NCBI GenBank assembly: GCA_947372965.1
Contig: CANBVR010000003.1
Location: forward strand, 1 to 56,302
Source: Actinomycetota bacterium
Lineage (GTDB): Bacteria; Actinomycetota; Actinomycetes; Nanopelagicales; Nanopelagicaceae
DNA length: 56,302 nucleotides
Direction: 5' to 3'
Every line of letters starts with the position of its first letter. Position 1 is the first letter of the stretch. This document shows positions 1 through 56,302 of the stretch, in pieces. Under the pieces are notes generated by a model. That model did not search any database. It had not been told where the DNA came from and saw only the letters and a list, made by a program, of their open reading frames with translations. The translations under genes were made by a program, and so were the position numbers.

Positions 1-336
1 TCCCTTGCTTCTGCGCTAAAGAATTCAAACTTGGATGCGATTAAAACTTTTTTAGTCAAGGGAAATGAAGGCAAGGCTTTAATACCGGGTAAGCATGGTG
101 CTAAAAGCAGGGATTACACATATCTTCCAATTGTCATAAACGATCAACCGGGACAACTGAGTGCAATATTTAGTGAGTGTTCTTTGGTAAATGTAAACGT
201 AGAAGATTTGCAATTAGAACACAGCCCCGGACAACAAACAGGTTTGATTACTCTTGCGCTTTCAGAATCGGATGCTGAAAAATTGAAGTCGCATTTGGAG
301 CAACGAGGATGGATGGCTCACGAGCTTAGGAAATAG
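1..336 (+). CDS. tyrA: Prephenate dehydrogenase, C-terminal part (5' end outside window)
   Basis: The reading frame is open from the first base, so the gene starts upstream of the window. The visible 111 residues carry the conserved IPGKHG segment, followed by a C-terminal ACT-like regulatory domain (YLPIVINDQPGQL, then VNVEDLQLEHSPG) typical of actinobacterial TyrA. The family oxidises prephenate to 4-hydroxyphenylpyruvate in tyrosine synthesis, and the ACT domain usually senses an aromatic amino acid. The NAD-binding domain is not visible. The position just before cmk-der matches the common actinobacterial order tyrA-cmk-der. Identity rests on the tail only but is fairly secure. Confidence 0.85.
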   Translation, partial: SLASALKNSNLDAIKTFLVKGNEGKALIPGKHGAKSRDYTYLPIVINDQPGQLSAIFSECSLVNVNVEDLQLEHSPGQQTGLITLALSESDAEKLKSHLEQRGWMAHELRK

Positions 337-401
337 ATCAAAAAGTTGAAAACGCAAGCATTTCAGTGAAAAAGACTGTAAGTCGATAAGTAAATGAACG
401 G

Positions 402-407
402 TAAGGT
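402..407 (+). promoter_or_regulatory. Putative leaderless -10 element of cmk-der
   Basis: TAAGGT lies exactly six bases before the ATG at 414. This TANNNT-N6-start register recurs at many genes in the window and predicts transcription starting at the A of the start codon. No convincing Shine-Dalgarno sequence competes with it. No clear -35 was found. Confidence 0.5.
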
Positions 408-413
408 TAGGCC

Positions 414-2378
414 ATGGCCGGTATAACAGTTGCGATAGATGGCCCGAGCGGGTCAGGTAAATCAAGCACCGCCAAAGCAATTGCCACTAGAGCCAACTGG
501 AATTATTTAGATACTGGTGCGTTGTACAGAGCCGCGACTTGGCTTGCTCTTAAGGAAAATGTAACCGAGGGTTGGCAGATCATTGCCGCAATCAAAAACG
601 AACCGATAACTTTCAACGCAGATCCGAGGGATCCAAAGATTTTTTGCGCCGAGAAAGATATATCTTCAGAAATTAGAACTTTACGGGTTACAGATAATGT
701 AAGCCAAATAAGTCAGATTCCAGAATTGCGGTCTTATCTAGTTGAGATGCAACGATCAATTATCGCGCAGGCTGTTGCGGGAATTGTCGTTGAAGGAAGA
801 GATATTGGCACTGTTGTAGCTCCAGATGCAGCGCTAAAAGTATTTCTTTATGCTGATCTGCAAGCACGCGCTCTTCGTCGTGAGGCTGAAATGGAAGAGA
901 GTTCAACATCTGATGCTGTTGCACAATCCCTAAAAAGTCGGGATGAATTGGATTCAACTCGCAAGATTTCACCGCTACGTCCAGCTGAGGATGCTCTAGA
1001 ACTAGATTCCACCGAGCTTGATCTGCAGGAAGTTGTAGAAGTTATTTGGGAGTGGCTCTCGCGCAAAAACTTACTTGGTTTGCCAAAAGTTGCAGTTATT
1101 GGCCGACCTAACGTAGGAAAATCTACTCTTGTAAATCGAATTATCGGTCGACGTGAAGCAATTGTTGAGGACACCCCTGGTGTAACAAGAGATCGAGTTA
1201 AGTATGAAGCAGAATGGAATGGTCGCAGATTTATTCTGATTGATACTGGTGGTTGGGAGATGTCACCTGAAGGAATCTCAGAAAAAATTACCGCCGGATC
1301 GGAAGCTGCGATTCGAGAAGCAGATGTAATTCTCTTTGTTATTGATGCCCAAGTTGGTGCGCTGGATGAGGACTCATCACTCTTGGATTTACTTAGAAAG
1401 TCTAAGAAAAAAGTTATTTTGGCCGCGAATAAAGTTGATGGTCCTCCAGAAGAGGCGGAAGCGCATGCCTTGTGGAATTTAGGATTAGGTGAGCCAAGAT
1501 TTGTTTCTGCTTTGCATGGTCGCGGAAGTGGTGATCTCCTAGATTTCCTTGTTGAGTCCTTACCTGAAGTTGGAAGTGAGCAGGCCGATGATGGATATCG
1601 ACGTGTAGCACTGGTAGGGCGACCAAATGTAGGTAAATCAAGCATGCTTAATATTTTGGCCGGGGAGTCGCGAGTTATTGTTGATGATGCAGCTGGCACA
1701 ACTAGAGATCCAGTAGATGAATTGATCGAGATTGGTGATCAGACTTGGCGATTTATTGATACCGCAGGAATTCGTAAACGCGCCCATCAAGATAGCGGAA
1801 CTGACTATTACGCATCGCTACGCACTGCCACTGCATTGGATCGTGCAGAAGTGGCTGTTGTTGTATTAGATGCGTCAGTCCCTCTTACTGAACAAGATAT
1901 TCGGATCGTAACGATGGTAGAAGAGGCTGGTCGTGCGCTGGTTATTGTTATGAATAAGTGGGATTTGGTCGATGAAGAACGACAGATTGCCATCGATAAG
2001 GAGCTAGAACGCAATCTAGAACGATACCCATGGGCCCAACGCGTAAATGTTTCAGCTCTCACCGGATGGCACCGGGATCGATTGGCCCCAGCCCTTCGAA
2101 CCGCTCTTACTTCTTGGGAGAAACGAGTACCAACAAGCAAGTTGAACTCATTCCTTGGGGCTCTTATTGCCGCAACCCCACCACCTGTTCGAAGCGGAAA
2201 ACAGCCAAAGATTCGCTTCGCAACCCAGGCTGCGGTTTGTCCGCCAAAATTCGTTGTGTTCGCCAGCGATTGGGTTGAACCAAGTTATCGCCGCTTTATC
2301 GAGCGCAGACTTCGTGAGGAGTTTGGATTTCCAGGTACGCCGGTCGAGGTTGTCGTAAAGGTTAAAGAACGGGAGTAG
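414..2378 (+). CDS. cmk-der: Fused cytidylate kinase / ribosome-assembly GTPase Der
   Basis: A single 654-residue protein. Residues 1-215 are cytidylate kinase: P-loop GPSGSGKS near residue 10, the YLDTGALYR substrate segment and VVEGRDIGT. It phosphorylates CMP/dCMP. From about residue 223 follows Der (EngA): first G domain with GRPNVGKS near 229, second with GRPNVGKSS near 401, and a C-terminal KH-like domain ending in VVVKVKERE. Der acts in 50S ribosome assembly. The two genes are separate neighbours in Mycobacterium; bifunctional fusions are known in other actinobacteria. There is no stop or frameshift at the junction (about 1060-1080) and all GTPase motifs look intact. Confidence 0.95.
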
Positions 2379-2382
2379 TTTG

Positions 2383-2946
2383 ATGGAGAGTCGAATTCTC
2401 ACGATACCTAATTTAATTACCGGAGTTCGCGGGCTAGGCATTCCACTTTTTTTATATGTTTATTTAGCTTTAAACAGCGCCACACTTAGTTTCATTATTT
2501 TGGCAATCGGAGCCATCACAGATTATGCAGATGGCAAAGTTGCCAGAGCTCTTGGTCAGGAATCAAAATTGGGCGCTCTTTTGGATCCGGCAATTGATCG
2601 CGCCTACATTGCGGCAACCGTAATCGCATTAGCGGTTAATAACGTTTTACCTTTTTGGGTGTTGATAGCTTTGCTTGCCAGGGATATTTGGCTAGGGATC
2701 CTGTTAATTCCTATGAAGAAAATTGGTGCAGGATTTTTTGAGGTTACATTCTTAGGAAAGGCCGCTACTTTCAACCTTCTCTACGCCCTACCCTTTCTGC
2801 TTATTGCCGGAGAGAGTGGAATTGCTCGTATTTGGAGAATTTTCGGCTGGTCTTTTGCTATCTGGGGCCTTGGGCTATACCTTCTGACAGGATTTCAATA
2901 TAGTCGGGTTGCGTTTAGAACTTTGAGGTTCGCCAAGATCAATTAG
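2383..2946 (+). CDS. CDP-alcohol phosphatidyltransferase (PgsA-like)
   Basis: An integral membrane enzyme of about 187 residues. It has the complete CDP-alcohol phosphotransferase signature D-x2-DG-x2-AR-x8-G-x3-D-x3-D, beginning at DYADGKVAR and ending at LLDPAIDR. The family transfers a phosphatidyl group from CDP-diacylglycerol to an alcohol such as glycerol-3-phosphate or inositol phosphate; the exact acceptor cannot be read from the sequence. Several hydrophobic helices follow. I chose ATG 2383 over TTG 2380 because GGGAG at 2371-2375 is better spaced. It follows cmk-der by four bases. Position ahead of gcvH-garA resembles pgsA2 (Rv1822) in M. tuberculosis. Confidence 0.88.
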   Translation: MESRILTIPNLITGVRGLGIPLFLYVYLALNSATLSFIILAIGAITDYADGKVARALGQESKLGALLDPAIDRAYIAATVIALAVNNVLPFWVLIALLARDIWLGILLIPMKKIGAGFFEVTFLGKAATFNLLYALPFLLIAGESGIARIWRIFGWSFAIWGLGLYLLTGFQYSRVAFRTLRFAKIN

Positions 2947-2981
2947 GTTTTTCGACAAATTTAGAAAAAGGGGAGAAGTTA

Positions 2982-3362
2982 ATGTCAGTAGTACCGAACG
3001 AATTGCAATACACAAAGGAACATGAGTGGGTAGCAAGTACATCTACTCCCAATGTTTATCGCATTGGTATTACCGACTTTGCGCAGGGCGCTCTCGGGGA
3101 TATCGTGTACATACAATTACCCAAGATTGGCGATTCTCTAACTGCTGACAAGGTTTGTGGTGAAGTAGAGTCAACGAAAAGCGTTTCAGAAATTTATGCG
3201 CCCTTAACAGGCAAAGTTGTCGCGGTAAATACCGAATTGGACTCGGCTCCTGAATCAATCAACTCTGATCCATACGGCAATGGCTGGATTGCGGAGATCG
3301 AAGTTAGTAATCCTGTTTCGGGTCTACTTTCTGCCGCAGAGTACCTAGCCATTACGGCTTGA
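2982..3362 (+). CDS. gcvH: Glycine cleavage system H protein
   Basis: A 126-residue protein of normal family length. It carries the lipoyl attachment region EVESTKSVSEI, in which the lysine of STKS receives lipoate, and the family opening YTKEHEWV. The lipoyl arm shuttles the aminomethyl intermediate between the P, T and L proteins. The start is supported by a good AGGGGAG ribosome site upstream. GcvP lies 2.5 kb downstream with garA, ftsR, the nuclease and a MerR gene between, as in Mycobacterium; gcvT is not in the window. Confidence 0.95.
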   Translation: MSVVPNELQYTKEHEWVASTSTPNVYRIGITDFAQGALGDIVYIQLPKIGDSLTADKVCGEVESTKSVSEIYAPLTGKVVAVNTELDSAPESINSDPYGNGWIAEIEVSNPVSGLLSAAEYLAITA

Positions 3363-3401
3363 CCCTAAAGCGCTTTTTGCAATAGTGTCAGCCTCTAGTT
3401 G

Positions 3402-3413
3402 AACCTAAAGGTT
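3402..3413. promoter_or_regulatory. Perfect short palindrome upstream of garA-ftsR, candidate operator
   Basis: AACCTAAAGGTT is a perfect 12-base palindrome in the 96-base gap between gcvH and garA. It overlaps a -35-like TTGAAC. MerR-family proteins bind dyads in the promoter spacer, and two MerR genes lie immediately downstream. Assignment to either protein is inference. Confidence 0.3.
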
Positions 3414-3458
3414 AAATAGTTCTATTCACAAATTCTAGAAGCGAGATTGCGAGGATAA

Positions 3459-3935
3459 ATGGGAACACCACCTATTGATCACTCAGATGCAAGCTCTGAA
3501 TTGACCTCAACAATAAATGTTTCGACCCTTCGCGCAGTTCCTGGTACCCGCGAAAGCGCTGAGTTGCTCTCACTTTTAACACCTGAGGAAATTTCAATAA
3601 TCTCCCAATTACCTGCTTTGGATGCGATGTTTATCTCCCTATCCGGGCCAGGCAAAGGAGGTCGTTACCTTCTAGATAAGCCGGTTTTCACAATTGGCCG
3701 CGACCCTGCAAGTGAGATTTTTTTAGATGACATCACGGTCTCTCGAAAGCATTGCGAGATTTCACGCAATGTAGGTGGGCAGTTCGAAGTCAGAGATCTA
3801 AACAGTTTGAACGGAACTTATTTGAATGCTATCTCCACGGCGAAATCTTCCCTGCGCCAAGGCGATGAAGTACAGATTGGCAAGTATCGATTGACATTCT
3901 TTCAATCGAATAAATTCGAAGGCAAGGGGAAGTAG
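3459..3935 (+). CDS. garA: FHA-domain metabolic regulator, GarA/OdhI family
   Basis: 158 residues: an N-terminal tail with a Thr/Ser-rich segment (ELTSTIN at 14-20), then one FHA domain (about 65-150) with GRDPASEIFLDD, VSRKHCE and DLNSLNGTYLN, ending in DEVQIGKYRLTFF. This closely matches GarA of Mycobacterium and OdhI of Corynebacterium. Those proteins bind 2-oxoglutarate dehydrogenase and glutamate dehydrogenase until the tail is phosphorylated and folds onto the FHA domain. ATG 3459 has a GAGGAT ribosome site. The gene abuts ftsR with no gap. The tail lacks the exact ETTSVF of mycobacteria; the first Thr is replaced by Leu. Confidence 0.88.
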   Translation: MGTPPIDHSDASSELTSTINVSTLRAVPGTRESAELLSLLTPEEISIISQLPALDAMFISLSGPGKGGRYLLDKPVFTIGRDPASEIFLDDITVSRKHCEISRNVGGQFEVRDLNSLNGTYLNAISTAKSSLRQGDEVQIGKYRLTFFQSNKFEGKGK

Positions 3936-4649
3936 ATGAGCGTTCCAGCACGCGCATATTTAAGTATTGGTGAAGTTCTAACGAAGCTTCGAGGAGAGTT
4001 TTCTGATATCACGATTTCAAAAATTCGTTTCTTAGAGTCAGAAGGTTTGATTGATCCACAACGCACTCCTTCTGGTTACCGTAAATTCACTTCAGTTGAT
4101 TTGGAAAGATTGCGTTATGTACTTTCAGCACAACGTGATCAATACTTGCCACTTCGCGTTATAAAAGAGAATTTGGATGCGATGGATCGTGGCTTGACCC
4201 CATCCACCACCCCCGGTTTTGCAGCGGCTCCAAGACTTGCGACAATTGATGGTGAATTTGCTCCTTCTAATTTTGTTCAAGATAGTCAACTTCGCCTCTC
4301 AAGAGAAGAACTACTCCAATCATCTGGACTTCGCGAGGCGCAACTAGTTGAGTTGGAATCCTTCGGTTTGGTAACAATAAAAGGTCGTTACTTTGACGCA
4401 GATGCTCTTGCGGTTTCGCGATCTGTTGCAGAAATGGCTGCCTTTGGAATCGAACCTCGCCATTTGCGGTCATTCAAAACTGCAGCCGATCGTGAAGTTG
4501 GACTTGTAGAGCAAGTAATAACTCCGTTGTTACGTCAAAAGGGATCTGAATCTGCTGCGCGTGCCGAAGAGGTTCAACGTGAGTTGGCTTCACTTTCTAT
4601 TCGCCTGCATGCTGCTCTAGTGGCATCTGGATTGCACCGTGCAAAGTAG
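3936..4649 (+). CDS. ftsR: MerR-family transcriptional regulator, FtsR type
   Basis: 237 residues with an N-terminal MerR winged-helix domain: SIGEVLTKLR, then IRFLESEGLIDPQRT and GYRKF. A second helical part contains further DNA-recognition-like features (LSREELLQSSGL), as in the Rv1828/FtsR family. FtsR activates the cell-division gene ftsZ in Corynebacterium. The ATG directly follows the garA stop (TAGATG), so the two are translationally linked. Position between garA and the bifunctional nuclease matches Mycobacterium exactly, which supports orthology. Confidence 0.85.
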   Translation: MSVPARAYLSIGEVLTKLRGEFSDITISKIRFLESEGLIDPQRTPSGYRKFTSVDLERLRYVLSAQRDQYLPLRVIKENLDAMDRGLTPSTTPGFAAAPRLATIDGEFAPSNFVQDSQLRLSREELLQSSGLREAQLVELESFGLVTIKGRYFDADALAVSRSVAEMAAFGIEPRHLRSFKTAADREVGLVEQVITPLLRQKGSESAARAEEVQRELASLSIRLHAALVASGLHRAK

Positions 4650-4693
4650 CGCTAGATATATCCACCATCCAGCAGCTATCACCGTATAAATAA

Positions 4694-5164
4694 ATGGAAC
4701 TTCATCCAGTAGATGTCGTTGGGGTTCGGGTAGAGATGCCCTCGAACCAGCCGATCGTTCTGCTTAAGGAAATTACTGGAGAGCGTTACCTTCCAATCTG
4801 GGTCGGCGCGGTTGAGGCTACTGCGATCGCATTTGCGCAGCAGGCGATGAAGCCGCCAAGGCCATTAACTCATGATTTGATAGTGGATCTTTTGGATCTC
4901 TTAGATGCCAAAGTCATTTCAGTCCACTTAACTGAACTCAAAGATGGAGTTTTCTACGCAGATTTGAAGATTTCGGGGGAGCGCACACTCTCCGTTCGCC
5001 CTTCAGACGCGATTGCTATAGCTCTTCGTGTGGGTGCTCCGATTCTGGCCAGTGAAGATTTATTCAATCAGGCCGGAATAGAGATACCAGATCAGTCCGA
5101 TGACGAAGTCGAGAAGTTTCGAGAGTTCCTAGATCAGATAAATCCCGAGGACTTTTTAGGCTGA
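4694..5164 (+). CDS. Bifunctional nuclease (DUF151) family protein
   Basis: 156 residues, DUF151/BFN domain over most of the length: RYLPIWVGAVEA, RPLTHDLIVDLL, FYADLKI, RPSDAIAIALRVGAPI. The C-terminus is acidic. The plant founding member was reported to have DNase and RNase activity; bacterial cellular roles are poorly known. Ortholog of Rv1829 by sequence and position between two MerR genes. The start is uncertain: no clear ribosome site precedes ATG 4694, but the length fits the family. Confidence 0.85.
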   Translation: MELHPVDVVGVRVEMPSNQPIVLLKEITGERYLPIWVGAVEATAIAFAQQAMKPPRPLTHDLIVDLLDLLDAKVISVHLTELKDGVFYADLKISGERTLSVRPSDAIAIALRVGAPILASEDLFNQAGIEIPDQSDDEVEKFREFLDQINPEDFLG

Positions 5165-5280
5165 GAAACTCTGAATATTAGGTTGAGGGTTAGGTCGTGT
5201 CGGTCATTGAATCAAGGTCGGATGCCTCTTACTCTTATCTCATATCCGCAAGGATCTTCCCCCATAGAAGTGAGTTCTAA

Positions 5281-5808
5281 ATGAGCGTCTCAAGCGACCT
5301 ATCTGGCCAAGAAATTGGTTATCGCGGTGCAACTGCATGCGTAGCTGCCGGAATCACTTATCGTCAATTGGATTACTGGGCAAGAACTGGACTAGTTGAA
5401 CCTAGCGTTCAATCAGCAACAGGTTCTGGTTCACAGCGTCTATACGGATTTCGCGATATTTTGGTTTTAAAGATCGTAAAACGATTGCTCGATACCGGTG
5501 TTTCACTTCAAAACATACGTACCGCCGTAGAACATCTTCGCAAGACAGGTGTCTCTGAATTAGAGCGCATGACGCTTATGAGCGATGGCGCTTCAATTTA
5601 TGAATGCACTAGCGCAGATGACATTGTTGACTTACTACAGGGCGGCCAAGGAGTCTTTGGAATTGCCATTGGTAAAGTCTGGAGTGAGGTTGAAGGCTCG
5701 CTAGCTACCTTGCAAGGTGAGCGCGTCGATAGCGGTGAGATGGCAATCACTAATACCGCTTCAGAGAGTGATGAACTTGCCGAGCGGAGAAAGCGCAAAG
5801 GCGCCTAA
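5281..5808 (+). CDS. MerR-family transcriptional regulator (Rv1830-like)
   Basis: 175 residues. The N-terminal MerR domain (about 10-85) shows GYRGATACVAAGITYRQLDY, WARTGLVEP and RLYGFRDILVLKIVKRLLD. The C-terminal part contains YECTSADDIVDLLQGGQGVFGIAIGKV, a segment shared by Rv1830-type proteins. The effector is unknown. It sits between the nuclease gene and gcvP, as in Mycobacterium. The 116-base upstream gap has no clear ribosome site or hairpin that I could identify. Confidence 0.82.
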   Translation: MSVSSDLSGQEIGYRGATACVAAGITYRQLDYWARTGLVEPSVQSATGSGSQRLYGFRDILVLKIVKRLLDTGVSLQNIRTAVEHLRKTGVSELERMTLMSDGASIYECTSADDIVDLLQGGQGVFGIAIGKVWSEVEGSLATLQGERVDSGEMAITNTASESDELAERRKRKGA

Positions 5809-5830
5809 AAAACTTTATCCTTCCCCTACG

Positions 5831-5850
5831 AACTAGTAAGAATTAGTAAG
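5831..5850 (+). repeat. Tandem 10-base direct repeat upstream of gcvP
   Basis: AACTAGTAAG followed by AATTAGTAAG, nine of ten bases identical, about 40 bases before the gcvP start. A ten-base period places both copies on one face of the helix, as for a dimeric regulator. This is a short repeat and could be chance. Confidence 0.35.
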
Positions 5851-5888
5851 TCGGCCCATTGGGTCAACTAAACCAATTAGGGGAGCGA

Positions 5889-8753
5889 ATGAATTCAGTC
5901 CGTAATCAGTTCGAGGATCGCCATATTGGTCCAGCCAACAACGATATTGATTATATGCTGCGCGAAATTGGTGAAAGTAATTTAGATTCTTTTATTGCCA
6001 AAGTTGTCCCGGCAAATATTGCAATTGCTAAGAAACTCAGTGAAGTTTTACCGGCCGCAGTTTCTGAGGAAGCTGCAGTAGCCGAGCTTCGAGAGATTGC
6101 TGGCAAAAACATTTTAACTAAGTCATATATTGGTTCGGGCTATTACGGAACAATCACTCCACCGGTTATCTTGCGAAATGTTCTTGAGAATCCCGCTTGG
6201 TATACGGCATATACTCCATATCAACCTGAAATAAGCCAAGGTCGCCTCGAAGCTATTTTCGCTTTTCAAACTGTGGTTAGCGATTTAACTGGACTCCCAA
6301 TATCAAACGCATCAATGCTGGATGAAGCTACTTCAGCAGCTGAAGCAATGACTCTTGCTAGACGAGTCTGGCAGGGAAGTGATGACGCAGTTTTCGTTAT
6401 CGATTCAAATCTTCACCAGCACATCAAGGCGGTAATCTACACTCGCGCAAAGCCGCTAAAAATCGAAATTTTGGAAGTAAACCTCCAGAAGGAAAAAATT
6501 GAAGACTTCCCCAAAGAATATTTTGGAGTAATTCTTTCGCAAATTGCTACAACCGGTGAGGTACTAGAACTTTCGCAGATAGTTGAACAGGCAAAGAAGA
6601 ATGGGGCCATCGTCACTGTTGCTTGTGACTTACTCTCCTTGACACTTTTTAAATCTCCTGGTGAATTTGGTGCAGATGTTGCTATTGGATCGGCTCAGAG
6701 ATTCGGAATTCCAATGGGCTTTGGTGGGCCTCACGCAGGTTTCATGGCCGTTAGATCTGGGCTAGAGCGATCAATACCTGGACGACTTGTTGGGCAGAGT
6801 TTAGATACACACGGTAATCCAGCATTTCGTTTGGCTCTTCAAACTCGCGAACAACATATTCGCCGAGATAAGGCAACATCGAATATTTGTACCGCCCAAG
6901 TTTTGTTGGCAGTTATGTCTGGATTTTATGCAATGTGGCACGGCCCGCAAGGACTTAAAGCGATCGCGACAAGAATTCATAATTATTCTAAGAATCTGCA
7001 GGCGCTTTTAAAGGATTCGGGCTTTCCCGTGACGCAAGGTGAGATTTTTGATACTTTAAAAATAGTAGGAATCGATAGCAAAGCGATCGCAGAGAGAGCG
7101 CTCTCTTTTGGAATCAATTTGAATATCGTTGATTCAACGTCTGTATCGATCTCACTTGACGAGACTGTTACTGATAGTGATTTTGCAAAGGTGTTGGAGA
7201 TTTTCAATCTAACCTCCGGAGACAGTAAGACTTATGAATTAACCTCAGAACTTTCAAGAAAGAGCAGCTTTCTAACTCACCCTCTTTTCAACACCTATCA
7301 TTCAGAAACATCAATGTTGCGCTACCTACGATCATTGGCTGATCGTGATCTGGCCCTTGATCGAAGCATGATTCCGCTTGGGTCATGCACAATGAAATTA
7401 AATGCAACTAGCGAAATGATTCCTGTTACTTGGCCGCAATTTGGATCGTTGCATCCATTTGCGCCGATAAATCAAAGTACTGGCTACCGAGAAATGATCG
7501 ACCAACTTTCACATTGGTTGATAGAAATCACTGGATATGATGCAGTTTCATTGCAACCTAATGCCGGATCGCAGGGCGAGTTTGCTGGATTGCTAGCGAT
7601 AAGAAATTACTTAGATGCAAATGGGGGAGGCGATCGAGATATTTGCTTGATCCCTTCGTCGGCTCATGGCACAAATGCCGCTAGTGCAGTTATGGCGGGC
7701 ATGAAGGTAGTAGTTATTGCATGCGATGAACAAGGAAATGTAAGTTTGAGCGATCTAGAGGAGAAGATTTCAGATTACAGTTCGAGCCTTGCAGCTTTGA
7801 TGGTTACTTATCCTTCAACTCATGGAGTATTTGAATCAGCTATAAGTCAGATATGCGGTCTGGTTCACGAAGCCGGTGGGCAGGTTTACGTCGACGGGGC
7901 AAATTTAAATGCTTTAGTTGGTTTGGCTCAACCAGGAAAATTTGGCGCCGATGTCTCGCACTTGAATCTACATAAGACCTTTTGCATTCCGCATGGCGGC
8001 GGGGGACCGGGAGTCGGGCCGGTAATTAGTAAGGCGCACTTGGCTCCTTATTTACCTAATCATCCACACGATCCAACATGTGGTCCAGCAACAGGTCCGG
8101 GGCCAGTGAGTTCTGCGCCATTTGGTTCGGCAAGCATCCTGCCAATTTCTTGGACATATATTCGAATGATGGGCGGAGCGGGGCTTACCAAAGCGACCTC
8201 GGTTGCGATTCTTTCTGCTAATTATCTTGCTTCGAAATTGGATCCGCATTTCCCTGTCCTTTACAAGGGGGATAGCGGCTACATCGCCCATGAATGCATC
8301 ATTGATCTACGTGAGATCACCAAGAAAACGGGCGTGACGGTAGATGATGTTGCAAAACGATTGATGGATCACGGTTTCCATGCTCCAACGGTTAGTTTTC
8401 CGGTAGCCGGAACGTTAATGATCGAACCAACCGAATCTGAAGATTTACGCGAGTTAGATCGGTTCATAAATGCCATGGTTTCAATCCGAGCTGAAATTGC
8501 GGATATAGAGGCTGGCCAAATTAGCTCCGAAGAGTCACCACTAAGGTATGCACCTCATACAAGTTTTGATTTGGTTCGCGAGGACTGGGATCGAAAGTAT
8601 TCACGTGAAATTGGTGGATATCCCAATGGAAACGATGCGCAGATTGGTCGATCTGGTAAATATTGGCCAACTGTTGGACGCGTAGATGGGGTTTTTGGGG
8701 ACCGAAATCTTGTCTGTGCCTGCCCAGCGATAGAGGAGTTGGCGTTCAACTAA
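5889..8753 (+). CDS. gcvP: Glycine dehydrogenase (decarboxylating), P protein
   Basis: About 954 residues, the full-length single-chain P protein with two homologous halves. N-terminal half: [18 protein letters not shown] and [11 protein letters not shown]-like [14 protein letters not shown]-terminal half: [19 protein letters not shown], and the pyridoxal-phosphate lysine in [16 protein letters not shown]. The enzyme decarboxylates glycine and passes the aminomethyl group to GcvH. I chose ATG 5889 because AGGGGAG at 5879-5885 precedes it; an in-frame TTG at 5859 lacks support. No glycine riboswitch is apparent in the 80-base gap. Confidence 0.96.
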
Positions 8754-8789
8754 CGGGTGTAGCCCTCTAGAATAATGACATAATGTAGA

Positions 8790-9542
8790 TTATCGGCGAT
8801 ATATAGAGTGAAGGCGTTGGGTCAAACTCCACCTACTGATGCCTAAAAACGCCTCCCAAGCTATTTTAGAGGTCATCTTTGAACGCCCCTTCGTTCGCTC
8901 TGTAAATGTGATTGGCACCTGGGTAATTGCCGCACCGATCTGGCGTGCTCGCAAAACCATTTCGATTTGAAAACCATAGCCTTTTGAAGTGATTCCAAGA
9001 TCTAACAGGTATTGGATTAATTCTCTATCAATGATTCTAAAGCCACTCGTTAAGTCTTTAAATGGCAATTTCAACGCCTTAGCGGCATACGTGGTCCCTA
9101 ACTTTGAGATTAGTCGTCTGTGCAAAGGCCAGTTATGAACTGATCCACCTTGCATCCATCTAGTTCCAATAACAAGATCAAAGGATTCGCTTTGGGAAAT
9201 TAGGAGCGGTAATTCATCTGGGTGATGTGAACCATCGGCATCCATTTCTATGAAAAAGTCATATCCACGATCTAGGCCCCAGGAAAACCCAGCCAAATAA
9301 GCTGGTCCTAAACCTTCTTTCTTTTCTCTTACAATTTGATGGAAATTGCCCGTCGCACAATTCCTCGCAAGATTTGCCGTGCCATCCGGAGAATTATCGT
9401 CAATATTTAAAATATCGATTTCGATACCAGAATTTTCGTTACCGAAAAGTTCTATTGAGAGCTCCAACTGCTCCAAAAAATCGACAATATTCGCCGCTTC
9501 ATTGTACGTCGGAAGGCAAATCAAATATCGATTCTTCATCAT
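8790..9542 (-). CDS. Polyprenol-phosphate mannose synthase-like glycosyltransferase (GT2)
   Basis: About 250 residues, a GT-A fold with LPTYNEAANI, DDNSPDGT, GLGPAYLAGF, the metal-binding MDADGSHHPDEL and TSGFR. This pattern matches Ppm1/DPM1 enzymes that transfer mannose from GDP-mannose to polyprenyl phosphate for extracytoplasmic mannosylation. It lacks the fused acyltransferase domain found in some actinobacterial Ppm proteins and has no obvious C-terminal membrane segments. ATG 9542 overlaps the stop of the exonuclease gene (TGATG), so translation is probably coupled. The donor sugar is inferred from family similarity. Confidence 0.85.
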   Translation of the reverse strand: MMKNRYLICLPTYNEAANIVDFLEQLELSIELFGNENSGIEIDILNIDDNSPDGTANLARNCATGNFHQIVREKKEGLGPAYLAGFSWGLDRGYDFFIEMDADGSHHPDELPLLISQSESFDLVIGTRWMQGGSVHNWPLHRRLISKLGTTYAAKALKLPFKDLTSGFRIIDRELIQYLLDLGITSKGYGFQIEMVLRARQIGAAITQVPITFTERTKGRSKMTSKIAWEAFLGISRWSLTQRLHSIYRR

Positions 9543-10441
9543 CACCAACCTAAAGCAGCGATGAACCGGTCAACACTCGCACCAAGACCATAATCCTTCT
9601 GATATTGGTATATCTCAGTTAAGTCGGTTGGCTTTTTCGGGATTGATAAGTCTAAGTCTGGTAATGGAACATCTAAAGCGCAATGTACTAACTTGGGTGC
9701 GATTTTTGCATAATCCGCAGACTCCAGTAATTTCTTTGCATGATTGGGAGTTAATCTCTCGTCGCCAGATTTAGCAGCTCGCATAACTTGCTCCATAGAA
9801 TCAAAATTCTTTGCTATTGCCGCTGCACCTTTCTCACCAATTCCCCGAATTCCTGGCAATCCATCTGAAGTATCTCCACGTATCATTGCAAAAAGCGCAT
9901 ACCTCTCCCCCGGAATATCATATTTTTTGGAAATCCATTTGAGATCAACCAGATCGTGATTACTTATTCCTTTTGCAAGATACACGACGCTAACTTTGCG
10001 TTTATCATCGACTAATTGAAAGAGATCACGATCACCAGTAACGATCTTGGTTGGACCAGGTTCCCTAACGGAATAGGTCGCGATCACATCATCAGCTTCG
10101 TAATCATCGGCACCAACAAGCGGTATTCCAAAAGCTTCAATCAAATCAAGAAGAATTGGAATCTGCGGGGCTAATGTGTCCGGTTCTTCCTCTTCACCTG
10201 ATTCGTCTAATCGATTGGCTTTATATTTGGGGAAGAGATCGGTACGCCAACTAGGTCGCCAATCTCCTTCTATGCAGGCAACAATGCGTTTTGGTTTGTA
10301 TTGGGAGATCAGTCGAGCGCTCATGTCCAAGTAACCTCTTATAGCATTTACTGGCTCACCAGAGGGTGATAGCAAAGTATCTGGCATACCAAAGTAAGCC
10401 CGATACCAGAGCGAGGCGCTATCTAACAACATCAGGGTCAT
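9542..10441 (-). CDS. 5'-3' exonuclease (PolI N-terminal-like FEN domain)
   Basis: 299 residues matching the stand-alone PolA-like 5'-3' exonuclease family: LLDSASLWYRAYFG, the acidic cluster GADDYEADDVIA and TGDRDLFQLV, and the helix-hairpin-helix region GIRGIGEKGAAAIA. These enzymes remove RNA primers or flaps. Its start overlaps the helY stop by four bases (ATGA). The pairing with helY resembles M. tuberculosis Rv2090-Rv2092c, although there the nuclease gene is oppositely oriented. Confidence 0.9.
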   Translation of the reverse strand: MTLMLLDSASLWYRAYFGMPDTLLSPSGEPVNAIRGYLDMSARLISQYKPKRIVACIEGDWRPSWRTDLFPKYKANRLDESGEEEEPDTLAPQIPILLDLIEAFGIPLVGADDYEADDVIATYSVREPGPTKIVTGDRDLFQLVDDKRKVSVVYLAKGISNHDLVDLKWISKKYDIPGERYALFAMIRGDTSDGLPGIRGIGEKGAAAIAKNFDSMEQVMRAAKSGDERLTPNHAKKLLESADYAKIAPKLVHCALDVPLPDLDLSIPKKPTDLTEIYQYQKDYGLGASVDRFIAALGW

Positions 10442-12828
10442 ATAGCACCTGCTGCATAGGAAATGATTCCGCGATCAATTTTACAAAGTGCTTGCGAAAC
10501 AATGGGTTGAAGGTTTGGTGAAGCAATTCCCATTTGACGGAGTAAATCTATGATCTGTTTCATTGAGCGAACAAAATCTCCAACAGTCAATTCTGTTCCT
10601 TTAAGTATCGCCGTTAATGAATGTCCACTCGCCCATCGATATGCCGCCCAGGCAAAACCCGCATCAGGTTCACGAAGTGGTTCTAGGCCTACTTCTCTCT
10701 CTTCATCAAATATCTGTCCCCAAGTTTCGATTAGTTTTTCTAATACCGTTTCAACTTCTCCCTTCGGAATTCTTGGAGTATTTTCCTTCCGCGATTCATA
10801 AACAAATGTGGAGGCAATTGAGACTAATTCGGGGGCAGTAAGTTTATCCAGGTATTGCTTTCTTACCATTTCGGCGATGAGAAGGTCTGTTTCGCCATAA
10901 ATTTTGGCGAGGATCTTTCCCGCCGGAGTTATCTCTGAATCTTTAATATATCCAAAACGCTCCAAAACAATTTTAATTAAATCAAACTGTCGAGCAATTA
11001 CATTTGTCCGATTCGCAACTCTTGCAGCTAAACCAGCGTTCTCTCGTCGCAAACGATCTGAACGTTCGGCGATTCTTGCATGAGTCTCACGGTCGCTACA
11101 TCCATGACAAGGATGTGATCGTAAAGATTTTCTTGCTTCTAAGATCTCCTGTTCATCAATGGCGCGAGCTTTCTTATTTTTAAAACGCAAGGATTTCTCT
11201 AATTCTTTGATACCAAAACGAATATTTGCATACTCTAAAAAGTCTCCCAAGTGGCAATCAATCTCTAAGTCCAATTGTTTTATTGCCTCATCATTTTTCC
11301 GAATCTGTTTTGCTAAACCGACAACGGCCTTATCCGCTTGAAACTGCGCGAAAGAAGATTCTAAGGAAGTGCGGGCTCGAATGGATCCCATTTGAGAAAT
11401 AAGATTAATCGTCATGTTATAGGTTGGCTTGAAAGAACTCTTTAAAGGATAGGTACGAGTTGATGCTAATCCCGCAGCAGAAGCAGAATCGACATCTTTG
11501 TTCCATAAAATAACTGCATTACCTTCGATATCGATTCCGCGACGGCCGGCTCTGCCCGTAAGTTGTGTGTACTCCCCCGGTGTAACAGATACGTGGGATT
11601 CGCCATTCCACTTTGTTAGTTTTTCAAGAACTACAGTTCGCGCTGGCATATTGATTCCCAACGCCAAAGTTTCAGTTGCAAAGACAGCCTTAACCAATCC
11701 TCTTTGGAAGAGTTCTTCAACTGTTTCTTTAAATGCCGGGAGTAGTCCGGCATGGTGAGCCGCTACTCCTCGTTCAAGAGCATCCACCCACTCATGAAAT
11801 CCGAGTACAAATAGATCCTCTTCGGGAATGTGTTTGGTTTTCTCATTAATAATTTCGCGAATAGTGCTTCTTTCTTGCTCGTCGGTTAATCGCAGTCCCG
11901 AATTGAGACATTGTTTGACCGCCGCATCGCAAGCTTTGCGAGAAAAGATGAAAGTAATTGCCGGAAGTAGGCCTTCTCTATCCAACTTCTCGATAACCTC
12001 AGCGCGTCCAAGGGATCGAATTGTTGGGGTAAGTTGCGAGCCATCTCGCCAATTTGTCCGACTCTTTCCCGCACCTCTATACCTAGTATCGACTTTCCTT
12101 TGGCTCTCTTTCTCCAACCGCAGAATTTCGGGATTAATCTTGCTCTCGCGTGAAAAAAGATCAAGTAGGCGATTACCAAAAAGAACATGCTGATAGAGAG
12201 GAATCGGTCTAACTTCACTTACGATTACCTTGGTTTCACCTCTAACAGTTTGTAACCAGTCCCCAAACTCTTCAGCATTCGAAACTGTGGCAGAAAGTGC
12301 AGCGACTTGGATACTTTCAGGTAAGTGGATCAAAATCTCTTCCCACACAGCACCGCGGAATTTATCAGCTAGGTAATGAACTTCGTCCATCACGACATAT
12401 CTTAGATCCGACAATGTCGTTGAACCGGAATAGATCATATTTCGAAGTACTTCAGTAGTCATTACAACAATCTGTGCTTCGGAATTTATTGAAGTGTCCC
12501 CGGTCAACAAACCAACATTTTCGACTCCGAACATCTCGCATAAATCTTGAAATTTCTGATTAGAAAGTGCCTTGATGGGAGTTGTGTAAAAACATTTCTT
12601 GCCCGATTCCATAGCCAAGTGAGCTGCGAATTCACCTACGATAGTTTTGCCAGCACCAGTTGGAGCAGCTACCAGAACAGATTTCCCTGCTTCTAAGGCG
12701 TGAGCTCCCAATATCTGAAAGTTATCTAGTTCAAATGGGAAGTGACTGGCAAAACTTGAAGTCTTTGGGTGTAACCCTTTTTCTCGTGCTGCGGCAAAAC
12801 GCTGGGAAGGTGTACCTATTTCGCTCAA
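10438..12828 (-). CDS. helY: HelY-like Ski2-family RNA helicase
   Basis: 796 residues. Superfamily 2 helicase core: Q-like FELDNFQ, Walker A APTGAGKT near residue 55, DEVH box in MDEVHYLAD, SATVSN, and motif VI QLTGRAGRRGID. A C-terminal DSHCT-type region follows, with a CHGC cysteine pair. Related Ski2/Mtr4 enzymes remodel structured RNA for decay. The TTG start (12828) overlaps the lipid-kinase stop (TTGA), so it is likely translated by coupling. It shares a run with tatC/tatA and pafBC, as in Mycobacterium. Confidence 0.93.
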   Translation of the reverse strand: MSEIGTPSQRFAAAREKGLHPKTSSFASHFPFELDNFQILGAHALEAGKSVLVAAPTGAGKTIVGEFAAHLAMESGKKCFYTTPIKALSNQKFQDLCEMFGVENVGLLTGDTSINSEAQIVVMTTEVLRNMIYSGSTTLSDLRYVVMDEVHYLADKFRGAVWEEILIHLPESIQVAALSATVSNAEEFGDWLQTVRGETKVIVSEVRPIPLYQHVLFGNRLLDLFSRESKINPEILRLEKESQRKVDTRYRGAGKSRTNWRDGSQLTPTIRSLGRAEVIEKLDREGLLPAITFIFSRKACDAAVKQCLNSGLRLTDEQERSTIREIINEKTKHIPEEDLFVLGFHEWVDALERGVAAHHAGLLPAFKETVEELFQRGLVKAVFATETLALGINMPARTVVLEKLTKWNGESHVSVTPGEYTQLTGRAGRRGIDIEGNAVILWNKDVDSASAAGLASTRTYPLKSSFKPTYNMTINLISQMGSIRARTSLESSFAQFQADKAVVGLAKQIRKNDEAIKQLDLEIDCHLGDFLEYANIRFGIKELEKSLRFKNKKARAIDEQEILEARKSLRSHPCHGCSDRETHARIAERSDRLRRENAGLAARVANRTNVIARQFDLIKIVLERFGYIKDSEITPAGKILAKIYGETDLLIAEMVRKQYLDKLTAPELVSIASTFVYESRKENTPRIPKGEVETVLEKLIETWGQIFDEEREVGLEPLREPDAGFAWAAYRWASGHSLTAILKGTELTVGDFVRSMKQIIDLLRQMGIASPNLQPIVSQALCKIDRGIISYAAGAI

Positions 12829-13694
12829 TTTGCCAACGCCAGGGCTTTAGGAACAACGCTAATGGAAATAGGAAGTTGTGAAATATATTCTCCGTCAGCG
12901 TAAGCGATCGTTTGCGCTTGAATTGAAATACTTCTGATTCTCAGAAATTCGATTTGAGGGTGATTTACATGAGAGCCAGAGAAAACTTTAGGAAATACTT
13001 TAAGTAGTTCAAATTTTGATACAGGTTTAATTATTATTACATCTAGGAGCCCATCGGTTCGATCAGCCATTGGACAAATTAGCATCCCTCCCCCGTAAGA
13101 GGGGCCATTTGCGACCGAAATTAACATTGCATCAAGAGTGCGTGGTACACCATCAATATTCAATTGGTAGCGAATGGGCTTGAATCTAAAAAGAACCAAA
13201 ATCGTAGCAATGTTATATTTCATTTGACCTTTTATTAATCTCAGACCATTTGCTCGTTTATTAACGATTGCGTCAAACCCAGTACTCAACACTTGGCCAA
13301 ACCACCTTTTACCACCAGCATAGGTGACTAATCCAAGATCGATTCGAGAAGAAGATCCCTCAGAGAGTTGCGAAACTACTGCACTTAAGCTTTTACTCTT
13401 GCGGCCGCCAGTATGGGCAAAATCGTTTCCTGTGCCCGCTGCGATTACGTGGAAATCAATCTTCTTTTCTGCAATTTCCTGTAGACAGAGATGAACCATT
13501 CCATCTCCGCCAATAGCAACCACATCCGTAACGTCACCTTTATCAATCTCGGTCCTTAACTGTTCAGATGTTTGTGCTGCGGTCGGATGAATCAGTGGGA
13601 TGACCTCAAACGGAGCGAGATTGATGAACTTGGTTAATAGGATTTTTGCCTTCCCTTTCCCTGAGACTGGGTTAGCAACTGCTAGAACCTTCAT
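12825..13694 (-). CDS. Diacylglycerol kinase-family lipid kinase
   Basis: 289 residues with the DAGK catalytic pattern: VANPVSGKGKA, AIGGDGMVH (nucleotide-binding GGDG) and AAGTGNDFA; C-terminal lobe with GLLDV and AYADGEY. Family members phosphorylate diacylglycerol, sphingosine-like lipids or other polyprenyl/glycerolipids; the substrate here is not determinable. Start and stop overlap tatC upstream and helY downstream by four bases each, so it belongs to the tat-helY operon. Confidence 0.88.
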   Translation of the reverse strand: MKVLAVANPVSGKGKAKILLTKFINLAPFEVIPLIHPTAAQTSEQLRTEIDKGDVTDVVAIGGDGMVHLCLQEIAEKKIDFHVIAAGTGNDFAHTGGRKSKSLSAVVSQLSEGSSSRIDLGLVTYAGGKRWFGQVLSTGFDAIVNKRANGLRLIKGQMKYNIATILVLFRFKPIRYQLNIDGVPRTLDAMLISVANGPSYGGGMLICPMADRTDGLLDVIIIKPVSKFELLKVFPKVFSGSHVNHPQIEFLRIRSISIQAQTIAYADGEYISQLPISISVVPKALALAN

Positions 13695-14458
13695 TGCTCA
13701 ACTTCAATGTGTAGGCGACGTTTGCGATCAATGGCAAGAGCAATGAAACCGGCAAGAAGGTAGAGAATAATTAAAGGTATCGCAAGAAGCAGCATGGTTA
13801 TTGGATCACCGGTAGGTGTAAAAATTGCTGAAAAAAGCGTAATTCCAAAAATCGCATATCGCCAAGGTTTAAGTATCGATCTGCCGGACAAGACACGTGC
13901 GAGATTGAGAGAAAGGAGAAAAACGGGCAATTCAAAAGCAATGCCAAAGATTAGAATTAATTGAGTAACAAAACTGAGATAGTCATCGAATCTCACAAGG
14001 TTGGAAAGATTTGCTGGCGTGAATCCAAGTAGAACCTTAACTGCGATCGGTAAAATCAGATACCCGACGAAAACTCCAACTGCGAAAAACGGAATTGCAA
14101 AAATAGTAAAAAAGATGGAATTGCGACGTTCACGGGGATGCAAACCAGGTGAGATGAAACTCCAAAGCTGAAAGAGCCAGAATGGAGAAGCGAGAAGTAA
14201 GCCGAGAATTAACGATATTTTGAACTTTAGATCTATTGGGCCGAGAACCCCGTTGATGTAGAGGACGCCGCAGCTTTTTGATCCACTAGCGGTGGCTGCG
14301 GATAAATCACAGACCGGCGCTGCAAGTTTGTTGATAATCGTGTCGTAGAAGAACCAACCAAGAAGACTAAAAAGAAGTATTGCAATAGCAGAATAAAATA
14401 AACGTTTGCGCAGCTCGCGAAAATGTTCGAGCAGAGGCATTCGAGCTGTTGAGCTCAT
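13691..14458 (-). CDS. tatC: Sec-independent (Tat) translocase subunit TatC
   Basis: 255 residues, polytopic with about six hydrophobic helices. It begins with MPLLEHFRELRKRLF, the conserved cytoplasmic N-terminal motif, and contains ISPGLHPRERR and FGIAFELPVFL. TatC recognises twin-arginine signal peptides and forms the receptor complex for folded-protein export. It lies seven bases after tatA and overlaps the lipid-kinase start by four bases. No separate tatB was seen here; it may lie elsewhere. Confidence 0.95.
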   Translation of the reverse strand: MSSTARMPLLEHFRELRKRLFYSAIAILLFSLLGWFFYDTIINKLAAPVCDLSAATASGSKSCGVLYINGVLGPIDLKFKISLILGLLLASPFWLFQLWSFISPGLHPRERRNSIFFTIFAIPFFAVGVFVGYLILPIAVKVLLGFTPANLSNLVRFDDYLSFVTQLILIFGIAFELPVFLLSLNLARVLSGRSILKPWRYAIFGITLFSAIFTPTGDPITMLLLAIPLIILYLLAGFIALAIDRKRRLHIEVEQ

Positions 14459-14465
14459 TTAATAC

Positions 14466-14657
14466 CTACTCAGTTTTTGAAGTTGGGCCAGATTCGGGGC
14501 TATTTTTCTTTGATTCCCCATCTTTCATCTCGCTCTTAAAAATCTTGAGAGATTTAGCCACAGAACGAGCAGAATCCGGAAGCTTCTTCGCTCCAAATAG
14601 AAGAACAAAGACCAACGCCAAAATAATAAAGTGCCAACCTTCAAGACCTCTAAGCAT
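14466..14657 (-). CDS. tatA: Sec-independent (Tat) translocase subunit TatA
   Basis: 63 residues: an N-terminal membrane helix ([14 protein letters not shown]), the hinge and an amphipathic helix ([21 protein letters not shown]), then a short polar tail. This is the classic TatA layout; TatA multimers form the export pore. ATG 14657 has a clean GGAGG ribosome site six bases upstream, so this gene is translated in the ordinary leadered way. It is at the small end of the family but complete. Confidence 0.93.
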
Positions 14658-14722
14658 CCGCTACCTCCAAAGTATCCGTCGCTGAGTAATCCTAGCCGAT
14701 AGTGGACCTAGATACCTCGTCG

Positions 14723-15640
14723 CTATTTATAGCGATTTAGTGTTCGCCGGAAGCGGTCTTTGAGTGCAGCTGCGGTTGCATCTGGAGCAATCACTTCAAT
14801 CTCTCCCAGATATGTCCTCAAGGTGCGTAGCAGCCAATCCTCCTGCACTCCCGAGAGAACTATCTCAAAGCCATCCCCAACTCGCCTTGTTTCCTTTATT
14901 AAATGTGAATTTTCTTCGATAAAACGAAGCCCCTTGGATCTGACATGCAAGTTATATTGCGTGACTTCATCTTGAATATGATCTTTCGCCTTTTGGGTTT
15001 GGAATTTTGTCGAATGCAATATTGAGACTTTCCTAATTCGATCTACTCGAAATGTTCTTTCGGCTTGTGCAAGTGAACACCAAGCGGTCAAGAAATATTG
15101 TGAACCTCCAGCTACAAGTGAGAGCGGTGCAATTTGTCGGGACGTAATCTCATCACTCTTGGCACTTATATATTCAATCTCAATTGCACTACCTTGCCTT
15201 AAAGCCGATTCGATCTCTTGAAGTATCGGAGTTTTGTTTTCAGAGATTGCTATAGGACGGGTTGGACCTTTCAACAGGCTAGAAATTTTGAGTTTCAATG
15301 ATGGAATTTCGTCGCGATCGAGCTGACTGGGTGCGCTCTCTAAAATATCGAGTGCTACAAGTATCGAAACAAGTTCCGTTTGCGAAAATTTGCGCGGTTG
15401 ATCTAAAGCTTGTGGTTCCGAGACTGTGACAAAACCATCCTCGAAGTGCATATCAATTAGCTCTAAAGGAGTATAGCCAGGCAAGCCACAACAAAAGAGT
15501 AGATTTAGATCTTCATAAGTCTGCTTCTCGGATACACCAAACTTCTCGGCTAATTCCAAAATCGTTATCCCTTGATGTTCAAGGATAAAAGGAATGAGAT
15601 CTAGAGCCCTTGCCGTCTTTGAGATGGAATTATCAGACAT
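14723..15640 (-). CDS. pafC: WYL-domain transcriptional regulator PafC
   Basis: 305 residues. N-terminal winged helix (about 1-60: ILELAEKFGVSEKQTYEDL), a central WYL domain (about 160-215) and a C-terminal extension with GFEIVLSG and WLLRTLRTYLG. The usual WYL residues are replaced by a YFLTAWC segment; the downstream RTFRVDRI is kept. PafC pairs with PafB to activate DNA-damage genes in mycobacteria. It overlaps pafB by eight bases, consistent with equimolar production. Family assignment is supported by the adjacent pafB and tatA genes. Confidence 0.9.
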   Translation of the reverse strand: MSDNSISKTARALDLIPFILEHQGITILELAEKFGVSEKQTYEDLNLLFCCGLPGYTPLELIDMHFEDGFVTVSEPQALDQPRKFSQTELVSILVALDILESAPSQLDRDEIPSLKLKISSLLKGPTRPIAISENKTPILQEIESALRQGSAIEIEYISAKSDEITSRQIAPLSLVAGGSQYFLTAWCSLAQAERTFRVDRIRKVSILHSTKFQTQKAKDHIQDEVTQYNLHVRSKGLRFIEENSHLIKETRRVGDGFEIVLSGVQEDWLLRTLRTYLGEIEVIAPDATAAALKDRFRRTLNRYK

Positions 15641-16568
15641 CGCAAGCCGCTTCTAGTTTTGTGATTAGAGATTTCACTAGCTCGGGCGGTGAGATCAATC
15701 TAACGCTTGAACCATGCCAAAGTATTTTTGAGAAAAGTTCAGATTCATTCTCAAAAGGAATTTCGTAGAAATCCTCGTCACCAACGGTAGAAATAAATAC
15801 CGAAAGATTTCTCAAAACCTGCGCCTCTCCAATCATAATGGCGATCTGTGCGACTCCTCGGTCTGGCGCATACGAAGAGATATATTTTGAAAGGTCAAGA
15901 TTCTCCGGGATTTCATATGTTTTGGATTTAGACGACACCGAAATTTCTCCAACTATTCGCGCAAGTTTGAAGATTTTTACGTTCCCATCATGGAGGTCCT
16001 CCCCCAAGAGATACCAAAAACCTCGCCAAAGAAATATTTGATAAGCATTTAAGGTTCGCTCTTTGCGCCCTGATGAGTCGTAATTAAATGAGATGGCACG
16101 TAGCTCTGAGATCGCCTTTTGACCTAAATTCAAATTCGTTCCAGGGTGTTCGTATCGGTACTGGACCTGGAGCGAGAGGTCCATGGAGTTTGGAATCCCT
16201 AATGATTCGAGCTTTCGTAACCCTGATTGTGCTTCTTCTCGAAGAATTGAATCATTCCAAAGATTTCCAGCCACTGAAAAAATAGCCACTTCCCTGGGGG
16301 TGAGTTCCGGCAATTTAAGAGAATAATTACTTTGTAAAATCCGATAGCCAGGTTCATCGTCGAATAACGGATCTAGATCGCCGACCTCTATTTCGATTCC
16401 AAGCTCTCTTAGATCGCTCTTGTCTCTCTCAAACATCCGTTCCATAGATGCTATTTCACCTTCATAGCCATTGACCGTTCTAAAGATCTCTTGCTTCTTT
16501 AGGTATCGCTTAGTTGCTAGAAGAGCCAGGGTGAGATTGATCAATCTCTCTGCTTTTTTATCAGCCAT
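15633..16568 (-). CDS. pafB: WYL-domain transcriptional regulator PafB
   Basis: About 311 residues. N-terminal winged helix (RLINLTLALLATKRYL), middle helical region, then a WYL domain with an intact WYLLGEDL and IFKLARI. With PafC it forms the mycobacterial SOS-independent DNA-damage regulator. I chose ATG 16568 because TAAAGT lies exactly six bases upstream, matching the leaderless register; TTG 16574 is in frame but lacks support. Although named after the proteasome accessory locus, no pafA, prcBA, pup or mpa gene lies in this window. Confidence 0.92.
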   Translation of the reverse strand: MADKKAERLINLTLALLATKRYLKKQEIFRTVNGYEGEIASMERMFERDKSDLRELGIEIEVGDLDPLFDDEPGYRILQSNYSLKLPELTPREVAIFSVAGNLWNDSILREEAQSGLRKLESLGIPNSMDLSLQVQYRYEHPGTNLNLGQKAISELRAISFNYDSSGRKERTLNAYQIFLWRGFWYLLGEDLHDGNVKIFKLARIVGEISVSSKSKTYEIPENLDLSKYISSYAPDRGVAQIAIMIGEAQVLRNLSVFISTVGDEDFYEIPFENESELFSKILWHGSSVRLISPPELVKSLITKLEAACDV

Positions 16569-16574
16569 ATCCAA

Positions 16575-16580
16575 ACTTTA
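16575..16580 (-). promoter_or_regulatory. Putative leaderless -10 element of pafBC
   Basis: On the minus strand, TAAAGT is followed by six bases and ATG 16568. There is no Shine-Dalgarno sequence and no clear -35. This matches the TANNNT-N6-start pattern seen elsewhere in the window. Confidence 0.5.
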
Positions 16581-16667
16581 ATCGCAAAATGGTAGATTTT
16601 TGATAAACTCCCACCAACTATTGAAACGAAACTATTTGATAATCGCGAGCTAAAAGGGTGGGAACAA

Positions 16668-17213
16668 TTGAAATTTAATCTCTATGGGTCGAATTCTTCA
16701 AAGAAACTAGCTTTTTTGCTTATTCCCTCAATTATTGGCCTTAGCGCCTGCACCCTTGATGGTGGCTCACCCAATTCTAAAAACTCTAACTCCCAGAAAG
16801 CGGGCAGTATGAACCAGAAGAATTCGCAATATCTTCAAGTTACTGGCTCGGCCGGCAAAGAGCCGAAATTAGGTCAACCATCAGGAAACGCTCCAACCGA
16901 GTTGTACAGCCGCGATTTAATATCTGGCACCGGAGCAAGTGCGCTCTCAACCTCAACGCTCACTGTTCACTATGTACTTGCCTCATGGTCTACCGGAAAA
17001 GTTATTCAAAGTTCCTGGACAACAGGAAGTCCCGCAACATTTCCACTCGCACAGGTGATTCCAGGATGGCAGCAAGGAATGCCCGGCATGAAGGAAGGTG
17101 GACGCCGTTTATTAATTATTCCTCCGGTACTTGGTTACGGCGCGCAAGGTGCGGGCCCTATTGGACCAAATGAAACACTTATATTCGTTGTTGATTTAGT
17201 GAAGGTTGCTTAA
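16668..17213 (+). CDS. FKBP-type peptidyl-prolyl isomerase lipoprotein
   Basis: 181 residues. Basic N-terminus, hydrophobic stretch and lipobox LSAC with Cys28, predicting a lipid-anchored extracytoplasmic protein. A Ser/Asn/Gln-rich linker leads to an FKBP domain (about 85-181) with TVHYVLASW, VIPGWQQGMPGMKEGGRR, LIIPPVLGYG and NETLIFVVDLV. Such enzymes isomerise X-Pro bonds during folding of exported proteins. The TTG start is preceded by GGGTGGGA. FKBP genes also lie near pafBC in Streptomyces. It ends convergently with trmI, overlapping by four bases. Confidence 0.92.
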   Translation: MKFNLYGSNSSKKLAFLLIPSIIGLSACTLDGGSPNSKNSNSQKAGSMNQKNSQYLQVTGSAGKEPKLGQPSGNAPTELYSRDLISGTGASALSTSTLTVHYVLASWSTGKVIQSSWTTGSPATFPLAQVIPGWQQGMPGMKEGGRRLLIIPPVLGYGAQGAGPIGPNETLIFVVDLVKVA

Positions 17214-17218
17214 CCTTC
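17201..17218. terminator. Short perfect hairpin across convergent stops of the FKBP gene and trmI
   Basis: GAAGGTT and AACCTTC are separated by four bases, a seven-base-pair stem centred on the overlapping stop codons. Its position between convergent genes suggests a bidirectional transcription end. No strong T run follows on the plus strand, so the assignment is tentative. Confidence 0.35.
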
Positions 17219-18076
17219 TAATTCGTTAATTCCATAAGCACCTTTAGAAGGGCGTCTTCGTCTTGCAGGCGCGATTGTGCCGGGGGCCAACCTTCGAGCC
17301 ATTATCAAAAATGCAGTGTGTCCAATCATGCGGTGCTGAGGGCGCACAGCCAAACCTTCATGGTGCCAACCTCGGACAATTAATTCAGAACTTTCTGGTT
17401 CCGTGAAATTACCCGAACTCTTGATCCCCTCCGCAATATTTGAAAGTTGTGTAGTGGTTGCGACGTAGCACAAGAAGACGCCACCAGGGACGAGCACCTC
17501 ACTTGCGAGATCAACGCACTCCCATGGAGCAAGCATGTCCAATACGACACGATCAAACTTATCCTCGAGAATTGCATCTTGTACTGAACCGAGGGTCAAA
17601 GCCCAATTCGATGGCTTTTCTCCAAAGTAGTGTCGAACATTTTTTTCAGCTACGTTTGCGAATTCCTCTCTTCTTTCAAAGGAGGAGACGAAACCAGTTG
17701 GACCAACTGCGCGAATTAATGAGATTGCTAAGGCTCCAGACCCAACTCCGGCCTCCAATACACGCACTCCAGGTTTTATATCAGCAATTCCTAAAATAGC
17801 AGCCGAGTCCTTGGGGTAAATAATTGTCGCCCCTCGCGGCATCGAGAGAACGTAGTCACTAAGTAGTGGTTTGAAGGCGAGGAACTTAAGACCACCAGTA
17901 GTCTCAACAACGCTACCTTCAGGTAAACCGATTACTTCGTTGTGTACGAGCCATCCATTGTGTGTGTGCCACTCTTGATTTTGTTGCAAGGTAATGGTGT
18001 GCATCTTGCCCTTAGCATCAGTCAATTGAACACGATCGCCGACTTGAAAAAGGGACCTATCTACTGAAGTGGTCAT
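17210..18076 (-). CDS. trmI: tRNA (adenine-58-N1)-methyltransferase
   Basis: 288 residues. An N-terminal beta domain (FQVGDRVQLTDAKGK) is followed by a Rossmann methyltransferase with VLEAGVGSGALAISL as the AdoMet motif, FERREEFANVAEKNV, and DRVVLDMLAPWE. This matches actinobacterial TrmI (Rv2118c type), which makes m1A58 in the T-loop. ATG 18076 is preceded at exactly six bases by TAGGAT (18083-18088). In many actinobacteria trmI flanks the proteasome gene mpa/arc; here an FKBP gene is the neighbour. Confidence 0.93.
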   Translation of the reverse strand: MTTSVDRSLFQVGDRVQLTDAKGKMHTITLQQNQEWHTHNGWLVHNEVIGLPEGSVVETTGGLKFLAFKPLLSDYVLSMPRGATIIYPKDSAAILGIADIKPGVRVLEAGVGSGALAISLIRAVGPTGFVSSFERREEFANVAEKNVRHYFGEKPSNWALTLGSVQDAILEDKFDRVVLDMLAPWECVDLASEVLVPGGVFLCYVATTTQLSNIAEGIKSSGNFTEPESSELIVRGWHHEGLAVRPQHRMIGHTAFLIMARRLAPGTIAPARRRRPSKGAYGINELEG

Positions 18077-18082
18077 GAATTA

Positions 18083-18088
18083 ATCCTA
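18083..18088 (-). promoter_or_regulatory. Putative leaderless -10 element of trmI
   Basis: TAGGAT on the minus strand sits six bases before the ATG at 18076, in the short gap after the HAD gene. It implies that trmI has its own promoter. Confidence 0.5.
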
Positions 18089-18730
18089 GTGGAGTGAAAA
18101 AAGTTGGTCGACACTTAAATTTTCTAGCGTATTTATAACAACAACTTTAGGCTTGGCGGCAATCGGCACTAAATGCGGAATCGCCACAACGAAAGCGCCA
18201 CTTGCCACCGCGGAACTAACGCCAGTATTTGTATCTTCAAGGACCAAGCAGTTTTCTATAGCAACACCAAGCTCTTTGGCGGCCTTTAAATAGCATTCCG
18301 GATCTGGTTTTGTATTTTGCACGTCATCTGCCGAAACAACAAAGTCAAAATACGGCTCGGGAAGCGCGCGTTGCGTTGCTGTTGCCAATTGCCTTGGACT
18401 AGCCGTGACGAGAGCCGTTGGGATCCCTCTTGCGCAAATTTCGGCAAGTAACTCAAGAGCTCCTGGCATAAATCGTAATTTAGATGAAAAATTCTTTGAA
18501 ACTAATGAAATCAAGGCTTCCATAAAGAATTCGGGATCGTTGTTTGAGTTTGATTTTTTGGCCATAATTTTTCCAACTCGAAGAAGTGGACCTCCTACGG
18601 TCTCCTTTTGGTCATCTTGCGTCCAGTTGTAATCGAATCGAGCCATCAATTCTCGCTCACTCTCAAACCAGATAGGCTCAGAATCAACGAGTGTTCCATC
18701 CATATCAAAGAAAACTGCCGATGGAATCAT
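18086..18730 (-). CDS. HAD-superfamily phosphatase/phosphomutase-like protein
   Basis: 214 residues with HAD motif I DMDGTLVDSEP near residue 9, motif II in VTASPRQLATA, and motif III/IV in KPDPECYLKAA and LEDTNTGVSSA. It resembles the beta-phosphoglucomutase/GPH subgroup; the substrate cannot be assigned. Its start overlaps the metH stop by four bases (ATGA), so it is probably co-translated with metH. A HAD gene near metH occurs in other actinobacteria, but no functional link is known to me. Confidence 0.85.
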   Translation of the reverse strand: MIPSAVFFDMDGTLVDSEPIWFESERELMARFDYNWTQDDQKETVGGPLLRVGKIMAKKSNSNNDPEFFMEALISLVSKNFSSKLRFMPGALELLAEICARGIPTALVTASPRQLATATQRALPEPYFDFVVSADDVQNTKPDPECYLKAAKELGVAIENCLVLEDTNTGVSSAVASGAFVVAIPHLVPIAAKPKVVVINTLENLSVDQLFSLH

Positions 18731-21700
18731 GTTGCGTTAAAGTATTTGGCCTGTGGGTGATGAACGATGATCGCAGAGGTAGATTGTTCTGGATGCAATT
18801 GAAACTCTTCAGAGAGTCTTACACCAATTCTCTCTGGTTCAAGCAGTTCACAAAGTTGGGTCTGTTGTTCTATATCAGGACAGGCTGGATAACCGAAAGA
18901 ATATCTCGAACCACGATATCCCTGATCGAGTATCTCTGAAATTTCTTTAGAGTCATCAACAGAAAAACCTAATTCTTCTCTAATTCTCGCATGCCAATGT
19001 TCGGCAAGCGCTTCTGTTAGTTGCACCGACAAGCCATGCAGTTCGAGGTATTCACGGTATTTATTTGCCGCAAACAATTCAGCGGTCGCAGCACTTACAG
19101 ACTCCCCCATTGTTACGACATGAAAAGCAACAGTATCAATCTCGCCACTATCCTTAGATCGGAAAAAATCACTTAAGCAAAGTCGCGCATCTCTTGACTG
19201 CCTAGGGAACTTGAATCGCACTCGTTCCTTGCCCTTATGTTCACCCTCGTGATGCAAGATGACTAATTCGTTTCCTTCGGAATAGCATGGGAAATATCCA
19301 TAAACAACGGCCGCATTTAGCCAACCATTCGCAGCAACCTCGTTTAGCAGCGATCGGAGTCGTGGCCGTCCTTCGGTCTCAACCATCTGGTCGTACTCAC
19401 CGCGTTTTCCTTGGAGCCCCCATTGTCCAACAAACAGTGCACGCTCATCCAACATACCTAAATAATTAGCTATTGGGATGCCTTTTATAATTTTTGATCC
19501 ATAAAAAGGAGGATTCGGAAGTTTATTATCTGATTGAACATCCGATCGAGTTGTATCTTGGTTCTCGGGCTTTAGTGAACGTGTATTAGGAGTCTTTCGC
19601 TCGCGAAGTGGTGGTAATTGAGCGCCAACTTCGCCACGCTTAACCGACATCATGGCATCCATAAGATGCAAACCTTCAAAGGCATCTTTTGCATATCTAA
19701 CTGTTCCTGGAAAAATGGCCGCTAGATCTTGTTCAACAAAAGTTCGAGTGAGTGCAGCTCCACCTAAAATTATTGGCCATTTTTCCGCCAACTTTCGAGC
19801 AGATAATTCTTCCAAGTTCTCTTTCATAATAACAGTGGACTTCACAAGTAGCCCACTCATACCTATTACATCAACGCTATTCTCTGTAGCGGCATCGATA
19901 ATCTGATTTACCGTCTGTTTGATTCCAATATTTACGGTGGTATATCCGTTATTCGAAAGAATGATATCAACTAAATTTTTCCCAATATCGTGTACATCAC
20001 CCTTAACCGTCGCAAGTAAGATCTTTCCTTTGCCATCATCATCGCTCTTCTCCATATGGGGTTCGAGCCAAGCCACTGCCGTCTTCATAACTTCTGCTGA
20101 CTGCAGAACAAAGGGAAGCTGCATCTCACCTTTTCCGAAAAGCTCGCCGACGGTCTTCATGCCTGAAAGTAGATAATCATTAATTACGGTAATTGGAGAA
20201 ATTTTTAGATCTAAGGTTTCCTGCAAATCAATTTCAAGGCCAACCTTTTCTCCGTCAATAATTCGACGCTCGAGGCGCTGTGTCAATGGGAGGGCTGCGA
20301 GTTCTGCCGCACGCGAAATCTTCGTAGATTTTGTTTCCACGCCATCAAAGAGCTCAAGGAATACTTGAAGTGGGTCGTATGTTGTATTTCCGTCTGCGTC
20401 GTATTCTCTCCGGTCATAAACCAAGTCAAGGGCAACCTTTTTTGTCTTTTCATCGATCTTTGCCATTGGAGTAATTTTAGAAGGGTGAACAATCGCGGAA
20501 TCTAAGCCAGCGCTTACTGCTTCGGAAAGAAAGACTGAGTTCAGTACGATGCGAGCTGCTGGGTTCAAACCGAAGGAAATATTGCTTACACCCAGGGTTG
20601 TTTGAACTTGCGGGTAAAGTTTCTTAAGGTCAGATATTGCTCGAAGCGTTTCAATTCCGTCCTTACGAGTCTCTTCTTGACCTGTTGCAATTGGGAAAGT
20701 TAAACAATCGATCATAATATCAGAAACGCTAATATTCCAATCGTTATGCAAATTTTCGATTAACCGGGTCGCGACCTTGAGCTTCCATTCTGCAGTTCGC
20801 GCCTGTCCTTCTTCGTCGATCGTAAGCGCTACAACGGCGGCGCCATGTTCTTTCACCAGTGGCATGATCCTTGCGAATCGAGATGTAGGCCCGTCCCCAT
20901 CTTCATAATTAACTGAGTTAATGATCGATCTACCACCTAGATGTTCAAGCCCCGCTCGTAAAACATCGGGCTCAGTTGAATCCAACATAATTGGAAGAGT
21001 TGAACTGGTAGCAAGCCTTGACGCAATCTCCTTCATATCCGATACGCCATCGCGACCAACATAGTCCACGGAAAGGTCGAGCATATGAGCGCCATCACGA
21101 ATTTGATCGCGTGCGATCTCAATGCAACTTTGCCAATCTTCGGCGAGTAGCGCTTCCCTGAAGGCCTTTGAACCATTTGCATTCGTCCGCTCACCGATCG
21201 ACATATAAGCGTTGTCTTGTCTGAAAGCTACGAATTGGTAGAGTGAAGAGGCTCCGATCTCTGGAGTAACAGTTCTGATTTTCTTAGGGCGGCGATCTAA
21301 CTTTTTGACTACCTCCGCAAGATGCTCGGGAGTAGTTCCGCAACATCCACCAACAAGAGTTATTCCGTAACTATCTACAAACTCACTTAGGAAGTTCGCC
21401 AATTCAACTGGAGTCAGTGGATATGAAGCCCCGCCATCTTTAAGGATTGGCAATCCGGCATTTGGCATGACTGAAATGTCTACCGTGGAATTCTTACTCA
21501 AGACACGCAGGTGCTCGCTCATTTCAGCTGGCCCTGTTGCACAATTTAATCCAATTAGGTCAATGTCCAAAGGTTCGATTGCATTTAGCGCTGCTCCAAT
21601 TTCGGAACCCATAAGCATTGTGCCAGTCGTCTCGACAGTTACTTGAGCGATCAAAACCACATCTCGCTCAGATTTGTTTATCGCTTCCCTGGCTCCGTTT

Positions 21701-22215
21701 ATTGCAGCTTTAGCTTGCAAAAGGTCCTGAGTAGTTTCAATCAAAAGCGCATCAGCACCTGCATCCAATAGACCGCAAGATGCGGTGAAATACGCTGACT
21801 TTAAGTTTATATATTCAGTATGCCCAAGCGTTGGAAGTTTGGTTCCCGGCCCTAATGATCCTAAGACCCAACGTGGTTTCTCTTCCGTCGAAAATTCATT
21901 TGCAACCTCTTTTGCAAGTTTCGCTCCTGCAAAAGCAAGCTCGTATATCCGATCTTCAATTCCATACTCCGCAAGATTGGCCCAATTAGCTCCAAAGGTA
22001 TTAGTTTCGATCGCATCTACGCCGACGCTTAAGTATTTACGGTGAACAGCTTTAACAATATCCGGACGAGAGATGTTGAGAATCTCATTACATCCTTCAT
22101 GGCCTTGGAAATCTTCAAGTGTTGGATTCTCGGCCTGCAACATGGTTCCCATGGCTCCATCGGCAATAACAACGCGGGTGGCGATTGCTGCGCGCAGTGA
22201 CGATGAAGAGTTCAT
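18727..22215 (-). CDS. metH: Cobalamin-dependent methionine synthase
   Basis: 1162 residues with all four MetH modules. Homocysteine-binding domain (about 1-320) with zinc cysteines in GLNCATG and VGGCCGTT; pterin/methyltetrahydrofolate domain with IGERTNANGS; cobalamin domain with the cobalt-ligand histidine in GDVHDIGKN; reactivation domain at the C-terminus with RYSFGYPACPD. It methylates homocysteine to methionine and requires B12. No cobalamin riboswitch fits in the 36-base upstream gap. A TAGCCT lies seven bases before ATG 22215, one base off the leaderless spacing. Confidence 0.97.
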   Translation of the reverse strand: MNSSSSLRAAIATRVVIADGAMGTMLQAENPTLEDFQGHEGCNEILNISRPDIVKAVHRKYLSVGVDAIETNTFGANWANLAEYGIEDRIYELAFAGAKLAKEVANEFSTEEKPRWVLGSLGPGTKLPTLGHTEYINLKSAYFTASCGLLDAGADALLIETTQDLLQAKAAINGAREAINKSERDVVLIAQVTVETTGTMLMGSEIGAALNAIEPLDIDLIGLNCATGPAEMSEHLRVLSKNSTVDISVMPNAGLPILKDGGASYPLTPVELANFLSEFVDSYGITLVGGCCGTTPEHLAEVVKKLDRRPKKIRTVTPEIGASSLYQFVAFRQDNAYMSIGERTNANGSKAFREALLAEDWQSCIEIARDQIRDGAHMLDLSVDYVGRDGVSDMKEIASRLATSSTLPIMLDSTEPDVLRAGLEHLGGRSIINSVNYEDGDGPTSRFARIMPLVKEHGAAVVALTIDEEGQARTAEWKLKVATRLIENLHNDWNISVSDIMIDCLTFPIATGQEETRKDGIETLRAISDLKKLYPQVQTTLGVSNISFGLNPAARIVLNSVFLSEAVSAGLDSAIVHPSKITPMAKIDEKTKKVALDLVYDRREYDADGNTTYDPLQVFLELFDGVETKSTKISRAAELAALPLTQRLERRIIDGEKVGLEIDLQETLDLKISPITVINDYLLSGMKTVGELFGKGEMQLPFVLQSAEVMKTAVAWLEPHMEKSDDDGKGKILLATVKGDVHDIGKNLVDIILSNNGYTTVNIGIKQTVNQIIDAATENSVDVIGMSGLLVKSTVIMKENLEELSARKLAEKWPIILGGAALTRTFVEQDLAAIFPGTVRYAKDAFEGLHLMDAMMSVKRGEVGAQLPPLRERKTPNTRSLKPENQDTTRSDVQSDNKLPNPPFYGSKIIKGIPIANYLGMLDERALFVGQWGLQGKRGEYDQMVETEGRPRLRSLLNEVAANGWLNAAVVYGYFPCYSEGNELVILHHEGEHKGKERVRFKFPRQSRDARLCLSDFFRSKDSGEIDTVAFHVVTMGESVSAATAELFAANKYREYLELHGLSVQLTEALAEHWHARIREELGFSVDDSKEISEILDQGYRGSRYSFGYPACPDIEQQTQLCELLEPERIGVRLSEEFQLHPEQSTSAIIVHHPQAKYFNAT

Positions 22216-22251
22216 TTGGAGAAGGCTACCTTAAATTAAAGCCCAATATAT

Positions 22252-23496
22252 TTAAAGAGCTAATCCAAGCGCACTATCAAGGAATCTCGACATCGGTCCC
22301 GGAGTGAAAATTTCAGGTGAATTGATCTCGCTCAAGGAGTTCTCTGCCCATTCCATCAAAATCTCCAGCGCTTTGGGAATGTCAAGATCACTTGAAATTG
22401 CCTGGATCATTTGTTCAATGTATTTTGCGGGATCCAAAACGAATTGCCTAGCTAGGGCTTGTCGAATAATAGTAACTTGCAATTGAGAGGATTCGAGAAT
22501 ATCAGTGGTCCACATGCGATCTGAAGAATACTTTGCATTGATCAATGCAAATCTAAGTACCATGGGATCTAATCCAGCTGCTAAAAGTTTAGAAACGAAA
22601 ACTAAATTTCCCTTACTTTTGCTCATTTTTTCGCCTTCTAAACCAACCATACCTGTATGGACAAAAGAAGCCGCGAATCTCTTTCCGGTAATAGCGAAAC
22701 CGAGTGCCGCACTCATGAAATGGTGTGGAAATATTAAGTCGCTACCGCCACCTTGTAGGTCGATCATTGGATCTGGCAGATCTTTAGCTCTAAGGTAACT
22801 TTCACCGAAAAGAAACCTGAGTGCAATTACAGAGCATTCAATATGCCAACCAGGACGACCAAAACCCATCGGTGAATCCCAGCCCGGTTCGCCATCTCGA
22901 TTTTTCTGCCAAAGTAGCGGGTCCAGTGGGTGCTCTTTTCCTTCACGATTTGGATCGCCACCTCGTTCTGCAAAAATCTTCAAAGCCATATCAAGTTCGA
23001 TTGGGAGCAGATCTAAAAAGGGAGTGATCCGAAAATAGAGATCGCCTGATATTTCATACGTATAAGAATTCTCTTGGATAACAGTGATCGCCAAGACTAC
23101 GTCGTTGATAACCTCGGTTACTGCGACATAATTTTTTGGTGGCAGCACTCTAAGGGCTGTCATATCTTCTTTGAATAAATTGATCTGCTCTTGAGCAAGC
23201 GAAAACCAATTTTGACCATCGCGATTCGCGCGTTCCAAAAGAGGGTCATCTATATCAGTTATATTCTCTACAAATTCTACGTTTTGTCCGCGCAGAGTTT
23301 GATAACGATGAATCAAATCGAAGGTTAGGTATGTTGCGGCATGGCCCAAATGTGTAGCGTCGTATGGAGTTATTCCGCATACGTAGCTTCGAAAAACTTC
23401 GCCACGTTCTGAAAAAAAGCCGCTTGAAGTGTTGATTTTTAGTGGCGGAAATAGGAAGTCGCACTCTGGAATTGAAACTTGTGGCCAACTCAACAT
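22252..23496 (-). CDS. mshC: L-cysteine:glucosaminyl-inositol ligase (mycothiol synthesis)
   Basis: 414 residues. It has the diagnostic MshC segment VCGITPYDATHLGHAATYLTF, the class I synthetase fold, and the KMSKS loop GEKMSKSKG. MshC evolved from cysteinyl-tRNA synthetase and joins cysteine to GlcN-inositol using ATP in mycothiol biosynthesis. CysS proteins are longer and read differently around the HIGH motif, which supports MshC. ATG 23496 has TAAGAT six bases upstream. The neighbours downstream of it in other actinobacteria are also retained here. Confidence 0.93.
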   Translation of the reverse strand: MLSWPQVSIPECDFLFPPLKINTSSGFFSERGEVFRSYVCGITPYDATHLGHAATYLTFDLIHRYQTLRGQNVEFVENITDIDDPLLERANRDGQNWFSLAQEQINLFKEDMTALRVLPPKNYVAVTEVINDVVLAITVIQENSYTYEISGDLYFRITPFLDLLPIELDMALKIFAERGGDPNREGKEHPLDPLLWQKNRDGEPGWDSPMGFGRPGWHIECSVIALRFLFGESYLRAKDLPDPMIDLQGGGSDLIFPHHFMSAALGFAITGKRFAASFVHTGMVGLEGEKMSKSKGNLVFVSKLLAAGLDPMVLRFALINAKYSSDRMWTTDILESSQLQVTIIRQALARQFVLDPAKYIEQMIQAISSDLDIPKALEILMEWAENSLSEINSPEIFTPGPMSRFLDSALGLAL

Positions 23497-23502
23497 GATG
23501 AA

Positions 23503-23508
23503 ATCTTA
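23503..23508 (-). promoter_or_regulatory. Putative leaderless -10 element of mshC
   Basis: TAAGAT on the minus strand is six bases before ATG 23496. It lies between mshC and the preceding SCO1664-type gene, so mshC may be transcribed separately from that set. Confidence 0.5.
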
Positions 23509-23524
23509 CTCGCTTCCCTTTAAC

Positions 23525-24223
23525 TTAGTACGGTGGCCACGGTACTGCAGGCCAATCTTGAGATGGAGTCGGAAACGTCCCCTGTGAGATTAAAGTATCA
23601 ATTCTCGATAGTAGGGAATCAATTTCGGTATGAGTTATGTATTCAATGAGAATTTCGCGGTCAATATTCTTGGAAAGCGATTTCAATTGGCTAATTTCGT
23701 CATTTGAAATCGTATCTCCACTCCACTGCCACAAAACCGTGCGCAATTTATTTACTGAATGAAGGCTTACCCCGTGATCACAGCCATAAATTTGATTAAG
23801 GTCTTTGAAAAGAATATGTCCAAATTTTCTATCTGTATTATTTATAACGGCATCAAATAGTGCCATTTTTCGCAATCCTGGAATCGATAATTGTCCGCGC
23901 TCAACAACATCGATCTCTTTATCTGTTTCAACCCAATACTGAACAGCCCCGGGACCAAATGGACCGTCTCTTAAAACCGTAGGGGGAACTATATTGAAAT
24001 CGCCAATCCGACTTAGATAATACGTGGCCACTTCCCTACCTGCGAGATTGCCATCTGGAAAATCCCAAAGAGGGCGTTCACCTGCAATCGGTTTATAAAT
24101 TACTTGTGTGCTTTGATCAATTTTGCAAAGCAAGGAGGCATTCGAGGCGTCAACTAATCGCCCTACGATTTCGAGGTCCCCTTTAGTAATTCGACCAAGA
24201 ATCTCGTTATCGTCGATAACCAT
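23525..24223 (-). CDS. SCO1664-family protein, PI3/PI4-kinase-like fold
   Basis: 232 residues. Features of a kinase-like fold: VIYKPIAGERPLWDFP with a candidate ATP-binding lysine, then MALFDAVINNTDRKFGHIL and CDHGVSLH, corresponding to a catalytic loop and metal-binding segment. It matches the actinobacterial SCO1664/Rv2133c family, for which I know no established function. It overlaps the DUF3090 gene by 17 bases. The conserved set with DUF3090, a histidine phosphatase and mshC suggests a shared pathway, but neither substrate nor activity is known. Confidence 0.85.
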   Translation of the reverse strand: MVIDDNEILGRITKGDLEIVGRLVDASNASLLCKIDQSTQVIYKPIAGERPLWDFPDGNLAGREVATYYLSRIGDFNIVPPTVLRDGPFGPGAVQYWVETDKEIDVVERGQLSIPGLRKMALFDAVINNTDRKFGHILFKDLNQIYGCDHGVSLHSVNKLRTVLWQWSGDTISNDEISQLKSLSKNIDREILIEYITHTEIDSLLSRIDTLISQGTFPTPSQDWPAVPWPPY

Positions 24224-24776
24224 TTGCCCTCGGGCACAGGTGGCCTGACTGATCTATAGGTAACCCACAAAATGGACAAGGTTGTCGGCCTGCATCTATA
24301 ACCTTCCTCGCTCGAGTTATAAAACCTCGAGCTTGATGGATGCGAATTTTTAGTCGCAAAAGATCTGGCGGAAATTCGATTTGTTCCAATGAATCTTCAT
24401 CTGTTAGGAGATCTTCGATATCTTCATCTGTTAGAGCTTGAACTTCAATACTTACTCTTTGTTCTTCTTGATCCCATGAAATTCCTATGACTCCAGAGCG
24501 AAACTCTTCGTCAATTGGGAATGTAAGAGGTCCATCGTCCATCTTTGGTGTAATTGATAACTCGTCGAGGCTGGCGAGTTTGTTTCGTCGCAACTCAGCT
24601 ATTAATTCACTTAAGCGTTCGGCCAATGCAGATACTTGGCTCTTCTCAATCGAAATAGTAATACTTCCCATAACTGAATTAACTTGAAGAAAAAAGGCCC
24701 GCTCGCCAGGCTGACCAACTGTTCCAACGATGAAGCGATCTGCATCTTCATGATTAAAAATCATTCTCTCACTCAT
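24207..24776 (-). CDS. DUF3090 family protein with C-terminal zinc-ribbon-like motif
   Basis: 189 residues, strongly conserved in actinobacteria (Rv2134c type) and of unknown function. The N-terminal part shows FNHEDADRFIVGTVGQPGER-like order (begins RMIFNHEDADRF). The C-terminus carries CPFCGLPIDQSGHLCPR, an arrangement of three Cys and one His suited to zinc binding. Four-base overlap with the phosphatase gene upstream and 17-base overlap with the kinase-like gene downstream indicate a tight transcription unit. It might be an adaptor or RNA/protein-binding factor; that is speculation. Confidence 0.87.
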   Translation of the reverse strand: MSERMIFNHEDADRFIVGTVGQPGERAFFLQVNSVMGSITISIEKSQVSALAERLSELIAELRRNKLASLDELSITPKMDDGPLTFPIDEEFRSGVIGISWDQEEQRVSIEVQALTDEDIEDLLTDEDSLEQIEFPPDLLRLKIRIHQARGFITRARKVIDAGRQPCPFCGLPIDQSGHLCPRANGYRR

Positions 24777-25450
24777 TTGCGATATCCACCCGACCCGCCA
24801 CCAAGCGTGGGCTTACTGGTGGCATCATTTCTCTTTTTCAGGTGCTGTGTCTGATTTACCTTTAGAACTCGGTTTATTTGACCAACAGAAACGATACTTA
24901 TAGATGCGGGGTCAATAGATATTTTCTGGAGATTATCAATGTGTGAACCCATAAACGAAGTTATAAGTGACTTAATTACATCACCGTGTGAGCAAATGAG
25001 AATATTCTTTCCAGGGATTGCAAGTGTCTGTACAGCATCAACAATTCGAGTATTCATCTCCATGAAACTCTCGCCATCTGGAAACCTCACCTGGCTTGGC
25101 GTCGATTGGATAGTTTTCCAAAGCGGCTTCTTAGCCAGAGTCGATATCTTGGAGCCAGACCATTGGCCATATTCCATCTCGATAAGCTCAGACCTTTTAG
25201 AGAGCTTTGTTTTCCGCCCAACCATCAATGGCTTCAAAGTCTCCAAGCAGCGTAGCAACGGACTTGAAAAGACTGCGGCAAATTCAATTTCTTTTAGGCT
25301 ATCGGCAAGATGGAGTGCATCCTCTCTACCCTGACTTGAGAGCGTTACTGAATTATCTCGCCCGGCAAGAATATTCTTTTGATTCGCAGTCGAATGTCCA
25401 TGGCGCACCAAGTAGACCAACCCTGGTTTTGAATTTAAAGAGGCGCGCAT
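24773..25450 (-). CDS. Histidine phosphatase family protein (MSMEG_4193 type)
   Basis: 225 residues with the histidine phosphatase signature VRHGHSTAN near residue 15, the second-half ICSHGDVIKSL containing the partner histidine, and SSPLLRCLETL. Members hydrolyse or transfer phosphate through a phosphohistidine. This actinobacterial subfamily always neighbours DUF3090. The C-terminal tail is Gly/Lys-rich. TAACCT (25457-25462) lies six bases before ATG 25450, suggesting the three-gene unit starts here as a leaderless transcript. Substrate unknown. Confidence 0.87.
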   Translation of the reverse strand: MRASLNSKPGLVYLVRHGHSTANQKNILAGRDNSVTLSSQGREDALHLADSLKEIEFAAVFSSPLLRCLETLKPLMVGRKTKLSKRSELIEMEYGQWSGSKISTLAKKPLWKTIQSTPSQVRFPDGESFMEMNTRIVDAVQTLAIPGKNILICSHGDVIKSLITSFMGSHIDNLQKISIDPASISIVSVGQINRVLKVNQTQHLKKRNDATSKPTLGGGSGGYRK

Positions 25451-25456
25451 AGGACT

Positions 25457-25492
25457 AGGTTACCGAGTTATCAATGGTGGGGTTGCTAGGGT
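25457..25492. promoter_or_regulatory. Back-to-back leaderless promoters in a 48-base divergent gap
   Basis: On the minus strand TAACCT (25457-25462) is six bases before ATG 25450. On the plus strand TAGGGT (25487-25492) is six bases before ATG 25499. Both fit TANNNT-N6-start, and the two -35 regions would have to overlap. No ribosome site is visible for either gene. Confidence 0.5.
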
Positions 25493-25498
25493 TTCGAT

Positions 25499-26446
25499 AT
25501 GGAATTACGCACTCTCGGAAACTCAGGCCTTCGGATCTCTCGACTGGGTCTTGGAACTATGACTTGGGGACGCGATACCGACGAACACGAAGCAGCAGAT
25601 CAACTCAAGACATTTCTGGACGCTGGGGGGAATTTGATTGATACTGCGGCCGTCTACGGCGATGGTGACAGTGAACGAGTAATCGGTGGCTTTATCGGGA
25701 CCATGGTCAAGCGGGAGGATCTAATCTTGGCCACTAAAGCGGGAATTTCTTTCGCAAGCGGAGAACGAGTTGTTAATAATTCACGTACCTCCTTGCTCGC
25801 CGATCTGGATAAATCACTTTCCCGGCTAGGTGTCGACAGCGTTGATCTCTGGCAGATCCATACTTGGGATGAAAACGTTCCACTCGAGGAAACTCTTACG
25901 GCAATGGATATCGCTCTAAACTCTGGGCGGGCAAGATATATAGGAGTTTCTAATTTCACTGGCTGGCAATTAGCAAGAGCAGCTACTTTGCAAAATCCTC
26001 TATTTAGTAAGGCGCAAATCGTTTCAATTCAATCCGAATACTCGTTACTCAATCGCGAGATTGAAAATGAGGTTATGCCAGCTTGCAGCGAAATGAATAT
26101 TGGCACATTAGCCTGGTCTCCCCTTGGTCGTGGAGTGTTAACCGGCAAATATCGCGGAGGTACACCCTCTGATTCTCGTGGCGCAAGCCCACATTTCTCT
26201 GGTTTTGTTTCTCCTTACTTTGACGATCGTTCAAGTCGAATTGTTGATGCTGTCGCTGTCGCCGCTGAAGGTTTGGGTTACTCACCCCTGGAAGTTGCAC
26301 TTTCTTGGGTACGGGATGGAATCGGAGTCAGCTCTGCAATCCTTGGAGCAAGGACTGCCGCGCAATTGCGTGGAGCTTTAACTGTTGAGGAGATAACTCT
26401 TCCCGATCAAGTCCGCGCTGCCTTGGATGAAGTTTCAGCCCTTTAA
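25499..26446 (+). CDS. Aldo/keto reductase
   Basis: 315 residues, a TIM-barrel AKR with the usual catalytic set: Asp in LIDTAAVYG, Tyr in the same segment, Lys in LATKAG, and His in WQIHTWD. C-terminal nucleotide-binding motif around GVSSAILGARTAAQL. It probably reduces an aldehyde or ketone with NADPH; the substrate is unknown. It is a single-gene unit divergent from the phosphatase and convergent with the M20 peptidase. Confidence 0.93.
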   Translation: MELRTLGNSGLRISRLGLGTMTWGRDTDEHEAADQLKTFLDAGGNLIDTAAVYGDGDSERVIGGFIGTMVKREDLILATKAGISFASGERVVNNSRTSLLADLDKSLSRLGVDSVDLWQIHTWDENVPLEETLTAMDIALNSGRARYIGVSNFTGWQLARAATLQNPLFSKAQIVSIQSEYSLLNREIENEVMPACSEMNIGTLAWSPLGRGVLTGKYRGGTPSDSRGASPHFSGFVSPYFDDRSSRIVDAVAVAAEGLGYSPLEVALSWVRDGIGVSSAILGARTAAQLRGALTVEEITLPDQVRAALDEVSAL

Positions 26447-26460
26447 CAACTTTTTAGAAT

Positions 26461-27801
26461 TTAGGCGCGTTGGAGGAAATTATTGAGTGCGCGCACGCCA
26501 AACTTTAGGCCATCAACTGGAATTCGCTCGTCCACACCATGAAAGAGCGCAAAAAAATCCAACTCGGGTGGCAACTTAATTGGACTAAATCCATAACCAA
26601 CAATTCCAAGATCTGAAAGAGCTTTATTATCAGTTCCGCCACTCATCACATATGGGACTGGAATACCATCTGGGTCAAATTTCTTGATCGCTGCAATCAT
26701 CGCGTCAACAAGTGGCCCATTGAAGTCAACCTCTAAAGCCTTATCTCTAACTAAGACCTTTATTTCAATATCTGGTCCAACTAATTTGCTAATAGTGTCG
26801 AGCATTTCCTGCTCAAACCCAGGAAGAAACCTCGAATCGATAACTGCGCTTGCATGACCTGGAATCACATTCGCTTTGTAACCCGCAGAAAGCATTGTTG
26901 GGTTAGCTGTGTTTTGAACAGTTGCGCCCATCATACGGGCAGCGCCACCGAGCTCATTTAGTAATGGTTCGATATTTTCTGGATCATAATTTTGGCCCGA
27001 AAGTTCGGCAATTTTCGGCCAAAATATTTTTCCAGTTTTTGTTTGGCGATTTGGCCAAACGTACCCACCTATTTTGGAAATGGCATTAGACAATTTAGTC
27101 ACTGCATTATCTGAATTGATAAATGAACCATGACCAGCAGTTCCTTTAGCGGTTAATTCCAGCCAATTAATACCTTTTTGTGCACTTTCGATAAAGTAAA
27201 GACGAGCTCCGCTCTTGAGAGTTACGGAAAAGCCGCCAACCTCGGATATGGCTTCGGTATACCCAGAAAAAAGTTCGGGTCGGTTAGCAACTAACCAGCG
27301 TGAGCCGAACTCACTTCCCGCTTCCTCATCGGCAAAGAAAACTAAGAGAATATTTCTTTCTGGAACAAATTTTGTACGCTTCCAAGATCGTACAACTGAG
27401 ATGATCATGGCATCCATGTCCTTCATGTCCACGGCACCTCGGCCCCAGATGTACCCATCCTTGATTACTCCTGAAAAGGGATCGACCGACCAGTCTGGTG
27501 CATTTGCTGGGACAACATCCAAGTGTCCGTGCACAATCAAACCGGGCTTACTTTGATCGCGGCCAGGAATCTTTGCGACAACATTTACTCGGTTCTCACC
27601 TGTAACAATCAATTCACTTTCAATTCCTACTTCCAATAATTTCTTTGCGACATATTGCGCGACTGCCTTTTCATCGCCCTTTCCTTCGCCCCAATTGACG
27701 CTAGGTATTTGAATCAGTTCCTGACAGATTTGGATGCATTCAGCCTCAAGTGTCGAAACTTCTGTGGGCTCCATATCGGCAATCTCATGTCTATGGCTCA
27801 T
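26461..27801 (-). CDS. M20-family metallopeptidase
   Basis: 446 residues. Zinc ligands and catalytic residues are visible: VHGHLDVVPA, GRGAVDMKDMD, FADEEAGSEFG, and a C-terminal ALFHGVDERIP histidine. The dimerisation domain lies in the middle. Family members remove amino acids from peptides or hydrolyse acyl amino acids; it resembles the Rv2141c dipeptidase-like group. TAGGAT (27808-27813) is six bases upstream of ATG 27801. Confidence 0.92.
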   Translation of the reverse strand: MSHRHEIADMEPTEVSTLEAECIQICQELIQIPSVNWGEGKGDEKAVAQYVAKKLLEVGIESELIVTGENRVNVVAKIPGRDQSKPGLIVHGHLDVVPANAPDWSVDPFSGVIKDGYIWGRGAVDMKDMDAMIISVVRSWKRTKFVPERNILLVFFADEEAGSEFGSRWLVANRPELFSGYTEAISEVGGFSVTLKSGARLYFIESAQKGINWLELTAKGTAGHGSFINSDNAVTKLSNAISKIGGYVWPNRQTKTGKIFWPKIAELSGQNYDPENIEPLLNELGGAARMMGATVQNTANPTMLSAGYKANVIPGHASAVIDSRFLPGFEQEMLDTISKLVGPDIEIKVLVRDKALEVDFNGPLVDAMIAAIKKFDPDGIPVPYVMSGGTDNKALSDLGIVGYGFSPIKLPPELDFFALFHGVDERIPVDGLKFGVRALNNFLQRA

Positions 27802-27807
27802 GGTTGA

Positions 27808-27813
27808 ATCCTA
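27808..27813 (-). promoter_or_regulatory. Putative leaderless -10 element of the M20 peptidase gene
   Basis: TAGGAT on the minus strand followed by six bases and ATG. The same bases contain AGGA, which could also act as a weak ribosome site, so the two readings compete. Confidence 0.45.
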
Positions 27814-27872
27814 ATTGTGAGTTGGCCTCGAGGGTTGGTAGCCTTACCCCAGTAGTAAAGGTTTTAACACCC

Positions 27873-27956
27873 GTCCGGGTGGCGGAATTGGCAGACGCGC
27901 TAGCTTGAGGTGTTAGTGCTCGTAAGGGCTTAGGGGTTCAAGTCCCCTCTCGGACA
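27873..27956 (+). tRNA. tRNA-Leu (anticodon GAG)
   Basis: An 84-base tRNA with a seven-pair acceptor stem (GTCCGGG with CTCGGAC, one G-T), T arm AGGGG-TTCAAGT-CCCCT, anticodon stem CTAGC/GTTAG and loop TTGAGGT giving GAG. The long variable arm confirms a class II tRNA. It reads CUC and CUU leucine codons. The CCA end is not encoded. It is the only tRNA in the window and stands alone in the gap between the M20 peptidase and tdk. Confidence 0.95.
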
Positions 27957-28015
27957 CAAGTTTTAAAAAGGTAAATTCAACAATAATTCCTTCCCGGAAC
28001 TGGTTAGATCACACA

Positions 28016-28654
28016 ATGGCTCAATTGATTTACTACTGCGGAACAATGGATAGCGGTAAATCAACCTTGGCTCTCCAAACCGCCCATAACCATAAGAGTC
28101 GGGGTCGAAATGGCCTGATCTTCACTAATCAAGATCGCTCCGGTAAAGGTCAGATCTCATCAAGGTTGGGTCTGCAAAGTGATGCAATTGAAGTAGAGCC
28201 GGCTTTGGAACTTCATAAGTATGTAGTCGACTTGTTGTCACGGGGCGAGCGGGTTGAATTCATTATCTGCGATGAAGCTCAATTTTATACACCAGAACAG
28301 ATTGAACAACTAGCCCGTATCGTCGATGGGCTGGGAATTGATGTATTTGCCTTTGGCATCCTTGCTGATTTTCGCACCAAACTCTTCCCAGGTTCAGCCA
28401 GACTTGTTGAACTAGCCGACAGAGTACAAACCCTTCAAGTAGAAGCACTCTGTTGGTGCGGTGAGCGAGCAACCCACAATGCTCGAACCATAAATGGCGT
28501 GATGGTTACTGAAGGCGATCAGGTTGTTGTTGGGGATGTTTCTTCTAAATCAGAGATTGGCTATGAAGTGTTGTGTCGCCGCCACCATATGAGAAAGGTG
28601 ACATCTAAAGCTTCAAGGTCAGCCACTTACGACCCACTACCATTTAGCTCTTAA
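28016..28654 (+). CDS. tdk: Thymidine kinase (type II)
   Basis: 212 residues. P-loop GTMDSGKST near residue 9, Walker B ICDEAQFYTPEQ, the lasso loop around GFEVLCRR-like GYEVLCRRHH, and zinc cysteines in CWCG and CRRHH. It phosphorylates thymidine in salvage. Stand-alone gene after tRNA-Leu. TTAGAT lies six bases before ATG, close to but not matching TANNNT. A thymidine salvage step fits a small genome that scavenges nucleosides. Confidence 0.94.
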   Translation: MAQLIYYCGTMDSGKSTLALQTAHNHKSRGRNGLIFTNQDRSGKGQISSRLGLQSDAIEVEPALELHKYVVDLLSRGERVEFIICDEAQFYTPEQIEQLARIVDGLGIDVFAFGILADFRTKLFPGSARLVELADRVQTLQVEALCWCGERATHNARTINGVMVTEGDQVVVGDVSSKSEIGYEVLCRRHHMRKVTSKASRSATYDPLPFSS

Positions 28655-28701
28655 CAAAATACGGCAGGTTTGAATCCATGCCCGATCATCCTGGAGGAAC
28701 A

Positions 28702-29742
28702 ATGAAGACAAAAGGTTATGCAGTACTAGCAGCAAAGCAAGATCTCGTTCCTTTCGATTTTTCGCGCCGTGAGTTGCGCCCAGATGATGTTGCGCTAGAT
28801 ATTTCATTCGCTGGTATCTGCCACTCAGATATTCATCAAGCTAGAGAAGAATGGGGTCCAGCGATTTTCCCAATGGTCCCCGGACACGAAATAGCGGGGG
28901 TCGTAACCGAAATCGGTGGCGCTGTAACCAAATTCAAAGTTGGCGATCGTATTGGAGTCGGCGTTTTCGTTGATTCCTGCCGCAAATGTTCTTCATGTCT
29001 AGCTGGCTTACAACAATATTGCGTTGAAGGTATGACTGGAACTTACAACGGCTACGAGCGAGATGGAAAGACTGTTGCACAAGGTGGCTACTCAGATAAG
29101 TTCGTAGTAAATCAGGATTACGCGGTAAAGATTCCCGGCAATTTGGATATGTCTGGAGTCGCACCCCTACTTTGTGCAGGAATAACTTTGTACTCTCCTC
29201 TTCGGCATTGGAATGCAGGTCCTGGCAAGAAGGTTGGGATAATTGGACTCGGTGGACTCGGCCACATGGGAACAAAATTCGCAGCAGCCCTTGGAGCACA
29301 TACGACAGTATTTTCACATTCTCCAGAGAAAGAAGCAGATGCGAAGGCGATGGGCGCTGATGATTTTATCTCGACTAAAGATCCTAAAACTCTCGCATTT
29401 TTGCCTGCTGACTTTGATTTAATTCTAAACACAGTTTCAGCAGATATAAATATTGAGGATTATTTAAAGTTGCTAAAGCTTGACGGCACTTTGGTTGTAA
29501 TCGGACTTCCAGGAAAACCATACTCAGTTAACGTTCCCACCCTTTTAGGTGCCCGTCGTTCTCTTTCCGGGTCAATGATTGGTGGCATGCCACAACTGCA
29601 GGAAATGCTCGATTTCTGCGGCGAGCACAACATTCTGAGTGACGTGGAAGTTATCGATCCTTCGTATATAAATGAAGCTTACGACCGGACCGTAAAGAGC
29701 GATGTTAAATATCGTTTCGTCATAGATGCATCAAAGTTCTAA
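28702..29742 (+). CDS. Zinc-dependent alcohol dehydrogenase (MDR family)
   Basis: About 346 residues. Catalytic zinc ligands in AGICHSDIH and GHEIAG; structural zinc cysteines CRKCSSCLAGLQQYC; Rossmann motif IGLGGLGHMG. It matches the NADP-dependent cinnamyl/aldehyde-reductase-like group (YahK/AdhC type). I chose ATG 28702 because GGAGG (28693-28697) lies five bases upstream; the earlier in-frame ATG at 28678 has no site. Its stop overlaps convergently with the DUF554 gene by four bases. Physiological substrate unknown. Confidence 0.93.
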   Translation: MKTKGYAVLAAKQDLVPFDFSRRELRPDDVALDISFAGICHSDIHQAREEWGPAIFPMVPGHEIAGVVTEIGGAVTKFKVGDRIGVGVFVDSCRKCSSCLAGLQQYCVEGMTGTYNGYERDGKTVAQGGYSDKFVVNQDYAVKIPGNLDMSGVAPLLCAGITLYSPLRHWNAGPGKKVGIIGLGGLGHMGTKFAAALGAHTTVFSHSPEKEADAKAMGADDFISTKDPKTLAFLPADFDLILNTVSADINIEDYLKLLKLDGTLVVIGLPGKPYSVNVPTLLGARRSLSGSMIGGMPQLQEMLDFCGEHNILSDVEVIDPSYINEAYDRTVKSDVKYRFVIDASKF

Positions 29743-30473
29743 TTAAATTGATGAACTAGCCCCGTAATAAGTGGGGCTAAGAACAGGGCCGGCAATAGGT
29801 TCCCAACCGGAATATTCTTAATCCGCAATAACCTAAGAGAGATTCCCAAAAGCAAAATTCCACCCACGGTTGTCAATGAAACTATTTGATAGGCAGGCAA
29901 AACACTTCCTAAAAATATTCCTACCGCGGTCCAAGCAAGTTGGTAGATTCCAACTGGGAGTGCAGAGAGCGCAACCCCCCAGCCAAGTGAGGCAGCAAAA
30001 GCTATTGATGTGATGCCATCGAGGATACTTTTTAACGTCAATTGTGAGATTCCAGTACCCATACCGTCACTAATTGATCCAAGGATTGCCATGGGGCCAA
30101 TAACAAACAATAGGCTTGAACTTACAAATCCCTCGATAAATGGCGTTGTTCCATTTCTGTCGAATCTGTCTTTCAAAATCGCTCCGAGGCTCTCCATCCG
30201 CTCTTCAATTTTGATGGCCTGACCAATTAATGCGCCACCCAATAGAGAGAATAAGACAATTAAAATTGGCCAACCTTTAGGTAACGCCGCAATGAATTCA
30301 CTACTCCAAAGTCCCTTAATTGAATCGGCTGCAGCAAGAAGTGTGACACAGCCCAAGGCGCTAGTAATTAATTCTCTGGTATGTTCTTTAAAGCGAGAAC
30401 CCACCAAAATACCTGCTATTGATCCCAAAATTATGGTGGAGACATTTAATAAGGTTCCAAGACCCTTGAACAT
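29739..30473 (-). CDS. DUF554 family membrane protein
   Basis: 244 residues, mostly hydrophobic with about seven predicted helices. It starts with GLGTLLNVSTIILGSIAGILVG, close to the N-terminus of the YdfK/DUF554 family. Function is unknown; a transport role is often suggested but unproven. GGGGAG precedes the ATG, so this gene appears leadered, unlike its divergent neighbour. The gap to that neighbour is 37 bases. Confidence 0.85.
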   Translation of the reverse strand: MFKGLGTLLNVSTIILGSIAGILVGSRFKEHTRELITSALGCVTLLAAADSIKGLWSSEFIAALPKGWPILIVLFSLLGGALIGQAIKIEERMESLGAILKDRFDRNGTTPFIEGFVSSSLLFVIGPMAILGSISDGMGTGISQLTLKSILDGITSIAFAASLGWGVALSALPVGIYQLAWTAVGIFLGSVLPAYQIVSLTTVGGILLLGISLRLLRIKNIPVGNLLPALFLAPLITGLVHQFN

Positions 30474-30498
30474 AACTCCCCATTCACTCGGTTAAGGG

Positions 30499-30504
30499 TA
30501 AACT
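30499..30504 (+). promoter_or_regulatory. Putative leaderless -10 element of the YczE-like gene
   Basis: TAAACT followed by six bases and GTG 30511. The register supports GTG as the real start. Confidence 0.5.
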
Positions 30505-30510
30505 CTAACA

Positions 30511-31215
30511 GTGCTTGAAAAATCGCTAATTGTAAAAATAGGTCATTTCTTCAAACCTGCTCGAACAATCCCCCGAACTTCATGGACGGCTCACGGAAGA
30601 TGGGATTTGGGTTTTCGCCGCGTAGCAATATTGATCTTTGGCTTGTTGGTATTTGGTTTTGGCGACGCCTGCCTTATCAATTCACATATTGGCAATGCGC
30701 CATGGTCGGTTTTAGCGCAAGGTATTCACGTTCAAACAGGTATTCCCATCGGAGTAGGTACATTCGCAATTAGCACTGTCGTTCTCATGTTGTGGTGGCC
30801 GCTTCGGGAAAAACCTGGATTTGGAACCTTGATGAACATCCTTTTTATCGCCATTGCTATACAAATAGGAGTTGATTATTTTCCTAACCTACATAGCAAT
30901 CTCTTGTTACAAATACTTTATTGCTTCTTAGGTGTTGGATTAGTGGGAATTGGATCCTCTCTATATATAACTTGCGGCCTAGGACCTGGTCCTAGGGACG
31001 GTTTAATGACCGCGCTGCATCACAGAACTGGAATAAGAGTTGGAAGAGTCCGACTCTGTATAGAAATTGTTGCATTTCTAATTGGCTGGGCTTTGGGAGG
31101 CACAGTTGGGATTGGGACCGCAATATTTGCACTCTTCATAGGAAACTCAGTGGCTATCAATTTAAATCTAATTGTTAAACTTTCCAATCGATTGGGTCGC
31201 GACCACTTATCTTGA
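30511..31215 (+). CDS. YczE/YyaS/YitT-family membrane protein
   Basis: 234 residues with about five hydrophobic segments. Conserved blocks GFGDACLINSHIGNAPWSV and CGLGPGPRDGLMTAL are typical of YczE-like proteins, whose function is not established. GTG start fixed by the upstream TAAACT. Its last 41 bases overlap convergently with the 3' end of ung, the largest convergent overlap in the window. Confidence 0.83.
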   Translation: MLEKSLIVKIGHFFKPARTIPRTSWTAHGRWDLGFRRVAILIFGLLVFGFGDACLINSHIGNAPWSVLAQGIHVQTGIPIGVGTFAISTVVLMLWWPLREKPGFGTLMNILFIAIAIQIGVDYFPNLHSNLLLQILYCFLGVGLVGIGSSLYITCGLGPGPRDGLMTALHHRTGIRVGRVRLCIEIVAFLIGWALGGTVGIGTAIFALFIGNSVAINLNLIVKLSNRLGRDHLS

Positions 31216-31798
31216 GCATTGTGTTTGCCCTGCTAAATGGTTTGGAGCCAAAAAATCCGCGGTACGCAGAGAGCGGACTCGGGTGCGGTGAAGAGATCCG
31301 TTGATTTTGCGGGATCAGAGCTTCATATTTGGAAGCGCCTTTCCCCCAGAGGATAAAGATTGCTCCCAGTTCCACGTAATCCTCAACAACGCAAGAAGTG
31401 AAATCTTCCCATCCAAGATTCGCATGTGAGAGTGATTCTCCTTTAGAGACCGTGAGTATTGAATTAAGTAACACAACACCTTGCTCTGACCATTTTCCTA
31501 GATCGCCAGAGATAGATTCGATTCCCAGATCATCGCTAAGCTCTTTCAGAATATTTTTAAGCGTAGGCGGAATCTTGACACAATCACTTGGAACAGAAAA
31601 AGCAATTCCGCATGCATGAGATTCTGCTGGATATGGATCTTGTCCAATGATCACAACTTTGACCTGCGAATTTTGAACTTTGAGGGCGCGAAATACTAAC
31701 TCCTTGGCTGGCAAGAACTCTTTTGGCAAGCGCTCTTCAATCAAATCAACCTTTTTGGATAAATGACCCCAGTGTTTTGGGAGATATTGTGAAAGCAT
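31175..31798 (-). CDS. ung: Uracil-DNA glycosylase (family 1)
   Basis: 207 residues. Catalytic motif GQDPYPAESHACG with the water-activating Asp, and the leucine-loop motif SPHPSPLSAYRGF with the catalytic His. It removes uracil from DNA for base-excision repair. Slightly shorter than the common 220-225 residues, but all motifs are present. It is followed by the ABC ATPase gene five bases away on the same strand. Confidence 0.95.
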   Translation of the reverse strand: MLSQYLPKHWGHLSKKVDLIEERLPKEFLPAKELVFRALKVQNSQVKVVIIGQDPYPAESHACGIAFSVPSDCVKIPPTLKNILKELSDDLGIESISGDLGKWSEQGVVLLNSILTVSKGESLSHANLGWEDFTSCVVEDYVELGAIFILWGKGASKYEALIPQNQRISSPHPSPLSAYRGFFGSKPFSRANTMLKISGRDPIDWKV

Positions 31799-31803
31799 AA
31801 ATA

Positions 31804-32589
31804 TTATGAAATTGCGTTTGCCGAGAAGCGATTTCCAATTTGTGTAACAGTGATAGGCATCCCATAGGCTAAAGTCAGATTCTCCGAGGTCAAAACTTGA
31901 GATACTGGTCCTGAAGCAACGCTTTTGCCATCTTTTAGGAGAAGCGCATGCGTAGAGCTTGCTGGAATCTCTTCGATGTGATGTGTGATCATTAAGGTTG
32001 CCGGGGCGTTTGGGTCCCTTGCTAAAATCTCAAAGCGCTTGAGTAGATCTTCTCTTCCACCAAGATCCAAACCAGATGCGGGCTCATCCAATAGGAGTAA
32101 TTCCGGATCTGCCATAAGGGCTCGAGCGATCATTGTCCGCTTCTTCTCCCCATCGCTAAGGGTGAAAAAATATCGACTGGCCAATTCTCTTACCCCTAAT
32201 GTGGTTAGCAGCGCCGAGGCTCTAGATTCATCCCATAATTCGTAAGGTTCATTCCATCTACCAACAATTGCGTATGCCGCAGTGAGTACAACATCGATTA
32301 CCTTCTCGTCATCTGGAAGGTAGTTTAGAAGAGACGGACCCATCAACCCGATTCGAGGCCGCAGTTCGAAGACATCAACAGCACCTAGTTTCTTTTCAAG
32401 AATGGAAACGCTGCCCGCTGTTGGGTGCATTTGCGTCGCGGCTATCGTAAAAAGTGTGGTTTTACCTGCGCCATTTGCGCCTAGAACTACCCAGCGTTCG
32501 CCTTCGTTGACCGACCAGGAAATTGGACCAAGGATTGTTTTGCCGCCACGTACGACAGATACGTTCTGAAAATCTAGAACCTTGCCCAT
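31804..32589 (-). CDS. ABC-type ATPase without adjacent permease
   Basis: 261 residues. Walker A GANGAGKTT near residue 37, signature LSDGEKKR, Walker B LLLLDEPASGLDL, and H-loop ITHHIEE. No membrane component is adjacent. It resembles Rv3041c, which also neighbours serB2 in M. tuberculosis; that synteny is retained here. Substrate unknown; it may pair with a permease elsewhere or act as a soluble ATPase. Confidence 0.9.
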   Translation of the reverse strand: MGKVLDFQNVSVVRGGKTILGPISWSVNEGERWVVLGANGAGKTTLFTIAATQMHPTAGSVSILEKKLGAVDVFELRPRIGLMGPSLLNYLPDDEKVIDVVLTAAYAIVGRWNEPYELWDESRASALLTTLGVRELASRYFFTLSDGEKKRTMIARALMADPELLLLDEPASGLDLGGREDLLKRFEILARDPNAPATLMITHHIEEIPASSTHALLLKDGKSVASGPVSQVLTSENLTLAYGMPITVTQIGNRFSANAIS

Positions 32590-32595
32590 GGCGCA

Positions 32596-32641
32596 AAGAT
32601 ACCTTTTTTCATCGGCAGGAAGGTGTTCAACCCGCTAAAGT
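32596..32641. promoter_or_regulatory. Divergent leaderless promoters between the ABC ATPase gene and serB
   Basis: Minus strand: TATCTT (32596-32601) six bases before ATG 32589. Plus strand: TAAAGT (32636-32641) six bases before GTG 32648. The second match settles the serB start in favour of GTG. Confidence 0.5.
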
Positions 32642-32647
32642 TTGCAA

Positions 32648-33850
32648 GTGGAGAAGAATACATACACCGGCCTTGTGCTTTTATCTGGAGTCGATGCGCC
32701 AGGTGTGACTCAGGCCTTATTTTCAGCTCTCTCCCCTTTCTCCCTAATTATTCTTGATATCGAACAAGTAGTTATCAGGGGGCGACTGATTTTGACTGCG
32801 CTCATTGCTTTGGACCCGGCGCATGCCCCAGCAATAGAAACAGACCTGATAGAAATGGCAAAGCAACTTGATCTTGATCTTGCAATTGACTATTCCGAAG
32901 GCGAAAATTCAAATGAAGATTCTCGAAGTCATCTTCACATAGTGGCATTATCTCCAAATCTGAAAGCAGAAGGTGTAGCTGCAATAGCCAGTGAAATAAG
33001 CAAAAATGGTGGAAATATCGATCGTATTCGACGAACTGCTTCATATCCTTTAACTGCAATTGAATTTGATGTTTCTTTCCCTGCGTCAGGTATGGATCTA
33101 AAAAAAGTCCAGGGAAGTTTGGCGACGATCGCCCGATCCAATGGCATTGACATTGCAGTTGAGCGCAGTGGTTTAGCCAGACGCGCAAAGCGCATCGTCT
33201 TATTGGATATGGATTCTACGTTGATAAAGGAAGAGGTTATCGATCTACTTGCGAATAAGGTAGGAGTTGGAGAGCAAGTGGCGCAAATAACCGAACGTGC
33301 CATGAAGGGTGAGTTGGATTTTAAGCAGTCCTTACAGGAACGAGTTGGACTACTTGGCGGGTCCTCGGACAAGATTCTTGGAGAGGTTGCTAAAGAGATA
33401 ACACTTTCTCCCGGTGCAAGAACCTTGGTTCGTACACTTCACCGTCTCGGACACAAAGTCGGAGTTGTTTCTGGTGGATTTTTGGATGTCATAGAGCCTA
33501 TTCTTAATGAGCTTAATATTGATTTTTACCGTGCAAACAAACTCGAAGTTGTTAACGGAGTTCTAACGGGCAAACTTTTGGGTGAAATAATTGATCGCGA
33601 TGCAAAGGCATCTGCCCTTCGGCAGTTCGCCACTGATGAAGGAGTCGCTCTTAGCCAAACCATAGCTATTGGTGATGGTGCAAACGACCTAGGAATGCTA
33701 GAAGTTGCTGGACTCGGAATAGCTTTCAATGCAAAGCCCGCGGTGCGTGAGGCCGCCGATAGCACTATTAATTCTCCATACCTAGATGCCGTGCTTTATC
33801 TAATGGGTATCACCCGCGAAGAGATTGAAAAAGCAGACTTAGAAAGTTAA
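32648..33850 (+). CDS. serB: Phosphoserine phosphatase with N-terminal ACT domains (SerB2 type)
   Basis: About 400 residues. Two ACT-like domains (about 1-165; SGVDAPGVTQALF, IEQVVIRGRLILTALI) precede a HAD phosphatase with LLDMDSTLIKEEV, SGGFLDVIEP and GDGANDLGMLEVAG. It catalyses the last step of serine synthesis; ACT domains usually bind serine. I chose GTG 32648 because TAAAGT ends six bases upstream; TTG 32642 would fall inside that spacer. Convergent with hisG, gap three bases. Confidence 0.94.
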   Translation: MEKNTYTGLVLLSGVDAPGVTQALFSALSPFSLIILDIEQVVIRGRLILTALIALDPAHAPAIETDLIEMAKQLDLDLAIDYSEGENSNEDSRSHLHIVALSPNLKAEGVAAIASEISKNGGNIDRIRRTASYPLTAIEFDVSFPASGMDLKKVQGSLATIARSNGIDIAVERSGLARRAKRIVLLDMDSTLIKEEVIDLLANKVGVGEQVAQITERAMKGELDFKQSLQERVGLLGGSSDKILGEVAKEITLSPGARTLVRTLHRLGHKVGVVSGGFLDVIEPILNELNIDFYRANKLEVVNGVLTGKLLGEIIDRDAKASALRQFATDEGVALSQTIAIGDGANDLGMLEVAGLGIAFNAKPAVREAADSTINSPYLDAVLYLMGITREEIEKADLES

Positions 33851-33853
33851 TGG

Positions 33854-34702
33854 CTACAACCGGCAGGCGTGAATATCAGTAACTAGGATTCCGCGGGCAC
33901 CGACGGCCCAAAGTTCATCCATGATTCGATTGATATCAGTGCGTTTGACCATCGCTCGTACTGCATTCCATTCACTCTTTTGCAGTGGTGAAATTGTCGG
34001 GGACTCTATTCCCGGAGTTAGAGCGCAGGCAGCTTCTAAATCATCACTCATAACATCGTAATCAACCAAAACATATTGTCTTGCGATTACCACGCCATTT
34101 AAACGTCGAATCAAGGTCTCAACGCCTTGGTCTCTCGATACGTTTAATCTTTCGATTAGAACAGCCTCACTCCGCAATAGCGCGTCTCCAAATGTTGCAA
34201 GTCCCGCCTGGCGCAAAGTTCCACCAGTTGAAACCACATCGGCAATCACATCAGCAACCCCTAAACGGATTGCACTTTCAACCGCTCCATCTAAACGGAC
34301 GATATCTGCAGAGACCTTTTTGCTATTTAAATACGAAGCTAAAAGTCCAGGATAGGCAGTGGCTATGCGTTTGCCACCCAAATCAGACTCTTTTAGGTTC
34401 TGAGAAACAGGACCAGCAAATCTAAATGTGCTCTGTCCAAAATCTAAAGCTAAAATTTCACTCGCTGTTGCAGCGCTGTCGATCAATAGATCTCTGCCAG
34501 TAATTCCAACATCTAATTCGCCGCTACCTACATATACTGCAATATCGCGTGGCCGTAAATAATAGAACTCTACGTCATTCGTAGGATCAATAAAGACTAA
34601 GTCACGTGAATCTGATCTTTGGCGATATCCCGCTTCCCGTAACATTGCCGCAGAGGCTTCTGAAAGAGAACCCTTATTTGGTACAGCTACACGTAAAGTC
34701 AA
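33854..34702 (-). CDS. hisG: ATP phosphoribosyltransferase (long form)
   Basis: 282 residues: N-terminal catalytic lobes (RVAVPNKGSLSEA, VGSGELDVGITGRD, DVVSTGGTLRQAGL) and a C-terminal regulatory domain (about 205-282) seen in histidine-feedback-inhibited HisG. First step of histidine synthesis. TTG start supported by GAGGAG (plus-strand 34709-34714) six bases upstream. It follows hisE, 44 bases away, matching the actinobacterial hisE-hisG pair. Confidence 0.95.
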   Translation of the reverse strand: MTLRVAVPNKGSLSEASAAMLREAGYRQRSDSRDLVFIDPTNDVEFYYLRPRDIAVYVGSGELDVGITGRDLLIDSAATASEILALDFGQSTFRFAGPVSQNLKESDLGGKRIATAYPGLLASYLNSKKVSADIVRLDGAVESAIRLGVADVIADVVSTGGTLRQAGLATFGDALLRSEAVLIERLNVSRDQGVETLIRRLNGVVIARQYVLVDYDVMSDDLEAACALTPGIESPTISPLQKSEWNAVRAMVKRTDINRIMDELWAVGARGILVTDIHACRL

Positions 34703-34746
34703 TCGGTACTCCTCATTTTGGGATGGTCAGGATTCATTAAATTTAT

Positions 34747-35010
34747 TTACAGATTCTTATAGATATCTTGAAGTGTTAAACCCCGTGAAATCATCAAAAC
34801 TTGTAAATGATAAAGAAGTTGGCTTATTTCTAATGAGAGTTGTGCGTCATCCTGATACTCGGCGGCTATCCAAACTTCACCGGCTTCTTCAATAATCTTC
34901 TTCCCGATTGCGTGGATACCCGAGTCCAAAGCCTTAACCGTTCCACTATCTTCTGGCCGCAGCGTTGCGATCTTAGAGAGTTCTTCCCATAGTCCTTCAA
35001 AACTCTTCAT
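34747..35010 (-). CDS. hisE: Phosphoribosyl-ATP pyrophosphohydrolase
   Basis: 87 residues of MazG-like all-alpha fold: [18 protein letters not shown] carries the metal-binding acidic residues, followed by [14 protein letters not shown]. Second step of histidine synthesis. TAAAAT (35017-35022) lies six bases before ATG 35010, inside the end of rpe, suggesting a leaderless internal promoter for hisEG. Confidence 0.94.
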
Positions 35011-35014
35011 GCGG

Positions 35015-35692
35015 CTATTTTAACTTACTTGTCTCTGCTCGCGCTCTTAAATTCGAACACATCTCACCAGGATCCGAGGCTTGGAAAACAGCGCTTCCAG
35101 CAACAAAGGTATCTGCCCCGGCTGATGAGGCTAAAGCGATCGTATCCAGCGAGATACCACCATCAACTTGTAACCAAACTTTTGACAGAGCTCTTTGGTC
35201 AAGTTCCTTACGGGCAAATTCCACTTTAGTCATCATCTCATCCATGAATTTTTGACCTCCGAAGCCAGGTTCGACGGTCATAATCAGAATCATGTCGAGT
35301 TCATCTATGAGTGGCAAAATACTTGAAAATGGTGTCTTAGGTTTTAGTGCGATTGCCGCACGCGAACCAAATTCATGGATTTTCGAAATCGTCTCGCGTG
35401 GTTTCATACTTGCTTCAATATGAAAAGTCACGCTGTGGCAGGCAGCTTTAGCATATTCGATGGCTATTTCATCTGGATTATGTACCATTAAATGGGCATC
35501 TACTGGTAACTCGCTTTTAGAAACAATCTCCCTGGATTGTTCAAGTGAAAATGTCTGATTTGGAACAAAAATATTATCCATTATGTCAAGATGAAGTAGG
35601 TCCGCCTGTTTTGCTACCTTAGAAATCTCGTCAAATATTTGGCTATGGTTGGCGTTTAGAACACTTGGACAAATTCGAATATCGCGCTCCAT
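35015..35692 (-). CDS. rpe: Ribulose-phosphate 3-epimerase
   Basis: 225 residues. [38 protein letters not shown] and LQVDGGI cover all metal and substrate motifs. It interconverts ribulose-5-P and xylulose-5-P. I chose ATG 35692 because TACAAT is placed exactly six bases upstream (35699-35704) and the family length fits. An upstream in-frame ATG at 35752 would overlap rsmB and add a non-conserved tail. Confidence 0.94.
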
Positions 35693-35698
35693 GAACGA

Positions 35699-35704
35699 AT
35701 TGTA
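35699..35704 (-). promoter_or_regulatory. Putative leaderless -10 element of rpe
   Basis: TACAAT, very close to the canonical -10, followed by six bases and ATG 35692. It lies next to the 3' end of rsmB. Confidence 0.55.
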
Positions 35705-35714
35705 CTTCTTCTCT

Positions 35715-37115
35715 TTAAGGTTTGCGGAATATTGCCAAGAACATTGAGTCACATTCCTGCAAATGGGTCCAGAGTTGCATCGTTCCGTCCACTTTCATTC
35801 CGATCTCACCTTGCGGACTGAAATCTGAAATGGGTAATAACTCAAGATCCTTATGTCGATGTTTTGTATCTAGAACCTGGGCGGTAGTTTCAGCAAGATG
35901 AGGAGAACATGTTGCATAGGCAATCAATCCGCCCGGATTTAACATCTTGTATGCACTATCAATTAAGTCACGTTGGAGCGGTACCAACTCTTTCAAATCA
36001 GTTAGGCTCTTTCGCCACCTGGCTTCGGGCCTGCGTCGCAAAGCGCCGAGACCCGAACATGGGGCATCAATTAGGATACGATCAAAACTTTTCCCGAAAG
36101 ATTGAAAATCCCGCCCGTCGTTTGTCAAAATTTTATCTCTTGGGATTACACGGGCAACTAAATCAGCTCGATGTGAAGATGGTTCATTAGCGGTAAAAGA
36201 ATCATTTGGTCTATGGGTATTTAAGTAATTAAATATTAGGGCTGCCTTACCCCCAGGACCTGAACACATATCAAGCCAGGCGAGATCTTTTTCGGTAGCA
36301 GTTGCTAGGAAAATTTCGCTTAGAAGTTGCGAACCAACATCTTGTACTCCGGCACGTTTATCCTTAATCGCTGGATATTCATTTGGTAGGTGATCAGATA
36401 GAACTCCAAAGTTTGAAAGCGGCAAGCGCTCTCCCCCAGTCTCCAACAATTCTTCGACCGTACTCTTGCCAGGCCAAGCCACCAAGTTTGGAGCTACTGG
36501 TTGGTTATTTATAGCTAGTAATTTGCGAACTTCTTCCCAATCCTTCAATTGATCATGATAGGCACTCACTATCCACGCAGGATGGCTATAGATTATGCAA
36601 AGCTTATCTATCAGATCAATGTGCGAGTCTTCCTCCAAGCGCACATATATTTCCGGGTCACTTGAGATAGCTCGAAGTATCGCATTAATAAATGAAGCTT
36701 TAGATTCACCTGCAACTTTTCTTGCAAGCTCGACTGTCTCACTAACTGCTGCGTGATCTGAAACTCGCATCTCAAAAAGTTGATGTATTCCCAGGCGAAG
36801 TAGATCAACAACATTCTCATCCAATTGCGAAAAAGGACGATCGATCTTCTGTGAAATCGCATAATCATGCCGACCCTGCATACGTAAGGTGCCATAAGAA
36901 AGTTCAGTAACAAAACCTCGATCGCGTTGATCGAGTGAACTTTGTGAAAGCAATTCTGGTAGCCGTAAGTTTGCATACGCTCCACCTCGATTAACTTGGG
37001 TAATCAAATCAAAAGCTATTAGTCTTGATTGGCTGGGATTTGGTTTGCGAAATGAATCTCTTCCAGCAGGTTTATTCAAATTGTGACCCAGTAACAAGTC
37101 TTGCGCCTCGAGCAA
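35715..37115 (-). CDS. rsmB: 16S rRNA (cytosine-C5)-methyltransferase, RsmB/Fmu type
   Basis: Up to 466 residues. N-terminal NusB-like domain (about 25-160: SRLIAFDLITQVNRGGAYAN, ATELSYGTLR-like FVTELSYGTLR), then a Rossmann methyltransferase with LDMCSGPGGKA, DAPCSGLGALRRRPEARW and YATCSPHLAE, including both catalytic cysteines. The start is uncertain: TTG 37115 overlaps fmt by 44 bases, and another TTG at 37079 is in frame. Neither has a strong ribosome site. Follows fmt as in M. tuberculosis Rv1406-Rv1407. Confidence 0.92.
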   Translation of the reverse strand: MLEAQDLLLGHNLNKPAGRDSFRKPNPSQSRLIAFDLITQVNRGGAYANLRLPELLSQSSLDQRDRGFVTELSYGTLRMQGRHDYAISQKIDRPFSQLDENVVDLLRLGIHQLFEMRVSDHAAVSETVELARKVAGESKASFINAILRAISSDPEIYVRLEEDSHIDLIDKLCIIYSHPAWIVSAYHDQLKDWEEVRKLLAINNQPVAPNLVAWPGKSTVEELLETGGERLPLSNFGVLSDHLPNEYPAIKDKRAGVQDVGSQLLSEIFLATATEKDLAWLDMCSGPGGKAALIFNYLNTHRPNDSFTANEPSSHRADLVARVIPRDKILTNDGRDFQSFGKSFDRILIDAPCSGLGALRRRPEARWRKSLTDLKELVPLQRDLIDSAYKMLNPGGLIAYATCSPHLAETTAQVLDTKHRHKDLELLPISDFSPQGEIGMKVDGTMQLWTHLQECDSMFLAIFRKP

Positions 37116-37989
37116 AGTCCGAGCCAGACATTCGCTTTTTGCCAGCAGGAGTTACCTCTCCGATTTCTATAACGCTATCGGAAGTTCGGATGAGAAGAGC
37201 ATCAGCATTTAACTCAATCTCTCCAGTAAATTTAAGTGAGTTACTTTCTAAAGATTCCTTGAGCCCAAATAGTGAAATACGTTCACCATTAAATGTACTC
37301 CAAATTCCAGGATTCTCTCCGAGGGCTCTGTCCTTACGAAGGATTTCCTCTGTTGGAGAAGACCACGAAATTCGTCCCATATCTTTAGAGATCTTTGGCG
37401 CAAAGGTTGCGCCCGTTAACGGTTGGGGTGTTGCACGCGTTTTGCCAATAACAGATAACAATTCCAAAAGATCGGTAACTGAGTTATGGCTCAATCTATC
37501 TAGCAAGGTGGTAGTTGTATCGTCAGCATTAATATCTATCTCGCGACTTAAATAAATTGGACCTGTATCCATGCCTTTATCCAATTTGAAAATTGTGAAA
37601 CCAGTTGTTTTCTCGCCGTTTAACAGTGCCCACTGAACAGGTGCAGCGCCCCTTAGTTTTGGTAGCAACGAGAAATGTAAGTTGATCCAACCAAATCTAG
37701 GCCCGTGTAATAGTTCAACCGGAATGATTCGCCCATATGCCACAGTGACAATTAGCTGAGGTTGAGCATCCAAAAGATGGCGATTTAATTCAGAAGTGTC
37801 GGCTGGTTTGGCCACTGGCAACCCATTTAAATTCGCCCATGCCGCCAACTCGTTTGGCATTACCTTTTGACCGCGACCAGCAACCTTATCCGGGTTAGTG
37901 ATGATAGAGACAATTGTATGTTCACTTGCCATTAGGGCTTCTATAACCGGTATCGAAACCAAAGATGAAGATGCTATTGAAAGTTGCAT
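37072..37989 (-). CDS. fmt: Methionyl-tRNA formyltransferase
   Basis: 305 residues. LHFSLLPKLRGAAPVQWA is the hallmark formyltransferase motif with catalytic His; GMDTGPI follows. A C-terminal OB-fold-like domain ends the protein. It formylates initiator Met-tRNA. It lies three bases after def, whose product removes the formyl group later. An AGGA precedes the ATG. The first residues (MQLSIASSSL) are less conserved than usual but the length is normal. Confidence 0.95.
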   Translation of the reverse strand: MQLSIASSSLVSIPVIEALMASEHTIVSIITNPDKVAGRGQKVMPNELAAWANLNGLPVAKPADTSELNRHLLDAQPQLIVTVAYGRIIPVELLHGPRFGWINLHFSLLPKLRGAAPVQWALLNGEKTTGFTIFKLDKGMDTGPIYLSREIDINADDTTTTLLDRLSHNSVTDLLELLSVIGKTRATPQPLTGATFAPKISKDMGRISWSSPTEEILRKDRALGENPGIWSTFNGERISLFGLKESLESNSLKFTGEIELNADALLIRTSDSVIEIGEVTPAGKKRMSGSDFARGARLVTGSQFE

Positions 37990-37992
37990 AAA

Positions 37993-38553
37993 CTAAAATC
38001 CTGGTTTGTTAATCGTATGTGGACTTATCTTGAATGTTGGTGTATTTCCAAGATCGATTGCATTTGCAAACCAATCAGAATTTCGAATATCAGCCATAGC
38101 CTTTTTGCGTTCTTCGGCCACAAGTCGATCGATGAAAACTATCCCATCAAGATGATCAGTTTCGTGTTGCAAGCAACGCGCAAGCAGTTCTGAACCTTCG
38201 ATAACAACCGGCTCACCATGCATATTAAATCCCTTAGCTACCACTCGCATCGATCTCGGTGTCTCATAAAGAAGACCAGGAAAACTCAGACAACCCTCTT
38301 CGCCCTCCTGCATTTCCGTACTTAAGTCCAGCGAAGGATTTATGAGATGACCTTCTTGATCATCGACATCCCAAACAAAAACCCTTAAGGAAACACCTAT
38401 TTGTGGCGCAGCCAAACCGGCACCTGGGGCGTCATGCATAGTTTGCATTAAATCAGAGACGAGATTTCGCAATTCCTTATCGAATACGGTCACGGGCGTT
38501 GCGGGAGTAGTTAAGACTGGATCTCCAAATAATCTAATCTCCTGAACGGGCAT
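37993..38553 (-). CDS. def: Peptide deformylase
   Basis: 186 residues with all three motifs: GAGLAAPQIG, EEGCLSFPG (metal Cys) and QHETDHLDG (HExxH). It removes the N-formyl group from nascent chains. TAGAAT (38560-38565) lies six bases before ATG 38553, so def-fmt may be a leaderless transcript of its own inside the longer run. Confidence 0.95.
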   Translation of the reverse strand: MPVQEIRLFGDPVLTTPATPVTVFDKELRNLVSDLMQTMHDAPGAGLAAPQIGVSLRVFVWDVDDQEGHLINPSLDLSTEMQEGEEGCLSFPGLLYETPRSMRVVAKGFNMHGEPVVIEGSELLARCLQHETDHLDGIVFIDRLVAEERKKAMADIRNSDWFANAIDLGNTPTFKISPHTINKPGF

Positions 38554-38559
38554 AGTGAA

Positions 38560-38565
38560 ATTCTA
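38560..38565 (-). promoter_or_regulatory. Putative leaderless -10 element of def-fmt
   Basis: TAGAAT followed by six bases and ATG 38553, in the 32-base gap after priA. Confidence 0.5.
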
Positions 38566-38585
38566 TTCGAATTAGATGAAAGATA

Positions 38586-40436
38586 CTAAATTGAGTACGG
38601 ATCCACTCGAACCTTGATGCCAGCTAGGCTCTTAATTGATCGGTATCTATTGAGAGATCTCAGGAAATCAGAAAATTTCCCGGAATTCGAAATGTCAGTT
38701 CGAAGCAACAACTTTCCGTTAGATGTGCTTGTACCTTCAAAAATCGTTATTACATCTATTTCGAAATTCGTCGAGTCAATTGCTTTAGCGAATTTATGTA
38801 ACTCCCTTGAAGGTCCTTCTAGGGTGGCAAATCTGAAAGCTGGGGGTAATTTAGCTGAAGTTCTCTCGGTGAGTTCATTTTGTGCGATCTGCAATGGATC
38901 AAACTTCAAGATTCCTTGAGCGAAGGGGTGGGATTGATCCAACGCGAGATATGCGCTACCGCCAGGTACTAGCTGTAATAGATTATTGAATACTAAATTG
39001 CGTGCGTTTTCTCCGGCCCGAAGATCGACCCGAGTGATGAGTGCTTCTAGATTCAATTGCACGATTGAGGAGTATTTACCCTTCGGCTCACAGCCGTATG
39101 TTGCAATAACCAAGCAACTCTCGACATCCGGCGGTACTTCATCGACACGAGAGCCTCCCCTCGAAATTATGACTCGATTACCCGGGAGAGATTTAGCAAT
39201 CTCTTCAGCAAGTTTTGCTCCCCCTTTGGAAACGGTACGGATAGCAGAGCTTTTACAGAATCCGCACGTCCAATTCAGAAATCCCTTAGAGCAAATTGAA
39301 CAAGTCGGAACTCCTCCGCTCGCATTGATCTTCAAACGACCACCGCAATCACAAAGTGCAATATTTCTACATTTCTGACAAGAGAAAGCGTTGATGTACC
39401 CAGGTTCGCCGATCGAAACTAAGACATTTCCACTCTTAAGTCCACTCCGGATGACCTCAATTTCGCTGCGACGGTCATCGGCAAATATCAATCTCAATTT
39501 TGAATTCCTTAAAATATTAAGAGGCTTGCTCTTGGTAAACCAGCCTAAATTAAGGAATCGAACTATCTCCAAACTGGGAGAAGCACTTAGAAATATGAGT
39601 GAATGCTCTTTTGAGCGCAAGATTGCAATATCGCGAACGTTCCAACTTGGATATCTTCGTTCGTACATTGACTCGTCACCATCGTTAAAAATCAATATTC
39701 GTGACCCAGGAATTATTGGGGTAAATATTGCACTTCTGGTGCCAATAATTAACTTCGGTACTTTAAAAAGGGCCGTTAGATAGCGTTCATACCGTAAAGA
39801 ATTTGCCAAGTGCGAGCCCAATAACAGCGGCTTGAAACTTTCCAAATCCTTAGAAATCCGGGTTAAATCGTTCTCATCAGGAACAATTACAAGCAATTGT
39901 CCAGCGAATTTCTTATCTTCCATAGATCTTAGGATTAATTGATAGAGTGAATCGGATCCAATCGCCTGGGTAAATCTTGGCGCTGCTAACTCTTTACGCT
40001 CCTTTGAAGGAGTGATGGAAATTCCACGAAATTTACTTTCAACCTTCATAACTCGCGGTGGAATAACACTAGGCAAAATATCCCAAGAATTTGCCCCGTA
40101 TCTTGCAGCAGCGAGTTCGATGAGTTCTGGTAGTTCTCCACTAAATATTGGAAGATTCGACAAGACTTTGTTGATGAATTTAAGTTTTACCCCTTGCTCG
40201 CCGCTGGAAAGTCGCTCTAGAACATATCCCTGACGCATTGCGCTGGCAAATGGAACCTCAACTAACGCTCCAACTACTAAATCATAATCCGTATTAGGAA
40301 TTAAATAGTCATAAGGCTGATCTAAATGCGCAACTGATGTATCAACAAGAATACGGGCCACTGGCAGGTGATCGGCTGGATATTTTCTTCCAGCAACACT
40401 CTCCCGCTTAAGTTTTAGCGGTTTTATCTCCGCCAT
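38586..40436 (-). CDS. priA: Primosomal protein N' (PriA), probably helicase-inactive
   Basis: 616 residues. N-terminal 3'-end-binding domain (VARILVDTSVAHLDQPYDYL) is conserved, and the zinc cluster CQKCRNIALCDCG ... CSICSKGF ... CGFCK is present. The expected Walker A GxGKT is missing; the equivalent stretch reads LLVIVPDENDLTR. Walker B DExH is also not recognisable. Actinobacterial PriA homologs are known to lack helicase motifs, so it probably acts as a replication-restart scaffold. AGGA precedes ATG 40436. Confidence 0.88.
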   Translation of the reverse strand: MAEIKPLKLKRESVAGRKYPADHLPVARILVDTSVAHLDQPYDYLIPNTDYDLVVGALVEVPFASAMRQGYVLERLSSGEQGVKLKFINKVLSNLPIFSGELPELIELAAARYGANSWDILPSVIPPRVMKVESKFRGISITPSKERKELAAPRFTQAIGSDSLYQLILRSMEDKKFAGQLLVIVPDENDLTRISKDLESFKPLLLGSHLANSLRYERYLTALFKVPKLIIGTRSAIFTPIIPGSRILIFNDGDESMYERRYPSWNVRDIAILRSKEHSLIFLSASPSLEIVRFLNLGWFTKSKPLNILRNSKLRLIFADDRRSEIEVIRSGLKSGNVLVSIGEPGYINAFSCQKCRNIALCDCGGRLKINASGGVPTCSICSKGFLNWTCGFCKSSAIRTVSKGGAKLAEEIAKSLPGNRVIISRGGSRVDEVPPDVESCLVIATYGCEPKGKYSSIVQLNLEALITRVDLRAGENARNLVFNNLLQLVPGGSAYLALDQSHPFAQGILKFDPLQIAQNELTERTSAKLPPAFRFATLEGPSRELHKFAKAIDSTNFEIDVITIFEGTSTSNGKLLLRTDISNSGKFSDFLRSLNRYRSIKSLAGIKVRVDPYSI

Positions 40437-40450
40437 GTTGAAGTCCTGTG

Positions 40451-41644
40451 CTACTTAGAAGCGGCTTCTTTTAACGCGCTTGCCCGATCTGTCTTCTCCC
40501 AAGAGAAGTCAGGTAGTTCGCGGCCAAAGTGCCCATAAGAAGCAGTTGCTGAATAAATTGGACGTAGTAGATCTAGATCTCTAATTATCGCCGCTGGGCG
40601 CAAATCAAAAGTCGCCAAAACAGCGTCTACTATCTTGTTGACAGGAACTTTCTCAGTGCCAAAAGTTTCAACGAAGAGACCGACTGGCTGGGCTTTACCA
40701 ATTGCATATGCAACTTGCACCTCACATCTTAAAGCTAGGCCTGCCGCAACAACATTTTTGGCAATCCAGCGCATCGCGTAAGCCGCAGAACGATCAACCT
40801 TTGAAGGATCTTTACCAGAGAAAGCACCGCCACCATGGCGAGCCATCCCTCCGTAGGTATCAACAATAATTTTTCGACCAGTAAGTCCAGCATCACCCAT
40901 TGGGCCACCAATAACGAAGCGTCCTGTCGGGTTGATCAGGATACGGACATCGGAGACATCAATCTTCAAATCTTTTATGATTGGGTCGATAACCAATTTC
41001 TTAAGGTCGGGCGTGAGAGTCTTTTCAAGATCAACATGTGGAGCGTGTTGTGTCGATATGACCACAGTATTGAGAGCAACTGCTTTATCGCCATCATATT
41101 CAATGGTTACTTGAGTTTTACCATCGGGGCGGAGGTAATCGAGCGCGCCATCTTTTCGAACTTTAGAAAGCGCAAGAGAAAGTTTGTGAGCCAGTGCAAT
41201 TGGCAAGGGCATTAATTCTGGGGTGTCATCGCAGGCATAACCAAACATGAGACCTTGATCGCCAGCGCCTTGAAGATCAAGTGGATCGACAGAAGAAGAA
41301 ACTCGCTTTTCGAATGCAGAATCAACGCCCTGCGCGATATCTTGTGACTGCTGACCAATAGAAAGTGAAACGCCGCATGAGTTTCCGTCAAATCCCTTTT
41401 CTGAAGAATCATAACCAATTCGCAGAACGGTATCTCTAACTATCGTCATTACATCTGCATATCCATTTGTGGTCACTTCACCAGCGACGTGCACTTGGCC
41501 GGTTGTGATCAAGGTTTCAACTGCCACACGACTTTTTGAATCCTGACTAAGAAGCGAATCCAAAATCGCATCTGAAATTTGGTCTGCCATCTTATCTGGA
41601 TGGCCTTCTGTCACGGATTCGGAGGTAAATAGTCGTTTGCTCAT
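40451..41644 (-). CDS. metK: S-adenosylmethionine synthetase
   Basis: 397 residues. [48 protein letters not shown] are the three signature blocks. Makes AdoMet from methionine and ATP. Retained order coaBC-metK-priA as in Mycobacterium and Streptomyces. TAGGTT (41651-41656) is six bases before ATG 41644, overlapping the end of coaBC. With only four bases between genes there is no room for a SAM riboswitch. Confidence 0.97.
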
Positions 41645-41648
41645 TGCG

Positions 41649-42836
41649 CTAACCTAACTTAACTTGGGCCCTTTTTAATAATTCAAAAGCGAGCGTGTCT
41701 TTGTTATTTAGATCAAATTTCTCAGAATTTCCATCACTATCGATGACCCAACCAGATGTCTGATCGGATCCAAAGATCGCCCCATTGCTGACATCATTTA
41801 CGTAAATAAGATCTGCGCCTTTTGCAACGCATTTGCGTCTGCCTTCCACCACAATGTCCCCACTAGTTTCGGCAGCGAAAGCTATTACAACTTGACCTTT
41901 CTTGAAAGACTTTAGATCCACTAGGAGATCTGGATTTGGTGATAATTTGATAGTTTCCAAATCCGATTTCTTAATTTTTTCATTCGCAATTTTTTCAACT
42001 TTGGCATCTGCCACAGCTGCAGTCATGAAAAGCGCATCTGTCTTAGTAAATTCGATATTCAATACCTCCTGCATCTGCGAGGCACTTTCTACATTTATGC
42101 GTCTAACTCCCAGCGGGGTCGGCAAATCGCAATTTGCAGCTATAAGAGTTACCTCTGCTCCTTGGCTACGCGCTACCTTTGCAATCGCAAATCCTTGCTT
42201 ACCAGTGGAACGATTACCTATGTAACGTACGGGATCGATGGGTTCACGTGTACCTCCGGCAGTTACTAAAATCTGCTTTCCAAGGAGTGGTGAAGTAATT
42301 TCTAAAAAGGTGGTGGTCTCCTTAATAATACGTTCCACCGTTGGATATCGACCAACACCAATATCTTCGCCGGTCATGCGGCCTTCGTCTGGTTCTATGA
42401 CTAGAACTCCACGGTTACGCAGACGCTCAACATTCTCTTGGGTGGCTTTATGACTCCACATCTCAGGATGCATCGCTGGTATCAAAATCAATGGGGCGGT
42501 CGTTGCCAAAACTATATTGGTTAAGAGATCATCGGCCAGACCATTTGCTAACTTAGCCAACAGATCAGCTGTAGTCGGCGCTATGAGAATTGCACTTGCT
42601 TTCTTTGATAATTTGATATGCGCAACGTCGTGAACGTTATTCCAAAGGCTGGTGGGTACAGGATGGCCGGAGAGAGCTTCCCAAGTGGCCGTGCCAACAA
42701 AATTTAAACTCGCCTTCGTCGGAACGACGCTCACGTCCAAGCCAACATCTTGCAACCTTCGCAAGAGATCGGCCGACTTGTACGCGGAAATCCCGCCGCC
42801 AATACCAAGAATTACCTCTCGGCCGGAAAACTTCAT
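41649..42836 (-). CDS. coaBC: Bifunctional phosphopantothenoylcysteine decarboxylase/synthase
   Basis: 395 residues. CoaC flavin domain (1-185: [20 protein letters not shown], the catalytic His in [16 protein letters not shown] and PAMHPEMW) and CoaB domain (about 190-395: [31 protein letters not shown]). Two consecutive steps of coenzyme A synthesis. TCTAAT is six bases before the ATG, a near miss to TANNNT. Preceded by rpoZ, as in other actinobacteria. Confidence 0.96.
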
Positions 42837-42851
42837 TTCTAAATTAGATAG

Positions 42852-43124
42852 TTAAGCAGTTGCTTCTGGAGTTGTAGGCTCCAAATTTTCAATAGTTAGT
42901 AGTCCGCCATTAATCTCACGCAAAGCTATTGAAAGCGGCTTCTCGTGAACATAGGTTTCAACAAGTGGTCCAACATATTCAAGTAGGCCTTCGCCAAGTT
43001 GGGAATAGTAAGCATTAATTTGACGAGCTCGCTTAGCAGCATACAAAACTAGAGAGTACTTAGAACCTGCAGCTTCTAGTAGTTGATCGATTGGCGGATT
43101 TGTGATGCCATCCATTGTTGTCAT
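42852..43124 (-). CDS. rpoZ: RNA polymerase omega subunit
   Basis: 90 residues: [28 protein letters not shown] is the omega core, with an acidic tail. Stabilises RNA polymerase assembly. Start overlaps the gmk stop by four bases (ATGA), suggesting coupled translation. Order gmk-rpoZ-coaBC-metK is standard in actinobacteria. Confidence 0.94.
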
Positions 43125-44017
43125 GATCTGCCTTCCTTGCTACGTCTTGAAGAGGCTAAGGATAGCAGTCTCTGTGCCACCTCTTCGACCCGCTCATTTA
43201 CGATGATTTCATCGAATTCCGAGGCGGTTGCCATCTCTTCCTGCGCTAAGGCCAATCTTGCAGCTCGTCGCTCTGGTGAATCAGTTCCTCTAGAAGTTAA
43301 TCGATCAACCAACTCATCCCAAGATGGAGGTGAAATGAATACCAGTAATGCACTTGGCTCAACTTTCTTAACTTGCCTTGCTCCTGCAATTTCGATTTCC
43401 AACAAGACGTGCTTTCCCAAATTGCGTTGCTCAAATACCGCATCTTTAGGGGTTCCATAACGATTCCCAGCAAATTCAGCCCATTCTAGGAATTCATTTT
43501 TGGAAACCATTTCGTCGAACTTCGAATCTGTTAAAAAGTAATAATCAATTCCGTGCGATTCATTTGGCCGGGGTTGCCTCGTTGTTGCCGAGACGCTGAC
43601 CCAGATTGATGGGTGAGATTTTAGATATTTGGTAATGGTGCTCTTTCCTACTCCACCTGGCCCAGACATAACAATCAACTCACCGTGAGCAAGGGAAACC
43701 TTATTCAAGAGTAACTCGCTCCTTAGGTTTCGGACTTGGTTTGGTCCAAGCCCTCCTATTCTACGGGTCGGCGAGATTCCCAACTTGGACATCAGAAGAA
43801 AGGTCCGCCGCTTACCAACTCCTGGGCTAGCTTCAAGTAAATCAGCTACCCGCATTTTTTGAATCGCATCTTGTGGATCATTGATGGCATCAAAGATAGA
43901 GATCTCCCCCAACGAAATCTTCCTTTTTACCTCCGCTCGAGCCCTTCGATTGGCCACAGCTTTAGCACTAGCATCGATACGCGATTGATTTGAAAGGTTT
44001 GGCGGCGGATTAGGCAT
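43121..44017 (-). CDS. gmk: Fusion of actinobacterial integration host factor and guanylate kinase
   Basis: About 298 residues. Residues 5-105 match the actinobacterial integration host factor (mIHF): [51 protein letters not shown]. From about 112 comes guanylate kinase: P-loop [10 protein letters not shown] near 117-126, [32 protein letters not shown]. The kinase makes GDP from GMP; mIHF is a DNA-binding nucleoid protein. In Mycobacterium and Streptomyces these are two adjacent genes. ATG 44017 is preferred (an in-frame start at 44053 lies deep in pyrF). No stop codon separates the parts. Confidence 0.92.
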
Positions 44018-44714
44018 TTTTGTTAATTGAATCCAAAATTGCTTGAGAACCACGTTTCATCTCTTCAAGGGAAACCTTAGCCAAATCTGTAATCGGTCGA
44101 CCAATGACCAAATAATTTGCACCTGCTTGTAGAGCCTGCTCCGGTGTCATCACCCGTTTTTGATCTCCTTGATCCGCACCCACAGGTCTTACCCCGGGAG
44201 TAATGAGCGCTATCTCATCTGGAACGCAATTACGAATATCACTTACTTCAAAGGGGGATGAAACGATGGCTCTTGCGCCAGATTGAACAGCAAGCTTTGC
44301 AAGGCCGACCGCGCTTTCGCGCGCGTTATTTGCATATCCAATACCAAAGAGATCCGAGTCTGACAGGGAAGTAAGTACTGTCACTGCCGTAATTGCTATC
44401 TCTGGCGCAGCAGTTGCCGCCTGGGCGATCATTTCACTACCACCAGATGCATGAACCGTTAAAAACTTGGGCTTCAACTCAATGACAGACCTAACTGCTC
44501 CAGCAACTGTGTTTGGAATGTCGTGGAGTTTCAAATCTAGAAATAGTTCGAAATCTCCTTCGTTGCGCAATTCTCGCAACCCAGCAGAACCAAATTTGAG
44601 AAAAAACTCCAAACCAACCTTATAGACACCGACGCTCTCACGAGTTGCGAAAATCCACGACTTGGCAGTATCAAGATCTTTGGTATCCAAAGCCAAAATT
44701 ATTGGTGAACTCAT
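44010..44714 (-). CDS. pyrF: Orotidine 5'-phosphate decarboxylase (type 1 subfamily)
   Basis: 234 residues. The catalytic Asp-Lys-Asp tetrad segment is DLKLHDIPNTV, of the short type-1 form; VGLEFFLKFG and TPGVRP are also present. It makes UMP. Many actinobacteria use the longer type-2 PyrF, so this form is worth noting. Overlaps pyrD by four bases and the gmk fusion by eight. Confidence 0.95.
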   Translation of the reverse strand: MSSPIILALDTKDLDTAKSWIFATRESVGVYKVGLEFFLKFGSAGLRELRNEGDFELFLDLKLHDIPNTVAGAVRSVIELKPKFLTVHASGGSEMIAQAATAAPEIAITAVTVLTSLSDSDLFGIGYANNARESAVGLAKLAVQSGARAIVSSPFEVSDIRNCVPDEIALITPGVRPVGADQGDQKRVMTPEQALQAGANYLVIGRPITDLAKVSLEEMKRGSQAILDSINKNA

Positions 44715-45646
44715 AATTGCTCCGCCCTGTGCGCGTATCCAACTGCCTCTTTTAGTGACGAGAATCCTTTGCTAATGAGAAGCTCCTCGAGTTCCCTCTT
44801 AACTAACATTGTGGCGCTCGGGTTACCAAAATTAGCAGTACCGATTGAGACGGCACTTGCTCCGGCAAGAATAAGTTCAAGGGCATCTCTCCCATTACTA
44901 ACTCCGCCCATTCCTAAAATACTTACGTGAGGAAGGGCTGCATGTACTTGATAGATCGCTCGAACTGCAACTGGCCTTATTGCCGGCCCCGACAGGCCAC
45001 CAGTTTTTCCAGCCAACTTTGGGCGCATGGTGTTGGTATCGATAACCATTCCAAGAACGGTGTTAATTAAAGCCAATCCATCTGCCCCTGCAGCAACAAC
45101 TTCTTCGGCAATTTCTACAATATTGGTGACATCCGGAGTTAGCTTTGCGATTATCGGCAATTCCCCACCGATATTACGACGCACCGCTTCAATTGCTGCC
45201 CTGGCTGTTGTGGAATTGCAGGCAAATACTTGCCCACGATTCTCAACATTTGGACAAGAGATATTTACTTCCAATGCCTTTAGGCCAGAAATTCCACGCA
45301 TTTTTCTAGCAAGAACTGCATAATCCTCAACGCTTTCGCCGGCAATACTGACAACTGTAGGCACGTTTTGTTCAAGTAGCCAAGGAATATCTTTTTCAAG
45401 AAAAATATCAACACCTGGTCCTTGCAGACCGATGGAATTGAGCATCCCACTTGGAGTCTCTGCCATTCGAGGCGTAGCTCGACCGGATCTAGGTTTAACC
45501 ATTATTGATTTCGTTACGATTGCTCCAAGCTGGCGAATATCAAAGAATTGACTCAACTCGCGACCAGAACTTGCGCAACCACTTGCGGTAAAAATTGGAT
45601 TTTCAAAGCGAGTATTTCCGAGAGATGCACTGTAATCAAAACTCAT
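44711..45646 (-). CDS. pyrD: Dihydroorotate dehydrogenase, catalytic subunit (class 1B-like)
   Basis: About 311 residues. FMN-barrel with NPIFTASGC, LEVNISCPNVENRG, and GMGGVSNGRDALE; the cysteine-bearing SCPNV loop fits a class 1 enzyme, and the adjacent pyrK makes class 1B likely (NAD+-dependent). Oxidises dihydroorotate to orotate. ATG 45646 overlaps the pyrK stop (ATGA), which decides the start over the upstream in-frame 45658. Confidence 0.94.
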   Translation of the reverse strand: MSFDYSASLGNTRFENPIFTASGCASSGRELSQFFDIRQLGAIVTKSIMVKPRSGRATPRMAETPSGMLNSIGLQGPGVDIFLEKDIPWLLEQNVPTVVSIAGESVEDYAVLARKMRGISGLKALEVNISCPNVENRGQVFACNSTTARAAIEAVRRNIGGELPIIAKLTPDVTNIVEIAEEVVAAGADGLALINTVLGMVIDTNTMRPKLAGKTGGLSGPAIRPVAVRAIYQVHAALPHVSILGMGGVSNGRDALELILAGASAVSIGTANFGNPSATMLVKRELEELLISKGFSSLKEAVGYAHRAEQL

Positions 45647-46491
45647 AGCGCTCCCCACGTGCCTTCTGGAATTTCGCGATTGCTATCCCAAATCACATTT
45701 TCACCGTTAACTACTGGCCCATCAATACATGAGCGAAGCATTCTAATCACACCATCTTCGCCTTTAATTGGAAGTACACAAGTCATGCAAATGCCAATTC
45801 CACATGCCATAGACTCTTCAATCGCACATTGATGCATAACATCTTTTTCGACTGCGATCTTGGTAATTGCTTCAAGCATTCCCATGGGGCCGCAAGAATA
45901 GATAATGTCTATCTGGTTATTCTCAATTAATTCAGGTATTACGTCGCTAACTTTTCCAGGTATGCCAGTCGAGCCATCATCAGTAGTGATCGTCAAACTA
46001 TTTACTGAGCGTTTTCCTTCTAGTGGTGCGTAAATCTTCATCGCCGAAGAAGCCCCGAGAACCATATCCACTCGACATCCTCGACTCTTCAATACCTCAG
46101 ACAACCCGAATAGCGGGGCACTGCCATATCCGCCACCGACAAGAAGTGCTCGCACTGGTTGGGTTGGTATTCCAAAAGCAGTTCCGAGTGGGCCAACCAA
46201 ATCAACGCCATCACCAGCTGACCTTGAAGTTAACCACGTGCTTCCTTGCCCATGCGGGGCAACAACTAACTCAATATAGCCAACGCCGCTCTCCCGGCCA
46301 GTTGCTCGATAGATCGCAAATGCTCTTCGCAGAACCATTGATGATCCCGCTCCCCCAACCGAGATAGCAACAAAATTCCCGGGCTTTGCATGATTGGCGA
46401 GATCACCAACAGATAAAACCATATGGTGATAGGCACCCACTCGCTTATTACTAACGACTTCGGCCACAACTTGTTCTGCAAACTTATTCAT
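45643..46491 (-). CDS. pyrK: Dihydroorotate dehydrogenase electron-transfer subunit
   Basis: About 282 residues. FAD-binding domain ([19 protein letters not shown]), NAD-binding domain ([13 protein letters not shown]), and the [2Fe-2S] motif near the C-terminus: [13 protein letters not shown] then RSCIDGP, giving four Cys ligands. Transfers electrons from PyrD FMN to NAD+. ATG 46491 overlaps the carB stop by eight bases. Confidence 0.93.
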
Positions 46492-49400
46492 TAATCGACA
46501 GCCACTCTTGAATTGAATTGATATCAAAAGATTTTCCTGAGAGCTCTGAGATTCCTGATACTGCTGCTTTAAATCCGGCGATTGTCGTAATACAAGGAAC
46601 AGATCTCTGAATTGAAGCAGTTCGAATCATCCAACCATCCTGTCTTGTACCTCGTCCCAGCGGAGTATTAATAACAAGTCCAACGATTCCTTGCGTAATT
46701 AGGTCTACTGCAGTTGGTTGCCCATCTTCACCACGACCTTGTGAGTGTTTTCGCACTGAAGTTGTTTTGATTCCGTGGGTAAGCAAGAAATCATGTGTTC
46801 CTTGAGTTGTATAAAGTTCAAAGCCCAAGCCAATCAAGATTCGTGCTGGATCGATTGCGCTAGGTTTATGTCTTTCCGATAACGATAAGAAGATCGAACC
46901 ACTCTTTGGGAGCGCTCCAAAAGCAGCAGTCTGACTCTTTGAATATGCTTCACCGAAACTCTGCGCGATTCCCATAACTTCACCTGTTGAACGCATCTCT
47001 GGACCCAAGACTGAATCGACGCCAGTTCCATCAATTCTTCTAAAGCGATTCCAAGGTAAAACCGCCTCTTTAACGGAAATACCCCTTGCTTTCCCATCTC
47101 CTGATTTAGGTAGAAGACCCGAAGAACGCAACTGTGAAATCTTCTTACCACTTGAAATTAGCGCCGCGCATTTTGCAAGCGGATTACCTGTCGCCTTGCT
47201 GACAAAGGGAACAGTTCTTGATGCTCTTGGGTTGGCTTCAAGTACGTATAGTTGTTGTTTTCCTACTGAGTCCGCCGCAATAGCAAATTGAATATTTATG
47301 AGGCCAAGAACTCCGATTCCCTTGGCTAATTTAAGGGTTGCATCTCGAATCTCATTCTTCAGCTCAGTGCTGATCGAATATGAAGGGATCACACAAGCTG
47401 AGTCTCCAGAGTGCACACCAGCTTCTTCAATATGCTCCATTACGCCAGCCAAGAAAAGTTCCTCACCATCGAATAGGGCATCAACATCGATTTCAATAGC
47501 ATCATCTAAGAACTTGTCGATCAATACTGGGTGATTTGGCGTGATTTCGGTGGCCTTCTTGATGAACTCCGCAAGAGATTCATCGTCATAAACAATCTCC
47601 ATTCCCCGCCCACCAAGAACAAAGGACGGCCTCACCAAAACTGGGTAGGTTATTTGATGCGCAATTTTCAGAGCCTCATCAAAAGTATTTGCCATGCCAA
47701 AAGTCGGGGCTGTTAGATTATTAATCTTTAGAAGTTCACCAAATTGGCCACGATCTTCCGCAATATCAATCGCATCTGGCGATGTTCCTAGAATCGTGAT
47801 TCCAGCTTCTTGTAGCCCACGAGCCAAACCAAGCGGTGTTTGTCCTCCCAGTTGGGCAATTACTCCCACCACTGGACCGGCAAGGGTCTCTGCGTGAATA
47901 ACCTCGAGAACATCTTCCAAAGTTAGTGGTTCGAAATAAAGTCGATCCGAAGTGTCGTAGTCAGTAGAAACTGTCTCCGGATTGCAATTGATCATGATTG
48001 TTTCATAATCGGCTTCTTTAAGTGCGAAGGCCGCATGAACACATGAGTAATCGAACTCGACTCCTTGGCCAATACGATTCGGCCCACTTCCAAGAATGAT
48101 AATAGCCGGTTTAGTTCTTGGGATAACTTCCGTTTCTAGATCATAACTTGAGTAGTGATAAGGCGTGTGAGCCTCAAATTCCGCAGCGCATGTATCTACA
48201 GTCTTAAAGACTGGTCGCAATCCGATGCGATGTCGATAGATCGCAATTTCCCCAGGAGTTTGCCCAGTAATTTCAGAGATTTGATTGTCACTAAAACCAA
48301 AGCGTTTTGCCTTCACCAAGAGTTCATCAGTCAAGCCTGCACTATTCTTAATTTCGCTTGCAACGGCATTTATCTCTGAAATTTGGGCCAAGAACCATGG
48401 GTCAACTTTCGTTGCAGCAAAAACTGCTTCAACATCTACACCCAGATAGAGAGCTCTTTGAATCTGTTGGAGTCGATGTTCCGTCGGGATCGCCATTGCA
48501 GCTAGAAGTGACTCCTTACTTTCCGAGGAATTAATCCACGTAAAGGAAGTCCCCTTTTTCTCAACTGAGCGAAGAGCCTTTTGAAGGGCTTCCGGGAAAG
48601 ATCTACCGATGGCCATTGCTTCGCCGACGCTCTTCATAGTTGTTGTTAAGCGATTATCAGCCTCAGGAAACTTCTCAAAGGCAAACCTAGGAACTTTTAC
48701 AACGATGTAATCAAGTGTTGGCTCAAACGAGGCTGGCGTTGACTTTGTGATGTCATTTTGAATTTCATCCAAGGTGTAGCCGATAGCCAGTTTGGTGGCA
48801 ATTTTTGCAATAGGAAAACCCGTTGCTTTAGAAGCAAGAGCTGATGATCTTGATACCCGAGGATTCATTTCAATTACAATTATTCGACCATCACTTGGGT
48901 TTACAGCAAATTGAATGTTACAGCCACCAGTGGCAACACCTACTTCTCTAATGATTTCAATACTTAGATCGCGCAATCGTTGGTACTCAACATCGGTTAA
49001 TGTGAGCGCTGGCGCGACAGTAATTGAATCACCAGTATGCACGCCCATGGGATCGATATTCTCAATGCTGCAGACGATAACCACGTTATCTTCATGGTCT
49101 CTCATAACCTCTAATTCAAATTCTTTCCACCCAATAATTGATTCTTCAAGCAAAACCTCAGTTGTCGGACTATGACGTAATCCAGCGCCTGCGATGAGTT
49201 CGAGCTCTGCTTGGTTGTGGGCAATGCCGGAACCCAAACCGCCCATGGTGAAAGAAGGACGCACTACAACTGGATAGTTAAGAATTTGAGCAGCAGCGAG
49301 GCACTCTGACATTGAATGTGCAATTATTGATTTTGCTGATTCCCCTCCAACTTTTTCCACGATTTCTTTAAAAGTCTCACGGTCTTCCCCACGCTTTATT

Positions 49401-49765
49401 GCCGGAATATCTGCGCCAATTAACTTAACCCCATACTTTTCTAAGATCCCTGCTTCGAAGAGCCCAATGGCGGCGTTGAGAGCCGTCTGTCCTCCGAGGG
49501 TTGCAAGAATGGCAGTTGGCCTTTCCTTAATGATTATCTTCTCAATAATTTCAGAAGTTAACGGTTCAATATAAGTTGCATCCGCGAATTCAGGATCGGT
49601 CATGATCGTTGCCGGGTTTGAATTAATAAGTATTACGCGAATACCTTCACTTCTAAGAACTCGGCATGCTTGGGTTCCGGAATAATCAAATTCACAAGCT
49701 TGGCCTATAACAATTGGACCACTTCCAATTACTAAAACGCTCTCGATAGACATATCTCTTGGCAT
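46484..49765 (-). CDS. carB: Carbamoyl-phosphate synthase large chain
   Basis: 1093 residues. Two homologous ATP-grasp halves ([21 protein letters not shown] near the start; [19 protein letters not shown] near residue 555), each with VRPSFTMGG or VRPSFVLGG. The C-terminal MGS-like regulatory domain (about 945-1093) usually binds UMP or ornithine. Supplies carbamoyl phosphate for pyrimidine and arginine synthesis. One-base overlap with carA (TAATG). Confidence 0.97.
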
Positions 49766-50877
49766 TAGACACGAACTCCAGCCATGAGTGAAATGAAATG
49801 ATCAAAGAGATAACTTGCATCATGAGGTCCGGCGGCTGCCTCGGGATGATATTGGACGCTAAATACTGGTGTTTCCAAAAGTTCCAAACCTTCAACAACG
49901 CCATCATTTAGGCAGATATGGCTCACAAAACCAGCGCCATAGACGGTATTGAAATTTCCTTCAGTTGGCGCCTCAACAGCAAATCCATGATTGTGAGCAG
50001 TTATTTCGACTCGTCCCGTACGGAGATTTTTTACCGGCTGATTTATTCCGCGGTGCCCAAAGGGAAGTTTATAAGTTTCAAACCCCAAAGCCCTGCCAAT
50101 TATCTGATGGCCAAAGCAAATTCCAAAGAGTGGAATACGTTCTTGCAATATTTCACGCACGAGTGAAATCACTCCGGTCATCGTCGCAGGATCACCGGGA
50201 CCATTAGATAAGAAAATTCCGTCAGGTGAAATCGCCTTTATCTGCGCAAGAGTTGAGGTGGAGGGCATTACGTGAACTTCGATTCCACGCTGTGCCATCA
50301 TCCTTGGTGTCGCACCTTTTATACCCAAATCGATCGCCGCAACTGTAAATCTTTTTTCACCTACAGCATCAATAACATACGTTGAATTTGTAGAAACATC
50401 ATCAGCCAGAAAGGCACCGCTCATCTGTGGGGACTTTCGAACTCTTACAACCATTTCTTCCCTGGTTAGCGCAGAATTCGAGAAAATTCCAACGCGCATC
50501 GCCCCGCGATCACGTAGATGTCGGGTAATGGCTCGAGTATCCACGCTCTTAATTCCCACAATTCCTTGCTCTAATAAGTCATCTTCAAGTGAACGATTCG
50601 CGCGCCAATTACTCACTACCGGCGATGAATTTCGAACTACAAATCCGCTGACCCAAATTTGCTTGGACTCTTCATCTGGAATATTCATGCCTGTATTACC
50701 AATGTGAGGTGCAGTCATGATTACAACTTGCTTATGGTAGGAAGGGTCGGTCAGAGTCTCTTGATATCCGGTCATTCCGGTCTGAAAAACAGCTTCTCCG
50801 AAAGTTTCGCCTTCACATGCCCAACTTTCACCTTCAAATATTGCACCATCATCGAGAACGAGGTAAGCCTTCGTCAT
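49765..50877 (-). CDS. carA: Carbamoyl-phosphate synthase small chain
   Basis: 370 residues. N-terminal small-subunit domain ([21 protein letters not shown]) and class I glutamine amidotransferase with nucleophile in [10 protein letters not shown] and His/Glu in [11 protein letters not shown]. Releases ammonia from glutamine for carB. One-base overlaps with pyrC upstream and carB downstream (TAATG in both). Confidence 0.97.
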
Positions 50878-52160
50878 TAGACTCCCCCTTTTTCGGAAAT
50901 ATCAAAAACAAGTTCGCCGTTAAAGAAAGTTTTCACAACGAGACTGGGGAGAGTCATTTCGTGAAACGGCGTATTTTTACTCTTGGAAGCCATCTTATTA
51001 CGGTCAACCGTCCAACTCGCAGAGGTGTCGATCACAGCCAAATTTGCCTTCGCACCAACGCGAATACTCTCGCCATGGCCCGAATATCCCGCTATTCGCG
51101 CAGGAGCAATTGCCATTCTTTCGACTAGCGTCGTCCAATCAATCAGCCCACTTTCAACCATCGCCAAGACAACTACTGAAAGGGCTGTTTCCAAACCGAG
51201 CATTCCAAATGCTGCTTCTTGCCACTCGCAATCCTTATCCTCACTTGGATGTGGTGCGTGATCAGTTGCGACGATATCGATAGTTCCATCTGCCAGACCA
51301 GCCCTAAGAGCTAACACGTCAGCGCTTGTGCGAAGCGGTGGATTTACTTTATAAACCGCGTCGTAGTCAACGATCAGGTCATCGGTTAGAAGAAGGTGAT
51401 GTGGAGTCACTTCGGCAGTAACTTGAACGCCTCTTGCTTTTGCAGCGCGCACTAATTCAACACCACCTGCTGTTGTTAAATGGCAGATATGGAGTTTGCT
51501 ATTCACATGTTCGGCTAGCAAGATATCTCGAGCGATAATCGCTTCTTCTGCTACTGCGGGCCAACCGGTTAAACCTAATCTAGATGAGATCTCACCTTCG
51601 TTCATCTGTGCACCATTGGTAAGGCGAGGCTCTTGGGCGTGCTGGGCGATAATTCCATCAAAGCTCTTCACGTATTCCAAAGCTCTTCTCATCAGAAGCG
51701 GATCGAAAACACATTTACCGTCATCTGAGAAAATCCTAACGCTCGCCCTAGATGAATTCATCGCACCTAACTCGGCTAATTTTTCACCTTGAAGACCTTG
51801 AGTAACAGCTCCTATAGGAAAAACATCGCAAAGAGCCGCTTCTTTACCAAGAGCGAAGACTTGTTCGACAACGCCGGCCGTATCTGCAACCGGGGTGGTA
51901 TTTGCCATCGGCGAGATTGCGCCATAGCCACCGCGTACCGCTGCGAGGCAACCAGTCGCCACGGTTTCGGAATCTTCTCTACCAGGTTCACGTAAATGGG
52001 TGTGCAAGTCGACTAATGATGGAATCAAAAGATTGCCCGCAATATCGATCTCTAATTTGCCCGAGAGATCTTGACCAATTTGTGCAATCTCGCCATTTAC
52101 AAACTCAATATCAACAATTGAACCGTCAAGTAATCTTGCGTTCTTCAAAACCTTATTCAT
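50877..52160 (-). CDS. pyrC: Dihydroorotase
   Basis: 427 residues, class I amidohydrolase. Metal ligands in [22 protein letters not shown], and [12 protein letters not shown]; catalytic Asp in VATDHAPHP. Cyclises carbamoyl aspartate to dihydroorotate. Sits one base after pyrB. The C-terminal metal-fold strand contains [12 protein letters not shown]. Confidence 0.96.
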
Positions 52161-52161
52161 T

Positions 52162-53130
52162 CTAATTCACCACTTCTTTCGAATTCGAAACCACATTTAG
52201 AGGCGTTCCTCCCAGAAGTTGGTATAGAACTGCCATCCGTACTAAGACACCATTTGAAACTTGCGCTAAAACCACAGATTGAAGTGAATCCGCACTGGCA
52301 GCAGAAATTTCAAGACCTCTATTCATTGGGCCAGGGTGCATCACGATCGCCTTGGATTTGAGAGACTCCAGACGATCTTGATCTAACCCAAAACCTCTTG
52401 AATATTCTCTGGCAGTTGGAAAGAAAGCTTCATTCATTCGCTCACTTTGAATTCGCAGCATCATTACGACATCTACATTTTTTAAAATTGAGTCAAAGTT
52501 ATAACTTACTTTTACACCCCAGGATTCAACGCCAACTGGTAAGAGAGTTGGAAGCGATACAAGCGTTACTTCAGCGCCCAACTTCTTTAAGAGCAGGACA
52601 TTACTTCGAGCCACACGTGAATGAAGAATGTCTCCTACGATTGCAACTTTAAGACCGGAAAAGTCACTTTTGAGTTCCGGAAATTTGCTCCGAATTGTGT
52701 AAGCATCCAAGAGCGCTTGCGTTGGATGTTCATGAGTCCCATCTCCAGCATTTATGACAGAGGCTGAAATCCACCCCGAGTCGGCCAATCGGGCGGCCGC
52801 ACCAGAAGCGCTATGTCTGATGATTACCGCATCTGCACCCATCGCCTGCAAAGTTTGGGCCGTATCTTTTAGCGATTCTCCTTTGCTAACCGAAGAACCT
52901 TTTGCTGAGAAGTTGATGACATCGGCAGATAGTCGTTTTGCCGCACTTTCAAAGGAAATTCGAGTGCGAGTTGAATCCTCAAAGAAGAGATTCACAACTG
53001 TTCGGCCTCGAAGCGTAGGAAGCTTCTTCATTGCCCCATCAGATATCTTCGAAAGTTCAAATGCGGTATCAAGAATAGAGATTGCCTCGCTACGATCTAG
53101 GTCGCCGATGCTTAACAGGTGGCGATTCAT
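52162..53130 (-). CDS. pyrB: Aspartate carbamoyltransferase catalytic chain
   Basis: 322 residues. Carbamoyl-phosphate motif [13 protein letters not shown], aspartate-binding HPTQALLD and MHPGPMNRG. First committed pyrimidine step. No pyrI regulatory chain is adjacent. Overlaps pyrR by four bases. Confidence 0.97.
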
Positions 53131-53660
53131 TCGTGACCACCTGCAAGTATTGACACTCCATCCTCATTATCAATTTCTTGGAGTGATACCTTCACGATCT
53201 CAACTGCCGAAGTTGGAATATTCTTACCGACGTAATCGGCCCTAATTGGAAGTTCACGATGTCCGCGATCGACTAGAACCGCTAATTGAACCGACTTTGG
53301 GCGCCCGATCTCACCTAACGCATCTAGTGCAGCGCGGATAGTTCTTCCCGAATAGAGAACATCATCGACCAAGACGACATCTTTTCCTTCAATTCCACCA
53401 AGAGGCAGAACGGTTGGGAGCAGCGCCTTTGGAGGTCGCATCCGTAGATCATCTCTATGCAAAGTAACATCGAGAGTTCCTACATTTACCGGTCCCTCAA
53501 TCTCTGAGAGGAATTGGCCGATACGGTTACCAAGAAAGGCACCCCGCGTGGGTATTCCAAGAATCACTAGATTAGATAGGCCATGGTTTCGCTCAATGAT
53601 TTCATGAGCAATACGTTTTAAAGCGCGGCTAATATCGCCGGCATCTAGTACAGCTGCCAT
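53127..53660 (-). CDS. pyrR: Bifunctional pyr-operon regulator / uracil phosphoribosyltransferase
   Basis: 177 residues with the PRPP-binding motif [18 protein letters not shown]. PyrR binds pyr mRNA when UMP is abundant; it may also act as a uracil phosphoribosyltransferase. ATG 53660 is fixed by the AAGGAGAG ribosome site (plus-strand 53663-53670). The possible earlier start at 53741 would translate the regulatory hairpin and is rejected. It heads the pyr gene run and its leader carries a PyrR-binding sequence. Confidence 0.96.
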
Positions 53661-53662
53661 TT

Positions 53663-53670
53663 CTCTCCTT
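53663..53670 (-). promoter_or_regulatory. Ribosome binding site of pyrR
   Basis: AAGGAGAG on the minus strand, two bases before ATG 53660 with its core at proper spacing. It lies two bases downstream of the predicted PyrR-binding hairpin, so bound PyrR could block it. Confidence 0.75.
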
Positions 53671-53672
53671 CG

Positions 53673-53688
53673 CCGCCTCTCGGGACGG
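53673..53688 (-). promoter_or_regulatory. Candidate PyrR-binding hairpin in the pyr leader
   Basis: The minus strand reads CCGTCCCGAGAGGCGG. Its GTCCCGAGAGGC core matches all positions of RUCCNGNGAGGY, the core of the PyrR-binding loop consensus recalled from Bacillus. CCG/CGG and CC/GG can pair to form a hairpin with a CGAGA loop. In mycobacteria PyrR represses translation by binding near the ribosome site, and the spacing here suits that mechanism. No Bacillus-style attenuator terminator was seen. Confidence 0.72.
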
Positions 53689-53710
53689 ATCGTTAAAGGA
53701 CTACTAGCGC

Positions 53711-53716
53711 AAGATA
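53711..53716 (-). promoter_or_regulatory. Possible -10 element for the pyr operon
   Basis: TATCTT on the minus strand would start a leader of about 44 bases that contains the hairpin and ribosome site. No convincing -35 is visible. Confidence 0.3.
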
Positions 53717-53757
53717 CCACCTGTGGATAAGAAAATCCCAATCACGACTCGCCTCTC

Positions 53758-53763
53758 TATCTT
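53758..53763 (+). promoter_or_regulatory. Putative leaderless -10 element of the bldD-like gene
   Basis: TATCTT followed by exactly six bases and ATG 53770. The divergent pyrR promoter is about 45 bases away. Confidence 0.5.
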
Positions 53764-53769
53764 AGGTAT

Positions 53770-54264
53770 ATGAACTTAAATGAACGCACCATTGAAGAGA
53801 TCGCCCAATCAATCCGCGCCATCCGCAAGCAGAAAGGTCTGACGCTCAAGGAAGTTGAGACTCAATCTAACGGCATCTGGAAAGCAGTCGTCATAGGATC
53901 ATATGAACGTTGCGATCGGGCTCTCTCCCTCAAGAAAGCAATCTCTCTTGCCAATTTTTACCAAGTTCCGTTGGATGAGTTACTTGGACTGGGTAGTGTG
54001 CAAAATGACAGAAATTCTGGCAACGATCTGCCCGATAAATTCACCATCGATATTCGAAGAATTTCCACTTTAGCAAAGGTGGATGAGAAAGCCCGATCGA
54101 TAACCACACTGCTGGCACTTTTTTGTGCAAAGCGAAGAGATTGGAATGGCGAAGTTATCACGATTCGAAAAAGTGATCTAGAGATAGTCGCCATACTTGG
54201 AAATGAGCGAGAAAATCAGAGCTATGGATGGCTGAGGGATAATTCGCTCTTAATTAAAAGGTAG
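53770..54264 (+). CDS. bldD: BldD-type transcriptional regulator with c-di-GMP signature
   Basis: 164 residues. N-terminal helix-turn-helix (about 10-75: IAQSIRAIRKQKGLTLKEVE, VIGSYERCDRALS) and a C-terminal domain aligned with BldD. The Streptomyces c-di-GMP motif R-x-D-x8-R-x-x-D is intact: R122-x-D124, eight residues, R133-x-x-D136. In Streptomyces bldD also lies beside pyrR and nusB, so orthology is well supported. BldD with c-di-GMP represses development genes there; the role in a non-sporulating organism would differ. Confidence 0.9.
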   Translation: MNLNERTIEEIAQSIRAIRKQKGLTLKEVETQSNGIWKAVVIGSYERCDRALSLKKAISLANFYQVPLDELLGLGSVQNDRNSGNDLPDKFTIDIRRISTLAKVDEKARSITTLLALFCAKRRDWNGEVITIRKSDLEIVAILGNERENQSYGWLRDNSLLIKR

Positions 54265-54282
54265 TTTGGTAGAAATATAAGA

Positions 54283-54306
54283 CTAAAGCGCGAACGAGGG
54301 CTTTAG
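54283..54306. terminator. Inverted repeat between convergent bldD-like gene and nusB
   Basis: CTAAAGC and GCTTTAG, seven perfect pairs with a ten-base loop, cover the nusB stop. Position between convergent genes is consistent with transcription termination. There is no clear T run, and it overlaps coding sequence. Confidence 0.3.
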
Positions 54307-54690
54307 AGCGATGATGCGACCGAGTACGCCGTTAATATATTTAGCTGATTCCTCAGTCGAATACTCCTGGGCAAGAATTATTGCTTGCGATGCTGCAATT
54401 TGATCATCGATATCTGCGCCCCATAAAATTTCATAAAGAGCAATTCGCATTATATTTCGGTCGACTGTCGGCATTCTGTCGATATCCCAACCTTGTGCGT
54501 AGGTCGTAATTAGCTCATCGATCTTCCGCAGATTTAACTCGATACCGTTGATAATCATCACTACATAATCCTCTTGTGATAACTCTGAAGCCGGTCTGGA
54601 GAAAAGAAGATCGCTTGCCTTGCTATTTCTCAGATCTGATTCGAAAAGAAGATCTAAAGCCCTTTTACGAGCTTTTGTACGAGCACTCAC
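54283..54690 (-). CDS. nusB: Transcription antitermination factor NusB
   Basis: 135 residues, all-helical NusB fold: [15 protein letters not shown] at the start, [19 protein letters not shown] in the middle, and [11 protein letters not shown] near the end. With NusE it binds boxA RNA in rRNA antitermination. ATG overlaps the efp stop by four bases. Confidence 0.95.
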
Positions 54691-55250
54691 GAGTTGGCGC
54701 GACCGAGATAATCTCCGGTACGAGTATCTACCAAAATCTTCTCATCTTGCTTGATAAAGAGCGGAACTTGAATCTGGATTCCAGTTTCAATCGTTGCCGG
54801 CTTTGTTCCACCAGACGAGCGATCTCCTTGTAAGCCAGGCTCGGTATAGGTAACAACCATTTCAACTGAGGCAGGAAGTTCAACGTAAAGAGGGTTATTT
54901 TCGTGAATTGCTACATTCGCTTTGCAATTCTCAAGCATGTAATTAACAGATTCTCCAACTACATCCTCGGAGATATTCATTTGATCGAAAGTTTTATCGT
55001 CCATAAAGACAAAGTCATCGCCATCGCGATAGAGGAAGGTCATGTCGCGTTTTTCAAGAATCGCTACCTCAACTTTTACACCGGCATTGAATGTTCGGTC
55101 AATTACTTTGCCCGAAATTACTGACTTCAATTTTGTGCGGACGAAAGCTGGTCCTTTTCCTGGTTTTACGTGTTGGAATTCAACTACGTTCCAGAGCTGC
55201 CCTTCAATATCTAGGGTCATGCCATTCTTGAGATCGTTTGTAGTAGCCAT
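54687..55250 (-). CDS. efp: Translation elongation factor P
   Basis: 187 residues, three-domain EF-P: the tip loop KPGKGPAF contains Lys32 as the modification position, and the C-terminal OB fold has the signature around [16 protein letters not shown]. Relieves ribosome stalling at proline runs. The tip has P-G-K-G-P, as in actinobacteria. TATCCT (55257-55262) is six bases before the ATG; the spacer has CCTCCC, the opposite of a ribosome site. Confidence 0.96.
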
Positions 55251-55256
55251 GGGAGG

Positions 55257-55262
55257 AGGATA
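55257..55262 (-). promoter_or_regulatory. Putative leaderless -10 element of efp-nusB
   Basis: TATCCT on the minus strand, six bases, then ATG 55250. The intervening sequence resembles the anti-Shine-Dalgarno rather than a Shine-Dalgarno, which argues for leaderless initiation. Confidence 0.5.
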
Positions 55263-55310
55263 CCTGAACTTTTAGGCCTAATCTAACTATCGAGTTGTTA
55301 CTACTGGTTA

Positions 55311-55742
55311 TTAGTTTTTGATATTTGCCAGAGCGATCAAAGCAAGTCGATATGAGTCTGGGCCAAAACCACCGATAGTTCCATTTGCTACACCAGAAAT
55401 AACTGAGGTATGCCGGAATTCCTCGCGTGAGAGTGGGTTTGATAGATGAACCTCAATAAGTGGAGCCTTGACCATTTCTGCCGCATCACGAATTGCATAC
55501 GAGTAGTGTGTGAATGCAGCGGGGTTAATTACTACCGCAATATTCTTTTCGGCAGCCTCGTGCAGCCAATTAATGATCTCTACTTCGCTATCACTTTGAC
55601 GAACGTCACATTCTAAACCTAAGGCTTTTCCTTCTGCAATTACGAATTCCGATAGCCCTTGGAAATTCATATCACCGTAAATTGATGAATCACGTAGGTC
55701 TAGTCGCCCCAAATTTGGTCCATTGAGAACTAATACCTTCAT
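55311..55742 (-). CDS. aroQ: 3-dehydroquinate dehydratase, type II
   Basis: 143 residues. NGPNLGRLDLRDSSIYG carries the catalytic Arg and Tyr region, and NPAAFTHYSYA and EVHLSNPLSREEFRH are the substrate and catalytic His segments. Shikimate pathway step 3. The usual NGPNLNLLG is altered to NGPNLGRLD, but the catalytic residues are kept. It overlaps aroB by four bases. A 60-base gap separates it from efp. Confidence 0.95.
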   Translation of the reverse strand: MKVLVLNGPNLGRLDLRDSSIYGDMNFQGLSEFVIAEGKALGLECDVRQSDSEVEIINWLHEAAEKNIAVVINPAAFTHYSYAIRDAAEMVKAPLIEVHLSNPLSREEFRHTSVISGVANGTIGGFGPDSYRLALIALANIKN

Positions 55743-56302
55743 GCACTAATCCTCTCATATGCAAGACGCATCTGATCGGAGGTTAATTCCTCGAGCCAAA
55801 TTGGTTCGCCGATATTCTTTAATCCAATAAATCGAATTTGATTTCCACGACTTTTCTTATCTCCACCCATATACCCGAGAAGCTCGTCAAAAGCAGTGCC
55901 TTCGTAACTAACTCTAAGATCCAAGGAATCCAATAAGTTTCGATGAAGATCAATATCACTTTGCGAGAGCCCGAAATCGCGGCTGAGCTCAGCTGCATAC
56001 ACCAGACCGATTGCTACCGCCTCACCGTGACGCCATTTGTAGCCCTCACGCTTCTCGATCGCGTGCCCAAGTGTGTGACCATAGTTCAATATCTCGCGTA
56101 GTTTTCCTTCTTTGAAATCAGAACTAACGACCTTGGCTTTTACTCCTACTGAACGCTCAATCAACTCAGCAATATTCTTCTTGGTATCAGAGAGAAGGTC
56201 CAAAATTTTCAAATCAGATATCAACCCGGACTTCACTACCTCTGCCATGCCAGCCTTGTAATCACGGCTTGGCAAAGTAGAAAGAAATGATAAATCAATG
56301 AA
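55739..56302 (-). CDS. aroB: 3-dehydroquinate synthase, C-terminal part (cut by window end)
   Basis: The frame stays open to the window edge, so the N-terminal NAD domain lies beyond. The visible 187 residues include GMAEVVKSGLI, REILNYGHTLGHAIEKREGY and HGEAVAIGL, the zinc-binding segments. It makes 3-dehydroquinate from DAHP. The TTG at 56275 is internal (TLPSRDYKAGMAE is continuous with upstream codons), so the true start is outside. Confidence 0.93.
   Translation of the reverse strand, partial: FIDLSFLSTLPSRDYKAGMAEVVKSGLISDLKILDLLSDTKKNIAELIERSVGVKAKVVSSDFKEGKLREILNYGHTLGHAIEKREGYKWRHGEAVAIGLVYAAELSRDFGLSQSDIDLHRNLLDSLDLRVSYEGTAFDELLGYMGGDKKSRGNQIRFIGLKNIGEPIWLEELTSDQMRLAYERISA

What the first reader, a model, noticed from the sequence alone, without database searches (positions are those of the whole stretch)
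402..55262. Fixed TANNNT-N6-start register at 16 genes: pervasive leaderless transcription
Reading upstream of start codons, TANNNT occurs exactly six bases before the start of cmk-der (402), pafB (16575), trmI (18083), mshC (23503), the histidine phosphatase (25457), aldo/keto reductase (25487), M20 peptidase (27808), YczE-like gene (30499), ABC ATPase (32596), serB (32636), hisE (35017), rpe (35699), def (38560), metK (41651), bldD (53758) and efp (55257). Three fixed bases would match by chance at only a few percent of genes. Leaderless transcripts are known in actinobacteria, but this share of non-overlapping genes in one window is high. In several cases the element lies inside the preceding gene.
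Basis: partly seen in the sequence, partly recalled or inferred. Interest (0 to 1): 0.75.

Follow-up and report, generated by a model that had tools for sequence, protein, structure and literature searches.

The report
Leaderless promoters fused to stop codons
Many genes of this freshwater bacterium appear to start transcription exactly at the first letter of the protein-coding part, a known actinobacterial habit, and where genes are packed tightly the stop codon of one gene often seems to double as part of the next gene's promoter, which we did not find described.

Summary
All 16 TANNNT-N6-start elements are where stated. With starts chosen without looking at the motif, distance six is enriched about 19-fold in the window (13 of 53 genes against 0.7 per control distance) and about 7-fold in 20 other stretches of the genome (29 of 375 against 4.2). 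The boxes are conserved in register: kept at d6 or d7 in 68 of 76 orthologs whose start codon is in place; when the start codon moves the box moves with it, 13 of 13. Bases around d6 starts look like transcription starts (C at -1, ATG/GTG, no TTG), with little Shine-Dalgarno and no clear -35. Leaderless transcription from -10 elements is well supported but ordinary for Actinobacteria: published shares run from about 17 to 33%, this window has about 29%. Less expected: boxed operon-like junctions sit mostly at gaps of 9 or 4 bases (20 of 29 families), where the upstream TAA/TAG stop supplies the TA, or the stop's T the final T, of the box. Five paper searches aimed at this found no description. 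No RNA data were available.

The parts
402..407 (+). -10 box TAAGGT of cmk-der (start 414)
   Evidence: kept in 3 of 3 orthologs
16575..16580 (-). -10 box TAAAGT of pafB-like WYL gene (start 16568)
   Evidence: kept 3 of 3; WYL domain
18083..18088 (-). -10 box TAGGAT of trmI-like methyltransferase (start 18076)
   Evidence: start moved by 3 bases in 2 of 2 orthologs and box keeps d6
18086..18088 (-). TAG stop codon of the upstream HAD-like gene (18086-18730); it is also the first three letters of the trmI box (gap 9)
23503..23508 (-). -10 box TAAGAT of mshC (start 23496)
   Evidence: kept 6 of 6
25457..25462 (-). -10 box TAACCT of histidine phosphatase gene (start 25450)
   Evidence: d6 in 1 of 2, d6 or d7 in 2 of 2
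25487..25492 (+). -10 box TAGGGT of aldo/keto reductase gene (start 25499), divergent to the previous one
   Evidence: d6 in 7 of 8, d6 or d7 in 8 of 8
27808..27813 (-). -10 box TAGGAT of M20 peptidase gene (start 27801)
   Evidence: not kept in the 1 usable ortholog
30499..30504 (+). -10 box TAAACT of YczE-like gene (GTG start 30511)
   Evidence: kept 2 of 2
32596..32601 (-). -10 box TATCTT of ABC ATPase gene (start 32589)
   Evidence: d6 in 3 of 9, d6 or d7 in 9 of 9; moved start 1 of 1 at d7
32636..32641 (+). -10 box TAAAGT of serB (GTG start 32648), divergent to the ABC gene
   Evidence: start moved in 4 orthologs, box at d6 of the new start in 4 of 4; the 1 ortholog with a start codon at the same place has no box there
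35017..35022 (-). -10 box TAAAAT of hisE (start 35010)
   Evidence: kept 9 of 10
35015..35017 (-). TAG stop codon of rpe; its T is the last T of the hisE box (gap 4)
35699..35704 (-). -10 box TACAAT of rpe (start 35692)
   Evidence: no usable ortholog
38560..38565 (-). -10 box TAGAAT of def (start 38553)
   Evidence: kept 10 of 10
41651..41656 (-). -10 box TAGGTT of metK (start 41644)
   Evidence: kept 15 of 15, plus 2 of 2 with moved start; 28 of 30 named acI-like loci at d6 or d7
41649..41651 (-). TAG stop codon of coaBC; its T is the last T of the metK box (gap 4)
53758..53763 (+). -10 box TATCTT of bldD-like gene (start 53770)
   Evidence: start moved in 4 of 4 orthologs, box keeps d6 in all
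55257..55262 (-). -10 box TATCCT of efp (start 55250)
   Evidence: kept in only 1 of 6 orthologs
   Evidence: none of 4 in-place orthologs has it at d6 or d7

Best explanation
Each TANNNT is the -10 element of a promoter read by the housekeeping sigma-70-type factor, placed so that RNA synthesis begins at the A or G of the start codon. The mRNA has no leader and no Shine-Dalgarno, and the ribosome must start on the 5'-terminal AUG/GUG. In this compact genome the promoter-plus-start unit needs only the 12 bases before the start codon, so it can be squeezed into gene junctions; there the stop codon of the upstream gene commonly supplies part of the -10 box (TAA/TAG as its TA at a 9-base gap, or the T of the stop as its last T at a 4-base gap). 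Shown here: position, enrichment, conservation, co-movement with the start codon, near absence of SD, no clear -35, and the junction geometry. Inferred: that RNA starts at the start codon, that sigma-70 reads the box, and that the leaderless mRNA is translated.
For: Register 42 of 428 motif-blind starts against 4.9 per control distance; in 1552 genes sampled from eight acI-like genomes the excess is 11-19% of genes. In-register box kept in 60 of 76 in-place orthologs (68 of 76 with d7), against 35 of 189 for TANNNT at all distances other than 6 and 7, of which 21 are a second TANNNT at d11 before metK (15 of 15) and hisE (6 of 10); present in 1 of 160 orthologs of genes without a box. When the start codon moves the box follows, 13 of 13, against 0-2 of 13 at each other distance and 1 of 58 for other genes. 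Among 139 d6 genes of four genomes C at -1 is 58% (rest 23%), T at -6 53% (25%), starts 118 ATG, 21 GTG, 0 TTG (rest 58 TTG of 977). SD-like 5-mers in 2% of d6/d7 starts against 25% of all starts in G000. metK: box at d6 or d7 in 28 of 30 acI-like named loci and SD-like 5-mers in 0 of 30; in the 50 other named Actinobacteria loci box in 3, SD-like in 40. Stop-box fusion: 13 of 23 families at gap 9 and 7 of 14 at gap 4 are boxed, 0 of 24 at gaps 12-14, 2 of 91 at gaps 0-3.
Against: No RNA or protein evidence. Three of 16 lack ortholog support: efp (1 of 6), M20 (0 of 1), rpe (no usable ortholog). The motif-blind gene caller is home-made, so shares are estimates. A weak T excess at -35 and 11 of 139 matches to TTGACA (4 or more of 6) at spacer 18, against 1-9 at other spacers, leave room for a faint -35. 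At a 9-base gap the stop gives two of three letters for free, so part of the fusion excess is geometry: T at -7 alone, 14 of 21 TAR stops, is only mildly above a local baseline of 0.44 (p 0.03). The stronger statistic is the joint one, in which gap 9 is itself over-represented (23 families against a neighbour mean of 8.4), and it depends on that baseline; for gap 4 the expectation rests on a chance of 0.06 for TA that I assumed (0.025 was measured at neighbouring gaps). Nine of the 29 boxed operon-like families are not fused, six of them at gap -4 (of 128).
Confidence: 0.93

Rival explanations
1. The boxes are real -10 elements but transcription starts one to five bases away from the start codon, giving very short leaders rather than true leaderless mRNAs.
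For: A sizeable minority of boxes sit at d7 (37 against 88 at d6 among 789 acI starts), and ABC ATPase orthologs switch between d6 and d7; spacers of 3-11 nt between -10 motif and start site are reported for C. glutamicum (PMC3890552, passages).
Against: Steep fall on both sides (d5 2, d6 88, d7 37, d8 13, background 9.4); C at -1 with purine at +1 and T at +2 at the start codon, and no TTG starts among 139 d6 genes.
Confidence: 0.05
2. Chance or base composition: in an AT-richer actinobacterium TANNNT is common and a motivated reader will find it.
Against: Motif-blind starts still give 8-9 times the control distances; conservation and co-movement.
Confidence: 0.01
3. The element is a translation signal in the mRNA (an AU-rich ribosome-binding enhancer) and transcripts begin further upstream.
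For: Sequence alone cannot exclude it; some boxed genes lie in operon-like junctions.
Against: The letters fit the actinobacterial -10 TANNNT, with C/G at -15 in 61% (42% in other genes) and a start-site-like -1 C (compare PMC3898074; A/G at -14, also reported there, is no commoner here than in other genes, 68 against 67%); the position is fixed to one or two bases.
Confidence: 0.02
4. Stop-box fusion is only geometry: d6 boxes are impossible at gaps 5, 6, 8, 10 and 11, and a TAA/TAG stop at gap 9 makes two of three letters for nothing; no selection is involved.
For: The geometric exclusions are exact; T at -7 at gap 9 is 14 of 21, p 0.03 against the local baseline.
Against: Gap 9 is itself over-represented and boxed gap-9 families exceed expectation (13 against 2.3-3.3, Poisson p 9e-7 to 5e-5); gap 4, where only one letter is free, is boxed in 7 of 14 against an expected 0.84 (p 3e-5, with an assumed 0.06 for TA), while gaps 0-3 and 12-14, where a box is possible, are boxed in 2 of 91 and 0 of 24. 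The pattern shifts by one base (gap 10 with d7: 3 of 8 families here, 6 of 17 junctions in other Actinobacteria).
Confidence: 0.25

Closest known systems
TA-led (leaderless) genes of Actinobacteria, Zheng et al. 2011 (PMC3160421; abstract and passages seen)
   Same: TANNNT about 12 bases upstream of the start, read as a -10 box; about 20% of genes in Actinobacteria; classed apart from SD-led genes.
   Different: I saw no mention of this freshwater family in the passages shown; nothing on stop codons inside the box was seen.
Leaderless transcripts of C. glutamicum, S. lividans, M. tuberculosis (PMC3890552, PMC8079986, PMC3898074; passages seen)
   Same: TAnnnT -10; no or weakly conserved -35; AUG 79% and GUG 21% in C. 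glutamicum, here 85% and 15% (118 and 21 of 139).
   Different: Those rest on mapped RNA ends; here sequence only. The genome here is a 1.27-Mb assembly and the window is about 45% G+C.
-10 region next to ORFs in Deinococcus-Thermus (PMC12340547; listing, start of abstract and term search only)
   Same: -10 adjacent to the start as a common mode of expression.
   Different: Other phylum; the words stop and termination codon do not occur in that paper's main text.
Stop codon overlapping the next gene's Shine-Dalgarno (PMC2784483; abstract and passages seen)
   Same: Short intergenic gaps and stop codon usage adapt so that the stop doubles as an initiation signal of the next gene.
   Different: There the shared signal is the SD in RNA, favouring TGA or TAG; here it is the -10 box in DNA, which only TAA/TAG can supply at gap 9.

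Membership tests
Actinobacterial leaderless (TA-led) genes | TANNNT about 12 bases upstream of the start codon at a fixed distance | tested here: met
Actinobacterial leaderless (TA-led) genes | no Shine-Dalgarno upstream | tested here: met
   SD-like 5-mers in 2% of d6/d7 starts against 25% of all starts, G000
Actinobacterial leaderless (TA-led) genes | start codon AUG or GUG | tested here: met
   118 ATG, 21 GTG, 0 TTG among 139 d6 genes; among 37 d7 genes 1 is TTG
Actinobacterial leaderless (TA-led) genes | transcription-start-like bases (C at -1, purine +1, T +2) | tested here: met
   C at -1 58% against 23%; +1/+2 follow from ATG/GTG
Actinobacterial leaderless (TA-led) genes | -35 weak or absent | tested here: met
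   TTG at spacers 16-18: 5, 5, 4 of 139, against 0-5 at other spacers 8-27; 4-of-6 matches to TTGACA 11 at spacer 18, 1-9 elsewhere
Actinobacterial leaderless (TA-led) genes | 5' end of mRNA at the start codon | not testable with these tools
   no RNA data
Actinobacterial leaderless (TA-led) genes | sigma-70-type factors encoded by the genome | tested here: met
   three Sigma70_r2 matches over the cut-off in G000; which one reads the box is not shown

The most novel reading that the evidence does not exclude
In these genomes, and probably across other Actinobacteria, the stop codon of one gene is used as part of the -10 promoter element of the next gene. One TAA/TAG then ends translation of one protein and helps open the DNA for leaderless transcription of the next, so that the whole regulatory region of a gene inside an operon is 9 (or 4) base pairs between genes, and selection sets both the gap length and the choice of TAG/TAA over TGA.
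Probability: 0.6. Interest if true: 0.6.

Novelty: new member of a known kind. Interest (0 to 1): 0.42.

Why it matters
For gene annotation, the fixed register is a strong clue to true start codons in little-studied freshwater actinobacteria; in 13 of 13 moved starts the box pointed to a new start. For genome streamlining, it suggests a testable rule for how promoters persist in genomes with almost no intergenic space: the stop codon doubles as part of the -10 box. Operon calls based on short gaps would then miss internal leaderless promoters.

Tried and rejected
Whole-genome pattern count without gene context: no excess, uninformative because most matches are not at starts. Apparent sharper preference for d6 over d7 in acI than elsewhere (103:12 against 19:20 in the metK-centred loci): rejected, because with spread-out stretches it is 88:37 against 22:13, p 0.41; the metK loci repeat the same genes. 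A first, codon-only gene caller found 29 genes in the window and was replaced. TANNNT retention at d11 (21 of 28) looked like a second register; it comes from two genes only, metK 15 of 15 and hisE 6 of 10, and was not pursued. A -35 element: no clear one. 16S rRNA for the anti-SD: none found in this assembly. A Deinococcus-Thermus test of stop-box fusion was begun (two plasmid stretches) and not carried out; those stretches are in no count. Rows dropped before counts: starts within 75 bases of a stretch end; in the ortholog table, hits under 45% identity, beginning after residue 4, or within 45 bases of a locus end; in the family-by-family look, families of one member or of more than eight.
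Full report
WHAT WAS CHECKED. All 16 elements were read out at the stated coordinates; each has TANNNT, six bases, then ATG (14 genes) or GTG (YczE-like, serB). The gene names mostly hold up: NCBIfam or Pfam matches support cmk-der, mshC, histidine phosphatase, aldo/keto reductase, M20 peptidase, YczE, ABC ATPase, serB, hisE, rpe, def, metK, efp, and bldD as a relative below the curated cut-off; pafB is supported only as a WYL-domain protein and trmI only as some methyltransferase.

IS IT MORE THAN CHANCE. To avoid choosing starts by the motif, I wrote a gene caller that uses in-frame codon statistics only. It covers about 92% of the window. Over the window and 20 further 20-kb stretches of the same 1.27-Mb genome, 428 starts were examined. 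TANNNT at distance six occurs at 42 of them; at control distances 12-60 the mean is 4.9 and the maximum 9. In the window alone it is 13 of 53 against 0.69, outside 29 of 375 against 4.2, with distance seven also raised (15). The three claimed genes not counted among the 13 are ones that the caller missed (YczE-like, bldD) or started elsewhere (histidine phosphatase). The plain count of the pattern in the whole genome shows no excess over its reversed form (394 against 427).

WHERE IT COMES FROM. The nearest named records by MetK are freshwater actinobacterial assemblies, some titled Candidatus Nanopelagicaceae or Candidatus Planktophila. The genome of isolate LanE43 (G033; G078 has the same metK coordinates) is placed in the same family as the window, as are G045, G057, G069 and G087; IMCC26103 and IMCC19121 I group with them by MetK similarity only (83 and 82%). 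I call the group acI, a name recalled and not from a call.

CONSERVATION. Orthologs were located by protein similarity in loci of same-genus genomes, up to 17 genomes per gene. Where the start codon is at the same place, a box at d6 in the window is kept at d6 in 60 of 76 orthologs and at d6 or d7 in 68 of 76: metK 15 of 15, def 10 of 10, hisE 9 of 10, mshC 6 of 6, cmk-der 3 of 3, pafB 3 of 3, YczE 2 of 2, and, when d7 is allowed, aldo/keto 8 of 8, ABC ATPase 9 of 9, histidine phosphatase 2 of 2. TANNNT at distances other than 6 and 7 is kept in 35 of 189; 21 of these 35 are a second TANNNT at d11 before metK (15 of 15) and hisE (6 of 10). Genes without a box have one in 1 of 160 orthologs. 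In 13 claimed genes with in-place orthologs, bases -7, -11, -8 and -12 are the four most conserved of the 30 upstream (0.89, 0.88, 0.82, 0.76). Against the reading: efp has the box in only 1 of 6 relatives, M20 in 0 of 1, serB in 0 of 1 in-place, and rpe had no usable ortholog.

The most telling test is what happens when a start codon moves. In 13 orthologs of boxed genes (serB 4, bldD 4, trmI 2, metK 2, ABC 1) there is no start codon at the aligned place; in all 13 an in-frame start within 30 bases has the box at d6 (12) or d7 (1), whereas each other distance from 3 to 39 gives 0-2 of 13, and unclaimed genes give 1 of 58.

HOW IT WORKS. The box fits the actinobacterial -10 element, and the surroundings of 139 d6 starts from four genomes look like transcription starts: C at -1 in 58% (23% in other genes), T just after the box in 53% (25%), C at -15 in 40% (17%), ATG or GTG but no TTG, and no clear -35 motif (TTGACA-like matches are slightly raised, 11 of 139, at spacer 18). 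M. tuberculosis start sites show the same C at -1 and T at +2, and an SRN before many TANNNT (PMC3898074, passages); here the S is seen, the R is not commoner than in other genes. SD-like 5-mers occur in 2% of d6/d7 starts against 25% of all starts in this genome. The genome has three sigma-70-family matches; that the primary factor reads these boxes is inference. That RNA begins at the start codon, and that the leaderless mRNA is translated, is inference.

metK AS AN EXAMPLE. In the 80 named MetK loci, a box at d6 or d7 of an in-frame start was found in 31 (27 at d6). By my grouping 30 loci are acI-like, and 28 of these 30 have it (L081 and L143 do not); the other three are L141, L142 and L144 at d7, of which L142 and L144 are titled Cellulomonas. 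SD-like 5-mers stand before metK in 0 of the 30 acI-like loci and in 40 of the 50 others. So metK appears to have changed from SD-led to leaderless in the ancestry of this group; that is inference from the pattern, no tree was made.

HOW COMMON. Excess of d6+d7 over control distances, as a share of all genes: this genome 11.3% (window included), IMCC26103 15.3%, IMCC19121 19.1%, LanE43 16.7%, four further genomes of the family together 17.1%. Other Actinobacteria by the same method: Nanopelagicales M30B38 11.1%, Nocardioides ungokensis 9.2%, Phycicoccus elongatus 3.8%, Cellulomonas massiliensis -0.1%, five mixed class members 6.1%. Allowing alternative starts of similar coding score changes this little (own stretches outside the window 12.1%, three acI genomes 13.9-21.8%, others -0.2 to 14.0%). 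Published values are 17-33% in the RNA-mapped species seen and 19.2% on average (2.3-29.8) in the Actinobacteria of Zheng 2011; these use other denominators. The window, at 16 of about 56, is within the known range.

A STEP BEYOND THE FINDING. Three of the 16 boxes overlap the end of the preceding gene, and all three share letters with its stop codon: trmI (gap 9; TAG is the TAG of TAGGAT), hisE and metK (gap 4; the T of TAG is the last T of the box). I therefore tabulated box against gap for the same-strand junctions among 1552 genes from stretches of eight acI-like genomes, 1156 families after keeping one member per homolog family. At operon-like gaps (-8 to 14) 29 of 427 families have a d6 box, and 20 of the 29 sit at gap 9 (13 of 23) or gap 4 (7 of 14). 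The other nine are at gaps -4 (6 of 128), -1 (1 of 76), 1 (1 of 8) and 3 (1 of 19). Gaps 5, 6, 8, 10 and 11 cannot carry a d6 box, because the stop codon letters forbid it, but gaps 0-3, 7 and 12-14 can and have 2 of 91, 0 of 9 and 0 of 24. Gap 9 is itself over-represented (23 against a neighbour mean of 8.4), and boxed gap-9 families exceed expectation (13 against 2.3-3.3; Poisson p 9e-7 to 5e-5 depending on the baseline); gap 4 gives 7 against 0.84 (p 3e-5, with an assumed chance of 0.06 for TA). At d7 the same fusion appears at gap 10 (3 of 8). Stops at gap 9 are TAA 11, TAG 11, TGA 1 of 23, against TAA 267, TAG 82, TGA 32 of 381 overall (all). In other Actinobacteria already held, gap 9 with d6 is 7 of 14 and gap 10 with d7 is 6 of 17, against 6 boxed junctions at the other operon-like gaps (-1, 2, 2, 12, 13, 14), of 441 junctions in all (many of these loci surround metK and are not independent). 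A caution: given a TAA/TAG at gap 9, T at -7 alone is only mildly enriched (14 of 21, p 0.03 against a local baseline of 0.44), so part of the pattern is that the stop gives two of three letters for nothing.

In the 11 families of two to eight members with a fused junction, 21 of 27 members are boxed; six members keep a d6 box where the upstream same-strand stop lies 16 to 132 bases away or the neighbour is divergent, and six members have no box. So the box does not depend on the stop; stops and boxes have come to coincide.

LITERATURE. Three were aimed at this group of bacteria and showed no study of its leaderless genes or start sites; five were aimed at stop codons within promoters of leaderless genes and showed none. 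I saw passages, not whole texts, of the closest papers. The nearest idea is the adaptation of stop codons and short gaps to the Shine-Dalgarno (PMC2784483). The library is open-access only, so absence from it is weak evidence.

VERDICT. Observation confirmed, interpretation supported by sequence evidence, kind already known; the coincidence of stop codons with -10 boxes at 9- and 4-base gaps is the part worth a specialist's time.

Noticed in passing
L071-L150, upstream of metK: metK has a leaderless box in 28 of 30 acI-like loci but an SD-like 5-mer in 40 of 50 other Actinobacteria; three of those others (L141, L142, L144; two titled Cellulomonas) carry a d7 box.
   Followed up: partly
L081 and L143, upstream of metK: Two acI-like relatives lack the d6/d7 register before metK.
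   Followed up: no
window 55250-55262 (efp): efp is boxed here and in G012 but five of six relatives have no box at d6 or d7, so initiation mode may switch between close relatives.
   Followed up: no
window upstream of metK (41644) and hisE (35010): Both genes carry a second TANNNT at distance 11, kept in 15 of 15 and 6 of 10 orthologs; it lies within the end of the preceding gene and its meaning is unknown.
   Followed up: partly
L075, L076: Record titles say Bifidobacterium breve, but MetK (85%) and G+C (42-46%) fit the freshwater group; the names are probably wrong.
   Followed up: no
window 25450-25499 and 32589-32648: Two divergent gene pairs have back-to-back boxes with 48 and 58 bases between the start codons.
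   Followed up: no
window 22215-22228 (metH): metH has a d7 box TAGCCT that none of the 4 in-place orthologs shares at d6 or d7.
   Followed up: partly
G000: No 16S rRNA gene was found in this 73-contig assembly, so the anti-SD could not be read.
   Followed up: no
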